Positions 1 through 64,000 of a stretch of DNA of 64,000 nt are shown here, piece by piece. The DNA lies in assembly GCA_007833815.1 (NCBI GenBank), contig CP033464.1, positions 3,900,001-3,964,000 on the forward strand, given 5' to 3'. A program made the position numbers and the translations under genes. This DNA comes from Brevibacillus laterosporus (lineage in GTDB: Bacteria > Bacillota > Bacilli > Brevibacillales > Brevibacillaceae). The notes beneath the pieces are model-generated. The model searched no databases. It was given only the letters and a program-made list of their open reading frames with translations, and was not told the origin of the DNA. Numbering within the stretch: position 1 is the first letter of the stretch; the number at the start of each line of letters is the position of its first letter.

Positions 1-3000
1 TTAGCAACCAAAGTTGTTGCTCGTAACGAGTGTCCTCCCACTTCAAAGAAGTTCTCTTTTACTCCTATGCTTGAGAGACTGAGTACTTCTTGCCAAATCA
101 ATGCCAATTTAGCTTCAACTGATGTGCGAGGGGCCACATATTCTTTTCCGCTTTGAATGCTTCCCTCAGGCGCAGGTAACGCTTTGCGATCAATTTTTCC
201 ATTCGAAGTAAGTGGCATTTGCTCCAATTGTACAAAATATGATGGAACCATATACTCAGGCAACACATGAGTTAATGCTTTTCTAAGTTCACTTACCTTC
301 AGCTGCGTTTCAGAAACAAAGTAGGCGCATAGCTGATTTTGTCCAGCTTCCTCCTCTTTTACAATGACGGTAGCTTCTTGAATCGGTGCTAGTTTCGTCA
401 TCTGTGCTTCCACTTCGCCAAGCTCTATGCGATAGCCCCGAATCTTCACTTGATGATCAATACGACCTACATATTCGATATTGCCATCTGGTAGCCATCT
501 TGCTAAGTCGCCTGTTCTGTACATCCGTTCTTCTGCTACAAATGGGTTATCCACGAATTTCTCCGCTGTAAGCTCCGGAAGATGTAAATATCCTCTAGCT
601 AAACCAGCTCCCGCAATGCATAGCTCTCCTGCTACTCCTATCGGCTGAAGCTGATTGTGAGGGTCTACGATATAGACCTGCTTATTTGCGATCGGTGCTC
701 CGATGGAGAGTTCCTGATCCGCATGTGTAATCGATAGAGAAGTAGTGACTACACTGCTTTCTGTAGGACCGTATTCGTTGCAAATTTCAATGTACGGATT
801 CATTTCCGTCACTCTCTTAACTAACGCCGAAACGATATTCTCTCCGCCGACAACGATATTCTTTACTGACTGCAAATCTTCGGGATTCATCGTATCCACG
901 ATACTCCATAAGAAGCTAGGTGAGCTTTGCAGATGCGTAATGCTCTGTTGCGTAATAGCTTTTTTAATAGCAACAGGGTCTTTGCTTTCCCCATCTGGCA
1001 ACAAATACACTGTTGAACCAGATACCAATGGACCAAACAAGTGTGTAAGAAATGGATCAAAGACAAATGGAGTAACCATCAGCACCCGGTCGTTTCCAGT
1101 AAATCCATACGTATTTGCTTTCCAGTGAATCGTATTAGCTATACTTGCGTGTTCAACCATAACGCCCTTAGGCTTGCCAGTGGTTCCAGAGGTGTAGATG
1201 ACATAGGCCAAGTTGTTCGGTCCATGTATCGGCTCCAGATTTGATCGCTCCTCTTGATAAGTCGCTTTATCGTCTAGAAGCACAAGCTTATCAGCAGCAA
1301 AGAAGGAAACTTGCTCTTGCAACTGATGTTGCGTAACTACCAACTGCACTCCTGCATCTTCTAGCATGTAACGGATACGTTCCTCTGGGTATTCTGGGTC
1401 AATCGGTACATACGCCCCACCAGCCTTCAAGATTCCAAGCATACCGACAATCATCTCTAAGGAACGCTCGGCCATAATGGCAACCAATTGATCAGCTTGT
1501 ACACCTTTCACTCGTAAGCTTCTAGCTAGTTGATTTGCCCGTTCATTCAATTCAAGATAGGTCATTTGCTCAGCTTCATATACAATTGCCAGTTGGTCTG
1601 GTGTGCGCTCCGCTTGCTGTTCAAACAATTGTTGGATCATGTACTCCTGAGGATAAGCAACTGCTGTATGGTTAAATACCTCGACGATTTGCGCTTTTTC
1701 TTGTTGTGTTACTAATTCAACCGCATTTACAGCAACAGCCGGGTTATTGATCACTTGCTGCATGACGTGAACAAAATGTCCCAAAATCCTCTCAACGCCC
1801 GTTTGATCATACATAGACGCATTATACTCAATGTGGATTCTAATCTCTTCACCAGGGATAACAATGAGATTAAAGTCGTAGTTGGTTTGCTCCACCATCT
1901 TGACGTTAGTGACCTCAAATGCCGTTTCGTCATCTTTTCCTACTTGCTCCATCTGCTGTTCGACCGGATAATTCTCAAACACCATAATATGGTTGATCAA
2001 ATCCTGTTTTTGTTCCGTTAGTGCCTGAATCTCATAGAGCGGATGGGTGTCATATGCATGGGATGCGAGCGCTTTTTCTTGATTCTGTTTCAGTAAGTCG
2101 GTGAAAGTGGCTGTTTCTTTGCAATGGATACGTACTGGGATCGTATTGATGAACAAGCCAATCATGTTCTCAACGTCCCGAATATCCGCTGGTCTACCCG
2201 AAACAACACTTCCAAAGACGACATCATCGGTTCCATTGTACTTTTGAAGCATCAAGCCCCAAACGGTCTGCATGAGTGTATTGATCGTAACCTGCTGTTG
2301 TCTTGCTACTGTATTCATCTGTAGCGTCAGTTCTTTACCTACATCGCAGAAGCTAGTCATGAATACCTGCTCTTCCACTTTGCTAGACGACTGTGCTTTT
2401 GGCACCATCGTTTGTTGATCGTATCCTGCCAAATAGTTGCTCCAATAGCTAGAGGCTTCCTTACTGTCTTGGCGTTCCAGCCATTCAATATAGGCACTAT
2501 ACGGAGATACTTCGGCCAATTGCGGTGCTCTTTGTTGCTGAATGGCAAAGTAACATTCAAACACCTCTGAGGCGACCAGCGATAAGCACCAGCCATCCAT
2601 CAAAATATGATGGGAGCTCCAGATAAGTTTGTAGTCTTCTTCCCCAATACGAAGAACCGACACGCGCATCAATAAATCTTGGCTTAAATCAAAGCCTGTT
2701 TCCTTGTCTTTCTTGATGAAGGTATCGATGTAAGGCTTCCGCACTTCGTCATTCATCGCCATCAAGTCTTCGTAGTAAAGCGCGCTGTCTTTTTCTCGAT
2801 ATACCACTTGTAGCGGCTGCTCTTTCCATCCGTTGTAGAAATTCGTTCTAAATATTTCATGTCTTTGGAACAGCATTCGTAAGCTCGTTTCAAAAACCTC
2901 AACATTGAAACGTCCACTTATGTCAAACGTCGTTTGTTCAAAGTAAGCCCCAGACTGCGGGTCCATCAAGCTATGGAACCACATTCCCTTCTGCATAGGC

Positions 3001-3090
3001 GTCATCGCGTAAATATTTTCGACTTCACCTACCTGGGTGGTCTGTTCTACGATCTGTTCTAGTTCCTCAACCGTCAGTCCTCGTAACAAG
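1..3090 (-). other. NRPS module 8: C-A(X, same as module 3)-T, cut by window edge
   Basis: The C motif HHILMDGWC is near 2605. The A domain has FDPFLTHLFG near 1050, ITHLQSSPSF near 930 and NIVVGGENI near 855, so the pocket residues are identical to module 3 (DPTQIVEVV). The carrier motif FFEVGGHSLRA lies at about 25-57, and the window ends a few residues later. The GGHSL type predicts no epimerase next, so an L residue is expected and further modules follow outside the window. Confidence 0.75.
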
Positions 3091-6000
3091 ACATCACTTG
3101 GCGTTAATTCCGGACGTTCCTTGGCTACGCAGTGCGCCACTACTTCACGGAGGCTTGCTTGTAGCAATTCAGCTAGCTTCTCCATCGTCTCCCTCTGATA
3201 CTCTTTACCACTGTAGTTAATTTCAAGCGATAAGGCACCTTCCGAGATTAAACCGTTCATGTCAAGTGTATACGGCATAGATGCGTTTTGGCTGGTTTCT
3301 GCGCCACTCGCAAATGGTGATAGCTGAATGTCATTGTTTTGCAAGTCCTGGTCAAACTGCCCCAAATAGTTAAAGCTGATCTCTGGCTCTGTAAAAGCTA
3401 CACCTTCGCTTCGCTCTGATAAATATCTTAGAATGCCGTAACCAATTCCCTTTTGTGGAATGTGGCGAAGTTCTTCCTTAACACTCTTGATTCGCTGGGA
3501 CACATGTTTACCTGCATGCATCTCTAGAACGACTGGGAATTGACTTGTAAACCACCCCACTGTTCGGGTGATATCCATGTCTTGAAGGATTGACTCGCGT
3601 CCGTGACCTTCCAGACTCACATGAATTTGTTCTAAGCCTGTCCAAGAATGGATGGCCATACCAAGTGCTGTGAGCAACAAATCATTTACTTCTGTATTGT
3701 AGGCACGATTCGCTAGTTTCAGTAGCTGCTCCGTTTCCTGGGCTGTCCAATGCACCATAATAGACTGGCTATCTTTCATGATCGAAATAGCTTGGGTGTT
3801 ATCTTTTGGCAATCGAGTCATTGGAATTTGTCCAAGCTTTTGCCAATACTCCCGTTCATGCTCCATTTCATCTGAATTAGCATAAAGAGCCAATTGGCTT
3901 GCCCACGTCTGGAATGAATCTGTTTTGTGCGGGAAGCAAATTTCTTCTCCGCTCAATGCTTGCTCATACCCAGTCGCAATATCTTCGAACAGAATACGCC
4001 ATGAAACTCCATCTACGACCAAGTGGTGAAGAATAATCAACAAATGATCACCATTTGTGCAACGGAACAATCCTAGTTTCATAAGCGGTCCTTCACCTAT
4101 GTTCATGCTGCTTTGCAATTCGCTTGCTTTTGCTTCCACCGCTTTAGCACCATCGGTTACATCCCTGAAATCAACAACTTCCAGGCTGTACAGTTCGCCT
4201 TCCTCTACTCCACGGTTCCATGCCTTATATCCGCTTTCGGTTGGAGTATATACCGTCCTCAATGCATCATGGTGCCAGGCAATCTTTTGCATCACCTTGT
4301 GAAGTGCCTCTTCATCAAAGCCTTGCTCTTTAAACAACATGACGGTTTGGTTATAGTGATGCTGTTCTGTATAAGCCTGCTCGAAGAACCAACGCTGAAT
4401 CGGTGTCAATCCCACTTCGCCTACTACTTCGCCTTGGTCTGCGATACGAGTGATCGATTGAACACGTTTGCTCAATTCAGCAACGGTTGGATACTGGAAC
4501 AAATCCTTCATTTCCAGCTTATATCCTGCCTGGAACAAGCGTGAAGAAACCTGAATGGATTTAATAGAGTCACCACCAAGATCAAAGAATTTATCCATGA
4601 TCCCAATCGCGTCTGTTCCCAGTACAGCCTGCCAAATCGAAACAAGTGTTTTTTCAATCGGTGTGCGTGGCGCTACGTAATTTGCACCAGTTTGGACACT
4701 TCCTTCTGGAGCAGGTAATGCTTTGCGGTCGATTTTACCGTTTGGTGTAAGCGGCATCTGATCCAATTGGACAAAGTAGGACGGGATCATGTACCCTGGC
4801 AATTCTTGAGACAAAGTGCTTCTAAGCTCGCTTAGAGTAAGCGTTTTGTTCGCTACAAAATACGCGCATAACTGCTTTAATCCAGCTTCATCTTCGCGGG
4901 CGATGACCACAGCCTCTTGCATGAATGGTGTCTTCAAGAGCTTTGTTTCGACTTCCCCTAGTTCAATTCGATTTCCACGAATTTTCACTTGGTGGTCGAT
5001 TCGTCCAATATACTCAAGGTTTCCATCCGACAACCATCTTGCCAAGTCTCCTGTTCTGTACATTTTCTCTCCCAATGCAAACGGGTTATCCACGAATTTT
5101 TCCGCCGTCATTTCTGGACGGTTTAAGTAACCGCGTCCTACACCGTTTCCAGCAATATACAACTCGCCTAGAACACCCACAGGTAAAATAGCATGGTTCT
5201 CATTTAACACGTACATTTTTACGTTAGGCAACGGTTTACCTATAGGTAAACTCAACGCTGGCAGAGCATCGGACTGTTCGAAATAACTAGAATCAATGCA
5301 CGCTTCCGTTACACCGTAGCTGTTTAAAATACGCATATGCGAACCAAATCTGCTTACCAATTGGGCAAAGGCATCTGGAGGACATTGATCTGACCCTACA
5401 ATTAATGTTTTCAAGGAACGAATGTCCAAGCTGTTTTCGTACACATACTCCATTAGTGGAATAGCGATAGCTGGCGTAGATTCAAAAATCGTAATTCCAT
5501 GTTCTCTCATAAGTCCATAGATACGAGTAGGATCTAACCTAGACTGGCTAGGGCAAATCACTAATTTCCCACCATGTAAAAGAGCTCGAACATAATCACC
5601 CGTAAATACGTCAAAGGAAAAACTGGCCCATTGCAACAATCTCACTGACTCTTCATCTAAACGGTAGGCTTGCTTCCAAGCAGAAGCGATAGAAGTTACC
5701 TGCTTGTGCTCTATCATGACACCTTTTGGCTTGCCCGTTGTTCCTGATGTATAGATGACATAAGCAAGATTATTCGGATTCGATGCTGCTTGTAGATTTG
5801 ATCCATCTTGACTATAGGAGTCTGAATCATCTAGCATCACGATTTTTCCAGTAAAGGATACTCGCTCAAATAAATGACTCTGCATGATCAATAGTTTTGC
5901 TCCAGCATCCTCTAGCAGATAGCTGATTCGCTCTTCTGGATATTCAGGATCAATTGGCACATACGCACCGCCAGATTTGAGAATTCCCAATATCCCAACC

Positions 6001-9000
6001 ATCATTTCAACAGAACGATCAACCATAATGCCGACCAACTGATCAGCTTGCACGCCTTCAGCTCGTAATGTTCGAGCTAGTTGATTCGCTCGCTCATTCA
6101 GTTCACGATATGTTAATTGGCTGCCCTCATAGACAACTGCTACCTGATCTGGAGAACGTTCCACTTGTTCTTCAAACAAGAGATGGATTGTTTTCTCACG
6201 TGGATAATCAGTAGTCGTAGCGTTGAATCCTTCTAAAATTGTCCCTTTTTCTGCTGGAGTAATCATCTCTAAGGACGATAATGTAGCTTGCGGATTATGG
6301 ACAATAGCTTGAATGACTTGTTTGAAATGTCCTGCCATACGCTCAACTGTCTCTCTCTTAAACAGGGACGTAGCATATTCCATCGTGAACACGATACCTT
6401 CTGCTCTTTCGATTGCTTCTAATGTCAGATCGAATTTAGCCACGGTATTTTCACTTGGATAAGGCTGAACATTCAAACCTTCCATGTGTAGCCCGTCTTG
6501 CTCCAAATTGATAAATTCAAACATCGTGTCAAACAGCGCATTTCGGCTTAAATCTCTGTTTACATTCAGTTTCTCTACCAATTCTTCAAACGGATAATCC
6601 TGATTCTCATATGCTTTAAGAGCACTTACCTTCACTTCTTGCAAATATTCGTAGAACGACTTGTCTCCAGACGGATAGGTACGAAGTGCTAAGGTGTTCA
6701 GGAATACCCCGATCATAGGCTCAAGATCAGCATGTGGTCTTCCTGCAATCGGAGTTCCTACGATTACATCCTCTTGCCCTGTATATTTGTGCAAGAGCGT
6801 TGTATAGGCTGCAAGCATTACCATATGCAAGGTAGAGCCGGTTCGTGCCGCGAGTTTCTTTAATCCTTCTCTGCCTGTATCGTCAATAACAAATTCAATT
6901 GTTTCTCCGACAAAGCTTTGTAAAGCTGGTCGCACATAATCAGTCGGCATATCCAGTACAGGAATTTCCCCCCGGAATGCATCCAACCAATATGCTTCCT
7001 GTTGTTTCATCTGCTCACTGTGAACGCCTACTTGTTGCCATACAGCATAATCTTTGTATTGGATGCGAAGAGGTGGTAGCTCTTCTCCGCCATATAGACG
7101 GGCAAATTCTTGAATGAGAATGCCCATGGAAACTCCATCAGAGATGATATGGTGCATATCAAACAGCAAGAGATAGCGATCCGCTGACATTTCAATCAAA
7201 CCAACACGTAATAATGGTGCTTTTTGTAGGTCAAATTCACGAACAAATTCACGAACATGGTCTTCTGCTTCTTCTAGACTCGCTTGCGCATACGTAACTG
7301 CGAAATCAGCTTGTTGGTGGACTCGTTGTACGGGCTCTCCATTTACCATCTCAAAGCTGGTTCGTAAGGTTTCATGACGTGCGATCAATTTACGGAAGGC
7401 TTCCTCTACCCGCTGTTGATCCAACGCCCCTTCGATCATCACAATGTCTGGCATATTGTAGCTAATTTCGCCACCTGTTAACTGACTCAAGATGTACAAA
7501 CGCTTCTGAGCAGAAGATACCGGGTAGAACTCACTTTCTTCAATGACTGGAATAGACGCATACGCGCTTTGTTCCATACCCTCTATTACATGTGCCATTT
7601 GCTCAATAGTCGGGTATTGGAATGCATCCCGTAATGGAAGATTTTTGTTTATTTCTTTATAAATTTTAGCGACCAAAGTCGTTGCTCGTAAGGAATGACC
7701 ACCGATTTCAAAGAAGTTGTCTCTAATTCCGATGTTTGTAAGACCAAGTACCTCTTGCCAAATCTGTACCAACTTGGCTTCCATCCATGTGCGAGGTGCC
7801 ACGTACTCTGCTCCAGTGTGAATGCCACCTTCTGGGGCAGGCAATGCGTTGCGGTCAATCTTTCCATTTGGTGTAAGTGGCATTTGCTCTAATTGGACGA
7901 AGTAAGACGGAACCATATAGCTCGGTAGTTCATGGGACAATTGACCTTTAAGATCACTAACGGTCAGTTGCTGCTCAGCTACAAAGTATGCGCATAACTG
8001 CTGTTGTCCCTCTTGGTCTCTCCGTGCGATTACCACTGCTTCCTGTACAGAATCCACGTGCAATAATTGTGTCTCTACTTCCCCAAGCTCAATTCGATGG
8101 CCTCTGATTTTTACTTGATGGTCGATTCGACCTAGATACTCGATCGTGCCATCTGGAAGCCATTTGGCCAAATCTCCCGTTTTATATATTCTTTCTCCTG
8201 GCACGATTGGGTTTTCTGCAAACTTCTCTTCCGTAAGCTCAGAACGGTTCCAGTAGCCTCTTGCCAGTCCCTCGCCAGCAATGCACAGCTCCCCTGCTAC
8301 CCCAATTGGTTGAGGTTGCCCCTCCTCATTTAGAAGATAAAAGCGTGTATTAACAAGCGGTTTACCGATGGTGATGTGCTCTCCTTCTGTTACTTCGCCA
8401 ACTGACGACCATACAGTAGTTTCCGTTGGACCGTACATATTGTACAGACGCGCCGGAGTATTCTTACGCAGTATCTCCAGCAAGGAAGTAGGCAATGCTT
8501 CTCCTCCGAGCATGATTTCTTGTAGGTCTTGTAAGCAATCGACATGATCGGATGACAGCAACATCTGCATACGAGACGGCGTCATTTGAATCATATCTAT
8601 TTGCTGTTCTACCATCACATCACGTAAGGCTTTCGGATCTGTTTGTTGAACCCCACTAGCTAGAACGACTCTTACCCCTTTACTTAAGGAAAGGAACGTT
8701 TCTAACACGAAGATATCAAACGAGATGGTAGTAACAGAAAGCAGGGACTTCCCTTGGACAAAATCAATCTGGTCCGTGATGCCCTGGATAAAGTTCACGA
8801 CCGACTGATGTTGAATCATGACTCCTTTTGGTTTGCCTGTCGATCCAGACGTATAGATCACATAAGCCAAATCAGTAGAGCTACTTAGCGGATTCAGATT
8901 TGAGCCGTCTTGATGGTAAGAAGCTTCCTCGTCTAAGGATAGAAGTCTCTTTGCAAAAGCTAGACGGTCTTGTAATTGGCTTTGCATAACAACCAACTTG

Positions 9001-12000
9001 GCTCCAGCATCCTCCAGCATATAACGGATGCGCTCTTCTGGATATTCTGGATCAATCGGTACATAAGCCCCACCGGCTTTCAAGATACCTAATAGTCCGA
9101 CCATCATTTCCAAGGAACGCTCCACCATAATGCCAACTAGTTGATCTGGCTGTACACCTTCTGCACGTAATGTTCGAGCCAGTTGGTTCGCTCGCTCGTT
9201 TAGTTCACGGAACGTCATCTGCTGTCCTTCGTAGACTACAGCTACTTGCTCCGGCGTGCGCTCTACCTGACTTTCAAATAACTGGTGAATCGTTTTCTCA
9301 CGTGGGTAATCTCCTGCCGTGTCATTAAATGTATCAAGAATGAAAGCTTTCTCTTTCGAGGTTATCATCTCAAGGGAAGAAAGCTTCTCCTCTGGATCGT
9401 TGATAATTCCATCGATCACCTGTAGGAAATGCTCTGCCATTCGCTCTATGGTTTCTCGTTTATATAGAGAAGTGGCATATTCCATTCCGCATCTGATGCT
9501 ATCTGCTTCTTCCATCGCATTTAGTGTTAGATCAAACTTGGCAACAGCATGCTCATCCGCAAAAGGCGTAAATCGCAATCCCTCAATAGCAAGTTCCTCG
9601 TTCTCCACGTTTTGCATGATAAACATTGTGTCAAACAATGGATTTCGGCTGAAATCACGCGCCACATGCAATTTTTCCACCAGTTCCTCAAACGGATACT
9701 CCTGATTTTCAAATGCTTTTAGCGCATGCTCTTTGACTTCCTGCACGTAGTCATAGAAGGATTTCTCTCCTGCTGGCTGTGTACGAATTGCTAGTGTATT
9801 TATGAACATACCGATCAAGCTGTCCAAATCAGCATGAGGTCTTCCCGCAATCGGAGTTCCTACAATGACATCTTCTTGTCCACTATATTTGGAGAGCATA
9901 GTTGAATAGCTAGCCAGTAAGACCATAAATAAGGTGGAACCGGTTTGTGCTGCGATTTGTTTTAATCCATTGCTTCTTTGTTCATCAATGACGAATTCAA
10001 ATGTGTCTCCCTGATAACTTTGTACAGCAGGCCTTGCATAGTCGGTTGGCATATCTAACACTGGGATTTCTCCACGGAAGACATCCAGCCAATACTCTTC
10101 TTGTTTGCCCATGTGTTGGCCTTGTACTTCCGTTTGCTGCCACACTGCATAGTCCTTGTACTGAATTCGAAGCGGTGATAGTTCCACGCCTCTATATAAT
10201 TGAACGAACTCATGTATCAGAATGCTTGTTGAAGCACCATCAGAAACGATGTGGTGAATATCAAACAGTAGGAGATGTCGTTCCACCCCAAGCTCGATAA
10301 GTCCCACTCTGAGAAGTGGCGCTTTTTCCAAATCAAATGCACGTACGAATGCGCGAACGATATTTTCTACTTCTTCATCAGTTGCCTGCCCGTACTCTAC
10401 TTCAAATTCCACATCCTGATAAACACGCTGTATCGGCATTCCATTTACCATTTCAAATCCAGTGCGCAGTGCTTCATGTCGTCCAATCAGTTTTTTGAAG
10501 GCTTCCTCTAATGATGCTCGATTAAGAGGACCCTCTACCAGGAGAACACTCGGCATATTGTAGCTAAGCTCTCCGCCTTCCATCTGTCCTAATATATACA
10601 ACCGTTTTTGCGCGGATGAGACAGGATAGAAATCTCTCTTTTCAATTACTGGTATAGAAGCATAAGCCCTATATTCCATACCTGTTATTCCTGCTGCCAT
10701 TTGTTCAATCGTCGGAGAACTAAATACGTCCCGTAACGCTACGTTAAGGCCCAATTCTTTGTGAATCTTAGCCACCAAAGTTGTAGCACGTAAAGAGTGA
10801 CCTCCAATATCAAAGAAGTTGTCCTTCACTCCAATGTTTGAAGTACCCAGTACCTCTTCCCAAATATTAGCCAAGCTGAGTTCCATTGGAGTACGTGGTG
10901 CTACATGCTCTACTCCTGTTTGCATGCTACCGTCAGGAACAGGTAGTGCTTTTCGATCAATTTTTCCATTTGGTGTTAATGGTAACTCCTCAAGCTGTAC
11001 AAAATAAGACGGGATCATATATCCAGGCAGCTCTTGTGACAATGTACTTCTTAGGTCGCTTACAGTAAGTTGATTGTCAGCTACAAAATAGGCGCACAGC
11101 TGCTTCTGTCCTACAGAATCTTCTTGGGCAATGACCACAACTTCTTCAACCGAATCTATTTTCAACAATTGCGCTTCTATTTCGCCTAGCTCAATTCGAT
11201 TTCCGCGAATTTTCACTTGATGATCGATCCGGCCTACATACTCGATATTGCCATCTGATAACCATCGTACCAAGTCACCCGTTCTGTACATTCTTTCGTT
11301 GTCTACAAAAGGACTATCTACAAATTTCTCAGCTGTCATATCTGGACGATTCAGATAGCCACGTCCCACACCGATCCCAGCAATATACAACTCACCTGGA
11401 ATACCCACAGGCTGTATAGCACGGTTCTCATCTAAAATGTACATTCTTACGTTAGGCAATGGTTTTCCTATCGGTAAGTTCAACGACAATAGAGAGCTTG
11501 TTTGCTCAAAATAACTAGAATCAATGCACGCTTCGGTCACACCATAGCTGTTAAGAATGCGCATATGTTCACCAAATCTGCTTAGCAGTTGAGCAAATGC
11601 ATCCACAGGACATTGGTCTGAACCCACAATCAACGTTTTCAAAGACTGGATATCCAATTTGTTTTCGTAGACGTAATCCATAAGTGGGATCATAATAGCT
11701 GGCGTCGATTCAAAAATGGTAACCTGATGCTTATTAATTAGCTCATAGATGTTAGCAGGCTCTAATCTTGAATGACTTGGACATATAATTAATTCCCCAC
11801 CGTTCAAGAGGGCACGGACATAATCTCCCGTGAATACGTCAAAGGCAAAACTAGCCCATTGCAATACTTTTGGATTCTGTTCATCTAATCCGTATGACAG
11901 TTTCCAAGCATGAGACATAGCAGTTAGTTGCTTGTGTTCAATCATGACCCCTTTTGGCTTGCCTGTTGTTCCTGATGTATAGATCACATATGCTAAGTGA

Positions 12001-15000
12001 TTTGGACCCTGTATCGGTTCCAGATTTGAACCATCTTCGCTATATGCCTCTGAGTCGTCCAACATTACGAGATTTCCTGTAAAGGAGACACGATCTTTTA
12101 AGTGACTCTGCAGGACTAATAGATTTGCACTCGCATCCTCAAGCATGTAGCTGATACGTTCTTCTGGATACTCGGGATCAATCGGTACATAAGCAGCGCC
12201 GGCTTTTATTATCCCTAAGATACCGACCATCATCTCTACAGAACGCTCAACCATGATACCCACCAGTTGATCAGCTTCAATCCCCTTACTTCTTAAGGTT
12301 CTCGCTAGCTGATTTGCCCGTTCATTCAGCTCATGATAAGTCAGTTGCTCACCTTCACATACAATCGCCACTTGATTTGGTGTACGTTCCACCTGATCCT
12401 CAAACAACTTCTGGACAGTCTTCTCTTGATGTGAATGTGAATCTGCTTCTGTATTGTTACATACACCCATGATTTGCTCTTTCTCTTTAGCTGTTACCAA
12501 TTCAAGCTCGGTTACAGGCACATGAGGATTGTTGATTACTTGTTGCATCATGTGAACAAAATGCCCCAGAATCCTGTCAATGCCTGTCTGGTCAAACACG
12601 GACGTATTGTACTCGATATGAACTCTGATCTCTTCACCAGGCAGAACATTTAGGTTAAAGTCATAATTTGTCTGTTCTACAATCTTAACGTTGGCAATCT
12701 CAAAGGCTGATGGGTCATTGCCTCCTACTTGCTCCATTTGCTGTTCCATCGGATAGTTCTCAAACACCATAATATGATTGATCAAATCTTGTTTTTGTTC
12801 AGTCAAGGCTTGAATTTCATATAGTGGATACGTGTCATAAGCATGGGATGCTAGAGCATGCTCCTGACTTTGTTTCATCACTTCAGCAAATGTAGCACCT
12901 GCCTCCGAACGAATACGTATCGGAATGGTATTAATGAATAAACCAATCATACTCTCAACATCTGGAATGTCAGCTGGTCTTCCGGATACTACGCTTCCAA
13001 AAACGACATCCTGACTACCGTTGTATTTCTGAAGCATCACACCCCAAACAGTCTGCATCAGTGTATAGATCGTCACTTGATGTTGTCTTGCTAACCCATT
13101 CATCTGTGAAGTTAGTTCTCTGCCTAAATCGCAGAAACGATGGTCGAAAACTGGATCTTCTTTCCTTTGCACCTTCTCTTTTGGTACGATCGTCTGTTGA
13201 TCATATCCAGCTAAATAACCGCTCCAATAAGTAGATGCTTCTTCTCTGTCTTGGCGTTCTAACCACTCTATATAGGCACTGTACGGTGGTACCTCAGCCA
13301 ATTTTGGTTCTCTGTTTTGCAAGATGGCAAAATAACATTCGAACACCTCTTGAGCAACCAGAGACAAGCACCAGCCATCCATGAGAATATGATGGGAACT
13401 CCAGATGATTCTATAAGTTTCCTTACCAGTTCGTAGAATCGACACGCGTAGCAATATGTCCTGACTTAGGTCAAATCCAGTTGCCCTGTCCTTCTCGATA
13501 AAGCATTCAATGTAAGAGTCGCGTTCTATTTCATCCATTCCCAGCAATTCTTCATAATGAAGTGCTCTATTTCTATCTTGGTACACGACTTGTACCGGCT
13601 GATCTTTCCATCCGTTGTAGAAGTTTGTTCTAAAAATCTCATGTCGTTGGAACAGCATTTGTAAGCTCTGTCCAAAAACGGTAGCATCGAAGCGCCCAAG
13701 CACGTCAAACGTCGTTTGTTCAAAGTAAGCTCCTGATTGCGGATCCATGAGACTGTGGAACCACATACCCTTCTGCATCGGCGTCATGGCATATATGTTT
13801 TCAATTTCACCAATGTTTCTGGTTTGTGCATCTATCTGTTCCAGCTCTTCTACTGTCAGTCCTTGTAACAAAACATCGCTTGGCGTTAGTTCTGTACGTT
13901 CTTTCGTTACGCAGTGTGCAATCACTTCACGCAGACTCTCTTGTAAGAGCTCAGTGAACTGCTCCATCGTTTCACGATGATACTCTTTGCCACTGTAATG
14001 GATCGTCATCGACAATGCACCATTCGAGATCATACCGTTCATATCCAATGCATATTGCATGTTCGCATTTGCGCTCATGTCTGCGCCTTTTGAGAATGGA
14101 GATAGCTCAATGGCGTTGTTTTGTAGGTCTTGATCAAACTGACCGAGATAGTTAAAGCTGATTTCAGGCTCGGCTGAGAATCTATTACCTTCCTCGCAGT
14201 CAGACAAGTATCTTAGGATTCCGTAGCCAATTCCCTTTTGCGATATTTGGCGGAGACCTTCTTTAACCGTTTTAATTTGCTTAGACACCTGTTTAGCTGC
14301 ATCCATCTGTAGCAGAACAGGATATTGACTCGTAAACCATCCTATTGTGCGTGTGATATCGACATCTGAGAGAATAGCTTCTCTACCATGTCCCTCCATA
14401 TTCACCAGCACTTGTTCCATTCCGGTCCAAGTCTGAATTGCCATGCCTAAAGCTGCGAGCAATAAATCATTCACTTCTGTGTTATAGGCTCGGTTTGCTA
14501 GTTTTAACAGTTGCTCGGTTTCCTGCTCTGTCCAATGAACCGTGACGAATTCGATGTCTTTTATAAATGTAGTAACTTGCTTGTTATCTTTCGGTAATGG
14601 AGTTGTTGCAGTTTGTTCAATTTGCTGCCAATATTCCCGTTCAAGTTCGATTTTTTCGCTGTTCGCGTAATGAGATAATTCTTCTGCCCATGTACGGAAT
14701 GAATCTGTTTTATACGGGAAGTGGATGCTTTCGCCCTTAACCGCTTGTTCATATCCATTCGCAATATCTTCAAATAAAATTCTCCAAGAAACACCATCTA
14801 CGACTAAATGATGGATGACAATGAGCAGATGATCCCCATCCTCACATTGGAACAATCCTAGTCTTAGAAGAGGGCCTTCGCTTAAATTGATGCTCGCCTG
14901 CATCTGATTAGCCTTGTCTTCGATCGCTTGAGCGCAGTCGGCTGTGCCTTTGAAATCAAACACTTCCAGACTGTATGATTCACCTTCTCCTACTCCGCGA

Positions 15001-18000
15001 TTCCATGCCTGATACTGTTCCTCAGAAGCACGGAATACCATCCGTAACACGTCATGGTGTTCCGTAATCTTTTCCATTACCTTATGAAGAGCTGTTTCAT
15101 CGAAGCCTTCTTCTCGGTATAACATCATGGCTTGATTGTAGTGATGCTGATCTGCAAAGGATTGCTCAAAGAACCAGCGTTGAATCGGTGTCAACAACAC
15201 TTCTCCTATTACCTCACCTTGATCAGCTATTCTTGTAACGGAATGAATATGTTTGCTTAGCTGCGCCACAGTTGGATAGCGGAACAAGTCTTTCATTTCC
15301 AGCTTAAAACCTGCTTGTAATAAGCGGGAAGAGACCTGAATAGATTTAATCGAGTCACCGCCAAGATCAAAGAAATTATCCATGATCCCGATCGCTTTTG
15401 TTCCGAGGACAGCTTGCCAAATGGAAACTAGCATTCTCTCCGCGGCTGTGCGAGGTCCCACGTATTCGATATCGCTTTCCACGTTTCCTTCTGGAACAGG
15501 TAACGCTTTACGGTCGATTTTTCCATTTGGTGTAAGTGGTAATTGCTCTATTTGCACAAAATAAGAAGGAACCATGAAACTCGGAAGCACTTGTGATAAT
15601 GCCCCTCTTAATTCACTTGCAGATCGTTTCTTGTCTGCAACAAAGTAGGCGCATAGGTACTTTCTACCGACCTGATCTTCTTGTGCAACTACGACATTCT
15701 CTTTTATCGTCGCGATTTTTAAGAGCTGTGTTTCCACTTCTCCTAACTCAATACGGTTCCCACGGATTTTCACCTGATGATCTATTCGACCCAAATATTC
15801 GATATTGCCATCTGGCAACCATCTTACCAAGTCACCCGTTCTATACATCCGCTCTCCTGTAACAAACGGATTATCCATAAATTTCTCTTCCGTCATCTCA
15901 GGACGGTTCAGGTAACCTCGTCCCACACCACTTCCAGCAATATATAATTCTCCTGATATCCCGATAGGCTGTATCACATGATTTTCATCTAAAACATACA
16001 TTTTCACATTAGGCAATGGCTTACCAATCGGTATATTCATTGCTACTAGAGAGTCCGTCTGTTCAAAGAAGCTAGAATCAATGCACGCTTCCGTTACCCC
16101 ATAGCTATTGAGAATACGCATGTGCAAGCCAAATCTGGTTAGCAATGTGGCAAACGCATCTGGAGGGCAGTGATCTGAACCTACAATTAGCGTTTTCAAA
16201 GAATCGATGTCCAATTTGTTTTCATATACATAATCCATGAGTGGAATGACAATAGCTGGTGTCGATTCAAAAATGGACACTTTATGCCCCCTGAGTAGCT
16301 CATAAATGCTCGCAGGTTCTAGTCTTGATTGACTTGGGCATATAATCAGTTCTCCACCATGCAATAATGCACGGACATAATCGCCTGTGAATACATCAAA
16401 GGAAAAACTAGCCCACTGCAATACTTTTGGATGCTCTCCGTCTAAACCGTATGCTAGTTTCCAAGCTTGAGCCATAGCTGTCAGTTGTTGATGCTCGATC
16501 ATGACCCCTTTTGGCTTACCGGTTGTTCCTGATGTATAAATAACATATGCTAAATGATTTGGTCCTTGTATCGGTTCTAGATTGGAATGATCCTCGTTAT
16601 AAGCTTCTGAATCATCCAGCATCACAATTCTTCCTGTGAAGGATACGCGCTCTTGTAAATGACTTTGCGTCACTAGCAACTTAGCTCCTGCATCCTCCAG
16701 CATGTAGCTGATACGTTCCTCTGGATACTCAGGGTCAATTGGTACATAAGCAGCGCCAGCTTTTAAAATCCCTAGGATACCGACCATCATCTCTAGAGAG
16801 CGCTCCACCATGATACCTACTAATTGGTCAGCTTGTACTCCGTCAGCTCGTAACGTTCGCGCCAATTGATTTGCCTGTTCGTTTAACTCACGGTATGTTA
16901 ATTGACTTCCCTCATAAACAACCGCGACTTGATCTGGCGTACTCTCTACCTGTGCTTCAAATAACTGCTGGACTGTCATCGCTCGTGGGTAATCCGTAGC
17001 TGTATCGTTAAATACCTCTAGAATATGTTTCTTCTCTCCTGCTGTTATCAGTTCCAGCTCGTTTACTCGGATGTGAGGGTTGTCCGCGATTTGCTCCATG
17101 ATGTGTACAAAATGCCCCAAAATCTGCTCAATACCTTCTTGATCATAGACAAGGGCATTGTATTCGGAGCAAACATCCATGTTTTCTCCCGGTATGACCG
17201 ACAGGTTGAAGTCATAGTTCGTTTGTTCCATGATCTCGATATTTGCAATCTCAAAGCTTTCTTGATCACTACTACCCAATTGCTCGATTTGTTGCCCCAT
17301 TGGATAATTTTCAAACACCACAATATGGTTAATCAAATCTTGTTTTTGTGAGGTCAGTCGTTGAATATCGTATAGCGGATAAGTATCAAACGCTTGAGAT
17401 GCTAGCGCCTGTTCCTGTCCGCGGCTCATTACATCTGCAAAGGATTCTTCCCCCTTGCAACGGATACGTACTGGGACCGTGTTGATGAATAAGCCAATGA
17501 TATTTTCAATTCCTGGAATTTCAGATGGTCTTCCAGAGACGACACTTCCGAAAACCACATCCTGGCTATCGTTATACTTTTGCAAGGTAACTCCCCACGC
17601 TGATTGCACCAACGTATTAATTGTCACCTGTGCCTGCTTTGCTACCTGTTGTAAACGTCCGGTTAGCTCTATGCCAAGCTCACGAGTTAGCTTCTGAGCA
17701 ACGTACCCCTCCGATTTGCTTTGTGTCTTTCCTTTTGGTAACAAGGTTTGCTGATCATAACTAGTTAAATATTCGCTCCAGTATTTGGATGCTTCTGCAT
17801 CATCTTGATTTGCCAACCACTCGATATAGTTACTATATGGCGTTACGTCGTCAAGCTCAGGCTGCCTATTTCCTCTAATGGCAAAATAACTACCAAATAC
17901 TTCTTGTGTCATTAAAGATAAGCACCAGCCATCCATCACAATATGATGGAAACTCCAGATTAAGTGATAGCCTTCTTCATCTGTACGTAAAATGGACACA

Positions 18001-21000
18001 CGAATGAGTGAATCATGAGCCAAATCGAATCCTTTTGCTTTATCCTCAATTGCGAAGGTAGTGAGATAAGCCTCACGTTTCGCCTTATCCATTTGGCGCA
18101 AGTCCTCATAGTAAAGCTCGCTGCGCTTATTTTGGTAAGCCACTTGTACCGGTAGGTCTTTCCAACCGCTGTAGAAATTCGTTCTCAACGCTACATGCCT
18201 TTGTGTCAAAATATCTAAGCTCTTACCAAAAGCAATAACATCGAAGCTTCCAATCAAATCAAAGGTTGTTTGTTCAAAATAAGCTCCCGACAGTGGATTC
18301 ATCAAGCTGTGGAAATACATGCCCTTCTGCATCGGCGTCAACGGGTAGACGTTCTCAATCTCGCCTATATGCTGGGTATCTTCCACCAAACGCTCCAATT
18401 CTTCAACGGTCAGACCTTTTAACAAAATATCGCTTGGCGTCAATTCCGTACGTTCCTTAGCTACGCAGTGTTCAATCACCGCTTGCAAGCTCGAACGTAA
18501 TAACTCAGCCACATGCTTCATCGTTTCCTGACGGTACTCCTTGCCATTGTAGCCAATCGTAAGCTCCAGGACGCCTCCAGAAATCAGACCATTCATGTCC
18601 AACGTGTATCTACGTTCCTTATCTTGGCTAACAGCTGCTCCACTTGAATATGGAGAGAATTGCATAGCATTACGTTGCAAATCCTGATCAAACTGCCCTA
18701 GATAGTTAAAAGTGATCTCAGGTTCTACTCTAAATGTCATACCCTCTTGCGGCTCAGACAAGTATCTGAGGATACCGTAACCAATACCCTTTTGTGGGAT
18801 TTGACGAAGTCCCTCTTTGACCGTCTTAATCTGCTGGGCGACATTCCTGCTCGCGTTGGTCTTTAAAACAACTGGGAACTGACTTGTGAACCAGCCCACT
18901 GTACGTGTAATATCTACGTCTGGAATGATAGACTCCCGACCATGCCCTTCTAAATTGACTAGTACTTGTTCTGTGCCCGTCCACGCATGAATAGCTATTC
19001 CAAGCGCTGTGAGTAACAGATCATTAACTTCCGTGTTGTAGGCACGGTTTGCCTGCTTCAATAGCTGCTCTGTTTCTTGTTCTGTCCAACGTACTGTAAT
19101 GATTTCTCCATCTCGTACCAATGATTTCTTCTGTATGTGATCCTTAGGCAACGGGATCAATTTAGTCTGTTCGACTTGATTCCAATATGCCCGTTCTGCG
19201 CCCATTGTCTGACTGTTGGCATAGTAAGATAACTGCTCTGCCCAAGTCTGGAATGAATCGGTTTTTTGAGGCAGACGAATCTCTTGTCCACTCAATACTT
19301 GCTCGTAACCAGCCGCGATATCTTCAAACAGGATTCTCCAAGAAACACCATCTACTGCCAAATGATGAATCACAATCAGCAAATGATCGCCTTCTGCACA
19401 TTTAAATAGTCCGAGCTTCATTAGTGGGCCTTCTGTTATATTAATGCTACTTTGAATCTCGTTTGCTTTCGCCTCAATTACCTGCGCAAGCTCAACTTCA
19501 TCCTTCAGATCAATTATTTCGAGGCTATACAGCTCTCCTTCATCCACTCCACGATTCCAAGCCTCGTATCCATCGGAGGTCATTGGGAAAACCATCCGTA
19601 GGGCATCATGATGCTCTGCAATCTTCTGCATCACTTGACGCAGTACCATTTCATCGAATCCTTGCTTCTGATACAGCATGACTGCCTGGTTAAAATGGTG
19701 TGGTTCAGCTGATTTTTGTTCAAAAAGCCAGTGGTGAATTGGCGTTAGTTTTGCCGCACCTACCACTTCCCTTTGATCAGCAATTTTGCTAACCAATTGG
19801 AGATGTGGACTTAATTGGGCCACAGTTGGATATTTGAACAAATCTTTTATTTCAAGCTTGTAGCCTGCTTGAAGCAGTCTGGAAGAAACCTGAATGGCTT
19901 TAATAGAGTCGCCTCCAAGATCAAGGAAATTCTCTAAAATACCAATCTGTTGACTTCCTAAAACAGCCTGCCAAATGGAAACAAGCGTTTGCTCAACCGA
20001 TGTGCGTGGCGCTACATATTCCACTCCTGTTTGCACGCCTCCCTCTGGAGCAGGCAATGCTTTACGGTCAATTTTTCCATTTGTAGTAAGTGGCATTTGT
20101 TCCAATTGCATAAAGTAAGCTGGAATCATATAACTAGGTAATTCTTGAGACAACTCACTTCGAAGGTCACCTACGGTTAATTGCTTATCCGCTACAAAAT
20201 ACGCGCATAGATGCTTCTGTCCATCTTCCTCTTCACGTGCAATCACAATTGCTTCGCGCACAGAATCTACACGTAACAGTTGCGCTTCCACCTCACCAAG
20301 TTCGATGCGATAGCCACGGATTTTTACTTGGTGGTCGATGCGGCCCAAATACTCGATGTTTCCATCTGGTAGCCATTTAGCCAAATCGCCTGTCTTGTAC
20401 ATCTTCTCTTCTGATGCAAACGGATTATCAACGAACTTCTCTGCCGAAAGCTCTGGAAGATGTAAGTAACCCCTAGCCAGTCCTGCTCCTGCAATGCACA
20501 GCTCCCCGGCTACTCCAACTGGCTGAAGCTGATTATGTTGGTCTACGATATAAACTCGTTTGTTTGCAATTGGTTTTCCAATCGAGAGTTCCTGTTCTGG
20601 CTGCGTTATGGATAGTGACGTGGTTACTACAGTACTTTCTGTAGGACCGTATTCGTTGCAAATTTCGATGTTCGGATTTAACTCCGCCACCTTTCTAACA
20701 AGTGCTGAAACGATCTTCTCTCCACCCACGACAATATTTTTTACTGACTGTAAATCTTGTGGATTCATAGTCTCTACCATCGCCCATAAAAAGCTAGGTG
20801 AGCTTTGTAAGTGAGTAATTTTTTGTTGTGTAATTGCTTTCTTGATAGCCTCATGGTCCTTACTTTCTTCATCAGGTAATAGATATACCGTTGATCCCAT
20901 GACTAAAGGTCCAAATAAGTGTGTAAGGAATGGATCAAACACAAACGGAGTTACCATCAAAACATGATCTTCCATCGAAAACTGGTACGTGTCCGCTTTC

Positions 21001-24000
21001 CAAAGGATCGTGTTTACAATGCTTGCATGCTGCACCATAACGCCCTTAGGCTTGCCTGTTGTGCCTGATGTATAGATGACATAGGCCATATCTTTTGGCC
21101 CATGTATCGGCTCCAGATTCGAACCATCTGTCTGGTATGAGGTTTCCTCTTCCAACAGCACGAGTGTACCTGTAAACGATACTCGATCCTGCAAATGACG
21201 CTGTGATACGAACAGTGTAACATTCGCATCCTCTAGCATGTAGCTGATACGCTCCTGCGGATACTCAGGATCAATTGGCACATAGGCACCGCCAGCTTTT
21301 AAAATGCCCAACATACCGACGATCATCTCTAGCGACCGCTCAGCCATGATACCTACGAGCTGATCGGCTTTTACACCTTTCATTCGCAAGGTTCTGGCTA
21401 ATTGATTTGCGCGTTCATTCAGTTCACGATAGGAAAGCTTTGATTCTTCACAAACAATTGCCACCTGATCTGGTGTACGCTCCACCTGACTCTCAAACAA
21501 TTGATGAAGCATTTTGTCCTGTGGATATGTCGCTTTCGTATCATTAAACATAGCTAAAATTTGCTCTTTCTCAGTTGCAGTGACCAATTCTAATTCGCTT
21601 ACACATTGATGCGGATTGGACGTAATTTGCTCGACAATGTGAACAAAATGACCCTGTATTTTCTCAATACTCGCCCGATCAAATACCAAAGTATTATAAC
21701 CGTAGCAAATCCCCATCTCTTCGCCAGGCATAATGATCAGGTTGAAGTCATAGTTAGTCTGTTCCACCGTATCTATGTTGCCAATTTCAAATTTTGACTG
21801 TCCAGTGCTTCCCAATTGCTCAATTTGCTGTTCCATTGGATAATTCTCAAACACCATAATGTGATTGATTAAATCCTGTTTTTGTTCGGTTAGCGCCTGA
21901 ATATCGTAGAGCGGATAGGTGTCATAAGCATTAGATGCCAGTGCTTGTTCCTGAATCTTTCTCATTACCTCCGCAACTGTTTCCTCTGCTTCACAACGAA
22001 TACGTACTGGAATTGTATTGATAAACAAACCAAGGATGTTTTCAACACCAGGAATGTCAGCCGGTCTTCCAGAGACGACGCTTCCAAAGACGGCATCATG
22101 ATGATTATTATATTTCTGGAGCATGATTCCCCATGCAGTCTGCATCAGTGTATTGATTGTTACCTGATTCTGCTTAGCTGTTTGATTCAAACGTTTGGTA
22201 AGTTCTTTACTAAACGTGCAATTTAGCTTAGTTGCCACATAACCCTCTGCTTGGCTGTCTTTCCCATGCTTCTTCTCGTTTATCAACAACGTTTGCTGTT
22301 CATACCCAGCTAAATACTCGCTCCAGTAGCTAGATGCACTCTCCCGATCTTGCCGTCCTAGCCATTCAATATAGTGACTATAAGGAGTCAATGCAGCATA
22401 CTCAGGCTGCCTGTTTTCCCGAATCGCAATATAGCCACCAAATACTTCTTTTGTCATGATAGACACGCACCAGCCGTCCATCACCATATGGTGGAAGCTC
22501 CAAATAAAGTGGTACTTTTCTTCCTCTGTGCGAAGAATCGATACACGAATTAATGAATCATGAGCTAAATCAAAGCCTCTTGCTTTGTCTTCGCTCTTAT
22601 AAGTTGCGATATAGGAATTTCGTGTAGCCATATCCATTTCGCGTAAGTCTTCATAGTGAAGTTCACCATTTTTGTGTCGATAAACCACTTGTACTGGCTG
22701 GTCTTTCAAGCCATTGTAGAAGTTTGTTCTCAATGCCTCGTGTCTTTGTACCCATGCATCTAAACTTTTAGCATACGCGGTAAGATCGAAGCTTCCCGTT
22801 AGATCAAAGGTTGTTTGTTCAAAATAAGCACCAGAATGCGGATTCATCAAGCTGTGGAAATACATACCTTTCTGCATCGGCGTTAATTCGTATACATTTT
22901 CCACTTCGCCTACTTCTTGCGTTTGTTCTACTAACCGATCAAGCTCCTCAATGCTCAGTTCAGCTAATAAAACATCACTTGGCGTAAGTTCTGTACTTTT
23001 TTTCGCCACGCAATGTGCTACCACATCACGTAAAGACTCTTGGAACAAGCTAGCTACTTGCTCAATTGTTTCTTTGTTATATTCCTTGTCACTATATCTG
23101 ATTGACATCTCTAATCTGCCATTAGAAATCATTCCGTTAATATTTAAAGCGGTTTTCATTTCTATCAGTTCACTTACAGCTTCTCCAACGGAATAAGGTG
23201 ATAGCTGCATCTCGTTATGCTGGTAATCCTGATCAAACTGACCTAAGTAGTTAAAACTGATTTCCGGCTCTACTTCAAATACAACGTTGCCCTGCAACGT
23301 TGATAGGTATCTCAAGATTCCGTAACCAATACCCTTTTTAGGAATATGGCGTAGCCCTTCCTTGACGCCCTTAATTTTCTGAGATAAATTCCTACCCGCT
23401 TGTACCTCTACCACAACTGGATACTGACTTGTAAACCAACCCACTGTTCGGGTGATATCAACATCCGCAATGATTGACTCTCTACCGTGCCCTTCAAGAT
23501 TAACGAAAACCTGTTCCATACCAGTCCAAGCATGGATTGTCATCCCAAGTGCAGTCAGTAACAAATCATTTACTTCTGTTGCGTATGCACGATTCGCCTG
23601 TTTCAGCAATTGTTCCGTTTCCTGTTCAGTCCATTGAACGGTAACTATTTCGCTATCTTGTACCAGCTTCTTCGCTTGAGCATAATCCTTTGGAAGTAGC
23701 GGCATGTTCATTTGCTCAATCTGTTGCCAGTACTTTTGTTCATTCTCCATTGCTTCACTGTTCGCATAAAGGGACAACTGTTCGGTCCACATTTGGAACG
23801 AATCGGTTTTTTGCGGTAGTTGAATTGCTGCTCCGTTCTTCACTTGTTCATAACCCGTTGCAAGATCTTCAAATAGAATTCGCCACGAAATTCCGTCTAC
23901 TGCTAAGTGATGAATAACGATCAATAGATGGTCCCCATCTACACATTGGAACAAGCCAAGTTTCATGAGCGGGCCTTCAAGTATATTTATGCTACTTTGA

Positions 24001-27000
24001 ATTTCATTTGCTTTCTTCTCAATCGCTTTGGAGCAATCTATTACTCCTTTGAGGTCAATAACTTCAAGAGTGTATAGCTCCCCTTCGTCCACTCTGCGAT
24101 TCCGTGCCTGGTATCCATTCTCAGTCAGAGTAAATACCATCCGCAAAGCGTCATGATGAGAAGCAACCTTCTGCATAACCTCACAAAGCGCTGTCTCCAC
24201 AAACCCTTCTTTGCGATACAACATGAACGCTTGGTTAAAATGATGATGCTGTTCGACCTTCATCTGTTCAAAGAACCAGCGCTGTATCGGTGTAAGAGCT
24301 GTTTGACCCTCTACTTCCCCTTGATCTGCTATTTTGCTAACCAATTGAAGCTGTGGGCATAGCTTTTCTATTGTTGGATATTTAAACAAATCCTTCATTT
24401 CCAGCTTGTATCCAGATTGAAGTAATCTAGAAGAGACTTGGATTGCTTTGATTGAGTCTCCTCCTAGATCAAAGAAATTATCCAAGATACCCATTTTCTG
24501 ACTTCCTAAAACAGTTTTCCAAATGGATACCAACAATTGCTCCACTTCTGTCCGAGGAGCTACATATTCCACTCCGGTGTGCATGATTTCTTCAGGTGCA
24601 GGTAGCTCTTTTCGATCAATTTTCCCATTTGAGGTAAGCGGCATTTGCTCCAATTGCACAAAGTAAGACGGAATCATGTAAGTAGGTAGTTCATGGGATA
24701 ATTCGCTTCTGAGTTCGACCATACTCAGCTGGGTTTCAGCAACAAAATAGGCGCATAAATGCTTTTGCCCTGCTTCATCTTCCCTCGCTATGACAATAGC
24801 TTCTTGAACCGAATCTATCTTCAACAGCTGCGCTTCAACCTCACCAAGCTCAATACGGTATCCACGGATTTTTACCTGATGATCAATTCGGCCCAAATAT
24901 TCAATGGTACCATCTGACATCCATCTTGCCAGATCGCCCGTTCTGTACATCCGCTCGCCTTCTCTAAAACGGCTATTCACAAATTTTTCTTCTGTAAGTT
25001 CTGGCCGATTCAAATACCCTCGTGCTAACCCTTCCCCAGCGATGCATAGCTCGCCTGGAACACCGATAGGTAGTAAATGACCGTCTGCATCTACAATGTA
25101 GATCCGATGGTTTTTAATAGGACTTCCGATAGGAACAACTTTCTCAGACATGGAATCCTTGTCATAAGACCATACAGATGAGCAGATTGAATCCTCTGTT
25201 GGACCATAGGCATTAAAATATGACACATGATCTTTCCATTTCTGTACTAATTCAACAGAAGAGGCAGACCCAGCAGTGATCAACGTTTTTAAGCTAGGCA
25301 TATTGCTTGGCTCCAGATAAATTGCATAAGTAGGAGGCAAGGCCGCAACAGTAATTTGATTTTTTGTGATATAGTTTTCAAACAAACGGTAATTCATAAT
25401 GACGGAAGTAGGAGGTATAAATAATGTTCCACCACAAATAAAAGCTTTAAAGAACTCTGCGCATGCAGCATCAAACGACATGCTGGCAAACTGCACCGTT
25501 CTATCTTGGGCGCTCAGGTTCAAATTGTATTCAAAATACGTTTTTAAATTGCACAGACCGTGATGCTCAACCATGACACCTTTTGGTTTGCCCGTTGTTC
25601 CAGATGTGTAAATAACATAAGCCAAATCATTAGGTCCAGTGATTGGTTCTACATTGGTATCGTCTGCGCTGTACACTTTCTCATCATCTAGCATTAGGAG
25701 TGTTCCCTCGAAGGAGATACGCTCCTGCAAATGACTTTGAACCATCAACAGCTGTGCACCAGAATCCTCCAGCATATAACGAATACGCTCTTCCGGGTAT
25801 TCTGGATCAATAGGCACATAGGCCCCTCCAGCTTTTAATATCCCAAAGATACCAACTATCATTTCTAAAGAACGTTCTACCATGATGCCGACTAATTGGT
25901 TTGCCTGAACTCCCTTTGCTCGTAGGGTCCGTGCTAGTTGATTTGCTTTCTCGTTTAATTCACGATAGGTCAATTGTTCATCTTCATAAACGACCGCCAC
26001 TTGATCCGGAGTTTGCTCCGCATGTTCTTCAAACAACTGGTAAACCGTTTTCTCGCGTGGATAGTTCGCTTGAGTATTGTTGAATACATCAACAATCTGC
26101 GTTTTCTCTATTGGTGTCACAGCTTCTAGTTCGTTTACGCGAGCATCTGGATTGTCTACAATCTGCTCCAGCATATGAACAAAGTGCATCCCGATTCGCT
26201 CAACACTCGCTTCATCATATACCAGAGCATTATATTCCAATAAAAGCTTCGTCTCTTCGCCCGGTATTACAGCTATATTGAAATCATAGTTTGTTTGTTC
26301 CGTTACTTTTACATCTACAATTGTGTAGCTGGCTTGTTTACCAATTCCCAATTGTTCCATTTCATGTTCCACAGGATAATTCTCAAACACCATGATATGG
26401 TTAATTAAATCTTGTTTTTGTGCAGTCAGACCTTGAATGTCATAGAGAGGATGCGTATCGTACGCATGCGATTCCAGTGCTTGCTCCTGCACTTTTCGCA
26501 ATACTTCTCCTAACGTTTCTTCCCCTTTACAACGAATCCGTACCGGAATAGTATTGATAAATAAACCAATTACCCCTTCAATTCCTGGTATATCTGCCGT
26601 TCTTCCTGAAACGACACTCCCAAAAACAACATCCTGATTACTGTTATATTTTTGTAATAAAATGCCCCATGCGGTCTGCATGAACGTATTAATTGTCACC
26701 TGATGTTGCTTCGCGACCTGATTCATTCGGGCAACCAGTGTCTTAGTAAGCACGTTAGTCAGCTTCTTAGCAGAGTAGCCTTCTCTGTTCTGCGGCTTCT
26801 CTTTTGGCAAGAGTGATTGACTCTCGTAGCCTGCCAAATAATTGCTCCAATATTTGGATGTATCCTCTTCATTTTGACGCTCTAACCAATCAATGTACTG
26901 GCTATAAGGCGTTACGTCTTCCAACTCAGGTTGTCTTTTTTGCAGAATGGCGGAGTAGCCTTCAAACACTTCTTTGGTCATTATTGGTAAGCACCAGCCG

Positions 27001-30000
27001 TCCATCACAATATGATGGAAACTCCAAATGAAATGATAGGTTTCTGCTGTCGTACGCAAAATCGATACACGCATCAGAGAATCTTCAGCCAGATCAAATC
27101 CTCTTGCTTTGTCTTGGCTGGTAAAGGTAGTCAGATACATCTCACGTTCTGCCTCGTCCATTTCGCGCAAATCTTCAAAGTATAGCTCACTGCTCTTTTG
27201 TCGATAAACGACCTGAACAGGATCATCTTTCCATCCACTGTAGAAGTTGGTTCTCAGTGTTGCATGCCTTTGTGTGAGGGCATCTAGACTTTTACCAAAA
27301 GTGATGACATCAAAGCTACCCTGTATTTCAAACGTTAATTGTTCAAAATAAGCCCCTGAATGTGAGTCCATCAGGTTGTGGAACAACATACCTTTTTGCA
27401 TCGGTGTCAATGAGTAAACGTTCTCAATCTCACCAATATGCTTCGTTTGTGCCACGAACCGATCAAGTTCCTCGACAGTCAGTCCTTTTAACAATAGATC
27501 GCTTGGTGTTAGTTCTACCTGCTCTTTTGTTAAGCAGTGCGCAATCACTAGTTGTAGGCTTACACGTAAAAGTTCACCTAATTGCTCCATTGTTTCTTTG
27601 CGATATTCTTTACTACTGTAACTAATTGTAAGTTTTAACGATCCATCTGTGACCATTGCATTCAAGTCAAGTGTATATTTTCTCACTGCCTGTCCACTTA
27701 CGAAAGCTCCACTTGAATGATTCGACAGTTGAAGAGCATTATGCTGTAAATCCTGATCAAATTGACCCAAATAGTTAAAGCTGATCTCAGGCTCTGCTCT
27801 GCTTATGTCTCTATCTTGAGATTGGGTTAAGTAGCGTAAAATACCATAACCAATCCCCTTATGCGGAATTTGGCGCATCATTTCTTTGACTTGCTTGATC
27901 CGTTGAGAGACACCTTGATCTGTCCCCATCTGGAGCACAACAGGATACAGACTTGTAAACCAACCTACCGTACGCGTAACGTCAATATCTTGAATAATGG
28001 ATTCGCGACCGTGACCCTCTACATTCACAAGCACTTGCTCTGTACCAGTCCAATCGTGTATAGCCATTCCCAAAGCCGTGAGCAATAAATCGTTAACTTC
28101 TGTGCTGTAAGCGCGATTTGCTTGTTTTAGCAACTGCTCCGTCTCTTGATCTGTCCATTGCACTGCTACGATTTGACTTTCCCCAATCACTGACTGTTCC
28201 TGAATGAAATCCTTTGGCAAATCTGTCTTGTCTATTTGTTCAATCTGTTGCCAATATGATTTCTCTTTTTGCAATTCTTCGCTGTCTGCATAAAGAGATA
28301 GTTCCTCGGCCCACTTTTGGAAGGAATCCGTTTTTTGTGGGAAGCTAATTGCTTCACCTTTTAGGGCCTGTTCATAACCACTCGCGATATCTTCAAATAA
28401 AATTCGCCACGAAACGCCATCAACTGCCACATGGTGAATGACAATCAGTAGGTGGTCCCCTTCTTGACATTGGAACAGTCCCAGCTTGATAAGTGGACCT
28501 TCTGTTAGAGCAATACTACTCTGAATTTCATTTACTTTGGTCTCAATGGTTTGGGTGCAGTCTGTTTCGCCTCTCAAATCAATCACTTCAAGACTATACA
28601 GCTCACCTTCCTCTATTCCTCGATACCATGTTTCGTATCCACTGTCTGACTCACGGACTGCTATGCGTAATGCATCATGATGAATGGCGATCTTTTGAAT
28701 GACCTTGCGAAGTGCTGTTTCATCAAAACCTTTTTTCATGAAAAGCATGAAAGCCTGGTTATAATGATGCTGTTCAACTAATTTTTGCTCAAAGAACCAG
28801 TGCTGAATCGGCGTCAGTAAGGCAGCCCCCACTACCTCACCTTGATCAGCAACTTTCGTAATAAGTTGAATATGTCGACTTAATTGTGCAATGGTTGGAG
28901 AGGTGAACAAATCCTTCATTTCCAGCTTATAGCCCGCTTGAAGCATCCTAGAAGAGATCTGGATAGACTTAATGGAGTCTCCTCCTAGATCAAAGAAATT
29001 ATCTAAAACACTAATTTTCTTAGCTCCTAGTACAGCCTGCCAAATGGATACCAATGTTTGTTCCATAGCCGTGCGAGGTGCAACATATTCTACACCTGTT
29101 TGGATACTTTCCTCTGGTGCTGGTAGAATTTTACGATCAATCTTTCCATTTGGAGAAAGTGGCATTTTATCCAATTGCACAAAATAGGATGGAACCATAT
29201 ACGTAGGTAGCTCTTGGGAGAGTTCGGCTCTTAGCTCACCTACAGTTAGTTGCTTGTTCGCTATGAAATACGCACACATTTGCTTCTGGCCGTTTGCATC
29301 TTCTCTAGCAATAACCACTGCTTCTTGTATGGCTTCCAATTTCAATAGCTGCAATTCGACTTCGCCAAGCTCAATGCGGTAGCCACGGATTTTTACTTGG
29401 TGATCAATCCGACCCAAATATTCAATGTTTCCATCCGGTAGCCATCTTGCCAAGTCTCCCGTTCTATACATTCGTTCTCCCGGTACAAACGGATTTTGCA
29501 CAAATTTCTCTTCCGTAAGCTCCGGTCGATTCAGGTACCCTCTTGCTAACCCGACCCCAGTAATACATAACTCACCTGCTATCCCGATCGGCTGTAGGTA
29601 CTCTGAGTCAGCCTGCACAATGTAGAGTTGGGTATTAAAAATGGGTTTACCAATTGGGATGATAGCGAGTTGCTCATCTGCATGACAATCAAAATACGTA
29701 ACATCGACAGTAGCCTCAGTTGGTCCATATAGATTGATCAGCCTTGCTTGACTTACTGATGAAACCGCTCGCTGGAATCTGTCAACATGCTGTGGAGGCA
29801 AAGCTTCTCCACTCGCAAATACTTGACGTAATGAACCAAGTTTTGCCTTTACGATCTCACTTGGCTGTTGTTCAACATGATCCAAGAAAGCGTGCAACAT
29901 TGCCGGAACAAAATGCATTGTTGTAATGCTATGTTCAGCTATTGTCTCTAAGATTCGCTCAGGGTTCTTCTCTCCTCCTACAGATAGAAGGCATACTTTG

Positions 30001-32006
30001 GAACCCACCATCGACCACCAGAATAGCTCCCATACCGACACGTCAAATGTAATCGCTGTTTTTTGTAGAATAGTGTCGGTTGCTGAAATAGGGTATTTTG
30101 TTTGCATCCACATCAGTCGATTGATAACCGAGTGGTGTTCGATCATGACCCCTTTAGGCTTGCCTGTAGATCCTGATGTATAAATGACATAAGCTAAGTG
30201 ATTCGGTCCATTTACCGCTTCCAGATTCGAACTCTCTTGGCAATAGTTTTCAGCATCATTTATATCTACCATTTTCCCAGCAAAAGAGACTCTATCCAAC
30301 AAATGATGTTGTACCAAGAGTAGTTTTGCTTCCGAATCCTCTAACATATAGCGGATTCTTTCCTCTGGAAATTCCGGGTCAATTGGTACATATGCACCGC
30401 CTGCTTTTAATATCCCAAAAATTCCAACCATCATTTCCAAGGAACGTTCTGTCATGATTCCGACTAATTGGTCTGCTTCTACTCCTTCAGCACGCAACTT
30501 TCGCGCTAACTGATTCGCTCTTTCATTTAATTCCCGGTAAGTAAGTTGTTCCCCTTCACATATTACAGCTACTTGTTCTGGTGTACGTGCTGCTTGTTCT
30601 TCAAACAGTTGGTGAATCAGCTTTTCACGTGGATAGTCGGCTAGTGTATTGTTGAATACAGATAAAATGTTATTTTTCTCTTCCTCGCGAAGTAAGGATA
30701 TGTCAGCTATTTTTGAAATAGGATAATGAATGATTGTTTCAATAATGGTAAAGAACTGCTGAACAAGCTGCTCGATCTCCTCTTCTGTAAACAACTGTGC
30801 GCGATAATTAAGCTGAAACAAGATTTTTTGATTATCTACCCCATCAATCACATTCATTTCAAAATCATTAATGACATCCCCACAAAAGTTCTCGTTAACT
30901 TCAATTTCAGCATTTTCATACTGCAAATAATTCATTGGGCGGTACTGTACAGAAACGCCAAATAAACGCTGTAGATCCTTGTGTTGATGTGTTTCTCGCA
31001 AGTCTTCCATTATTTTGTTGTATGGAAATCTTTGATGGCGCAGGATCGAAACCTGTTCTTTTGACACAACTTGCAAGAATGAAAGCAGGTCCATATCGGG
31101 ATCTACGAATACTCTAGTTGGTACTGTACTAACGAACATACCTATCATTTCTTTTTCTTTCTTTGTTGTTCTGTTCGCATAGAATGTACCTATAGACACA
31201 TCATTCTGAGTTGTTTTTTTATGCATGTAGATGTAGATAGCAGCCATAAACACGGTTAACATACTGCTATTGGTTTGTTTGCAAACCTCTTGCAGGTTAT
31301 TATACATGCTGTCTTCTAAGATAATATTTTTCCTTTTTCCAGCCGTACTTAAGGTAAGAGGATTGTATGATTTAGCCCCTATTACTTCAGGCAAGGTTCT
31401 GAATTTGTCCAGCCAATATGCTCTATCTTTTTGATAGCGATCAGACTCTTCGTAATCTTGCTCTGTCTGTATAAATTCAAAATAAGAATGATTCTCTGAT
31501 ATTTCTAGAATCGTACCATTTGTTATGTCGGAATAGTATTCATTCACTTGATTTATGAGCATTCTCGCAGAGATTCCATCGGTTACAATATGATGAATTT
31601 TGACATTGTACCAATATTCTTGGTCGCTAATCTTGCAAATGATAAATTGATATAAATCTGAATGAAAAAGTTCAAAGGGTGTTCTATTATGATGATCCAG
31701 CCGTTCCAACGCTTGAGCTTCGCCATCAGCACTTGAAAAATCCAAACATTCAAACGTTTTGTCAATATGCTCTTCCACATATTGTTGAGGATATCCGTTT
31801 TTAGCAGTTATTCTAATTCGAAAGGCATCGTACTGTCGAATAACCATATTTAAAGCTTGTTGTAAAGCGTTCAGTCTGATATTACCTTTCATTTTTATTG
31901 TCAATGAAATCGTCGAGACACCCGTGTTCGGATAAAGTAATTCAGAATACCATATCCTTTGTTGAGGCTGAGTCAACGAAAATAATTGAATCAAATCCTT
32001 ATTCAT
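1..32006 (-). CDS. Giant lipopeptide NRPS, eight modules visible, 3' end outside window
   Basis: One uninterrupted minus-strand frame runs from ATG at 32006 to base 1 (10,668 codons, still open). The start is supported by AGAGGTG about 7 bases upstream. The order read from signature motifs is C-A-T-E, C-A-T-E, C-A-T-E, C-A-T-E, C-A-T, C-A-T, C-A-T-E, C-A-T. Carrier-protein serine motifs (GGDSIK or GGHSLRA) fall near 28985, 24465, 19915, 15365, 10805, 7705, 4580 and 35. The 4.5 kb spacings contain an epimerase and the 3.1 kb spacings do not. All C (HHxxxDG) and E (HHxxVDGxSW) motifs I read are intact. The opening C domain with no loading module implies N-acylation by a fatty acid. The D/L pattern D-D-D-D-L-Gly-D-L and the three Orn pockets resemble brevicidine/laterocidine (recalled family knowledge). 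No thioesterase is seen, so the assembly line continues past base 1. Two ABC transporter genes precede it on the same strand. Confidence 0.95.
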   Translation of the reverse strand, partial: MNKDLIQLFSLTQPQQRIWYSELLYPNTGVSTISLTIKMKGNIRLNALQQALNMVIRQYDAFRIRITAKNGYPQQYVEEHIDKTFECLDFSSADGEAQALERLDHHNRTPFELFHSDLYQFIICKISDQEYWYNVKIHHIVTDGISARMLINQVNEYYSDITNGTILEISENHSYFEFIQTEQDYEESDRYQKDRAYWLDKFRTLPEVIGAKSYNPLTLSTAGKRKNIILEDSMYNNLQEVCKQTNSSMLTVFMAAIYIYMHKKTTQNDVSIGTFYANRTTKKEKEMIGMFVSTVPTRVFVDPDMDLLSFLQVVSKEQVSILRHQRFPYNKIMEDLRETHQHKDLQRLFGVSVQYRPMNYLQYENAEIEVNENFCGDVINDFEMNVIDGVDNQKILFQLNYRAQLFTEEEIEQLVQQFFTIIETIIHYPISKIADISLLREEEKNNILSVFNNTLADYPREKLIHQLFEEQAARTPEQVAVICEGEQLTYRELNERANQLARKLRAEGVEADQLVGIMTERSLEMMVGIFGILKAGGAYVPIDPEFPEERIRYMLEDSEAKLLLVQHHLLDRVSFAGKMVDINDAENYCQESSNLEAVNGPNHLAYVIYTSGSTGKPKGVMIEHHSVINRLMWMQTKYPISATDTILQKTAITFDVSVWELFWWSMVGSKVCLLSVGGEKNPERILETIAEHSITTMHFVPAMLHAFLDHVEQQPSEIVKAKLGSLRQVFASGEALPPQHVDRFQRAVSSVSQARLINLYGPTEATVDVTYFDCHADEQLAIIPIGKPIFNTQLYIVQADSEYLQPIGIAGELCITGVGLARGYLNRPELTEEKFVQNPFVPGERMYRTGDLARWLPDGNIEYLGRIDHQVKIRGYRIELGEVELQLLKLEAIQEAVVIAREDANGQKQMCAYFIANKQLTVGELRAELSQELPTYMVPSYFVQLDKMPLSPNGKIDRKILPAPEESIQTGVEYVAPRTAMEQTLVSIWQAVLGAKKISVLDNFFDLGGDSIKSIQISSRMLQAGYKLEMKDLFTSPTIAQLSRHIQLITKVADQGEVVGAALLTPIQHWFFEQKLVEQHHYNQAFMLFMKKGFDETALRKVIQKIAIHHDALRIAVRESDSGYETWYRGIEEGELYSLEVIDLRGETDCTQTIETKVNEIQSSIALTEGPLIKLGLFQCQEGDHLLIVIHHVAVDGVSWRILFEDIASGYEQALKGEAISFPQKTDSFQKWAEELSLYADSEELQKEKSYWQQIEQIDKTDLPKDFIQEQSVIGESQIVAVQWTDQETEQLLKQANRAYSTEVNDLLLTALGMAIHDWTGTEQVLVNVEGHGRESIIQDIDVTRTVGWFTSLYPVVLQMGTDQGVSQRIKQVKEMMRQIPHKGIGYGILRYLTQSQDRDISRAEPEISFNYLGQFDQDLQHNALQLSNHSSGAFVSGQAVRKYTLDLNAMVTDGSLKLTISYSSKEYRKETMEQLGELLRVSLQLVIAHCLTKEQVELTPSDLLLKGLTVEELDRFVAQTKHIGEIENVYSLTPMQKGMLFHNLMDSHSGAYFEQLTFEIQGSFDVITFGKSLDALTQRHATLRTNFYSGWKDDPVQVVYRQKSSELYFEDLREMDEAEREMYLTTFTSQDKARGFDLAEDSLMRVSILRTTAETYHFIWSFHHIVMDGWCLPIMTKEVFEGYSAILQKRQPELEDVTPYSQYIDWLERQNEEDTSKYWSNYLAGYESQSLLPKEKPQNREGYSAKKLTNVLTKTLVARMNQVAKQHQVTINTFMQTAWGILLQKYNSNQDVVFGSVVSGRTADIPGIEGVIGLFINTIPVRIRCKGEETLGEVLRKVQEQALESHAYDTHPLYDIQGLTAQKQDLINHIMVFENYPVEHEMEQLGIGKQASYTIVDVKVTEQTNYDFNIAVIPGEETKLLLEYNALVYDEASVERIGMHFVHMLEQIVDNPDARVNELEAVTPIEKTQIVDVFNNTQANYPREKTVYQLFEEHAEQTPDQVAVVYEDEQLTYRELNEKANQLARTLRAKGVQANQLVGIMVERSLEMIVGIFGILKAGGAYVPIDPEYPEERIRYMLEDSGAQLLMVQSHLQERISFEGTLLMLDDEKVYSADDTNVEPITGPNDLAYVIYTSGTTGKPKGVMVEHHGLCNLKTYFEYNLNLSAQDRTVQFASMSFDAACAEFFKAFICGGTLFIPPTSVIMNYRLFENYITKNQITVAALPPTYAIYLEPSNMPSLKTLITAGSASSVELVQKWKDHVSYFNAYGPTEDSICSSVWSYDKDSMSEKVVPIGSPIKNHRIYIVDADGHLLPIGVPGELCIAGEGLARGYLNRPELTEEKFVNSRFREGERMYRTGDLARWMSDGTIEYLGRIDHQVKIRGYRIELGEVEAQLLKIDSVQEAIVIAREDEAGQKHLCAYFVAETQLSMVELRSELSHELPTYMIPSYFVQLEQMPLTSNGKIDRKELPAPEEIMHTGVEYVAPRTEVEQLLVSIWKTVLGSQKMGILDNFFDLGGDSIKAIQVSSRLLQSGYKLEMKDLFKYPTIEKLCPQLQLVSKIADQGEVEGQTALTPIQRWFFEQMKVEQHHHFNQAFMLYRKEGFVETALCEVMQKVASHHDALRMVFTLTENGYQARNRRVDEGELYTLEVIDLKGVIDCSKAIEKKANEIQSSINILEGPLMKLGLFQCVDGDHLLIVIHHLAVDGISWRILFEDLATGYEQVKNGAAIQLPQKTDSFQMWTEQLSLYANSEAMENEQKYWQQIEQMNMPLLPKDYAQAKKLVQDSEIVTVQWTEQETEQLLKQANRAYATEVNDLLLTALGMTIHAWTGMEQVFVNLEGHGRESIIADVDITRTVGWFTSQYPVVVEVQAGRNLSQKIKGVKEGLRHIPKKGIGYGILRYLSTLQGNVVFEVEPEISFNYLGQFDQDYQHNEMQLSPYSVGEAVSELIEMKTALNINGMISNGRLEMSIRYSDKEYNKETIEQVASLFQESLRDVVAHCVAKKSTELTPSDVLLAELSIEELDRLVEQTQEVGEVENVYELTPMQKGMYFHSLMNPHSGAYFEQTTFDLTGSFDLTAYAKSLDAWVQRHEALRTNFYNGLKDQPVQVVYRHKNGELHYEDLREMDMATRNSYIATYKSEDKARGFDLAHDSLIRVSILRTEEEKYHFIWSFHHMVMDGWCVSIMTKEVFGGYIAIRENRQPEYAALTPYSHYIEWLGRQDRESASSYWSEYLAGYEQQTLLINEKKHGKDSQAEGYVATKLNCTFSKELTKRLNQTAKQNQVTINTLMQTAWGIMLQKYNNHHDAVFGSVVSGRPADIPGVENILGLFINTIPVRIRCEAEETVAEVMRKIQEQALASNAYDTYPLYDIQALTEQKQDLINHIMVFENYPMEQQIEQLGSTGQSKFEIGNIDTVEQTNYDFNLIIMPGEEMGICYGYNTLVFDRASIEKIQGHFVHIVEQITSNPHQCVSELELVTATEKEQILAMFNDTKATYPQDKMLHQLFESQVERTPDQVAIVCEESKLSYRELNERANQLARTLRMKGVKADQLVGIMAERSLEMIVGMLGILKAGGAYVPIDPEYPQERISYMLEDANVTLFVSQRHLQDRVSFTGTLVLLEEETSYQTDGSNLEPIHGPKDMAYVIYTSGTTGKPKGVMVQHASIVNTILWKADTYQFSMEDHVLMVTPFVFDPFLTHLFGPLVMGSTVYLLPDEESKDHEAIKKAITQQKITHLQSSPSFLWAMVETMNPQDLQSVKNIVVGGEKIVSALVRKVAELNPNIEICNEYGPTESTVVTTSLSITQPEQELSIGKPIANKRVYIVDQHNQLQPVGVAGELCIAGAGLARGYLHLPELSAEKFVDNPFASEEKMYKTGDLAKWLPDGNIEYLGRIDHQVKIRGYRIELGEVEAQLLRVDSVREAIVIAREEEDGQKHLCAYFVADKQLTVGDLRSELSQELPSYMIPAYFMQLEQMPLTTNGKIDRKALPAPEGGVQTGVEYVAPRTSVEQTLVSIWQAVLGSQQIGILENFLDLGGDSIKAIQVSSRLLQAGYKLEIKDLFKYPTVAQLSPHLQLVSKIADQREVVGAAKLTPIHHWLFEQKSAEPHHFNQAVMLYQKQGFDEMVLRQVMQKIAEHHDALRMVFPMTSDGYEAWNRGVDEGELYSLEIIDLKDEVELAQVIEAKANEIQSSINITEGPLMKLGLFKCAEGDHLLIVIHHLAVDGVSWRILFEDIAAGYEQVLSGQEIRLPQKTDSFQTWAEQLSYYANSQTMGAERAYWNQVEQTKLIPLPKDHIQKKSLVRDGEIITVRWTEQETEQLLKQANRAYNTEVNDLLLTALGIAIHAWTGTEQVLVNLEGHGRESIIPDVDITRTVGWFTSQFPVVLKTNASRNVAQQIKTVKEGLRQIPQKGIGYGILRYLSEPQEGMTFRVEPEITFNYLGQFDQDLQRNAMQFSPYSSGAAVSQDKERRYTLDMNGLISGGVLELTIGYNGKEYRQETMKHVAELLRSSLQAVIEHCVAKERTELTPSDILLKGLTVEELERLVEDTQHIGEIENVYPLTPMQKGMYFHSLMNPLSGAYFEQTTFDLIGSFDVIAFGKSLDILTQRHVALRTNFYSGWKDLPVQVAYQNKRSELYYEDLRQMDKAKREAYLTTFAIEDKAKGFDLAHDSLIRVSILRTDEEGYHLIWSFHHIVMDGWCLSLMTQEVFGSYFAIRGNRQPELDDVTPYSNYIEWLANQDDAEASKYWSEYLTSYDQQTLLPKGKTQSKSEGYVAQKLTRELGIELTGRLQQVAKQAQVTINTLVQSAWGVTLQKYNDSQDVVFGSVVSGRPSEIPGIENIIGLFINTVPVRIRCKGEESFADVMSRGQEQALASQAFDTYPLYDIQRLTSQKQDLINHIVVFENYPMGQQIEQLGSSDQESFEIANIEIMEQTNYDFNLSVIPGENMDVCSEYNALVYDQEGIEQILGHFVHIMEQIADNPHIRVNELELITAGEKKHILEVFNDTATDYPRAMTVQQLFEAQVESTPDQVAVVYEGSQLTYRELNEQANQLARTLRADGVQADQLVGIMVERSLEMMVGILGILKAGAAYVPIDPEYPEERISYMLEDAGAKLLVTQSHLQERVSFTGRIVMLDDSEAYNEDHSNLEPIQGPNHLAYVIYTSGTTGKPKGVMIEHQQLTAMAQAWKLAYGLDGEHPKVLQWASFSFDVFTGDYVRALLHGGELIICPSQSRLEPASIYELLRGHKVSIFESTPAIVIPLMDYVYENKLDIDSLKTLIVGSDHCPPDAFATLLTRFGLHMRILNSYGVTEACIDSSFFEQTDSLVAMNIPIGKPLPNVKMYVLDENHVIQPIGISGELYIAGSGVGRGYLNRPEMTEEKFMDNPFVTGERMYRTGDLVRWLPDGNIEYLGRIDHQVKIRGNRIELGEVETQLLKIATIKENVVVAQEDQVGRKYLCAYFVADKKRSASELRGALSQVLPSFMVPSYFVQIEQLPLTPNGKIDRKALPVPEGNVESDIEYVGPRTAAERMLVSIWQAVLGTKAIGIMDNFFDLGGDSIKSIQVSSRLLQAGFKLEMKDLFRYPTVAQLSKHIHSVTRIADQGEVIGEVLLTPIQRWFFEQSFADQHHYNQAMMLYREEGFDETALHKVMEKITEHHDVLRMVFRASEEQYQAWNRGVGEGESYSLEVFDFKGTADCAQAIEDKANQMQASINLSEGPLLRLGLFQCEDGDHLLIVIHHLVVDGVSWRILFEDIANGYEQAVKGESIHFPYKTDSFRTWAEELSHYANSEKIELEREYWQQIEQTATTPLPKDNKQVTTFIKDIEFVTVHWTEQETEQLLKLANRAYNTEVNDLLLAALGMAIQTWTGMEQVLVNMEGHGREAILSDVDITRTIGWFTSQYPVLLQMDAAKQVSKQIKTVKEGLRQISQKGIGYGILRYLSDCEEGNRFSAEPEISFNYLGQFDQDLQNNAIELSPFSKGADMSANANMQYALDMNGMISNGALSMTIHYSGKEYHRETMEQFTELLQESLREVIAHCVTKERTELTPSDVLLQGLTVEELEQIDAQTRNIGEIENIYAMTPMQKGMWFHSLMDPQSGAYFEQTTFDVLGRFDATVFGQSLQMLFQRHEIFRTNFYNGWKDQPVQVVYQDRNRALHYEELLGMDEIERDSYIECFIEKDRATGFDLSQDILLRVSILRTGKETYRIIWSSHHILMDGWCLSLVAQEVFECYFAILQNREPKLAEVPPYSAYIEWLERQDREEASTYWSGYLAGYDQQTIVPKEKVQRKEDPVFDHRFCDLGRELTSQMNGLARQHQVTIYTLMQTVWGVMLQKYNGSQDVVFGSVVSGRPADIPDVESMIGLFINTIPIRIRSEAGATFAEVMKQSQEHALASHAYDTYPLYEIQALTEQKQDLINHIMVFENYPMEQQMEQVGGNDPSAFEIANVKIVEQTNYDFNLNVLPGEEIRVHIEYNTSVFDQTGIDRILGHFVHMMQQVINNPHVPVTELELVTAKEKEQIMGVCNNTEADSHSHQEKTVQKLFEDQVERTPNQVAIVCEGEQLTYHELNERANQLARTLRSKGIEADQLVGIMVERSVEMMVGILGIIKAGAAYVPIDPEYPEERISYMLEDASANLLVLQSHLKDRVSFTGNLVMLDDSEAYSEDGSNLEPIQGPNHLAYVIYTSGTTGKPKGVMIEHKQLTAMSHAWKLSYGLDEQNPKVLQWASFAFDVFTGDYVRALLNGGELIICPSHSRLEPANIYELINKHQVTIFESTPAIMIPLMDYVYENKLDIQSLKTLIVGSDQCPVDAFAQLLSRFGEHMRILNSYGVTEACIDSSYFEQTSSLLSLNLPIGKPLPNVRMYILDENRAIQPVGIPGELYIAGIGVGRGYLNRPDMTAEKFVDSPFVDNERMYRTGDLVRWLSDGNIEYVGRIDHQVKIRGNRIELGEIEAQLLKIDSVEEVVVIAQEDSVGQKQLCAYFVADNQLTVSDLRSTLSQELPGYMIPSYFVQLEELPLTPNGKIDRKALPVPDGSMQTGVEHVAPRTPMELSLANIWEEVLGTSNIGVKDNFFDIGGHSLRATTLVAKIHKELGLNVALRDVFSSPTIEQMAAGITGMEYRAYASIPVIEKRDFYPVSSAQKRLYILGQMEGGELSYNMPSVLLVEGPLNRASLEEAFKKLIGRHEALRTGFEMVNGMPIQRVYQDVEFEVEYGQATDEEVENIVRAFVRAFDLEKAPLLRVGLIELGVERHLLLFDIHHIVSDGASTSILIHEFVQLYRGVELSPLRIQYKDYAVWQQTEVQGQHMGKQEEYWLDVFRGEIPVLDMPTDYARPAVQSYQGDTFEFVIDEQRSNGLKQIAAQTGSTLFMVLLASYSTMLSKYSGQEDVIVGTPIAGRPHADLDSLIGMFINTLAIRTQPAGEKSFYDYVQEVKEHALKAFENQEYPFEELVEKLHVARDFSRNPLFDTMFIMQNVENEELAIEGLRFTPFADEHAVAKFDLTLNAMEEADSIRCGMEYATSLYKRETIERMAEHFLQVIDGIINDPEEKLSSLEMITSKEKAFILDTFNDTAGDYPREKTIHQLFESQVERTPEQVAVVYEGQQMTFRELNERANQLARTLRAEGVQPDQLVGIMVERSLEMMVGLLGILKAGGAYVPIDPEYPEERIRYMLEDAGAKLVVMQSQLQDRLAFAKRLLSLDEEASYHQDGSNLNPLSSSTDLAYVIYTSGSTGKPKGVMIQHQSVVNFIQGITDQIDFVQGKSLLSVTTISFDIFVLETFLSLSKGVRVVLASGVQQTDPKALRDVMVEQQIDMIQMTPSRMQMLLSSDHVDCLQDLQEIMLGGEALPTSLLEILRKNTPARLYNMYGPTETTVWSSVGEVTEGEHITIGKPLVNTRFYLLNEEGQPQPIGVAGELCIAGEGLARGYWNRSELTEEKFAENPIVPGERIYKTGDLAKWLPDGTIEYLGRIDHQVKIRGHRIELGEVETQLLHVDSVQEAVVIARRDQEGQQQLCAYFVAEQQLTVSDLKGQLSHELPSYMVPSYFVQLEQMPLTPNGKIDRNALPAPEGGIHTGAEYVAPRTWMEAKLVQIWQEVLGLTNIGIRDNFFEIGGHSLRATTLVAKIYKEINKNLPLRDAFQYPTIEQMAHVIEGMEQSAYASIPVIEESEFYPVSSAQKRLYILSQLTGGEISYNMPDIVMIEGALDQQRVEEAFRKLIARHETLRTSFEMVNGEPVQRVHQQADFAVTYAQASLEEAEDHVREFVREFDLQKAPLLRVGLIEMSADRYLLLFDMHHIISDGVSMGILIQEFARLYGGEELPPLRIQYKDYAVWQQVGVHSEQMKQQEAYWLDAFRGEIPVLDMPTDYVRPALQSFVGETIEFVIDDTGREGLKKLAARTGSTLHMVMLAAYTTLLHKYTGQEDVIVGTPIAGRPHADLEPMIGVFLNTLALRTYPSGDKSFYEYLQEVKVSALKAYENQDYPFEELVEKLNVNRDLSRNALFDTMFEFINLEQDGLHMEGLNVQPYPSENTVAKFDLTLEAIERAEGIVFTMEYATSLFKRETVERMAGHFKQVIQAIVHNPQATLSSLEMITPAEKGTILEGFNATTTDYPREKTIHLLFEEQVERSPDQVAVVYEGSQLTYRELNERANQLARTLRAEGVQADQLVGIMVDRSVEMMVGILGILKSGGAYVPIDPEYPEERISYLLEDAGAKLLIMQSHLFERVSFTGKIVMLDDSDSYSQDGSNLQAASNPNNLAYVIYTSGTTGKPKGVMIEHKQVTSIASAWKQAYRLDEESVRLLQWASFSFDVFTGDYVRALLHGGKLVICPSQSRLDPTRIYGLMREHGITIFESTPAIAIPLMEYVYENSLDIRSLKTLIVGSDQCPPDAFAQLVSRFGSHMRILNSYGVTEACIDSSYFEQSDALPALSLPIGKPLPNVKMYVLNENHAILPVGVLGELYIAGNGVGRGYLNRPEMTAEKFVDNPFALGEKMYRTGDLARWLSDGNLEYIGRIDHQVKIRGNRIELGEVETKLLKTPFMQEAVVIAREDEAGLKQLCAYFVANKTLTLSELRSTLSQELPGYMIPSYFVQLDQMPLTPNGKIDRKALPAPEGSVQTGANYVAPRTPIEKTLVSIWQAVLGTDAIGIMDKFFDLGGDSIKSIQVSSRLFQAGYKLEMKDLFQYPTVAELSKRVQSITRIADQGEVVGEVGLTPIQRWFFEQAYTEQHHYNQTVMLFKEQGFDEEALHKVMQKIAWHHDALRTVYTPTESGYKAWNRGVEEGELYSLEVVDFRDVTDGAKAVEAKASELQSSMNIGEGPLMKLGLFRCTNGDHLLIILHHLVVDGVSWRILFEDIATGYEQALSGEEICFPHKTDSFQTWASQLALYANSDEMEHEREYWQKLGQIPMTRLPKDNTQAISIMKDSQSIMVHWTAQETEQLLKLANRAYNTEVNDLLLTALGMAIHSWTGLEQIHVSLEGHGRESILQDMDITRTVGWFTSQFPVVLEMHAGKHVSQRIKSVKEELRHIPQKGIGYGILRYLSERSEGVAFTEPEISFNYLGQFDQDLQNNDIQLSPFASGAETSQNASMPYTLDMNGLISEGALSLEINYSGKEYQRETMEKLAELLQASLREVVAHCVAKERPELTPSDVLLRGLTVEELEQIVEQTTQVGEVENIYAMTPMQKGMWFHSLMDPQSGAYFEQTTFDISGRFNVEVFETSLRMLFQRHEIFRTNFYNGWKEQPLQVVYREKDSALYYEDLMAMNDEVRKPYIDTFIKKDKETGFDLSQDLLMRVSVLRIGEEDYKLIWSSHHILMDGWCLSLVASEVFECYFAIQQQRAPQLAEVSPYSAYIEWLERQDSKEASSYWSNYLAGYDQQTMVPKAQSSSKVEEQVFMTSFCDVGKELTLQMNTVARQQQVTINTLMQTVWGLMLQKYNGTDDVVFGSVVSGRPADIRDVENMIGLFINTIPVRIHCKETATFTDLLKQNQEKALASHAYDTHPLYEIQALTEQKQDLINHIMVFENYPVEQQMEQVGKDDETAFEVTNVKMVEQTNYDFNLIVIPGEEIRIHIEYNASMYDQTGVERILGHFVHVMQQVINNPAVAVNAVELVTQQEKAQIVEVFNHTAVAYPQEYMIQQLFEQQAERTPDQLAIVYEAEQMTYLELNERANQLARSLRVKGVQADQLVAIMAERSLEMIVGMLGILKAGGAYVPIDPEYPEERIRYMLEDAGVQLVVTQHQLQEQVSFFAADKLVLLDDKATYQEERSNLEPIHGPNNLAYVIYTSGTTGKPKGVMVEHASIANTIHWKANTYGFTGNDRVLMVTPFVFDPFLTHLFGPLVSGSTVYLLPDGESKDPVAIKKAITQQSITHLQSSPSFLWSIVDTMNPEDLQSVKNIVVGGENIVSALVKRVTEMNPYIEICNEYGPTESSVVTTSLSITHADQELSIGAPIANKQVYIVDPHNQLQPIGVAGELCIAGAGLARGYLHLPELTAEKFVDNPFVAEERMYRTGDLARWLPDGNIEYVGRIDHQVKIRGYRIELGEVEAQMTKLAPIQEATVIVKEEEAGQNQLCAYFVSETQLKVSELRKALTHVLPEYMVPSYFVQLEQMPLTSNGKIDRKALPAPEGSIQSGKEYVAPRTSVEAKLALIWQEVLSLSSIGVKENFFEVGGHSLRATTLVA
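3090..7540 (-). other. NRPS module 7: C-A(Orn)-T-E
   Basis: Boundaries are approximate. The C motif HHIISDG is near 7140. The A domain repeats the ornithine pocket (FDVFTGDYVRA near 5610, LIVGSDQC near 5395, LNSYGVTEACID near 5310). T has GGDSIK near 4570 and is followed by an E domain with HHLVVDGVSW near 4015, so D-Orn is expected. Confidence 0.85.
7540..10660 (-). other. NRPS module 6: C-A(Gly)-T
   Basis: Boundaries are approximate. The C domain has HHIVSDG near 10245, of the type that joins two L residues. The A domain has FDIFVLETF near 8710, MIQMTPSRM near 8580, IMLGGEAL near 8510 and MYGPTETTVW near 8430. The pocket D-I-L-Q-M-G-M-V-W(-K) is a close variant of the glycine code DILQLGLIWK. 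The carrier motif GGHSLRA is near 7705 and there is no E domain. Confidence 0.83.
10660..13870 (-). other. NRPS module 5: C-A(Orn)-T
   Basis: Boundaries are approximate. The C domain has HHILMDGWC near 13385, as expected after an epimerase. The A domain repeats the ornithine pocket DVGEIGSID(K), with FDVFTGDYVRA near 11840 and LNSYGVTEACID near 11540. The carrier motif is the GGHSLRA type (near 10805) rather than GGDSIK, and no E domain follows, so L-Orn is expected. Confidence 0.85.
13870..18430 (-). other. NRPS module 4: C-A(Orn)-T-E
   Basis: Boundaries are approximate. The C motif HHIVMDGWC is near 17930. The A domain shows FDVFTGDYVRA near 16395, SIFESTPAI near 16270, LIVGSDHC near 16185 and LNSYGVTEACID near 16100. 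The pocket D-V-G-E-I-G-S-I-D(-K) is the established ornithine code of gramicidin S and tyrocidine synthetases. T (GGDSIK near 15365) and E (HHLVVDGVSW near 14800) follow, so D-Orn is expected. Confidence 0.85.
18430..22980 (-). other. NRPS module 3: C-A(unassigned X)-T-E
   Basis: Boundaries are approximate. The C motif HHMVMDGWC is near 22480. The A domain has FDPFLTHLFG near 20930 instead of the usual FDxSVxE, then ITHLQSSPSF near 20815 and NIVVGGEKI near 20720. The pocket reads D-P-T-Q-I-V-E-V-V(-K), which I do not recognise. Module 8 has the same residues. In brevicidine-type peptides positions 3 and 8 are both Trp, so Trp is the contextual guess. The Glu at 322 would be unusual for that and leaves a basic substrate possible. 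T (near 19915) and E (HHLAVDGVSW near 19350) follow. Confidence 0.68.
22980..27500 (-). other. NRPS module 2: C-A(aromatic?)-T-E
   Basis: Boundaries are approximate. The C domain has HHIVMDGWC near 27010 (type that follows an E domain). The A domain contains FDAACAEFF near 25470, ITVAALPPTY near 25340 and LITAGSAS near 25280. The pocket reads D-A-A-A-I-A-A-I-C(-K). Positions 299-331 match the Phe/Tyr/Trp family (GrsA is DAWTIAAICK), but residues 239 and 278 are both Ala, giving a larger cavity. I call it aromatic without choosing between Tyr, Trp and Phe. T (GGDSIK, 24465) and E (HHLAVDGISW near 23900) follow, so a D residue is expected. Confidence 0.7.
27500..32006 (-). other. NRPS module 1: C(starter)-A(Ser)-T-E
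   Basis: Boundaries are approximate. The C domain carries HHIVTDG near 31590 and differs from the later C domains, fitting a lipo-initiating starter. The A domain (A3 motif near 30170) has FDVSVWELF near 30040. By alignment to GrsA PheA I read pocket residues D-V-W-H-F-S-L-V-D(-K), matching the serine code. The T domain has GGDSIK near 28985 and is followed by an E domain with HHVAVDGVSW near 28420, so D-Ser is expected. Brevicidine has Asn at position 1 (from memory), so this assembly line would make a variant. Confidence 0.82.
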
Positions 32007-32627
32007 ATTGCTACACCTCTTGTTAGAAAATATATTTTATTATAAAAATTCACAATAATCGCTGATATTCAATACACTTTTCAGATATGGTATGAGCCAA
32101 TTAGCTGTCCCATCCAATCCAATTATTGTCGGTACAAAATTAGCTTGTTAAAAGGTTCTGAGATTTCTTTACCTATGTATATGTGAAACAGCATGTTGCA
32201 AGGTTCGATTGTATGATAGTAAAAATGACTCTAATCTATGATTCTTGGGTGTATATGTCTAGTGATGTAGGACTGCTTGAGGAAAGACGTATTTTGACTG
32301 GAGGAATCAACGTGATTTATACCATCATCCCTTCTTTTCATGGATAGTTGAATCGCTTGAATTTTACCATGCTCAATTTCCTTTCTTAGTCATTTACATG
32401 TTTTTACATTGAAAAACCTTTATCCTCGCTGTAAAAACAAAGTCGTGCCTATTGTACGGTAAATTCATTGTAGTAAAAATAAACATTTACTACTAATTAT
32501 AACATATCAGTTATATTCTTCCATTGAAGTATTTGTAAATTTTATGAACTTCAACATATCTTTTCTGTAAATTTCAAGTCAGAAGATACAAAATGCGACT
32601 ACCCTAGCATTGTGCATAAACATGTCA
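32007..32627. promoter_or_regulatory. 620-bp leader region of the giant NRPS, with two inverted repeats
   Basis: No gene is visible between the second ABC transporter and the NRPS start. A TATAAT-like -10 element lies on the minus strand at 32044-32039, 33 bases before the ATG, but I see no good -35. Two clean inverted repeats are present: TGTTTTTACA/TGTAAAAACA (32399-32408 and 32430-32439) and GTAGTAAA-N8-TTTACTAC (32470-32477 and 32486-32493). They look like operator or attenuator elements. No GC-rich hairpin followed by a T-run closes the transporter operon, so read-through from the transporters into the NRPS is possible. Function is inferred from position only. Confidence 0.4.
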
Positions 32628-34418
32628 TTAGTTTATCGTGACTGCTTCACTATAAGTATTTTCGCTTGCAAATAGGCGGAGATATGGTCCTTCTTTCTCT
32701 TTCATTTCCAAAGGTGTCCCTTGATCTACGATAGACCCTTGCTCCATCACAAAAATGACATCCGCTATTTCAGCTGTCTGCATTTGATGCGTTACGATCA
32801 TGACAGTTCTTTTATCTTTTAATGAGCGGATCGTATCACGAACACACTTTTCTGAGTGTGAATCAAGAGCAGATGTGGGTTCATCAAAAAGGATGATTGG
32901 AGCTTTTGATAATAGAGCACGCGCAATAGCGACTCTCTGGCGTTGTCCTCCTGATAAGCGTGCCTTATCCTCTCCAATAATCGTTTTGTATCCGTCAGGC
33001 AATTCCAAAATAAATTCGTGGGCAAAGGCAGCTTGTGCTGCTTCGACAAGTTCAAGCTCCTCTGCTTCCGGTCTTCCAAATCTGATGTTCTCTTCAATCG
33101 TTCCTTCAAATAAATGCGGGTCTTGTGGAACGTATGCTATCAATTCTCTTATCTGCGCTAGCGTATGAGTTTTTACATTGTTATCAAAGAAATAAATATC
33201 ACCTTTCGCGGGCGGATAAAATCCAAGTAGCGCCTTTAATAATGTGCTTTTCCCTGAACCACTCGTTCCCACAACAGCGGCTATTTCCCCCACCCCGACA
33301 GACAGAGTCACACGATCTAACACCTTGTCCACTCCACGTTGTATAACGACACAATCTAATGAAAATGCTTCGATAGACAAGGGATTCTTTGGATAAAATA
33401 ATGGCTTTTTCAATGAATCGTCAGCAACCAAAGGCCCGATTTCTTCAACTGGTTCGTTTAACAAGCCGTAAACCCTAGCTGACCCTGATAAGGAGCGCTG
33501 TAAAGAAGCAATAATCCTGCCAAATTCAAGAAAAATAAATACCATAGTCGTCTGCAACTGCACCAATTGCCCTAAAATCCCTAATTCATTTTTGGAATAG
33601 ATAAACAATCCGACAACCAGCATACCGCCAAACATAACAAAACTGAATACAAAATTGATGGCATCTAATAAGCCGGTCTTAAAACCTTGGCTATTCGCCG
33701 TTTGAGCTAACTCATTGTTGGTATGGGCAAGGTCCTCCCTAACTACTTTCCCGGCAGAAAATGTTTTAACGACTGGCAGCCCTTCTATAAATCCGGCTAT
33801 TTTTGCTGTTATTTCACCTAATTTTGCTTGCAATCGATCATTTGTCTCTCTTAACGGCTGAACAAAACGGACATTAACAAGAGTGATACCAATACCTAAA
33901 ACAATAAAAATAAGAGAAAATCGCCAATCCATGATCAGCATTGTAGCTGTTACCATAACCAAGGTCATCGCATTTTGCAAAATATTACGCATACTTTCGC
34001 CATATGCCTCTTCCATGTTATGTGCATCGTTAATGATACGGGAAACCATTTCTCCTGGATGATTAGCTTCATAATATGAAACGGGAAGCTTAGTAAGATG
34101 TTTGTACAGCGTTACTCTAATATCAGCCATCGTCTTTTTAATGATTCGTTGCAGACAGTAGTGAATAACAGGAACAACTGCACTAAACACAAGAAAAGTT
34201 ATGCTAATCAGTGTGGCAGAACGAATTAACAACTCCATGCTTCCGTTAACCGATGCTGTAATTAATTCATTAAGCGCAAAACTGATTGCAACTGGTAAAG
34301 AGCCCATAATAATACAATCGGCAAATAATGCGAAAAGATAGGCTCGACGCCGTGTCTTTAGAAAGACTAACATGTCCTTCCATTCCATATAGGCTTTTCT
34401 AAATCCCTGCAATTCCAT
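32628..34418 (-). CDS. ABC exporter half-transporter (membrane domain + ATPase), second of pair
   Basis: The 596-residue protein has an N-terminal six-helix ABC exporter membrane domain (about residues 20-320) and a C-terminal nucleotide-binding domain. Walker A is GTSGSGKST (near 33260), the ABC signature is LSGGQRQR (near 32940) and Walker B is ILFDEPTSALD (near 32890), all canonical. The start is an ATG preceded by GGGAGGAATACA. Its start lies 14 bases after the stop of the first transporter, so the two are co-translated and probably form a heterodimer. Position directly upstream of the NRPS on the same strand suggests export of, or self-protection against, the lipopeptide. That role is inferred. 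Related proteins export peptides, lipids or drugs. Confidence 0.92.
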   Translation of the reverse strand: MELQGFRKAYMEWKDMLVFLKTRRRAYLFALFADCIIMGSLPVAISFALNELITASVNGSMELLIRSATLISITFLVFSAVVPVIHYCLQRIIKKTMADIRVTLYKHLTKLPVSYYEANHPGEMVSRIINDAHNMEEAYGESMRNILQNAMTLVMVTATMLIMDWRFSLIFIVLGIGITLVNVRFVQPLRETNDRLQAKLGEITAKIAGFIEGLPVVKTFSAGKVVREDLAHTNNELAQTANSQGFKTGLLDAINFVFSFVMFGGMLVVGLFIYSKNELGILGQLVQLQTTMVFIFLEFGRIIASLQRSLSGSARVYGLLNEPVEEIGPLVADDSLKKPLFYPKNPLSIEAFSLDCVVIQRGVDKVLDRVTLSVGVGEIAAVVGTSGSGKSTLLKALLGFYPPAKGDIYFFDNNVKTHTLAQIRELIAYVPQDPHLFEGTIEENIRFGRPEAEELELVEAAQAAFAHEFILELPDGYKTIIGEDKARLSGGQRQRVAIARALLSKAPIILFDEPTSALDSHSEKCVRDTIRSLKDKRTVMIVTHQMQTAEIADVIFVMEQGSIVDQGTPLEMKEKEGPYLRLFASENTYSEAVTIN

Positions 34419-34432
34419 TGTATTCCTCCCGT

Positions 34433-36229
34433 TTACTCCACTAAAAGGCTCGGTTGCACGATGTAACGCTGCTTAAACTGTGGGTCATAAAGCTCTCGAT
34501 ACAATCCGTTTTCTTCTATTAATGCTTGATGCGTTCCCCGCTCTACAATTTTCCCACGATCCAATACCCAGATTTCATCACAATATCGAATGGAAGAAAA
34601 GCGGTGTGCCACCATCACAACCGTCTTTTTATCTAAAAGCTTTTTTAGTCCCTCTTGGAACAAAAGCTCCGATTGAGCATCCAATGCTGAAGTAGGTTCG
34701 TCCATGACAATAAATGGAGCGTTCTTAATAAATGCACGCGCAACGGCGATTCGCTGTTTCTGACCACCAGATAATTGAAAACCGCCCTCACCAACAACAG
34801 TCTGATAGCCTTGAGACAGCTCTGAAATAAATTCGTGGGCATTGGCCAATTTCGCCGCTTCTACAATTTCTCCTATAGAAGCGCCTTCTTTTCCAAAAGC
34901 GATATTCTCCGCGATCGACTTAGAGAACAGAAAGACATCCTGCGGAACATAAGCAATTAATGAACGCATCAAGGAAACATCCCAATTTTCTGGACCATCG
35001 TCATCATCATTCACCCGCAAATGGCCTGCATTTGGAACATATAGGCCACAAAGCAGTTTCACAATGGTTGATTTACCGCCCCCACTTGGTCCGACGAGCG
35101 CGATATGACGTCCTGTTTTCAATTGAAAATTCACATCATGCAACACTGGATGTTTTTGTCCATCATAAGTAAAGGATATTCGTTCAAATTGCAAGCAAAG
35201 GTTACTTGTTGTGTCAGCTTTTGGAAAGGAACGTAACGAATGTATTTTCTCTTCAGGTAATGATAAGATTTCCCCCGAACGTTTATACGCGCCAAGTGCC
35301 TGTTGAAAATTTATAATTAATTCAGGAATCACAGAAACAGGCTGTAAAATATGCCCCAAGAAATAAACAAAAGCAATTAGCTCCTCTGCTTTCAATTCTT
35401 GATGAGCAATTAAGTAAGCTCCATACAAAATGCAGAATACCAAAGGGCTAGACATAAAGATGATATGAAGAGGATTCAGCCAAGCATGCCTGCGTTCGAT
35501 CTGCAGACTTTTCTGTAGCATTTGTTCAATCGTTATTTGGAATTTGTGGAAAAAATGTCCGTATAAATGAAACACTTTAATGATTGGGATTCCTGAAATG
35601 GTATCCTTCATAATAGAGGCTGTACGACCAACCTGTTGCTGAAGTTCGTAGGAGTAGGTATTCAGAGGCTTACTTAACAAAGCTGCAAAAAGTAGTGCAA
35701 AGGGAACCAAAGATAAACTAAACAAAATTAATTTCCAGTTAATCATAAATAGATACATAAAAGCAGCAATAAACATCAGAGGCTCAATGATAAGTTTTGG
35801 AAAATGTTCAGATAAAAAACGTTGTACGAGTGTTAAATCGTTAGAAAAGCGGGATAGAAGGTCTCCAGTATTGTATTTTTCTATGGAGGAAAATGATGTA
35901 TGTTCTAGTCTTTCAGCATATCGATTCCGCAAATCTCTTATAATAGAGGAACTGAACTTCGTAGACATCCATTTCACAAGAAAGTGTGAAATCATCCCAA
36001 TAATCACGCATATGACAAACACATACAATAAGGTACCCATACGGTCTTGAGTGTCATTCATAGTATACGAGACCATCTGCTGAATATTGTATCCAATCAC
36101 AACTTCTACGAAAACTGCTGCTATACTAAATAGCACGATTAAAACAAGATAATACCAATACGTAAAGATAATTGATACTATTTTTCCCCAGATTGATTCT
36201 TGCATGTGACTACTTATTCTTTTCAACAA
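34433..36229 (-). CDS. ABC exporter half-transporter (membrane domain + ATPase), first of pair
   Basis: The 598-residue ABC exporter half-transporter has membrane helices in roughly residues 20-320 and a nucleotide-binding domain with Walker A GPSGGGKST (near 35080), signature LSGGQKQR (near 34775) and Walker B IVMDEPTSALD. I place the start at TTG 36229 because GAGGAG lies 8-9 bases upstream. An in-frame ATG eight codons later (36205) has no comparable site. It is the first gene of the minus-strand group transporter-transporter-NRPS. Both ATP sites look catalytically intact, so this is not a degenerate-site heterodimer by eye. The substrate is unknown. The NRPS product is the contextual candidate. 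Confidence 0.91.
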   Translation of the reverse strand: MLKRISSHMQESIWGKIVSIIFTYWYYLVLIVLFSIAAVFVEVVIGYNIQQMVSYTMNDTQDRMGTLLYVFVICVIIGMISHFLVKWMSTKFSSSIIRDLRNRYAERLEHTSFSSIEKYNTGDLLSRFSNDLTLVQRFLSEHFPKLIIEPLMFIAAFMYLFMINWKLILFSLSLVPFALLFAALLSKPLNTYSYELQQQVGRTASIMKDTISGIPIIKVFHLYGHFFHKFQITIEQMLQKSLQIERRHAWLNPLHIIFMSSPLVFCILYGAYLIAHQELKAEELIAFVYFLGHILQPVSVIPELIINFQQALGAYKRSGEILSLPEEKIHSLRSFPKADTTSNLCLQFERISFTYDGQKHPVLHDVNFQLKTGRHIALVGPSGGGKSTIVKLLCGLYVPNAGHLRVNDDDDGPENWDVSLMRSLIAYVPQDVFLFSKSIAENIAFGKEGASIGEIVEAAKLANAHEFISELSQGYQTVVGEGGFQLSGGQKQRIAVARAFIKNAPFIVMDEPTSALDAQSELLFQEGLKKLLDKKTVVMVAHRFSSIRYCDEIWVLDRGKIVERGTHQALIEENGLYRELYDPQFKQRYIVQPSLLVE

Positions 36230-36481
36230 GTTGTTCTCTCCTCAAGACTCCCTTGATTTTTCTACCTGTAATAAGAGTACACTATTATTAAATGGTTTTT
36301 AAGTTAATATTTTACAATATTTCTCCAAAATTTAAATTAAGCAATTTTTTACTCCTTACAAATGTTTATTACCAAGGCAGGATTGTTAATGAAAGACACC
36401 TTCAATTGTATGTTAATATGGAAAATAACAAGTTTTTCGTGTACATACGGAAAGTAGGCGACCTCGCATAAGGAGATGACG
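36230..36481. promoter_or_regulatory. Divergent promoter region between ABC operon and oxidase operon
   Basis: This 250-bp AT-rich stretch separates the leftward transporter/NRPS group from the rightward oxidase/MFS pair, so both promoters should lie here. I see no convincing -35/-10 pair. Ribosome binding sites are clear at both ends: GAGGAG before TTG 36229 and AAGGAG before ATG 36482. Confidence 0.4.
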
Positions 36482-37915
36482 ATGAAAAAAAGGATTGCTT
36501 TGTTAATACTAATTGCGTTATGCCTGTTCAATTATCTAAAATATGATTCACTTGATCAAAACCCATTTCTCGTTACTGATTATAGCCGACTTCATCCTGT
36601 TAAAGTAGAACGGGTGGTTGAAGGTAAAGAAGAAGACCAGTTAATCAATCTAGTAAAAGAAGCCACTGAAAAGAAGTTAACCATATCTATTGCGGGACAG
36701 AGACATAGTCAAGGGGGCCACACCTACTATAAAGACGGAATTCTAGTAGACATGACTCCCTTTAATAAAATCATGTCCATTCATCCAAAAGAAAAAAAGA
36801 TTCGAGTTCAAGCTGGTGCCACTTGGAAAGATGTTCAAGACGCAATTAATCCATATGGACTATCAGTAAAGACCATGCAGTCGCAGAATATTTTTACTGT
36901 TGGAGGTTCCATTAGTATAAACGCCCATGGTAGAGATATCCGAAATGGATCATTAATCAAAAGTGTAGACTCCTTTCGTTTACTTACAGCAGACGGCCAA
37001 ATAAGGCAGGTCAGTCGAACGGAAAATTCAGAATTATTTACCCTTGCGCTTGGAGGTTATGGGTTATTTGGACTTATTTTGGATGTTACGTTGACTCTTA
37101 CGGAAGACGCTGTATACAGAGTAACAACTAATGCCATAACAGTTGAAGGATACACAGAATATTTCCGAAACAAAGTCAAGTCAGACCCAGATAATCACCT
37201 CCATCTCGCGCGCATTTCGGTAGCACCCGACAGTTTTCTTACTGACATGTATACCATTAATTATCGTATAGATAGGTCCGTCCCTCTCTATCAAAACAAT
37301 ACGTTAAAGAACCGTGAAGATTGGGTCATCCCTACAAAAATTCTCTTTCATCTGAATCGCTCTTTTGATTGGGGAAAAAACTCGTTCTGGTCGCTTCAAC
37401 AGTATTATTTCTCTAAACAACAAGATTCCCTCATCAGTCGAAATAACGCAATGCGCTCGGAGTCGCAATTTATGGAATATAAAGAGGCTGGACAGAACGA
37501 TCTGCTACAAGAATATTTTGTTCCAATACATGAGTTTACAAGCTTTATAAAAAGCTTAAAGTCAGTACTTAACAAGGAAGATTTGCATGTTTTAAACATT
37601 ACCGTTCGACATGTAACTAAGGATGAAGAGGCAGTGTTATCTTATGCACGTGAGGATATGTTTGCACTCGTCTGCCTGTTTCACACACCACTTTCAGATC
37701 CAGAACAAGTGAAAACCAAGCAAGGGATTCAAAAAGTACTCGATGCTGTGATTCGTCATCAGGGAACGTATTAATTACCTTATGCTGCCTATCCAAGCCA
37801 GAAACAATTCCAAACGGTTTATCCAAAATATAAGGAATTTTTTATAAAGAAAAATCAATATGATCCTGATCATCTTTTTACGAACTACTTCTATGAACAA
37901 TATAAGGGAGAATAA
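36482..37915 (+). pseudogene. Membrane-anchored FAD-linked oxidase, interrupted by one in-frame stop
   Basis: The product resembles FAD-binding (PCMH-type) oxidases of the sugar-lactone/cholesterol oxidase kind. It has an N-terminal hydrophobic anchor (residues 3-18), then a flavin-binding region with AGQRHSQGGH, GATWKDVQDAI and TVGGSISINAHGRD. I choose ATG 36482 (6 bases after AAGGAG) over ATG 36476, which abuts the Shine-Dalgarno. A TAA at 37772-37774 ends the protein at 430 residues. The same frame then continues for 46 family-like codons (YPSQKQFQTVYPKYKEFF, then YDPDHLFTN) to a second TAA at 37913-37915, three bases before the MFS start. This is a single nonsense change, a recent pseudogene or a sequencing error. 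A shortened active protein is less likely because the lost tail belongs to the substrate domain. Substrate unknown. Confidence 0.83.
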
Positions 37916-37918
37916 TAT

Positions 37919-38452
37919 ATGAATATAACATGGCTCATTCGGTCACAAAGTATTGTTACTCTAGCGGGCGGTATGATATACCCCTATTATCTGTTATTTT
38001 TGAAAAATCTAGGAAATAGTTACTCAAAATACGGTTTAGCTTTTGCCGTTTTTACTGTGAGCTCAGCAGCCGTCTCTCAATGGCTTGCCCCCCGTTTGGA
38101 TCGGCATAGTGCTCCTATTCTAGCGATAAGCTCTCTCGGAATGATGGTAGTCATGTTCGCCTTCCCTTGGGTATCCTCGTATATATGGGTACTTATATTA
38201 CAAGCCATAATGGGAAGTTGCAATGCGATGCAAAAAATGAGTGAACGCATTCTACTAGCCGACAACACCGTATCTGGTTCGCGCGGTGCAATCATTGGGT
38301 CCTATCATTTCTGGACTTCCGTCGCTTCTGGCTTTGCAGTCATTCTTGGCGGCTATTTGATCGATTGGCTCACAATCAATGCTTTATTTTATACTAGTGC
38401 ACTTTTATATGGATGTAGTTCTTGGGCAGTCTATCGTACCCTAAAAAAATAA
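37919..38452 (+). CDS. Half-size MFS transporter-like membrane protein
   Basis: The 177-residue protein is made almost entirely of hydrophobic helices, about six. It begins like a normal major facilitator N-terminus (MNITWLIRSQSIVTLAGG) and carries a short basic cytoplasmic loop RLDRHSAP where MFS proteins have their loop 2-3 motif. Usual MFS length is about 400 residues, so this is one six-helix half ending in YRTLKK. Its ATG follows the oxidase frame by three bases and uses AGGGAG inside the oxidase tail, so the two genes are translationally coupled. It either acts as a dimer or is a truncated relic. I see no second half downstream. Its 3' end overlaps the convergent small gene by 22 bases. 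Confidence 0.75.
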   Translation: MNITWLIRSQSIVTLAGGMIYPYYLLFLKNLGNSYSKYGLAFAVFTVSSAAVSQWLAPRLDRHSAPILAISSLGMMVVMFAFPWVSSYIWVLILQAIMGSCNAMQKMSERILLADNTVSGSRGAIIGSYHFWTSVASGFAVILGGYLIDWLTINALFYTSALLYGCSSWAVYRTLKK

Positions 38453-38625
38453 AAGAAGATTCCCAAAAATATAACCGTACATATGACATAAAACATGGTT
38501 AGTCTCGTTAGATTTCTTTTTGTTCGCGTACCGTAATCACGATCTTTCGGTTTTATTCCAACCATGATGGTTCCAATGGCAGCTACTAAAACGATAATAA
38601 TAATTAAAGGTATGATGTAAGTCAT
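38431..38625 (-). CDS. Small two-helix membrane protein, function unknown
   Basis: The 64-residue protein has two hydrophobic segments (residues 3-23 and 44-61) separated by a strongly basic linker (KPKDRDYGTRTKR). That layout is typical of conserved small membrane proteins of Bacillales and unlikely for a chance ORF. The possible ribosome site AGTGGAAA before the ATG is only moderate. It is convergent with, and overlaps, the end of the MFS gene. I do not recognise a family. Confidence 0.55.
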   Translation of the reverse strand: MTYIIPLIIIIVLVAAIGTIMVGIKPKDRDYGTRTKRNLTRLTMFYVICTVIFLGIFFYFFRVR

Positions 38626-38819
38626 TATTTTCCACTCTTTCCACCGTTTTATTTATCATACCTCATGTCAGTAAGGTTCGAGACCATCCACTTTATCTTT
38701 ATTTTGCTCATCCACTTTTACTATAATAAACTAATATACATATACAACGACAAATGGTCACTGTAATGTAATCAATGCATAGTCAAGTTCTGTTTTCAAA
38801 AAGGAAGGTGATGAGCATT
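38626..38819 (+). promoter_or_regulatory. Promoter with direct repeats upstream of the MocR-type regulator
   Basis: A perfect TATAAT lies at 38722-38727, about 93 bases before the regulator's ATG. Two identical copies of CATCCACTTT occur in the same orientation at 38685-38694 and 38709-38718, 24 bases apart, flanking the expected -35 region. MocR/GabR-type regulators are known to bind paired direct repeats at their own promoters, so this is a good candidate autoregulatory operator. No canonical -35 is visible, consistent with a regulated promoter. Confidence 0.5.
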
Positions 38820-40256
38820 ATGAATTGGCAATCAGATCGTCATGACGTAAAACCTATCTATAAACAAATTGCTTCTCATCTAGAGAATCAGATTGCATGC
38901 GGAGAGTTTCCATCGGGTAGTAAGCTTCCATCCGAAAGAGAACTAGCCAAGCAATTACAAGTAAATCGCAGTACAATTGTAGCCGCATATGAAGAGTTGC
39001 AGGCATTAGGTCTGGTGGAACGAAAGCATGGGAGCGGCACAAAGGTTAGTAGTGATATATGGGGGATCTCATACAAGCGAATTCCAAACTGGCGACACAT
39101 TGTAGAACAAGGTTCTTTATTACCAAATGTTCCTCTTTTCCGACAAATACAACAAGAAACTCATCATAGCCAAATCATTGATTTGGCTAGCGGAGAGCTA
39201 TCACCCGATCTTTTCCCCAGTCATTTCTTTCAAGAACTGATGGCCACAAAGCCCTTCACCTGGCATCTTGGGTATGAAAAACCACAAGGTAACATCACCT
39301 TGCGTGAAACGATTTGCACTCATGTAAAGAAGAAAAAACAGATTGAGGTGACACCTGCCTCTATTCTGATTACATCCGGTGCTCAGCAAGCCCTGCATTT
39401 AGTCATCCAATGCCTTCTTAGGGCTGGCGATGCAATAGCAATTGAAGATCCATCCTATTTTTATTCCTTACCCTTATTTCAATCAGCCGGTCTACGAATT
39501 TTTTTATTGCCTACAGATCAAGATGGGATTAATCCAGATGATGTAGAGCGTTTGTATAAAAAGCATCGTATTAAAATGATCTTTGTAAATCCACACTTTC
39601 AGAATCCGACAGGAACATTGCTCTCAATGGAACGAAAGCTTCATCTGTTAGAAATATCGGCTAAATATGGAATTCCTATTGTGGAAGACGATCCTTACAG
39701 CTTAACTTCGTTTAGCGGTGAACCCGTGATGACGCTCAAATCAATGGATCAGCATGGAACCGTATTATATGTAAGCTCCCTTACAAAGCTAGCTGCCTCT
39801 GGACTTCGAATCGGTTGGGTAATTGGACCGCAAACAGTTATTGAGCGCTTAGCCGATGCCAAGCAGCAGGTGGATTTCGGGCATAGTATTTTTCCGGAGT
39901 GGATCTCCCATCACTTTCTATCTTCAGAGATATTCGACACGCATATAGATGACATGCGTGCTAAGCTTTTGCAAAAGAGCAATATTATCATGCAAGCCTT
40001 GCAAAACAAATTGACAGATAAAGTCTCCTATTTGGTGCCACAAGGGGGGATTCATTTATGGTGCAAATTAAATCAACCTGTGAACGAGAGCGCGTTGATA
40101 AAAGAAGCCATTTTGCATGGGGTAGTATTTGTTCCTGGAAGCGTGCTAGGTTCTAAGGAAGGTTACGTACGATTTACCTTTGGACGAGCTGAAGATGATC
40201 TCATCGAAGAAGGAATAGACCGGTTTGCTCAAGCCCTTAGTATTGCGATTGAATGA
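38820..40256 (+). CDS. MocR-family regulator: GntR DNA-binding domain fused to PLP aminotransferase-like domain
   Basis: The N-terminus (about residues 1-75) is a GntR winged helix with the typical KLPSERELAKQLQVNRSTI recognition segment. The rest is an aminotransferase fold type I domain including LITSGAQQALHLVIQ, FVNPHFQNPTG, VEDDPY and the PLP-lysine motif SLTKLAASGLRIGW. Such proteins (GabR, PdxR, MocR) sense amino-acid or PLP-derived ligands. I choose ATG 38820 because AAGGAAGGTG lies 9 bases upstream. An in-frame ATG at 38775 would add 15 residues without a ribosome site. Direct repeats in the promoter fit autoregulation. A bidirectional terminator follows. The target pathway is not evident from neighbours. 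Confidence 0.9.
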   Translation: MNWQSDRHDVKPIYKQIASHLENQIACGEFPSGSKLPSERELAKQLQVNRSTIVAAYEELQALGLVERKHGSGTKVSSDIWGISYKRIPNWRHIVEQGSLLPNVPLFRQIQQETHHSQIIDLASGELSPDLFPSHFFQELMATKPFTWHLGYEKPQGNITLRETICTHVKKKKQIEVTPASILITSGAQQALHLVIQCLLRAGDAIAIEDPSYFYSLPLFQSAGLRIFLLPTDQDGINPDDVERLYKKHRIKMIFVNPHFQNPTGTLLSMERKLHLLEISAKYGIPIVEDDPYSLTSFSGEPVMTLKSMDQHGTVLYVSSLTKLAASGLRIGWVIGPQTVIERLADAKQQVDFGHSIFPEWISHHFLSSEIFDTHIDDMRAKLLQKSNIIMQALQNKLTDKVSYLVPQGGIHLWCKLNQPVNESALIKEAILHGVVFVPGSVLGSKEGYVRFTFGRAEDDLIEEGIDRFAQALSIAIE

Positions 40257-40355
40257 TTACTCTTTTCACCTTGTTTAGTATTTTTCTTTAATAGAATGAC
40301 CTATCTGGCCTTTTATTCCTGAAAATGAGCGGTTTTATCACCTGATTGAAAGGCA

Positions 40356-40383
40356 AAAAGCTTGGTCACGGCACCAAGCTTTT
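40356..40383. terminator. Bidirectional rho-independent terminator
   Basis: A perfect 11-bp stem AAAAGCTTGGT / ACCAAGCTTTT with a 6-base loop sits between the convergent regulator (stop 40256) and acetyltransferase (stop 40388) genes. It has A/T tracts on both sides, so it can terminate both transcripts. Confidence 0.85.
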
Positions 40384-40387
40384 GTTG

Positions 40388-40927
40388 TTATTCATGATTC
40401 TTGTGTTCGAGTAACCAGCAATCCCTTAATTCCCCTTCATGCCTTTCGTGTTTAGGAAGCAATTTTACCTTTTTGAATCCGCAACGAATGTAACAACGAA
40501 TGGCCCGCTCGTTCCAGGCTTGAGGGTCCATAACCACCTTATGTGCTCCTTTTTCCTTATGTAAATATTCCACCATAGCACTAACGAGAAGCCTGCCGAT
40601 GCCACTGTTCCACCTTTCAGGCTCTCCTATAAATTGATCTGTCCCATAAACAACTTCTTTTTCGGTGTACCCATAATCCAGCTTCATTTGTTCATCTATC
40701 TGGTAAAACTGTAAATAGCCGATTGCTTGCCAATCATATTCTACGATACACCGAGTCACTTCTTCATTATTTTCGTAATAGTGTTGCATTACTTTGTTCA
40801 GATCATGAGGATTGTCTCTCCCTTCATAGTATTCTAATACAACCGGATTCGTAAGCCATTTTACTAACCAATGCTTATGTGCCTCCACTAATTTCCTAAC
40901 CAATACTTTCTCCTTTTGAAAAATCAC
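40388..40927 (-). CDS. GNAT acetyltransferase, aminoglycoside 6'-N-acetyltransferase-like
   Basis: The 179-residue protein has GNAT features: an acetyl-CoA-binding segment WNSGIGRLLV and a C-terminal WNERAIRCYIRCGFKK. The blocks VVLEYYEGRD, YGTDQFIGEPERW, HKVVMDPQAWN and LPKHERHEGELRDCWLLE closely follow the AAC(6')-Ie/Im family order (recalled). The start is GTG 40927, preceded by GGAGGG 6 bases upstream. It lies just downstream of an acetyltransferase remnant on the same strand. Whether it confers aminoglycoside resistance cannot be told from sequence, since many chromosomal members have unknown substrates. Confidence 0.85.
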   Translation of the reverse strand: MIFQKEKVLVRKLVEAHKHWLVKWLTNPVVLEYYEGRDNPHDLNKVMQHYYENNEEVTRCIVEYDWQAIGYLQFYQIDEQMKLDYGYTEKEVVYGTDQFIGEPERWNSGIGRLLVSAMVEYLHKEKGAHKVVMDPQAWNERAIRCYIRCGFKKVKLLPKHERHEGELRDCWLLEHKNHE

Positions 40928-40951
40928 GACAAACCCTCCATTGGTCTCATA

Positions 40952-41203
40952 TTAATCACTCGGACAGATTAACCAATTCATCATCTCTAAACCTACGATC
41001 ATGTCGTTTGCACAGACCGCCAGCGTTTCAAAATCGGGCAAGACCTTTGATTGTGCAAGCGAATAGAGGTTGGAGGCAATAAAGTTTTTCTGATCTTCAT
41101 GCACTTGCAAAGCAATGCATTCTTCCCAATTTTGGGAAGTAATATCTCGTAAGATAGGGTTCACATATCGGCATCTGCTTACAGGTATCGCCTCCAGAAT
41201 CAA
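40952..41203 (-). pseudogene. Truncated BltD/SpeG-like GNAT acetyltransferase remnant
   Basis: About 55 residues (LRDITSQNWEECIALQV, then QKNFIASNLYSLAQSKV, then FETLAVCANDMIVG) match the N-terminus of spermidine/diamine acetyltransferases. The frame then ends after an unrelated MMNWLICPSD, so the acetyl-CoA-binding half is missing. The 5' end is also doubtful: the frame's only start is TTG 41203 without a ribosome site. Removing one C at the ATGCCGATATG around 41170 would restore a start giving M-R-Y-V-N-P. A decayed gene whose 3' part was lost at the junction with the AAC(6')-like gene is the best reading. Confidence 0.65.
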
Positions 41204-41292
41204 ACTTGCTATATTCTATGTGAGAAGTGACAACTTGTACTAGAAAAACAGCATACTTGTCAGAAAATTGGGTTTCTTAATTAGAAAAGCAG

Positions 41293-41325
41293 AAAAACCC
41301 TGAAGATGAGCTTTAAGGTTTTTTT
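41293..41325. terminator. Rho-independent terminator between CYTH-like gene and acetyltransferase remnant
   Basis: AAAAACC at 41293-41299 pairs with GGTTTTT at 41317-41323, with extra internal pairing (CCTGAAG/CTTTAAGG with a bulge) and T/A runs on both sides. It lies 27 bases past the stop of the leftward CYTH-like gene. Confidence 0.7.
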
Positions 41326-41351
41326 GCAGTGACGCTATGAATAAGTTGGCA

Positions 41352-42218
41352 CTAGTATCTTTCCAAAATCAAAGCCGTCTTCAAAGAGTCTTTTGGCAAA
41401 AACCATCCCTTTTCTTTCAGGAACACTATTAATTTTTTTTGTTCCTCTACCGCTACACTGCTTTTGGCGGTTTTGAAGGATGCTTCTACAATATATTCCA
41501 CACTATTTCCAGAGGCAGCTTTAATCGGCCAAATTTCCACATAGGTTTTCAGCCCATTCCATGTTCCTGTGTAGCGTTTTGCCAAAACAGGACCGTAGAT
41601 TCTCGCTTGTTCTAATTTTTCTTTCCCCCAGCCGGCGTAGAGCCATTTATCCAGTTTTCCTGGAATATTGGTGGTCACTAGTTTAATAGAGTCGGCAAGA
41701 GAAGGCAACTCTGTTCCTTGATAACCTGATTGCTTTACTTTTTTCTCTCTGGAGATGCTTAAGGTTTTTTGCTTGTAACCCCATTCCACCTGCGCTTCAT
41801 AATCGGTGTCTGTAGCATCAAAGCCATCCTTATTAGCCTGTGTCAAGGCAGCAGCAATGTCATCGTTTTTGATGGGATATCTTTTCTTATAGGTTAATTC
41901 CAGATGTTCTTTACTGTCCGATTTGCGGATGCGGCTGATCCAGCCTTCTTGATTCAAATCCTGATCATCTGTATCCAGAAACTGCACATTCATTTTTATG
42001 ACGGAGTCAGGCATGTTGAATGCTTTAAGGACTTCTGGCAACAGCTTATGGTCAGAGGACAGCACTTGATCAGGGTCCAGCAGCAGCTTCACTTCATAGT
42101 CTGGCTCCAGATTGCCGGCCGCTTGTACGGCTTCAGAAGTGCCAAAAAAGGAGGAACAAAGGCCAAGACAGACAGCAAATGCCATAGTTGCATGCTTGAA
42201 TGCGTGGATGGTTTTCAC
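41352..42218 (-). CDS. Secreted CYTH-like protein
   Basis: The 288-residue protein starts with a signal peptide (basic start, hydrophobic core AFAVCLGLCSSFFG, likely cut near VQA-AG at residue 34). The mature part begins DYEVKLLLD, a near match to the ExExK hallmark of CYTH triphosphate-tunnel proteins (first Glu is Asp). It then has QFLDT, ISRIRKS, LTYKKRYPI and YVEIWP segments with alternating basic/acidic strands, as in that fold. The start is GTG 42218, 8 bases after AAAGGAG. Extracellular CYTH-like proteins in Bacillales have no assigned function that I know of. It is a single-gene transcript with its own terminator. Confidence 0.75.
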   Translation of the reverse strand: MKTIHAFKHATMAFAVCLGLCSSFFGTSEAVQAAGNLEPDYEVKLLLDPDQVLSSDHKLLPEVLKAFNMPDSVIKMNVQFLDTDDQDLNQEGWISRIRKSDSKEHLELTYKKRYPIKNDDIAAALTQANKDGFDATDTDYEAQVEWGYKQKTLSISREKKVKQSGYQGTELPSLADSIKLVTTNIPGKLDKWLYAGWGKEKLEQARIYGPVLAKRYTGTWNGLKTYVEIWPIKAASGNSVEYIVEASFKTAKSSVAVEEQKKLIVFLKEKGWFLPKDSLKTALILERY

Positions 42219-42663
42219 TTTAACAGCTCCTTTTATTTTGGAATTCGTTAGGAAACATGGTAGAAAATGATTATGAAAAAATACCGGAATTATTTATAGT
42301 TTTTGTAAATCCATTCATCTGTGCATGATGAACGGTTCACAAGCGGTACGGTCGTATATGAATGATAAAGAGATGTATAGCCTATTATTTCATTCAAGGC
42401 TTCGTGTTACAATTAGCTACTTCGTTGGTTGAAGTTACACTTATTTGATATATTCTTCATATTTTACATAATTTCCGGTATATAATTAATATTTTCTACA
42501 CTATGAAAATTTTGTTTCCTCTTGTTAGTAAATCATCCTTTCATAACTTTGGCCAACAAAAAAGGATGTAGCATAAGCCACACCTTACATAAAATTTACC
42601 TCCAACTATAGTGCGTCTTTTGCCTTGCATGTGAATTTAAATCCTAATCCGCCGTAGATATTG

Positions 42664-42795
42664 ATGCTATCGGAATACGTCTATCTTCTTGTTGGGTTGG
42701 TTAGCCAACCCATTCCGTATTCACAGTTTGACCTTTTTGCTGCCTTATTAACTACAGTCGCTGTTGTTGTAGGTTTTTTAATCGCTCTATTTTAG
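42664..42795 (+). CDS. Candidate 43-residue hydrophobic peptide
   Basis: The ATG-to-TAG frame encodes a peptide with two hydrophobic stretches, YVYLLVGLV and a C-terminal AALLTTVAVVVGFLIALF, typical of a membrane-spanning micropeptide. A weak promoter-like pair lies about 190 bases upstream. Just after the stop, CAAAAAACCT pairs imperfectly with AGATTTTTT as a possible terminator. No ribosome binding site is seen before the ATG, which is the main argument against it. It could be a chance ORF or the tail of a decayed membrane protein. Confidence 0.25.
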   Translation: MLSEYVYLLVGLVSQPIPYSQFDLFAALLTTVAVVVGFLIALF

Positions 42796-43085
42796 TGAGA
42801 CAGAAATACCAAAAAACCTGAAGATACAAGCACTACTATTTAGATTTTTTCTAATTTGGGATATCCTTTAAAGGCAACCGGAAAATTTTCGGAATAATTT
42901 GCTACATCTGAAAGTTCCTCTACTGTTGGGTGTGGTTCCTGTTCCTTTACATACAGATCATATTTTTAAGAAGTTTTTGCAACTTTTTAGTAAGATAATA
43001 CGACTACTAAAGTAGTGAATTTTGTATTTCTTGTTACAAAAAAATTTATGGCAATATGTTTTAAAAAATTACATCTCTTAAATGA

Positions 43086-43117
43086 AACAAGAACACTAGT
43101 TCATTAGTGTTCTTGTT
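43086..43117 (-). terminator. Probable terminator of the metallophore operon
   Basis: A perfect 13-bp stem (AACAAGAACACTA / TAGTGTTCTTGTT) with a 6-base loop lies about 190 bases after the last stop of the operon (43310). On the minus strand it is followed by a weak T-rich stretch (TCATTT). No other hairpin lies closer to the stop. Confidence 0.6.
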
Positions 43118-43309
43118 AAAAAATGGAAATGGTAGATCATCCAATGATTTTGGATCAGTCCGCTCCAGCAACTGAGTTTTTACCTTTCCGCGTGGATCAA
43201 GCCATAGGAAGGGGGATGCCGCCTTCTTTCGTGAACCCACGCCAGCAGATACACCTAAGACACCCCCCCTTTTTGCTGCCTTCTCCCCGAGTCAGTTCTC
43301 GAGGAGTGT

Positions 43310-46300
43310 TTATTTTTGGTCAAGTGGTGCTGCTAGCAACCGTGCCAGATTGCTTACATTCGGTGCTACCATACAACTGAAATGATTCCCGGCGATTTCT
43401 GTCACTTCTAGTTCGCCCAGACAAACATCTCTCCAGAAATCAAGGGTCGTTTCATCGGTGCGCGGCAAGAACAAAAACGGCTCGCTTGCCAGTAAGAAAC
43501 GGATGTTCCCCATGTACGGTGGAGGTGTAAAGCGGGCAGCCTTAAAACTTTGACGAAAGACCTTGCACAAACCTTCCGCCATCTCAACCGGCATTTGCTC
43601 TCCAGTAGATTGGGCAATTGCATCGACATAAGCCGTGAAGCGTTCTCTCCTGTCGAGCGCGGATAGCCTGTGAAACAGGTCGCCTACCTTGTCAAGCCCT
43701 TTATCCCCACCAATAGTGCATGCAGAGCCTTGCGGAATGCGATTGCCATCCCTTTCGATAAGTTGCATGACGCCCCGTGCCAAATCACCTTGATCAATTC
43801 CGCCAAAACCAGCCTGTTCCAACGTAATATTCAGATTGTGAACAAAGAGTGTTTCAATCAGCAGATCATCATCGACATCCGTAAGAATCGGAGGAATGTC
43901 AATCAAAACCAGGTCGGCGAGATGGATTCCTCGCTCAACAAGGCGTCTGGCCACTTCGATTGCAATCAGGCCGCCTAAGGAATATCCGATGAGCTGTATC
44001 TGCCTATGACCGCTTTTCAGCAGGCACTCAGCATAATCATCCGCAACCGTTTCAATTAGCTCGGACGGTTCAAGCGCGCAATATTGCTCAATATCCGCGA
44101 TTGTAATTCCCACTACGCTCCCCAAATTCTGTGCTTTCAGCTGTTCCAGAAGCGGACGAAAACTGTCCATTGTACCTAAGACAGCGTGAAACACAACTCT
44201 CAGCGGTCCTGCCTCCCCGCCTCCAAACGGAATAAGCACAGCATTGCTTGACTTGCTTTGAACTTTGGGCCAAGAGACTTCCGGACTGCGTTCCGTTTCC
44301 TGTCTACGCGAACGTATGAATTCTGCAAGTGCAGCCACGGTCGGATAGTTCAGCATTTGTCTAAGCAAAGCATCAAAAGGGATTCCTTCCTGTGTTGGGT
44401 CCTCAGCCAGTTTGTCACGTAGCTTTCCGGCTACTTGCGCCATGATGAGTGAGTCAGCCCCATGTTTGTAAAAGCTTTGAGATCTACCAATTCCAGGGAT
44501 TCCTAATGCTTCCGCCCAAATTTGGGCAAGCTGCTCTTCCAGCATGTCCTGCCCGTCCTCGTCCGTTTCTGCTGCGGTATTCTGTACGGGCGATGCGGGG
44601 CGCCATTTTGCCAACTCGCGCCGGTCAACCTTGCCATTTCCGGTCAGCGGTAGAGCATCTACTATTTGCAGATGGGAAGGAAGCATATAGGCAGGCAGAT
44701 GCAAGGAAAGGAAGGTTTCCAGCTCTTCGGCTCTTACCGGCACCCTGTCCTGCTTAAAGCGCTTAGCAAATAGATGAAAGCCCAGAGAGGTGAGTTTGTC
44801 ATTTTCTTCTGGTAACGATAAAACGTGTTCCTCTCCCTCTTCCTGTAACAGTTGCATCCATCCCCCGCGGTCCAGGTAGGAAGTCTCTGCCCGCAAAAGA
44901 TCCCCCGGCTCCATCATCATAAACGCCTGCGAAGCCAGTATCCATAAGTGCTCCACAGTCGGTTCCGTAAATACGAGCCATCCGCCGGGGCAAATGAGTT
45001 CTTTCAGCCTATTCATACTTGTCGGAATGTCATGTGCGTTTTCCAATACTCCGGCAGCTAGTACGACATCAAAGCTGTTAGGAGCCAATCCCTGTGCCCG
45101 ATAATCCTTGTCTACATCAAAAACACCGAAGCGGATATTCGGATATTGTCCAAAACGGGATTTAGCTCCCGGAATGAAAAAGGCTGCAACATCTGTAAAT
45201 ACATATTCAATATCAAAGCCTTCCAACGCTTTTAACACGTTCTCTGTCGTTGCACCAGTACCCGCACCGACTTCCAAAATCCGCAAGGTCTTGCCCGACT
45301 GCTGCTGGGCAATGCGTTGCAAAAGTGTGCACATGCACTGATTGAGATAGTTGGCCATGACATGATCAACATACAAGGAGCGAACATGGTCGAGCTTGCC
45401 CTCAGGGAATAACAGGGAAACAGCATCCTGCTGACCACTTAGTAGTTCCGGTAGCTTTTCCGCATTTTTTCGCACATAGGCGGTGAAGCCCGCTGTTTGA
45501 AGCATGTTCGTCCACGCTGTCTCTGCCTGTGCCCAATATTCGTCTACCGTCTTATCGTCTTGTAGTATCGAGCAACTGAACTGTTTTGCAGGGTGCTCAT
45601 GTAGCATGCCAGCTTCCGTCAGCTTTGCGACCCAACGTCGAACCAGCCAGTGATAGTTGGAAAGAATTTTATCGGATTGCAGTATGTCTTCCATAGTATA
45701 TTTTTCACTATTGGTAAAGAAGTCTAGCTTTTGTAGTGCATATAACATGGAGTGGAGCACTGCTTGATCAAGGTCTGCCATTGCTGACTCGATTTCCGCT
45801 CTACTCAGTCGATCTGCTACAGCGCTGGCTTGTTCGCCGATCCCATTTACCAGCATCGTAAATTCCGCTTTTTCTGCTTCAGGGTTCCGATCTTTTTGGC
45901 GGTCGGTTTCCACAACGCCCAACAGGATGTGTTCATCGCTCGTACCATCCAGCACAACACCAGCTGCGGCGACGGCAGGATGCTTAAGCAAGGCCGACTC
46001 GATTTCACCTAGTTCGATTCGATGTCCTCTGATTTTGACTTGGTTATCTTCACGACCAAGAAACTCGATTTCGCCACCAGGGGTGTAACGGCCTAAATCT
46101 CCTGTGCGATAAAGCCGCTCTCCATCCGCATGGTGCAGCAAAAATCGCTCCTGAGTGAGTGCCTGATCCCCCACATAGCCCTCGGCCAAGCCATGTCCAG
46201 TAATATACAGCTCTCCGGTTACCCACACAGGGCAATCGCGCATCTGCGAATCCAGAACACGGAATCCCTGATTTGCGAGCGGCAGACCGTAAGGAATACT

Positions 46301-48826
46301 GTGCCAGTCCGCCTCAAGACCTTTGTATATATGATAAATCGACCAGATGGAGGCTTCAGTGGCACCGCCTAGACTGACAACCTGTACAGAAGGCAGGCGC
46401 TTTTGCATCATGTCTGGCAGTGTCAGAGGAATCCAATCTCCGGAAAGCAAGGACAGACGCAATTTTGGTACATTTAAGCTGGGCTCGGAATCTAAATAAG
46501 TGACCAGCATTTGCATCAAGGCCGGTACCGAATTCCACACGGTAATCCCATGCTCAACCATTAGCTGAGCCCAATGAGATGGGTCGGTCTGTCGATCGGC
46601 ACTCGGATAAACCAATGCGCCACCAACGGACAGCGGACCAAAGATATCATAGACGGACAGATCAAAACTCAGTTGGGCAAGCCCCAGCACCCGGTCTTCT
46701 CTGTTGACGATAAAGCGGCGATTCAAGTCCACAATGGTGTTGGCTGCTGCGCGGTGGCTGATGACGACTCCCTTCGGCTGCCCTGTGGAACCAGAGGTGT
46801 AAATGATATAAGCAGGTAAGTCCGGATTTCCCGCAGACAGGATCAACTTATCCTGATGTGGCTCTACTTTATCCACTTCAATTGTTTGTACGTTATTTGC
46901 CCATTTGAATTGTATGGTCGACACCGTCAAGACAAAGCGGACGTTCGCTTGCTCCAGCATAGCCTGACGACGCAATTCCGGTTGCTTCTTGTCAAGCGGG
47001 ACGTAAACGGCTCCAGCAAACAAAGCACCCAACACCGCTGTAACTTGATGTGCGCATTTGTCCATCACGATAGCAACGCGGTCTTGATCCTCGCAGCCGA
47101 GCTCTTTTAGTTTGTTAGCCACAACTGCAGCACGTTTCACCAGCTCCCCGTATGAAACCTGCCCTTCGCTGTCAAACACGGCAGGGCGGTCTGGAGCCGC
47201 CATTGCTTGCTTCAGTACCTGCTGGTGCAAGCAATGATCCGGCAAGGTAGCCGCTGTCTCGTTGATACCGTGCCGCTCTGCAATCTGCCAGGCAGGCAAA
47301 GCAATCACATCCCCTGCCTCCCAGACTTGCTCGGTTCTAGCCAATGCATGGAGCAATTCTGCAAAGGCATCAAACATGTCGTCAATCATTTGATCAGGGA
47401 AAACGCCCTCTCGCACATCCCAGTTAACCTGTAGCCCGGCTGAACTGTCCATGGCCTGACAATCAATGAAAACCTGTGGTGTCTGGCTGATGCCGTACCC
47501 GGCGATTTCACCTGTCAACTGACTACCCTCCGCCGGTTCAACTAGTCCGATCGCACTGGTAAACACTACAGGCATCAAAGCGGCTTCACGCCCTCGTCTG
47601 CGAGCCACCTCCCGCATAACCTCTACTCCAGAAAACAAGCGATGATCCAAATCTTCAAATAACTGTTTTTGAATGGTACGTGCCCGTTCTTGGAAGGAAC
47701 GCTCCGCATCCCAATCTACCGCAAGCAAATTGACCGATGTAAAATCGCCGACAATGTCATGGACCTGTTCATGTAATGGCTGCCGGTTCAATAACGTCAG
47801 ATTTAGACAAAACGCCCTGCTTCTACTCCATCGCTCAATCACAGCTGCATAAGCAGTCATTACAGCAGTTGTTGGCGTCAATCCCCGTTTTTGGGCACGT
47901 TGCTTGAACGAATCCCATGCGGTTTTATCCAGCCGGATAAAGCGACGACGAAAGCGTGCCTCACCTGATTTGGCTTGCTGTCTGGCTAAAGGCAGATCTG
48001 GAGCCGCAGGCAAAATATCCATTCGTTGTTGCCAATACTCTTTATCTCTGAAATACGTCGTAGTTTCCTTTAAGCTGCGTTCGGCGAGCAGATAATCGCG
48101 GAACGTAAGGGACAGTTCGGGCAACGTCTGTCCTGACTCCTTGTAGAGCGTCTCAAATTCAGACAAGAGTAGCCAGATACTCGCCCAATCCGCGATAAGA
48201 AATTCCATGGATACATGGAGCACAGCACGGTCATTCATTTTAGTCAAGCCAATATCAAACAAGGGCCAACGAGCTGTATCGTAAATACGATGCCCCATTT
48301 TTTCACGAATTTCCCCAAGTCTGGCTTCTGCCTCCTGCTTATGTAAGCCGCTTGTGTCTGTATAAGTCACTTCCAAGTGCGGCACGTTCGCCATCACGCA
48401 CTGCTCTCCATTCTGATCAATCGTTGACCGTAGCATATCATGGCGAGCTATGAGCAGGTTCCAAGCCTCTTGTGTTCGCTTATGATCGAGCTTGGGATAG
48501 TCTAATTCCAGGTAGATGTGGCACGCCACACCTCCATAGCCAAACAAGTCATGCCGCCCCAGCAAGTAAGCTGACTGCACATCTGTCAGCGGAAAAGGTT
48601 CAAACCGGGCTTTTGGATCAGGTATGACCGTCAACGATCGGGTTTCGGCACTCAATAGAGCCAAAATTTCCACTTTATGCTCTTTTAGCGCTTGTAAATC
48701 ACCAGCTGCAAGCGTTCCTTTGGGTGCCCTGTAGCGCAGACTCCCATTTTCTTCCCATAGAAAAATTCCTTCATTTCGAAGACGCGTCAGCAACCGGGCA
48801 CAATTCGTCTTGATGTTTTGGGGCAT
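43310..48826 (-). CDS. Terminal NRPS of metallophore: docking-Cy-A(Cys)[MT]-PCP-TE
   Basis: The 1,838-residue protein has five parts. Residues 1-60 resemble a TubC-type N-terminal docking domain (LLTRLRNEGIFLWEE). Then comes a cyclization domain (FPLTDVQSAYLLGR), with EFLIAD where DxxxxD is usual. The A domain pocket reads D-L-Y-N-L-S-L-I-W(-K), the cysteine code. A methyltransferase is inserted between A core motifs, with intact SAM motif LEVGAGTGATT near 45265. It ends with a PCP (HGADSLIM) and a thioesterase with GYSLGG near 43980. This is the PchF architecture, in which the last cysteine is cyclized, reduced in trans, N-methylated and released. The ATG follows AGGAG by 9 bases. It is the last gene of the operon, 65 bases after the reductase-MT fusion. 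Confidence 0.93.
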   Translation of the reverse strand: MPQNIKTNCARLLTRLRNEGIFLWEENGSLRYRAPKGTLAAGDLQALKEHKVEILALLSAETRSLTVIPDPKARFEPFPLTDVQSAYLLGRHDLFGYGGVACHIYLELDYPKLDHKRTQEAWNLLIARHDMLRSTIDQNGEQCVMANVPHLEVTYTDTSGLHKQEAEARLGEIREKMGHRIYDTARWPLFDIGLTKMNDRAVLHVSMEFLIADWASIWLLLSEFETLYKESGQTLPELSLTFRDYLLAERSLKETTTYFRDKEYWQQRMDILPAAPDLPLARQQAKSGEARFRRRFIRLDKTAWDSFKQRAQKRGLTPTTAVMTAYAAVIERWSRSRAFCLNLTLLNRQPLHEQVHDIVGDFTSVNLLAVDWDAERSFQERARTIQKQLFEDLDHRLFSGVEVMREVARRRGREAALMPVVFTSAIGLVEPAEGSQLTGEIAGYGISQTPQVFIDCQAMDSSAGLQVNWDVREGVFPDQMIDDMFDAFAELLHALARTEQVWEAGDVIALPAWQIAERHGINETAATLPDHCLHQQVLKQAMAAPDRPAVFDSEGQVSYGELVKRAAVVANKLKELGCEDQDRVAIVMDKCAHQVTAVLGALFAGAVYVPLDKKQPELRRQAMLEQANVRFVLTVSTIQFKWANNVQTIEVDKVEPHQDKLILSAGNPDLPAYIIYTSGSTGQPKGVVISHRAAANTIVDLNRRFIVNREDRVLGLAQLSFDLSVYDIFGPLSVGGALVYPSADRQTDPSHWAQLMVEHGITVWNSVPALMQMLVTYLDSEPSLNVPKLRLSLLSGDWIPLTLPDMMQKRLPSVQVVSLGGATEASIWSIYHIYKGLEADWHSIPYGLPLANQGFRVLDSQMRDCPVWVTGELYITGHGLAEGYVGDQALTQERFLLHHADGERLYRTGDLGRYTPGGEIEFLGREDNQVKIRGHRIELGEIESALLKHPAVAAAGVVLDGTSDEHILLGVVETDRQKDRNPEAEKAEFTMLVNGIGEQASAVADRLSRAEIESAMADLDQAVLHSMLYALQKLDFFTNSEKYTMEDILQSDKILSNYHWLVRRWVAKLTEAGMLHEHPAKQFSCSILQDDKTVDEYWAQAETAWTNMLQTAGFTAYVRKNAEKLPELLSGQQDAVSLLFPEGKLDHVRSLYVDHVMANYLNQCMCTLLQRIAQQQSGKTLRILEVGAGTGATTENVLKALEGFDIEYVFTDVAAFFIPGAKSRFGQYPNIRFGVFDVDKDYRAQGLAPNSFDVVLAAGVLENAHDIPTSMNRLKELICPGGWLVFTEPTVEHLWILASQAFMMMEPGDLLRAETSYLDRGGWMQLLQEEGEEHVLSLPEENDKLTSLGFHLFAKRFKQDRVPVRAEELETFLSLHLPAYMLPSHLQIVDALPLTGNGKVDRRELAKWRPASPVQNTAAETDEDGQDMLEEQLAQIWAEALGIPGIGRSQSFYKHGADSLIMAQVAGKLRDKLAEDPTQEGIPFDALLRQMLNYPTVAALAEFIRSRRQETERSPEVSWPKVQSKSSNAVLIPFGGGEAGPLRVVFHAVLGTMDSFRPLLEQLKAQNLGSVVGITIADIEQYCALEPSELIETVADDYAECLLKSGHRQIQLIGYSLGGLIAIEVARRLVERGIHLADLVLIDIPPILTDVDDDLLIETLFVHNLNITLEQAGFGGIDQGDLARGVMQLIERDGNRIPQGSACTIGGDKGLDKVGDLFHRLSALDRRERFTAYVDAIAQSTGEQMPVEMAEGLCKVFRQSFKAARFTPPPYMGNIRFLLASEPFLFLPRTDETTLDFWRDVCLGELEVTEIAGNHFSCMVAPNVSNLARLLAAPLDQK

Positions 48827-48891
48827 ATGTACACACTCCTATTTTTTGAGCTTAGCCATTTCGTTACGGATTGATTTCGCTACTGCACATG

Positions 48892-51207
48892 CTACTGCAC
48901 GTCAGCATCCGCTTCCTTCCTTACAACAAACAGTTTTTGTCCAAGAGGAGCGAGCGGGTGCTCTTCATTTGGTAGTACTACAAACTCCTTGGCGCCTGCA
49001 CGCTGTATTACATCAGTCCACTGCTGGACAGACATGAAGGTGGATTGCGTATTTTTTCGATCGTCCTCGGGAGGAGTCATCATGAAGGCCTGTGAAATGA
49101 GCATTTCCACAAATTCCCTAGTAGGCTCCGTGATGACCAACCATCCCCCCGGGGCAAGGCTTTGCATGAGATTGTTCATAACCTGATCCGTGTCGCGAGC
49201 ATTGTTAAGCATGCCTGCCGCAATCACGATATCGACGCTTCCGGGTGTCAATCCCTGCGTAAACAGATCTTTGTCAATATCGACAGTCTGGAAACGCATC
49301 CAAGGGTAATCTTTGAAGCGTTCGCGAGCTGTTGATAGGAAAAAGTGAGACACATCTGTGTACAGATACTCCAGGTTCAACTGCTTAGAAACAGATGCTT
49401 TCAGTCTCTCCACAACCACATCGGTAGTTGCTCCTGTCCCTGCGCCTACCTCCAGAATGCGGAGGGACACTTTCGAGGTAGCCGACAAAGAAGAGGAGGT
49501 AGCTTGTTTTATAGCAGCGATCCGCATCACCGCTTCCGCTACCGACTTGTTCAAATACCGCGCCATAAGCGTATCCCGATACAGAGCATTAGCAACATTC
49601 ATGCGGCCCTCGGGAAATAATAGCAGTGCGGCCTGCTGGCTATCATTTATCAGTTCCGGAAGCTTGTCTGCATTAGCCATGAGATAGTCGATGACAATCG
49701 GAGAGCCTAGTTTCCCGTTCCATGCTTTCTTAACTGAATCCCAACGACGCTGTACCTCGTCTGCTGTCATCCGAATCGCACATTGATACTCCCTACCGGA
49801 CTGTGCTAGATAACCTCGCTCCGTCAATATCTGTAGCCAGCGCATAATGACAGGCTGATGACGTGGCGCTACCTTCACAGCAGAGAAAATATCGTCCTCA
49901 CTGTATCCATGTTCCGGTGTTGTCAGCGCTCCTAGTGATTGCAAAGCAAACAGCATGGAAGACAAAGCTGCTTCATCCAATCGCTCGACGCACATTCTCA
50001 CCAACCCGGCATCAATCCCTCTCAGTTCTCCCTCGGCATATGCAGTGCAAGCAAATACATTGTTTTTCACCTCAGGATCGGTTGCCGAATCAGTATGATC
50101 GCATAAATCTTCCGTTATGCTCAGGGCCGCTTTTTGTAAAGACTCTATTGATAACGGTTGATGACTGCTGTTGGAGCGTAACACCGGATATCCCAATGCC
50201 TGGGTCCAATCTTGCCACTGACGAGAGCACAAAAGCTCCTGCTGCGCTTGCGTATCCATAGCGGATTTGTTGACTTGTCCCAAAATCATGTCTCGCATTG
50301 CTACCAAATCCTTACCGATTGCCCGCGGCCATTGTGTCATGAGAATATCCTTATAGCTGGTAGGCTCTGCTGGCCCCAGTATTTGCGTGCTATTCTCAAG
50401 CATGTGTGCTGGCGGTGCCTCTGCCAGCTCACCATGAATATTCGAAAGATCTGGAACATGCAAACGTGGCTGCCACACAACAGGACCATGCGTATCTGTG
50501 AGTGACAAGCTACCGCCTGCCACACCAATCGTCACTCGGTGCAGTAAATGAAGATGGTTGTCTGGATCGTTCGGGTCGACCTCATTATGGGCCCGCAACG
50601 TAATCGGAATTTTTCCAAGTAGGCCGGTTATTACTTGAAACGGCCCCTCATCCTTGAGAACATGACTGATTTTCCATGGACGAATACTAGGCAATGCTTC
50701 TTGCAATATATGCATGAGCGGGAAAGAAACCTGAGTGGCACACACAGCATCAATGTAGAGCGCTGGTTGTTGTTCCAGCATTGTGCGGGCGCACGCAACA
50801 AAACGACGCACAGCAGGCAGATGCACGTAGAGATCACCTGTCTTGAAATTTACCCCCTGTTGCCGTGCCAGCTTCAGGCAAAGAGCCAGATCTTTGTGAT
50901 GAATCGGCTGCTCAGAAATGACATGAATGTTGCGGGCAAGCAGTTTAAGCGACATCTCGGTGCCATTGCCGCCCATGACTGTGGAGCGTAATACGACGCA
51001 AGCAAGGTCAATGTCGGCAGGAAGTTGCTCAACATCTGTGTACAACGGAATTCCGTAACGTTCTGCGCAATTTTGGGAGCGCTCACTGCCCTTTGCCAAT
51101 ATACCTACCAATTCAAACTGTTCCGGCAATGCCTTTACAGCCTCAAGGTAGAACTGTCCAAATCGGGAACCACATACCACGGTACGCAACCTACGATTCT
51201 CTGTCAT
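48892..51207 (-). CDS. Thiazolinyl-imide reductase (PchG/Irp3-like) fused to a methyltransferase
   Basis: The 771-residue protein joins two domains. Residues 1 to about 360 match thiazolinyl-imide reductases of pyochelin and yersiniabactin pathways: a Rossmann start VVCGSRFGQFYLEAV, VISEQPIHHKDLALCL, and the characteristic NDPDNHLHLLHRV region. These NADPH enzymes reduce a carrier-bound thiazoline to thiazolidine. Residues from about 390 to 765 form a SAM methyltransferase with motif LEVGAGTGATT (near 49440), preceded by the same helical subdomain as in the embedded NRPS MT domains (for example DEAALSSMLFALQSLG). PchG and Irp3 are normally about 350-370 residues, so the fusion is unusual. The ATG is 3-4 bases after AGAGGTGG, and the gene starts 9 bases after its neighbour's stop. 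Confidence 0.9.
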   Translation of the reverse strand: MTENRRLRTVVCGSRFGQFYLEAVKALPEQFELVGILAKGSERSQNCAERYGIPLYTDVEQLPADIDLACVVLRSTVMGGNGTEMSLKLLARNIHVISEQPIHHKDLALCLKLARQQGVNFKTGDLYVHLPAVRRFVACARTMLEQQPALYIDAVCATQVSFPLMHILQEALPSIRPWKISHVLKDEGPFQVITGLLGKIPITLRAHNEVDPNDPDNHLHLLHRVTIGVAGGSLSLTDTHGPVVWQPRLHVPDLSNIHGELAEAPPAHMLENSTQILGPAEPTSYKDILMTQWPRAIGKDLVAMRDMILGQVNKSAMDTQAQQELLCSRQWQDWTQALGYPVLRSNSSHQPLSIESLQKAALSITEDLCDHTDSATDPEVKNNVFACTAYAEGELRGIDAGLVRMCVERLDEAALSSMLFALQSLGALTTPEHGYSEDDIFSAVKVAPRHQPVIMRWLQILTERGYLAQSGREYQCAIRMTADEVQRRWDSVKKAWNGKLGSPIVIDYLMANADKLPELINDSQQAALLLFPEGRMNVANALYRDTLMARYLNKSVAEAVMRIAAIKQATSSSLSATSKVSLRILEVGAGTGATTDVVVERLKASVSKQLNLEYLYTDVSHFFLSTARERFKDYPWMRFQTVDIDKDLFTQGLTPGSVDIVIAAGMLNNARDTDQVMNNLMQSLAPGGWLVITEPTREFVEMLISQAFMMTPPEDDRKNTQSTFMSVQQWTDVIQRAGAKEFVVLPNEEHPLAPLGQKLFVVRKEADADVQ

Positions 51208-51216
51208 ATGCCACCT

Positions 51217-52332
51217 CTATTTTATTTCGATTAATGAATGCGTAAGGTCAATCGTCTGCTTACGTAAAGCACCGATCAATCTAGTCGCCGATACGCCTTC
51301 TGACACAAAGAAGCAACCTGATTCCTTACTTCTGTCCTCCGCGATCAAGCGAGCTACCGTTCCGGCAATGATGCCCGATAACCGATTCCAGTCCCCCCGA
51401 TACAGGAGAGTTGATACCAACCGCATTTTTTTGCCGTTTCGGTTTCCGGTGGCAATCAGATGGAACATGGTGAAATCCTCCACACCCTGCTTCTTTGCAC
51501 TGAACTGCTCAACCAGCCGTTTAGCTGACGCCTTTTTCTCTTCTTCGGTTTTGTATTGCTGCAAAGCCTTGATCATCACAAATTGATTCAAAACAGAATT
51601 GTTTTGATAACTGTTGTAAAAGTAAGCAGATGATATTTTCTTTTGTTTTGCCATTTGGCTGAATTCCTGGGTTAAGACCGGATAAGTGTCACGTTTGCCT
51701 GCCGGAAGTGGCAGTTCATAATTCCGATGAAACGAACCGTCTATTTTTTTTGCTTCACCTTGCTTGCAATAGGTCATTCCCAAACCGGTATCTTCCTCAA
51801 TGCTACACACAATATCGTAGGCTGCATTTAAGGAAAAATCGCCCTGACCTGCAAAAAACAATTCAAGAAAATCGATCTCTTCCAACTCGTTTTCAGCGAT
51901 GTAAGCCGGGAAGATTTCCGATAACCCGGGGTAAACCCCTGCAGAGATAAGAAACAGCAGTCCTTTCTCTTTGATCTCGTGCTGTCTCTTTAGCAGTTGG
52001 CGGTAAAGATGCTCATCTCCAGAAACATCTACATAATGGACTGCATGTTCGATGCATGCAGAAGCTACGGTATCGACAATTTGTTTGGAAGGCCCAGCAC
52101 AATTGATGACAATGTCGCAGGGGCTACAAAAGCGATGAAGCTGCTCCTCGTTATAAACATCTACATGGAGGCATTCGATCCTCGCTTCCATCTCTTTAAA
52201 AGACTCGCAAAGATTATCTGGATTTCTGCCCCCTAGCACAACATGATGGTTCGTAAAAGCAAGAATGGTCTGAACGGCTTCTCTGCCTACGATTCCACTA
52301 GCTCCCAGGATACCAATCGTTTTTTTATCCAG
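51217..52332 (-). CDS. Saccharopine-dehydrogenase-like NAD(P) oxidoreductase, probable CTG start
   Basis: The 371-residue protein has an N-terminal Rossmann motif IGILGASGIVGREAV, then CDIVINCAGPS, HYVDVSGDE and ISAGVYPGLSEIFPAY, typical of saccharopine-dehydrogenase-family reductases. The first ATG/GTG/TTG (GTG 52239) falls after the Rossmann glycines, so it cannot be the true start. Upstream the frame is open to a TAG at 52350-52348. Within it only CTG 52332 is plausible, six bases after the purine-rich AAGGGGGAG, so I place the start there. It sits between two metallophore synthesis genes, nine bases before the reductase-MT fusion, and so probably acts on a pathway intermediate such as a thiazoline or terminal imine. 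That role is inferred. Confidence 0.78.
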   Translation of the reverse strand: MDKKTIGILGASGIVGREAVQTILAFTNHHVVLGGRNPDNLCESFKEMEARIECLHVDVYNEEQLHRFCSPCDIVINCAGPSKQIVDTVASACIEHAVHYVDVSGDEHLYRQLLKRQHEIKEKGLLFLISAGVYPGLSEIFPAYIAENELEEIDFLELFFAGQGDFSLNAAYDIVCSIEEDTGLGMTYCKQGEAKKIDGSFHRNYELPLPAGKRDTYPVLTQEFSQMAKQKKISSAYFYNSYQNNSVLNQFVMIKALQQYKTEEEKKASAKRLVEQFSAKKQGVEDFTMFHLIATGNRNGKKMRLVSTLLYRGDWNRLSGIIAGTVARLIAEDRSKESGCFFVSEGVSATRLIGALRKQTIDLTHSLIEIK

Positions 52333-52461
52333 TGTTCTCTCCCCCTTCTAAGCCTGTTTCCTGCGCCAGCCTCCAAAGAGAAGACAAGGCTGACGTTTGC
52401 CATAAAGTCGCGATTCCCTTGTTCATTCTCCTTGAAGACAACGCAGTTCCGTTCTAGTTAA
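52333..52461. other. 129-bp intergenic gap inside the metallophore operon
   Basis: This is the only sizeable gap between operon genes. I see no hairpin-plus-T-run and no clear promoter. It contains the purine-rich AAGGGGGAG that serves the CTG start at 52332. Confidence 0.4.
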
Positions 52462-55400
52462 TCAAATGGTTCCCTCGTCATAATTTGCTTCAAGCTGTTC
52501 TGTTGCTGAAGCACTCGTGTCGATGAACCCGGCAAGCATGCAAATCGTGGAATACTCAAAAAGACTTTGCATAGACAATTCAATCTGATATCGCTCTTTC
52601 AGGAGATTGATGCATTGAATGGCACGTAACGAATCCCCGCCCCGTGCAAAGAAACCGTCATGTATTCCGATAGAGTTACAATGAAGCACCTCTTCCCAAA
52701 CACTCGCTATTTTGATTTCTGTCTCGGTGGAAGGTGCGACATGCGCTTTTTTCGGCAAGCTCTCCCTCTTCCCTCCGAGTTTCGCAAGTGCCTTACGGTC
52801 TACTTTCCCATTGGCCGAAAGAGGTAGCTTATCAAGCAGCACATACTCGGTTGGCACCATGTAATCAGGTAGCATTTTCTGCATGGCATCGGACAATTTT
52901 TCCGGTCTAAACACCCTAACCGTTTCAGGTGCTTGTGCCACGATTAGGTGCCGGTCGAATTTTTCTGCGACCTGACCGTTTTGCGGGAATGCCAGCACGT
53001 TTGAAAAGCCCTGTTTTTCCAATACCTCGCACCATTGATCTGCCGCTAGTAAAGGAAGATAATTCGCCTTCCGCTCATCCTCTAGATGACTGAATCCATC
53101 TTCGAAAAACCCGACAGTGGTCAGCATAAGGCGGCTGTTCCGAGTTGACTCTACCAGAAACAGAACTCCACCGGGTGCCAGCATTCCTTTCAGGTACTCA
53201 AGTGTCATGTTCAGATTTCGGGTGCGGTGCAGAGTATTATCCGCAACAATCACATCGAAATAATGCGGCTCATAGCCTTGCCAAAGCGGCGCTGTATTCA
53301 TGTCAAACAGACCGTATTCAAGCGGTGCCTTCTCTCCCCATGCCTGCCTTGCCCTGTCTGTAAAAAAGGAGGACTCGTCGGCATATATGTATCGGGCACG
53401 ATCCGCAGGTAAAGCGGACACAAGCGTTTGTGTCAAATTACCGGCCCGTGTGCCGATCTCTAGCACCCGCAACTCTTTATCAGGTGGATAGCTGCTCACT
53501 AAAGTGCCGAACACCTCTTTAGCAAGATTGCTGTAATACTCCCGCGTAAAGTCAAACCTGCTCAAGCCTGCCGGTGTCAAAGAAGCATCTTCCGCAAAGA
53601 AAAGCTCAAGTGGATCAAGCTTGCCTGTTAATAAACTGATAAACAGTGGATAGTCTCGTAAAAAACCGTCTTCAAGAGCCTGTACCGCTTCCGAACCCCC
53701 AGATGAAACCGATAGTATGCCTTCCTGTGTGAATGTAGGCAGTTCTTCGCTTAGCAAACGAAGATTCCGGTATATACCGCCCTCATTTTTTTCGAGTATC
53801 CCTTCTTCCACAAGTACATCCAGCCAGTGAAGAAGTAAGGTCTTGTAACGAGGATGAATCTGAAAACGTTGCATCAGCTCATCAAGGGAATAGCTCCCAC
53901 CTTCATCCGAGAACATCCCCATGGCATCCAGCGTGCGGCACATGTAGGCAGTGCTTACACGATCTGCTTCATGGAGGAACTTTGTGATTGCGTCAGCATC
54001 GACGGAAGCAGGAAGTTTAGATGCCTGTAGCTGACCGGCACTGCTAATTGCCTGCCAGCGTGATGCGCAAACAGACGGATCTACCTGCTCGGTTTCCAAC
54101 AGCTCAGCTCCCATTTGCTGGTCAAGCACCACATACCCCACCAAGCGCTTCTCCTCGCTTGATTCGTCCGGCACTGCAACGACAGCGTTCTTTATCCCAT
54201 CATGACGCTTCAGTGCCGTTTCAACCTCTCCTAGTTCAATCCGATGGCCACGAATTTTCACCTGAAAGTCTTCTCGACCGAGAAACTCCAGATTGCCGTC
54301 CGGCAAGTAACGGCCCAAATCGCCTGTATGATAGAGACGTTCACCTGTTCGAGGATGCAGGATAAACTTGTCATTGGTCTTGCTTTCATCTTGCCAGTAG
54401 CCTTTAGCAAGGCCAATTCCACCGATATAAAGCTGCCCCGGCACCCATACGGGACAATCTTCCATCCATTCGTTAAGCACGTAGAAGCGCTGATTGACCA
54501 TCGGGCGACCATACGGAATGCTCTTCCAACTCGGGTCAATGTCTTCGATCGGATACAGGTTCGACCAGATCGACGCCTCCGTGGCTCCTCCCAAACCGAT
54601 CACCTGTACATTCGGAAAATAAGCCTTGATCTTGTCCGGCAAATCCAATGGAATCCAGTCACCGCTCAACAGGACCAGACGCAGAGATTGTGGTAGTTCT
54701 AGGTTTCGTCCAGAAGCGTACTCGATCAGCATCTGCATCAGTGCCGGAACCGTGTTCCAAACCGTCACTTGCTCCTGCTTCATCCATTCAATCCAGTGAG
54801 CAGGATCTTTTGCTTTATCCGCCTCCGGCATGATGATCGTTCCACCTGCTGCAAGCATGCCGAAAATGTCATACACCGATAGATCAAAATTCAGATTGGA
54901 GAGGGCCAGTACCCGGTCTTTTGGTCCTACAGAAAAACGTTGGTTCACATCTTCAATGGTGTTAACAGCTCCTCGATGGTCGATCATAACCCCTTTTGGC
55001 AAGCCTGTTGACCCTGAGGTGTAAATCACGTAGGCCAAATCATCCAGCTGCTCTGCAAGCGGCAGTAAGCTCATTGCCTCATCCCTTGCTGTCATCTGAT
55101 CTACTATCAGTCGTTCAACATTCTCAGGCCAGTTCAATTGCTCGTCCAGCCAAGACTGAGTAAGTACGATGCGGATTTGCCCGTCACGCAGAAGCTGTGA
55201 ACGGCGCGCTTCAGGATGCGCTGGATCGATCGGCAGATAAGCTGCTCCGGACTTCAGAATTCCAAGCGTTGCCACAACCTGCTCCCAGCCTTTCTCCATT
55301 ACGACGGCAACCAGTGTATTGGGCTTGGCTCCCATTTTCCGCAACAAATTGCCTATTTCATCAGCAGAGAGAGACAGCTCTTCATAGGTCAATGTTCGAT

Positions 55401-58400
55401 TAGTAGAAATGATGGCTGGATGATTCGATTGCTGAACAGCTTGTTTTGTAAATAATCTTGTAAGCGTTTCTGAAGATACAGGTACTTCTGTATCGTTGGC
55501 CTCAGTCCTTGCTTCTAGACGTGGGACAGCTATAAGGCTAGGCATCTCTTTCTTCCATACTGCATCATCATCGGTCAGTCGCTGTAGCAATTGGCAATAG
55601 GCACTAAACATGTCGGCAAGCATTCCCTCAGGGAAAAGCCCTTCGACCGCATCCCAAATCAAGAGCAGTTCCTCGTCTTGCTCCACCACTTGATGGTCCA
55701 GCCATACTTGCGGTGTTTGTGTAATGTTATACACGAGCTTGCCCAGCCACTTTCCGTCGGATTCGGTTCCGCTCCACTGGTCGACACCTAGTGCGCTCGT
55801 AAAGACAACCGGCATCGTCACACCATGATGCTCCCCAGTTTGTTTAGACAATTCGCGTTGCACCTGGACACCCCCAACATAAGGGTGATCCAAATCTCTC
55901 CAAAGCTGTTGCTGCAAATTCCGGCCCCGTTCCAGCATTGTCTTTCCTTCCGAAAGCTCCACAGCTAGCAAGGTCAACGTGGTGAAATCCCCTACGATAT
56001 CATTGACTTGTGCGTGCAGAGGCAGTCGGTTAAATTGTGTCAGGTTAATGGTAAAGCGGGAGCTCTTACTCCAAGCACCAAGCGTTTCAGCATAAGCTGT
56101 CAGCAGAATTCCCGATGGCGTAAGCCCAACCTCCGCCGTCCGTTTTTTAAGCTTCTGCCATGTTTGTTTAGACAACCTTGCTTCCAAACGACTGAATTGT
56201 TGTTCGGAAAGAGACTCTGGATTTTGAGCCAAAGGTAGCTGTGGAGCAGGGGGCAATTCTGGCAAACGGGTAATCCAATAGTCGAGATCGCGTTGATACA
56301 GCTCAGATGCTTTAAGCTCTTCCAAGGCAAGAACATAATCGCGGAATGACAGGTCTAGTGTAGCCAATGGTGCATCCGGCTCATGATAGAGCCTAGTCCA
56401 TTCGCTCAGGAGATGGAACATGCTCCACCCGTCAAAAATCAGGTTATCAAAGCTGATATGAAGGCGAACGTGCTCTTCTCCAAAGCGGGATGCCCGTACG
56501 TCAAACAAAGGCCACACGTCTGTAGATAGCACCTGGTGTGACATCTCTTCCCGAATCCGTTTCAATTCGGACTCGACCTCTTCAGGAGCCTTGCCTCGCA
56601 AATCATTGACATTAATCTGATAATCAGGAACATTCTCCAAAATTCGCTGGCGCCAGCCATCCGGCATGATGACCGCCCGCATCATTTCGTGGTGATCAAT
56701 AAGTCGCTGCCAGGCACGGTTGATCCGCTCAAGATCTAAATTCTGTCCTTCAATCTCGAAATAGCAATGGGTGGAGACATTGCCCAATGCATAAAGGCCA
56801 CTTCGACCGACCCAGTACGCTTGCTGGATATCGGTCATTGGGAAAGGCTGGTTCCGATCCTGTAAAGCCGGTATGATTTGAGGCAAGCTTTCCGTAGGCT
56901 CGTCATACTTCCCTTTCTGTTCCATAAGCGTCTGGACTTGCTCAGCCATCCCTGCAATGGTAGGCTTTTCAAAAATCCGGCCCAATGACAGCTCCACCTC
57001 AAACTTGCTACGTACCAGCGCACTTAGTCTGGTAGCCAAGAGCGAATCGCCGCCCAATTCAAAATAGTTATCAGCAATACCTACACGTTCCATTCCAAAA
57101 AGCTGGCACCAGATCGCCGCAAGAGCTGTTTCGATCGGCGTCCTCGGAGCTGTATAGGCTTTTTCCTCTTTTGCCTTGATCAGCTTGTCAGGAGTCGGCA
57201 GTGCTTGCCGATCCACCTTACCATTAGAAGTGAGTGGCATTTCACTCAGTAGGATGAAAGCAGACGGAACCATGTAATCAGGCAACTTTTGGTTTAAAAA
57301 ACCAGATAGCTTAACCGGATTGAATTGTGTAACCTGATGCGGTGCCTGCGCAACGATTACATGCTGACCAAAAACACTGGCCGGATCATCCTGCTCCGGG
57401 AAGGAAGCAACTTGCGCGAATGTTTGCGACTGCAATAATTGTTGCCACTTTTCAACCGATAGGAGCGGACGCTGTTCTGCATGTCTTTCGTCTTCAAAAT
57501 AGATAAATCCGTCTTCAAGGAACCCTGTACTTACTTGCTGCAAACGGCTATTACGAGTCATTTCCAGCAAAATCAGCAAGCCTCCAGGGGCGAGAAGGGA
57601 TTGCATATGTAAAAGAGCCGTTCCGATATTCCGCGCACGATGCAGGGAATCCGCAGCGATAATAACGTCATAGTGGTGTGCATCATAGCCTTGAGCCAGT
57701 GGATTCTGGTCGATATCCAACAACTGGTAGTGCACAAACGGATACTCTTTGAATCTGGTTTTAGCCGCATTCATAAAGAAGGTCGAGTTGTCCGTGCACG
57801 TATAAAGAGTCTCATCAGAGCTCAGTAAAGGTAGTAATGACTCGGTTAGCGCTCCGCTCCTCGCGCCGATTTCCAGGATGCGCAACGGTTCCGATTTGGC
57901 TTGCAGACCATGTTGGAGACCTTCGATGATGGACCGCGCAATACTGTCTCTGTGCATTGTGCCAGGGAGTGCTTGCATCAGATCATTTGGAGTCAAACAT
58001 AGCTCATCTGAAAAGAAATAGGCCAGCGGGTCAAGCTCTCCTGTCAAAAGCGCGACATTGGCGTCGTCCATTTGCTGCAAATAGCGCAATAGTGCTTGTG
58101 CATGCTGCTCCCATGCAGGAGGCGCCTTGCTTTCCAGCGGCTTTTCGAGCAATTCTTCCGGTATCGTGCGAACGATAACAAATGTATCCGATGCGTCTAT
58201 TCTGGCAAATCCTTCGTCAGCTAATATCTGAAGCCACTGTCGGATCAACTCGCGGTAACGCGGCTGAATACTGCAACACTGCATCAGGGCATCGAGCGTG
58301 TAGCTTTGGTTTTGCTGCAAATCTACCCCTGCTTGTTTCAGCGCACGGCAAATATAACGAACGCCAAGACGCTCTATATATGCCCAAAACACAGGAAAAT

Positions 58401-61400
58401 CTTCCGGACTGATCTCATCGGGTCGCTCCTGTCCGCGTCCCGCCTTCATCAGGGCATCCCAGAGCACTTCGCTCTGTTTCAGATCAGCGCTTACGCTGTC
58501 ATACAGGAATGATTCGTTTTCACGTTCAGGAACCACATAGCCGATCAGATGCTTGTTTTCCCGCGAATCGCCTACAGCGGTGACGACTGCATCACGTACA
58601 CCCGGATGCTGCTTCATTGCCGTTTCGATCTCGCCTAGCTCAATGCGGTGTCCTCTGATTTTGACCTGAAAATCCTGACGCCCGAGAAATTCAATTGTGC
58701 CATCAGGCCAATATCTCCCCAGATCACCGGTTCGATACCAACGGGAACCATTCCAATTGACAAAACGTTCTGCGGTAAGCACCGGATCACCCCGATAGCC
58801 TAGTGCGACACCAGCTCCTCCAATCCATAGTTCGCCCGCTACCCAGTCGGGGCAATCCCTTCCTTTTCCATCCACAACCCGATAAGCCTGGTTGGTTAGC
58901 GGGCGTCCATAAGGAATCGATGTCCAATGTGAAGGTAGAGGTAATGTAACATCAAAGAAATTAGACCAGATGGAAGCCTCTGTGGCTCCCCCCATCGCAA
59001 CCAGCTGGCTGTGTGCGGCCACACGTTTTAGACGTGACGGCAAATCAAGGCCAATCCAATCCCCAGAAAGCATCGTCTGGCGAATCGATAAACTGTCGTA
59101 CTGTCCGCTCTCCGCAGCAATCAGCAGCATATCGAGCAGTACTGGCACGGAGTTCCATAGTGTGACCTGATACTTGTCAACCAGCTTTACCCAATGTACA
59201 GCATCACGACGTGTCTCTTCGGTAATCAGCACAAGAGAGCCGCCAACGCTCAGCAATCCGAATATGTCATAAACAGAAAGATCAAAATCGAGAGAGGAAA
59301 CCGATAAGATCCGATCAGCTGGACCAACCTGATAGCGCCTATTGATGTCAGCGATGGTATTCCATGCTCCGGAATGGCTGATTTCAACCCCTTTTGGTTC
59401 ACCCGTGGAACCCGAAGTAAAGATGATATAAGCGAGACTATCCCAAGAAATGGATACAGGTTCAGTCAAGGGAACTATGTTCTGTACATCTGCGATCGAC
59501 AAGACAACGGCGTCGTCAGGCCAATCTAAGGTTTGAGCACATTCATCATCGGTAAGCACGTAACGAATGCCCGCTTTTTTATGGATTCGCTCGCGCCGGG
59601 TAGCCGGCTGTCCGGTGCCGATCGGGACATAGCAGCCCCCAAGTACAACTATGCCAAGCACCGCGGCGATTTGTTCGATCCCCCGCGGCATGCTGACGGC
59701 AACAGGGTCACCCTTTTTTATTCCCTGTTCCTTAAGGAATGCCGCCACCTGCAACGAGTACCTAGATAGTTCGCCATACGAAATATAAGTATGTGTATGA
59801 CTATCAATCAGCGCCGTTTCTTGCGGATTTGTAGCAGCATAAGCAAAGAATGCGCTATGCAGGCATTGACTCGGTTGTGGAAGTGACGATTCGTCATCCT
59901 TGTTCTGTCTTTGCTGCTCCAGAGTAGGAAGAAGCTCCGGTGTAGCTTGCCAGTCATTGTCCTGGGCCACTAGCCAGTCCATGAGTTGGCCAAAGGCGGC
60001 AAACATTTGGTCGATCATACCGTCCGGGAACAGCTGATCGACGGAATCCCACGCCAGCAATAGGCCACCATCCATTTCATAAGACTGAAAATCAAGCCAT
60101 ACCTGAGGAGTTTGCGAGATCATATAGGAGAGCTGTCCTAAAGTCTGACGGCATTCCTCATTGATCAGCGGAGTACCTAAATTGCATGCGAAAACAACAG
60201 GGGCAAAATCCCGCTCTCCTTGGCGGACACACGCCAGATCACGTTGAAGCTGTACCCCGGAATAAGCTGCATGTGCGACATCCTGATGAAACTGTGCTTG
60301 GACCATTCGCACACGATCCAGAAAAGTTTGAGGGTTACGCAAATCAACGGCAAGCAAGAGCAGGTTGGTAAAATCAGCAACAACATCTTCAATGCCAGCG
60401 TCCCCCGTTTGGCGATCAAACAATGGGATATTGATGAGGAACTGCGAATGGGTGCTCCATCGGTCAAGAATTTCCGCATATGCCGTTAACAGTACCATCG
60501 CCGGCGTGACCCTTTGAGCTGCGGATCGTTTTTGCAAAAGCATCCAATCCGCTTCTTTCACGAAATAATTCCTTCTTGTAAAAACAGGGGCCTTAATCAT
60601 TTCCGGCTTTTCCTTCAGCGGCAAGCCAGGAGCACCTGGTAGCGTTGACAGCTTGTCCTGCCAATAATGAGCGGCTTTTTGTCTGTCTGAGACCCGATGT
60701 TGTGTCTCATGTTTGAGATAGTTGGCAAAGCTCCAGTGAACAGGTGCTGTTGGCTGGCAACCACGTGCATAAGCTGCTGCCAGATCTCGTAAAAGAATGT
60801 GCAAGCTTTGCACGTCAGCGACAAGCAAATCAATATCAAAATGGAGTCTGGTACGGCCAGCCGGCAACAAGCTCAGCTCCAAACCAGCTACCTCTCCCTC
60901 TTCCACCTTCAGACGACGATGTGACAGCCGGGTGCGTATGCTCTCCAGCTTTTGGGTCAGCTCGTCCTCAGAATTTAAACGCAAGTCATGAACGGGCACC
61001 GTTTTTGTAAAAGGAGTGCTCAGCACCTCTTGCTGTCCATCAGCCAGAAATCTTGCCCGAAGCATCGGATGGTGCATTAGTAACTGTCCCCACGCGGCTT
61101 CTAGACGCCCTTGCTCCACGCCCTTGCCATCAATCTCCAGATAGGCATGGCATCCAACTCCGCCCAGCGGTTGATCATCTCGACGTCCAATCCAATAGGC
61201 ATATTGCACATCCGTAAGCGGAAAGGGACTATTCGCGTCCTCTTGTGCTTGGCTTGCTATATTATTTTCCTCCACTAGCGAAGGCTCTGGACTGTTTTTT
61301 TGCAAGAACGTCCACCAATCACTCAAGCGAGGGGCAACAATTAGCTCGGCAAACGTAGCCTTCACGCCTTCCTTTCGCCATTTGTTGACCATCCTCATCA

Positions 61401-61554
61401 TTTGCAACGAATCCAAGCCCAGCTCGATCAGATTCTGATCATCAGCAAACTCGACAGGTGCAGGCAGCATGGCCTGAATCTGCCCCCGCACCTCTTCATA
61501 GCTCAATGAGGAGACGGGGCTTGCGGATTGGTTGTCATTTAGCAGATGTTTCAT
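52462..61554 (-). CDS. Metallophore NRPS: ArCP-Cy-A(Cys)[MT-like]-PCP-Cy-A(Cys)[MT-like]-PCP
   Basis: The 3,030-residue protein starts with an aryl carrier protein (LGLDSLQ, Ser about residue 49) for salicylate. Cyclization domains follow (DLLVAD and DNLIFD, both matching DxxxxD). Pockets of the two A domains read D-L-Y-N-M-S-M-I-W and D-L-Y-N-L-S-L-I-W, both cysteine codes. Each A domain carries an inserted methyltransferase-like region whose SAM loop is degenerate (LEIGARSG near 57875, LEIGTRAG near 53455), recalling the embedded epimerase-like domain of PchE. PCPs have ELGGDSL (near 57050) and RGGDSL (near 52640). I prefer ATG 61554, with AAAGGTGG 8 bases upstream, over TTG 61578. No TE is present, so the chain passes to the docking-domain NRPS. 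The start lies 29 bases after the upstream gene's stop. Confidence 0.94.
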   Translation of the reverse strand: MKHLLNDNQSASPVSSLSYEEVRGQIQAMLPAPVEFADDQNLIELGLDSLQMMRMVNKWRKEGVKATFAELIVAPRLSDWWTFLQKNSPEPSLVEENNIASQAQEDANSPFPLTDVQYAYWIGRRDDQPLGGVGCHAYLEIDGKGVEQGRLEAAWGQLLMHHPMLRARFLADGQQEVLSTPFTKTVPVHDLRLNSEDELTQKLESIRTRLSHRRLKVEEGEVAGLELSLLPAGRTRLHFDIDLLVADVQSLHILLRDLAAAYARGCQPTAPVHWSFANYLKHETQHRVSDRQKAAHYWQDKLSTLPGAPGLPLKEKPEMIKAPVFTRRNYFVKEADWMLLQKRSAAQRVTPAMVLLTAYAEILDRWSTHSQFLINIPLFDRQTGDAGIEDVVADFTNLLLLAVDLRNPQTFLDRVRMVQAQFHQDVAHAAYSGVQLQRDLACVRQGERDFAPVVFACNLGTPLINEECRQTLGQLSYMISQTPQVWLDFQSYEMDGGLLLAWDSVDQLFPDGMIDQMFAAFGQLMDWLVAQDNDWQATPELLPTLEQQRQNKDDESSLPQPSQCLHSAFFAYAATNPQETALIDSHTHTYISYGELSRYSLQVAAFLKEQGIKKGDPVAVSMPRGIEQIAAVLGIVVLGGCYVPIGTGQPATRRERIHKKAGIRYVLTDDECAQTLDWPDDAVVLSIADVQNIVPLTEPVSISWDSLAYIIFTSGSTGEPKGVEISHSGAWNTIADINRRYQVGPADRILSVSSLDFDLSVYDIFGLLSVGGSLVLITEETRRDAVHWVKLVDKYQVTLWNSVPVLLDMLLIAAESGQYDSLSIRQTMLSGDWIGLDLPSRLKRVAAHSQLVAMGGATEASIWSNFFDVTLPLPSHWTSIPYGRPLTNQAYRVVDGKGRDCPDWVAGELWIGGAGVALGYRGDPVLTAERFVNWNGSRWYRTGDLGRYWPDGTIEFLGRQDFQVKIRGHRIELGEIETAMKQHPGVRDAVVTAVGDSRENKHLIGYVVPERENESFLYDSVSADLKQSEVLWDALMKAGRGQERPDEISPEDFPVFWAYIERLGVRYICRALKQAGVDLQQNQSYTLDALMQCCSIQPRYRELIRQWLQILADEGFARIDASDTFVIVRTIPEELLEKPLESKAPPAWEQHAQALLRYLQQMDDANVALLTGELDPLAYFFSDELCLTPNDLMQALPGTMHRDSIARSIIEGLQHGLQAKSEPLRILEIGARSGALTESLLPLLSSDETLYTCTDNSTFFMNAAKTRFKEYPFVHYQLLDIDQNPLAQGYDAHHYDVIIAADSLHRARNIGTALLHMQSLLAPGGLLILLEMTRNSRLQQVSTGFLEDGFIYFEDERHAEQRPLLSVEKWQQLLQSQTFAQVASFPEQDDPASVFGQHVIVAQAPHQVTQFNPVKLSGFLNQKLPDYMVPSAFILLSEMPLTSNGKVDRQALPTPDKLIKAKEEKAYTAPRTPIETALAAIWCQLFGMERVGIADNYFELGGDSLLATRLSALVRSKFEVELSLGRIFEKPTIAGMAEQVQTLMEQKGKYDEPTESLPQIIPALQDRNQPFPMTDIQQAYWVGRSGLYALGNVSTHCYFEIEGQNLDLERINRAWQRLIDHHEMMRAVIMPDGWRQRILENVPDYQINVNDLRGKAPEEVESELKRIREEMSHQVLSTDVWPLFDVRASRFGEEHVRLHISFDNLIFDGWSMFHLLSEWTRLYHEPDAPLATLDLSFRDYVLALEELKASELYQRDLDYWITRLPELPPAPQLPLAQNPESLSEQQFSRLEARLSKQTWQKLKKRTAEVGLTPSGILLTAYAETLGAWSKSSRFTINLTQFNRLPLHAQVNDIVGDFTTLTLLAVELSEGKTMLERGRNLQQQLWRDLDHPYVGGVQVQRELSKQTGEHHGVTMPVVFTSALGVDQWSGTESDGKWLGKLVYNITQTPQVWLDHQVVEQDEELLLIWDAVEGLFPEGMLADMFSAYCQLLQRLTDDDAVWKKEMPSLIAVPRLEARTEANDTEVPVSSETLTRLFTKQAVQQSNHPAIISTNRTLTYEELSLSADEIGNLLRKMGAKPNTLVAVVMEKGWEQVVATLGILKSGAAYLPIDPAHPEARRSQLLRDGQIRIVLTQSWLDEQLNWPENVERLIVDQMTARDEAMSLLPLAEQLDDLAYVIYTSGSTGLPKGVMIDHRGAVNTIEDVNQRFSVGPKDRVLALSNLNFDLSVYDIFGMLAAGGTIIMPEADKAKDPAHWIEWMKQEQVTVWNTVPALMQMLIEYASGRNLELPQSLRLVLLSGDWIPLDLPDKIKAYFPNVQVIGLGGATEASIWSNLYPIEDIDPSWKSIPYGRPMVNQRFYVLNEWMEDCPVWVPGQLYIGGIGLAKGYWQDESKTNDKFILHPRTGERLYHTGDLGRYLPDGNLEFLGREDFQVKIRGHRIELGEVETALKRHDGIKNAVVAVPDESSEEKRLVGYVVLDQQMGAELLETEQVDPSVCASRWQAISSAGQLQASKLPASVDADAITKFLHEADRVSTAYMCRTLDAMGMFSDEGGSYSLDELMQRFQIHPRYKTLLLHWLDVLVEEGILEKNEGGIYRNLRLLSEELPTFTQEGILSVSSGGSEAVQALEDGFLRDYPLFISLLTGKLDPLELFFAEDASLTPAGLSRFDFTREYYSNLAKEVFGTLVSSYPPDKELRVLEIGTRAGNLTQTLVSALPADRARYIYADESSFFTDRARQAWGEKAPLEYGLFDMNTAPLWQGYEPHYFDVIVADNTLHRTRNLNMTLEYLKGMLAPGGVLFLVESTRNSRLMLTTVGFFEDGFSHLEDERKANYLPLLAADQWCEVLEKQGFSNVLAFPQNGQVAEKFDRHLIVAQAPETVRVFRPEKLSDAMQKMLPDYMVPTEYVLLDKLPLSANGKVDRKALAKLGGKRESLPKKAHVAPSTETEIKIASVWEEVLHCNSIGIHDGFFARGGDSLRAIQCINLLKERYQIELSMQSLFEYSTICMLAGFIDTSASATEQLEANYDEGTI

Positions 61555-61583
61555 TACAGTTACCACCTTTCCAGGCAATGCCC

Positions 61584-64000
61584 CTATACTAGTTTTACTT
61601 TTTCTCCTTCACGGCTGGAGATAACCAGCTGCCTGGAAAAACTGCTCAATTTTTCACGCGTTTCTTCCAGCTCTCTGGTTGGTAAAGACATCTCTACCAC
61701 GCCTGCTCCGGCATGTAGCCATGCACTGTTGTTTTGTTGATATATTGTTCGTAGCACCAGGGCAGCGTCCATTGCACCATCACTGTCAAAGGTCATGACG
61801 CAGCCACTGTAGAGATTTCTCGGCTCAGACTCGAGTCTGCCTATGGCATCGATCGATTCTTTTTTTGGAATACCAGAAGCAGTGACAGCAGGGAACAGCG
61901 CACGAAACGCATCCCATGAGTTGAAGTCCGGCTTTAGTTTCCCTTTTAGTCTTGAGGCAATATGCTGAACTGTTCCCCGGCTGGCAACAGACATGAAATC
62001 GCTCAAGAAGATCGTCGTAGAATCGCAGACACTTTTTAGCTCTTCAAAGGCCAGTTTTACGGATACAGCATGCTCAGCAATTTCCTTTGGGTCATTCAAG
62101 AGCTCATCCTTGAGCCTGTACCCCTCGTCCTCGTTGCATCCGCTCGACCGTGTTCCTGCAAGCGGAAAGGTACTTACCCATCCATTGCCATCGACCTCAA
62201 CAACTGTTTCCGGACTGAAGCCAGCCACGCTCAGACCATCGAGGCTAAGCAAAAAAGAACGAGCAGGAGTGTTGACTCTTCTGCCTGCGATATAGCTAGC
62301 CACCATATCAAGCTCTTGGTGAATCGGAATTTTTCTGGATAAGATCACTTTGTGATATTTGCGCTCCTTAATCTCTCGCACGGCGTCCGCTACTCCTTGC
62401 ACATAGGCTTCAGCACCATACGTATTAACCTCAGGAACATCCAGCTTGTGACTGTCCACTCTTTGCACAAGAGCATTTTTCTCTTCGTCTAGACCATTCA
62501 CTTGAATCCCCCGTAGTAACGCACCGAATTCATTTCGTTTTTCTTCACTCAGTGCTCTGAGCAGGATGGAGCCTTTTGTAAAGCGTATCTCCACCTCAGG
62601 TATAAACAGCTTGAGAAGGCAACCGTCTTCAGACAGTAGTGGCAGATTTTGATAATAGCGGGCCATTCCAAAGTTAACGGTTCCATAGGCACGCCAGTTT
62701 TTTAGCGGGATGGATGCAAACGCTTTGTCAATCGTTTCACTTAACAGGTTATTTTCAAAGCGGATTGTTTGGTTATTGTAGGCTAAGGTTGTATATTGGG
62801 CATCTACGGATACAAGGGCATGAATCCCCATTCCCAACGACAACTCATCTCCGTTTTCATAGAGCAGATAGTTTTCAAAAAGACCCTGCTCGACAATTTG
62901 AGAAGCTGCCAAATGAGCATCTCCCTCAAAAGCAACGATTTCCTCCAGATAGGAGACCTCGCACATCTTTGCATTGTTCTTTGGTGCTGTCGCCAACTCT
63001 TTGAGCTTGGCTTTATTGACTTTGCCAACGCTGGTAAGCGGCCAGTAATCGATGAATTCGATTTGATCTGGCATTTTATAACGTGCCACTCCCTTTTCAT
63101 GGAAGAAGGCATGAATATCAGCAAGACTGATTTCCTGATTGTCGGTAATCAAATATGCGCAGCTTTTCTCACCAAGCGTCTGGTCGGGAAGAGTAATCAG
63201 GGCAGCGTCTTTGATATCTAGATGCATACGAAGGTACGACTCCACTTCAGCCGGCATGATTTTTTCGCCCGCACGGTTGATTTGCTCTTTGATCCGTCCA
63301 CCGATCTGGAAATTTCCCTCCGGAGTAATCCTCGCCTTGTCGCCAGAACGGTAAAAGCCATCGGGAGTAAAACTCTCGCGGTTCTGTTCCAAAGCTCTGT
63401 AGTACCCGCTTATTGTATAGGGTCCTCGCACAAGAAGTTCTCCGTATGCGCCTGCCTCAACGTCATTTCCATGCTCGTCAACAATTCGAACCTCATCTGC
63501 ATCGGAGAGTGGACGTCCCTGGCAGTTGGCTACGACAGACTCAGGATCGTCGAGGGATGTGCAACAAATGAGTCCCTCCGCCATCCCAAACACCTGCTGA
63601 AGCTTGCATTTCATTTCCTGTATGATCCGTTTCGCGAGATTTTCATCTAGCATGGAGCCGCCTACCTGTAGGACTTCAAGACTTGAGAGATCGTTTGAGG
63701 TATCCCATTCCAGCACCTCAAGCCATACATGGACAATAGAAGGTACAAGGGCGGTGACGGTCACCCGTTCTTTTTCAATAAGGGGAAAAGCTTCATCGCA
63801 GCTTGTCGTTTTACATAACACGACTTTGCCTCCAGCCGACAGTGTGCCAAGGATTCCGGGGCAGCAGAGAGGAAAGTTGTGCGCAACCGGTAGAACAGCA
63901 AGATAGACGCTTTGCGGAGTCAACTTGCAGCGTGTCGCGGCTGCTTTTGCATTGTATGCGTAATCGGCATGGGTTCTTGGAATCAGCTTTGGAGTACCGG
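61584..64000 (-). CDS. Salicylate-AMP ligase fused to salicylate synthase, 5' end outside window
   Basis: The frame is open to the window edge, where it reads GTPKLIPRTHADYAYN, the A3 region of DhbE/YbtE/PchD aryl-AMP ligases. The ligase ends near WPLTSVGKVNKAKL (about 63030). From about 62960 to the stop the sequence is a chorismate-utilising salicylate synthase of the Irp9/MbtI type: VILSRKIPI, GFSPETVVEV, LAGTRS, PKEIAEHAVSVKLAF, LFPAVTASGIPKKE and LYSGCVMTFDSDGAMDAAL. One polypeptide would thus make salicylate from chorismate and load it on the ArCP of the next gene. These are separate proteins in pyochelin and yersiniabactin systems. The TTG at 63923 lies inside the ligase and is not the start. 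Substrate is called salicylate rather than 2,3-dihydroxybenzoate because no DhbA/DhbB-like gene is present in the window. Confidence 0.92.
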   Translation of the reverse strand, partial: GTPKLIPRTHADYAYNAKAAATRCKLTPQSVYLAVLPVAHNFPLCCPGILGTLSAGGKVVLCKTTSCDEAFPLIEKERVTVTALVPSIVHVWLEVLEWDTSNDLSSLEVLQVGGSMLDENLAKRIIQEMKCKLQQVFGMAEGLICCTSLDDPESVVANCQGRPLSDADEVRIVDEHGNDVEAGAYGELLVRGPYTISGYYRALEQNRESFTPDGFYRSGDKARITPEGNFQIGGRIKEQINRAGEKIMPAEVESYLRMHLDIKDAALITLPDQTLGEKSCAYLITDNQEISLADIHAFFHEKGVARYKMPDQIEFIDYWPLTSVGKVNKAKLKELATAPKNNAKMCEVSYLEEIVAFEGDAHLAASQIVEQGLFENYLLYENGDELSLGMGIHALVSVDAQYTTLAYNNQTIRFENNLLSETIDKAFASIPLKNWRAYGTVNFGMARYYQNLPLLSEDGCLLKLFIPEVEIRFTKGSILLRALSEEKRNEFGALLRGIQVNGLDEEKNALVQRVDSHKLDVPEVNTYGAEAYVQGVADAVREIKERKYHKVILSRKIPIHQELDMVASYIAGRRVNTPARSFLLSLDGLSVAGFSPETVVEVDGNGWVSTFPLAGTRSSGCNEDEGYRLKDELLNDPKEIAEHAVSVKLAFEELKSVCDSTTIFLSDFMSVASRGTVQHIASRLKGKLKPDFNSWDAFRALFPAVTASGIPKKESIDAIGRLESEPRNLYSGCVMTFDSDGAMDAALVLRTIYQQNNSAWLHAGAGVVEMSLPTRELEETREKLSSFSRQLVISSREGEKVKLV

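Follow-up and report, generated by a model that had tools for sequence, protein, structure and literature searches.

The stretch of DNA analysed here (hereafter the window) comprises 64,000 nucleotides from a Brevibacillus laterosporus genome of 5,759,703 bases (G000:C4:3900001-3964000). It contains most of a giant gene for a nonribosomal peptide synthetase (NRPS), which raises the question of whether its product is a new peptide or one that is already known. The sequence-only reading of the window had described eight modules in one open frame of more than 10,668 codons, with the scaffold of the brevicidine/laterocidine/relacidine family, and it had proposed a position-1 variant of this family carrying Ser in place of an Asn that it gave for all three compounds.

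Organization of the Locus

The open frame starts with an ATG at position 32006 of the minus strand, and after 10,668 codons it is still open at the left edge of the window. With the flanking DNA included, this rlcC-type frame encodes 12,195 aa with a stop at G000:C4:3895419, and it is separated by a gap of 183 bases from a second NRPS gene, rlcD (Table 1). In Pfam searches, the protein of the whole first gene contained nine adenylation (A) and nine T domains and that of the second gene four of each plus a thioesterase (TE; PF00975) at its end with the motif GYSMG; together the two genes, whose frames are both open throughout, have 13 A domains and one TE. The terminal modules and TE that were missing from the visible part are thus located beyond the window edge (modules 9-13), and the count of 13 modules with a TE supports the family assignment. 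A pair of ABC exporters lies upstream of the NRPS genes and an MFS efflux protein downstream. In all three related clusters described below, the 596-aa and 598-aa exporters have homologs in the same place (82-85 and 80-84% identical, respectively), and the ABC and MFS neighbors taken together are 80-92% identical to those of this cluster.

Table 1. Positions of the main features of the cluster (window positions, unless preceded by the genome and contig)
Feature	Position	Strand	Basis or remark
rlcC-type NRPS gene, part in window	3..32006	-	10,668 of 12,195 codons; continues for ~4.6 kb past the left edge, with module 9 and C10
First condensation domain, expected lipo-initiation (Cstarter)	30663..31979	-	PF00668; role inferred from position and from the published laterocidine pathway, as far as available
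A1 core, Ser pocket DVWHFSLVD	29673..30137	-	Pocket alignment
E domain, module 1	27498..28823	-	Condensation-type match and HHxxxDG motif
E domain, module 2 (pocket DAAAIAAIC, Tyr in the relacidine/brevicidine/laterocidine family)	22971..24311	-	Condensation-type match and HHxxxDG motif
E domain, module 3 (pocket DPTQVGEVV, Trp in the relacidine/brevicidine/laterocidine family)	18429..19754	-	Condensation-type match and HHxxxDG motif
E domain, module 4 (pocket DVGEIGSID, Orn)	13872..15206	-	Condensation-type match and HHxxxDG motif
E domain, module 7 (pocket DVGEIGSID, Orn)	3093..4421	-	Condensation-type match and HHxxxDG motif
C domain of module 8 (follows an E domain; DGWC form)	1683..3020	-	Condensation-type match and HHxxxDG motif
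ABC exporter of 596 aa (rlcA or rlcB)	32628..34418	-	Pfam ABC_membrane and ABC_tran
ABC exporter of 598 aa (rlcA or rlcB)	34433..36229	-	Pfam ABC_membrane and ABC_tran
rlcD, second NRPS gene, 4,212 aa, A10-A13 and TE	G000:C4:3882597-3895235		Wholly outside the window
rlcE, MFS exporter	G000:C4:3880906-3882357	+	Wholly outside the window

The condensation-type matches in the window follow the order C1-E1-C2-E2-C3-E3-C4-E4-C5-C6-C7-E7-C8. For the whole RlcC protein 17 such matches were obtained over three pieces, and as two of these come from domains split by piece borders, 15 domains (10 C and 5 E) remain. The epimerization (E) domains are found at exactly modules 1, 2, 3, 4, and 7, both by these matches and by the HHxxxDG motifs, in agreement with the sequence-only reading. 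The form of this motif that ends in DGWC is present in exactly five C domains of RlcC, each of which comes after an E domain (C2, C3, C4, C5, and C8), and these we take to be D-C-L domains. A Tox-GHH match in RlcC was judged to be spurious because it is located in an E domain with HHxxxDG; no stretch of it passes alone. In RlcD, to the left of the window, C13 has HHIISDA instead of HHxxxDG, the Ala being common to a laterocidine-type cluster (G005).

Six genomes of the genus, including the source genome (G000), were examined. Although rlcC already closes with a complete C10, RlcD begins with the C-terminal half of a condensation domain (first 249 aa, G000:C4:3894489-3895235; PF00668 positions 186-456). 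This half domain is 77-81% identical in three other clusters of the family, and the RlcD N-terminus is found at an identity of at least 77% in four of the six genomes (G000, G003, G004, and G005). More distant relatives (38-40%) lie close to the beginning of two Paenibacillus NRPS genes, which likewise open at an A domain. One possible role of the half domain is that of a platform or docking piece where a module is split between C and A, and among the literature matches listed there is no direct account of such an N-terminal half C domain.

Assignment of the Cluster to the Relacidines

The cores of the A domains were aligned to GrsA (1AMU), and nine of the ten specificity positions were read, the tenth (Lys517) being assumed. 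The pockets are, for A1-A5, DVWHFSLVD, DAAAIAAIC, DPTQVGEVV, DVGEIGSID, and DVGEIGSID; for A6-A9, DILQMGMVW, DVGEIGSID, DPTQVGEVV, and DFWNIGMVH; and for A10-A13, DGFFLGVVF, DILQMGMVW, DVWHFSLVD, and DILQMGMVY. The pockets A4, A5, and A7 are identical, as are A3 and A8, and the alignment bears out the Ser code in the first pocket and the Orn-Orn-Gly-Orn order at modules 4-7 that had been read earlier. We take DVWHFSLVD, DVGEIGSID, and DILQMGMVW to be the codes for Ser, Orn, and Gly, with which the published products agree; the assignments of Tyr (pocket 2) and Trp (pockets 3 and 8) rest on those products. We read modules 9-13 as Thr-Ile-Gly-Ser-Gly. Their last pocket has Tyr in place of Trp (aa 3683 of RlcD), and this change, at one of nine positions, is the only one that separates A13 from the other Gly pockets (A6 and A11); we take it to be the "position 290" of the published relacidine A13 pocket. 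The same procedure identified the cluster of G004 as brevicidine and those of G003 and G005 as laterocidine, which supports the reading method.

In the available text of PMC7818431, the relacidines of B. laterosporus MG64 are ascribed to five genes (two ABC transporters, two NRPSs, and one drug resistance transporter) with 13 modules, Ser1, and a ring of Thr-Ile-Gly-Ser-Gly (relacidine A) or with Ala as the last residue (relacidine B), whereas brevicidine has Asn1 and no residue 13, and laterocidine differs in the fatty acid and has Asn-Gly-Gly in the ring. The accessible part of PMC10111413 places the E domains of rlcC in modules 1, 2, 3, 4, and 7, and describes Tyr instead of Trp at "position 290" of the relacidine A13 pocket together with Gly/Ala mixing. 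The present cluster has the same two ABC exporters, two NRPSs (9 + 4 A domains), and one efflux gene, the same 13 modules, divided between two NRPS genes with a TE at the end, Ser1, the same five E positions, Thr9-Ile10-Gly11-Ser12-Gly/Ala13, and Tyr in the A13 pocket. All 13 pockets, in order, fit relacidine A/B, and no difference was found at the level of pockets or modules. On this match to the pockets, modules, and layout described for MG64, the locus is almost certainly the relacidine biosynthetic gene cluster (rlcA-E) of a bacterium of the B. laterosporus group. Other contigs of the genome agree with this group: for the first 10,000 of the 130,971 bases of contig C1, a B. laterosporus plasmid has an 86.7% identical place with 83% coverage, and contig C3 matches in part a B. 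laterosporus plasmid and two JNUCC-42 plasmids, whereas no match was obtained for the first 10,000 of the 60,496 bases of C2. The strain is probably not MG64 itself, since the present genome has 5.76 Mb and a size of about 5.2 Mb follows for MG64 from its ~500 kb of biosynthetic gene clusters being 9.7% of the genome.

The proposal of a new variant with Ser for Asn at position 1 is refuted. Although A1 does read as the Ser code, unlike the brevicidine-type A1 of G004 (DLTKIGEVG), Ser1 is the residue published for the relacidines as well as for laterocidine, whose exocyclic peptide is the same; the laterocidine-type clusters of G003 and G005 carry the same A1 pocket, and the remaining 12 positions likewise equal relacidine. 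The family and the D/L pattern given by the sequence-only reading hold, but Asn1 is found in brevicidine only, and as it had been assigned to all three compounds the claim of novelty falls. The relacidine synthetase is an already known system and the cluster an ordinary rediscovery; what it contributes is a further Brevibacillus genome carrying these genes and the correction of a mistaken claim to a new antibiotic variant.

We consider it rather unlikely that this relacidine-like assembly line makes a slightly different product, such as a congener arising from relaxed pockets (Phe2, or only Ala13) or one with another fatty acid. The choice of lipid is not readable from sequence, and within the text available, brevicidineB (Phe2) is made by the brevicidine producer and relacidine B has Ala13 (PMC7818431). 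However, at all nine positions read, A2 agrees with the brevicidine- and laterocidine-type clusters, and no sequence feature points to a specific departure from relacidine. Still less probable is that the cluster is silent or damaged and has ceased to make its peptide: the HHxxxDA form of the C13 motif could be taken in this sense, but the motif keeps His-His and Asp, laterocidine-type G005 has the same form, so that it looks like a family trait, and both NRPS genes are open throughout.

For a relacidine synthetase, the first C domain would load a short branched fatty acid on Ser1 (the published chain is 4-methylhexanoyl), and the line would then build acyl-D-Ser-D-Tyr-D-Trp-D-Orn-Orn-Gly-D-Orn-Trp-Thr-Ile-Gly-Ser-Gly/Ala. 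The TE is expected to release the chain by joining residue 13 to Thr9 in a lactone, as in the published chemistry, and the product would act on Gram-negative cells through LPS, as published for the relacidines.

Relationship to Other Clusters and Probable Origin of Asn1 in Brevicidine

The first genes of the relacidine, brevicidine, and laterocidine types are 85-88% identical. The brevicidine synthetase of G004, the one brevicidine-type cluster among the six genomes, has the same first-gene architecture as the window (87.3% identity over 12,198 aligned columns) and the same pockets 2, 4-9, 11, and 12, with one change each at 3 and 10; it differs in having Asn1 in place of Ser1, and 12 modules without residue 13 in place of 13. 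The laterocidine synthetases of G003 and G005 (the latter B. laterosporus MSSRFCCT15) share with the window Ser1, 13 modules, and identical pockets 1-10, their first gene being 85.2% identical, whereas they have Asn11-Gly12-Gly13 with Trp in the A13 pocket where the window has Gly11-Ser12-Gly13 with Tyr. A scan of a genome collection yielded four loci, viz. that of MSSRFCCT15 and three more distant ones from Paenibacillus. In two of the latter (L036 and L037) the gene begins with a C half before an A domain, and their two and three readable pockets, respectively, do not match the window string; the third (L038) is different, with 21% identity. The accessible portion of PMC9867215 contains no mention of relacidine, laterocidine, or brevicidine.

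A recent duplication as the source of the identical pockets of modules 3 and 8 was rejected, because their A cores are less similar to each other (74.0% identical in DNA) than each is to its own counterpart in G004 (85.0 and 86.0%) and G005 (80.1 and 82.9%). Similarly, identities within the Orn group (4, 5, and 7), Gly6/Gly13, and Ser1/Ser12 are 73-80% inside the window vs. 79-86% to the counterparts, the margin being small for Gly11 (74.6-74.7% inside the window vs. 77.5% to G004). Pairs involving G004-A1, G005-A11, or G005-A12 (47.5-50.2%) are of different specificities and provide no baseline.

When the first genes of the window and G004 were compared in bins of 100 columns, a single deep drop was observed, to 48, 36, and 27% in the bins whose first residues are 493, 593, and 693 of the window protein; the next bin is at 72% and all others at 74-100%. 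The drop corresponds to the A1 core, from ~100 aa before the A3 motif to ~215 aa after it, and the two A1 cores are 23% identical. The G004 genome also has a 6,490-aa open frame with an Asn-type module whose core matches the G004 A1 core in 153 of 155 aa. The six pockets of this donor gene (DLTKIGEV-, DLTKVGHI-, DGAHSGEVL, DAFWIGGTF, DVGEIGSID, and DGAYTGEVI, a dash marking an unsure alignment) presumably fit the Asn-Asp-Tyr-Val-Orn-Leu half of loloatin, hence our term loloatin-like; at the last pocket position its Asn module and the copied G004 A1 have the same letters. In DNA, the two cores are identical at 675 of 701 bases (96.3%) and a tract of 1,071 bases at 1,004 (93.7%), with a dip to 72-83% inside it. 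The flanks of the tract are both 47.6% identical to the loloatin-like gene (527/1,106 and 577/1,213) vs. 83.1 and 89.7% to relacidine A1. As a control, the G004 A1 core is 84.7 and 86.2% identical to the counterpart loloatin-like genes of G000 and G003, which are themselves 85.4 and 87.0% identical to that of G004. The higher identity to the gene of its own genome indicates that the copying took place after the species had separated, with the gene of the G004 lineage itself as the source.

As Ser1 is present in two of the three product types (three of four clusters), Ser1 is probably ancestral in this family and Asn1 derived. Alternatively, an older Asn1 in brevicidine could have been homogenized later. 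No published account of the copying of Asn1 was found by title or abstract among the matches listed from the open-licence literature.

Asn11 of Laterocidine and the Last Module of Brevicidine

The Asn11 core of laterocidine is also related to the loloatin-like Asn module (81.2-88.9% in DNA over 701 bases, with flanks at 42.5-53.8%). Its closest match is the G004 copy of this module (88.9%), the copy in the genome where it lies being more distant (83.2% in G003 and 84.3% in G005), and its identity to the brevicidine-type A1 core of G004 is 87.7%. It looks like a separate import, older than the event in G004.

Module 12 of the brevicidine type follows relacidine module 12 to ~200 aa after the A3 motif and module 13 from ~230 aa after it. 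The switch occurs around GELCIAGVGLARGYLNRPEL, which we take to lie near the A6 motif. To judge from this switch, modules 12 and 13 of the relacidine type have been fused within an A domain into the single last module of brevicidine. On this difference the available text of PMC10111413 reports a missing terminal module and nothing further. Loss of module 13 in brevicidine and its gain in the others both fit such a crossover, and we lean toward loss because two of the three types have 13 modules.

Taken together, it is likely that the differences in residues and ring size within this family were produced by A-core replacement and by fusion within an A domain: Asn1 through a copy of ~1.1 kb from the loloatin-like Asn module, ~174 kb away on the same chromosome, into a Ser1 ancestor; Asn11 from the same kind of module, separately and probably earlier; and the loss of residue 13 (or its gain in the others) by a crossover in the region of GELCIAG, not far from the 3' end of the Asn1 tract. 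These recombination results may not have been reported previously. The comparison locates the natural recombination cuts that changed residue 1, residue 11, and the ring size in anti-Gram-negative drug leads, and such field-tested junctions can guide NRPS engineering; they fit the exchange of A cores that is given as a general rule in the accessible part of PMC8097286.

Other Features of the Window and Genome

Beside the cluster, a 177-aa MFS piece of about half the model length is present on the plus strand (window 37919-38452; PF07690 positions 6-171 of 347 and TIGR00900 positions 211-361 of 364), and it may be what is left of a broken or rearranged gene. A 288-aa frame on the minus strand (window 41352-42218) gave no Pfam match at an E value of 0.001.

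Another NRPS cluster in the window belongs to the salicylate-thiazoline siderophore type (window 43310-63998, minus strand). One of its genes, truncated at the window edge, encodes a fused aryl-AMP ligase/salicylate synthase (TIGR03494 at 433.8 bits, above the cut-off). The cluster also encodes a 3,038-aa NRPS that includes methyltransferases, a fusion of a thiazolinyl imide reductase with a methyltransferase (TIGR01761, above the cut-off), and a terminal NRPS with a TubC docking domain, a methyltransferase, and a TE. Fusion of the ligase and the salicylate synthase in one frame appears unusual. The presence of three NRPS A domains points to three cyclized residues in the product, presumably of a kind such as ulbactin, for which a link to Brevibacillus is among the literature matches listed. 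In the genome as a whole (5.76 Mb), 111 condensation-type matches were found, which represents a very high NRPS load.
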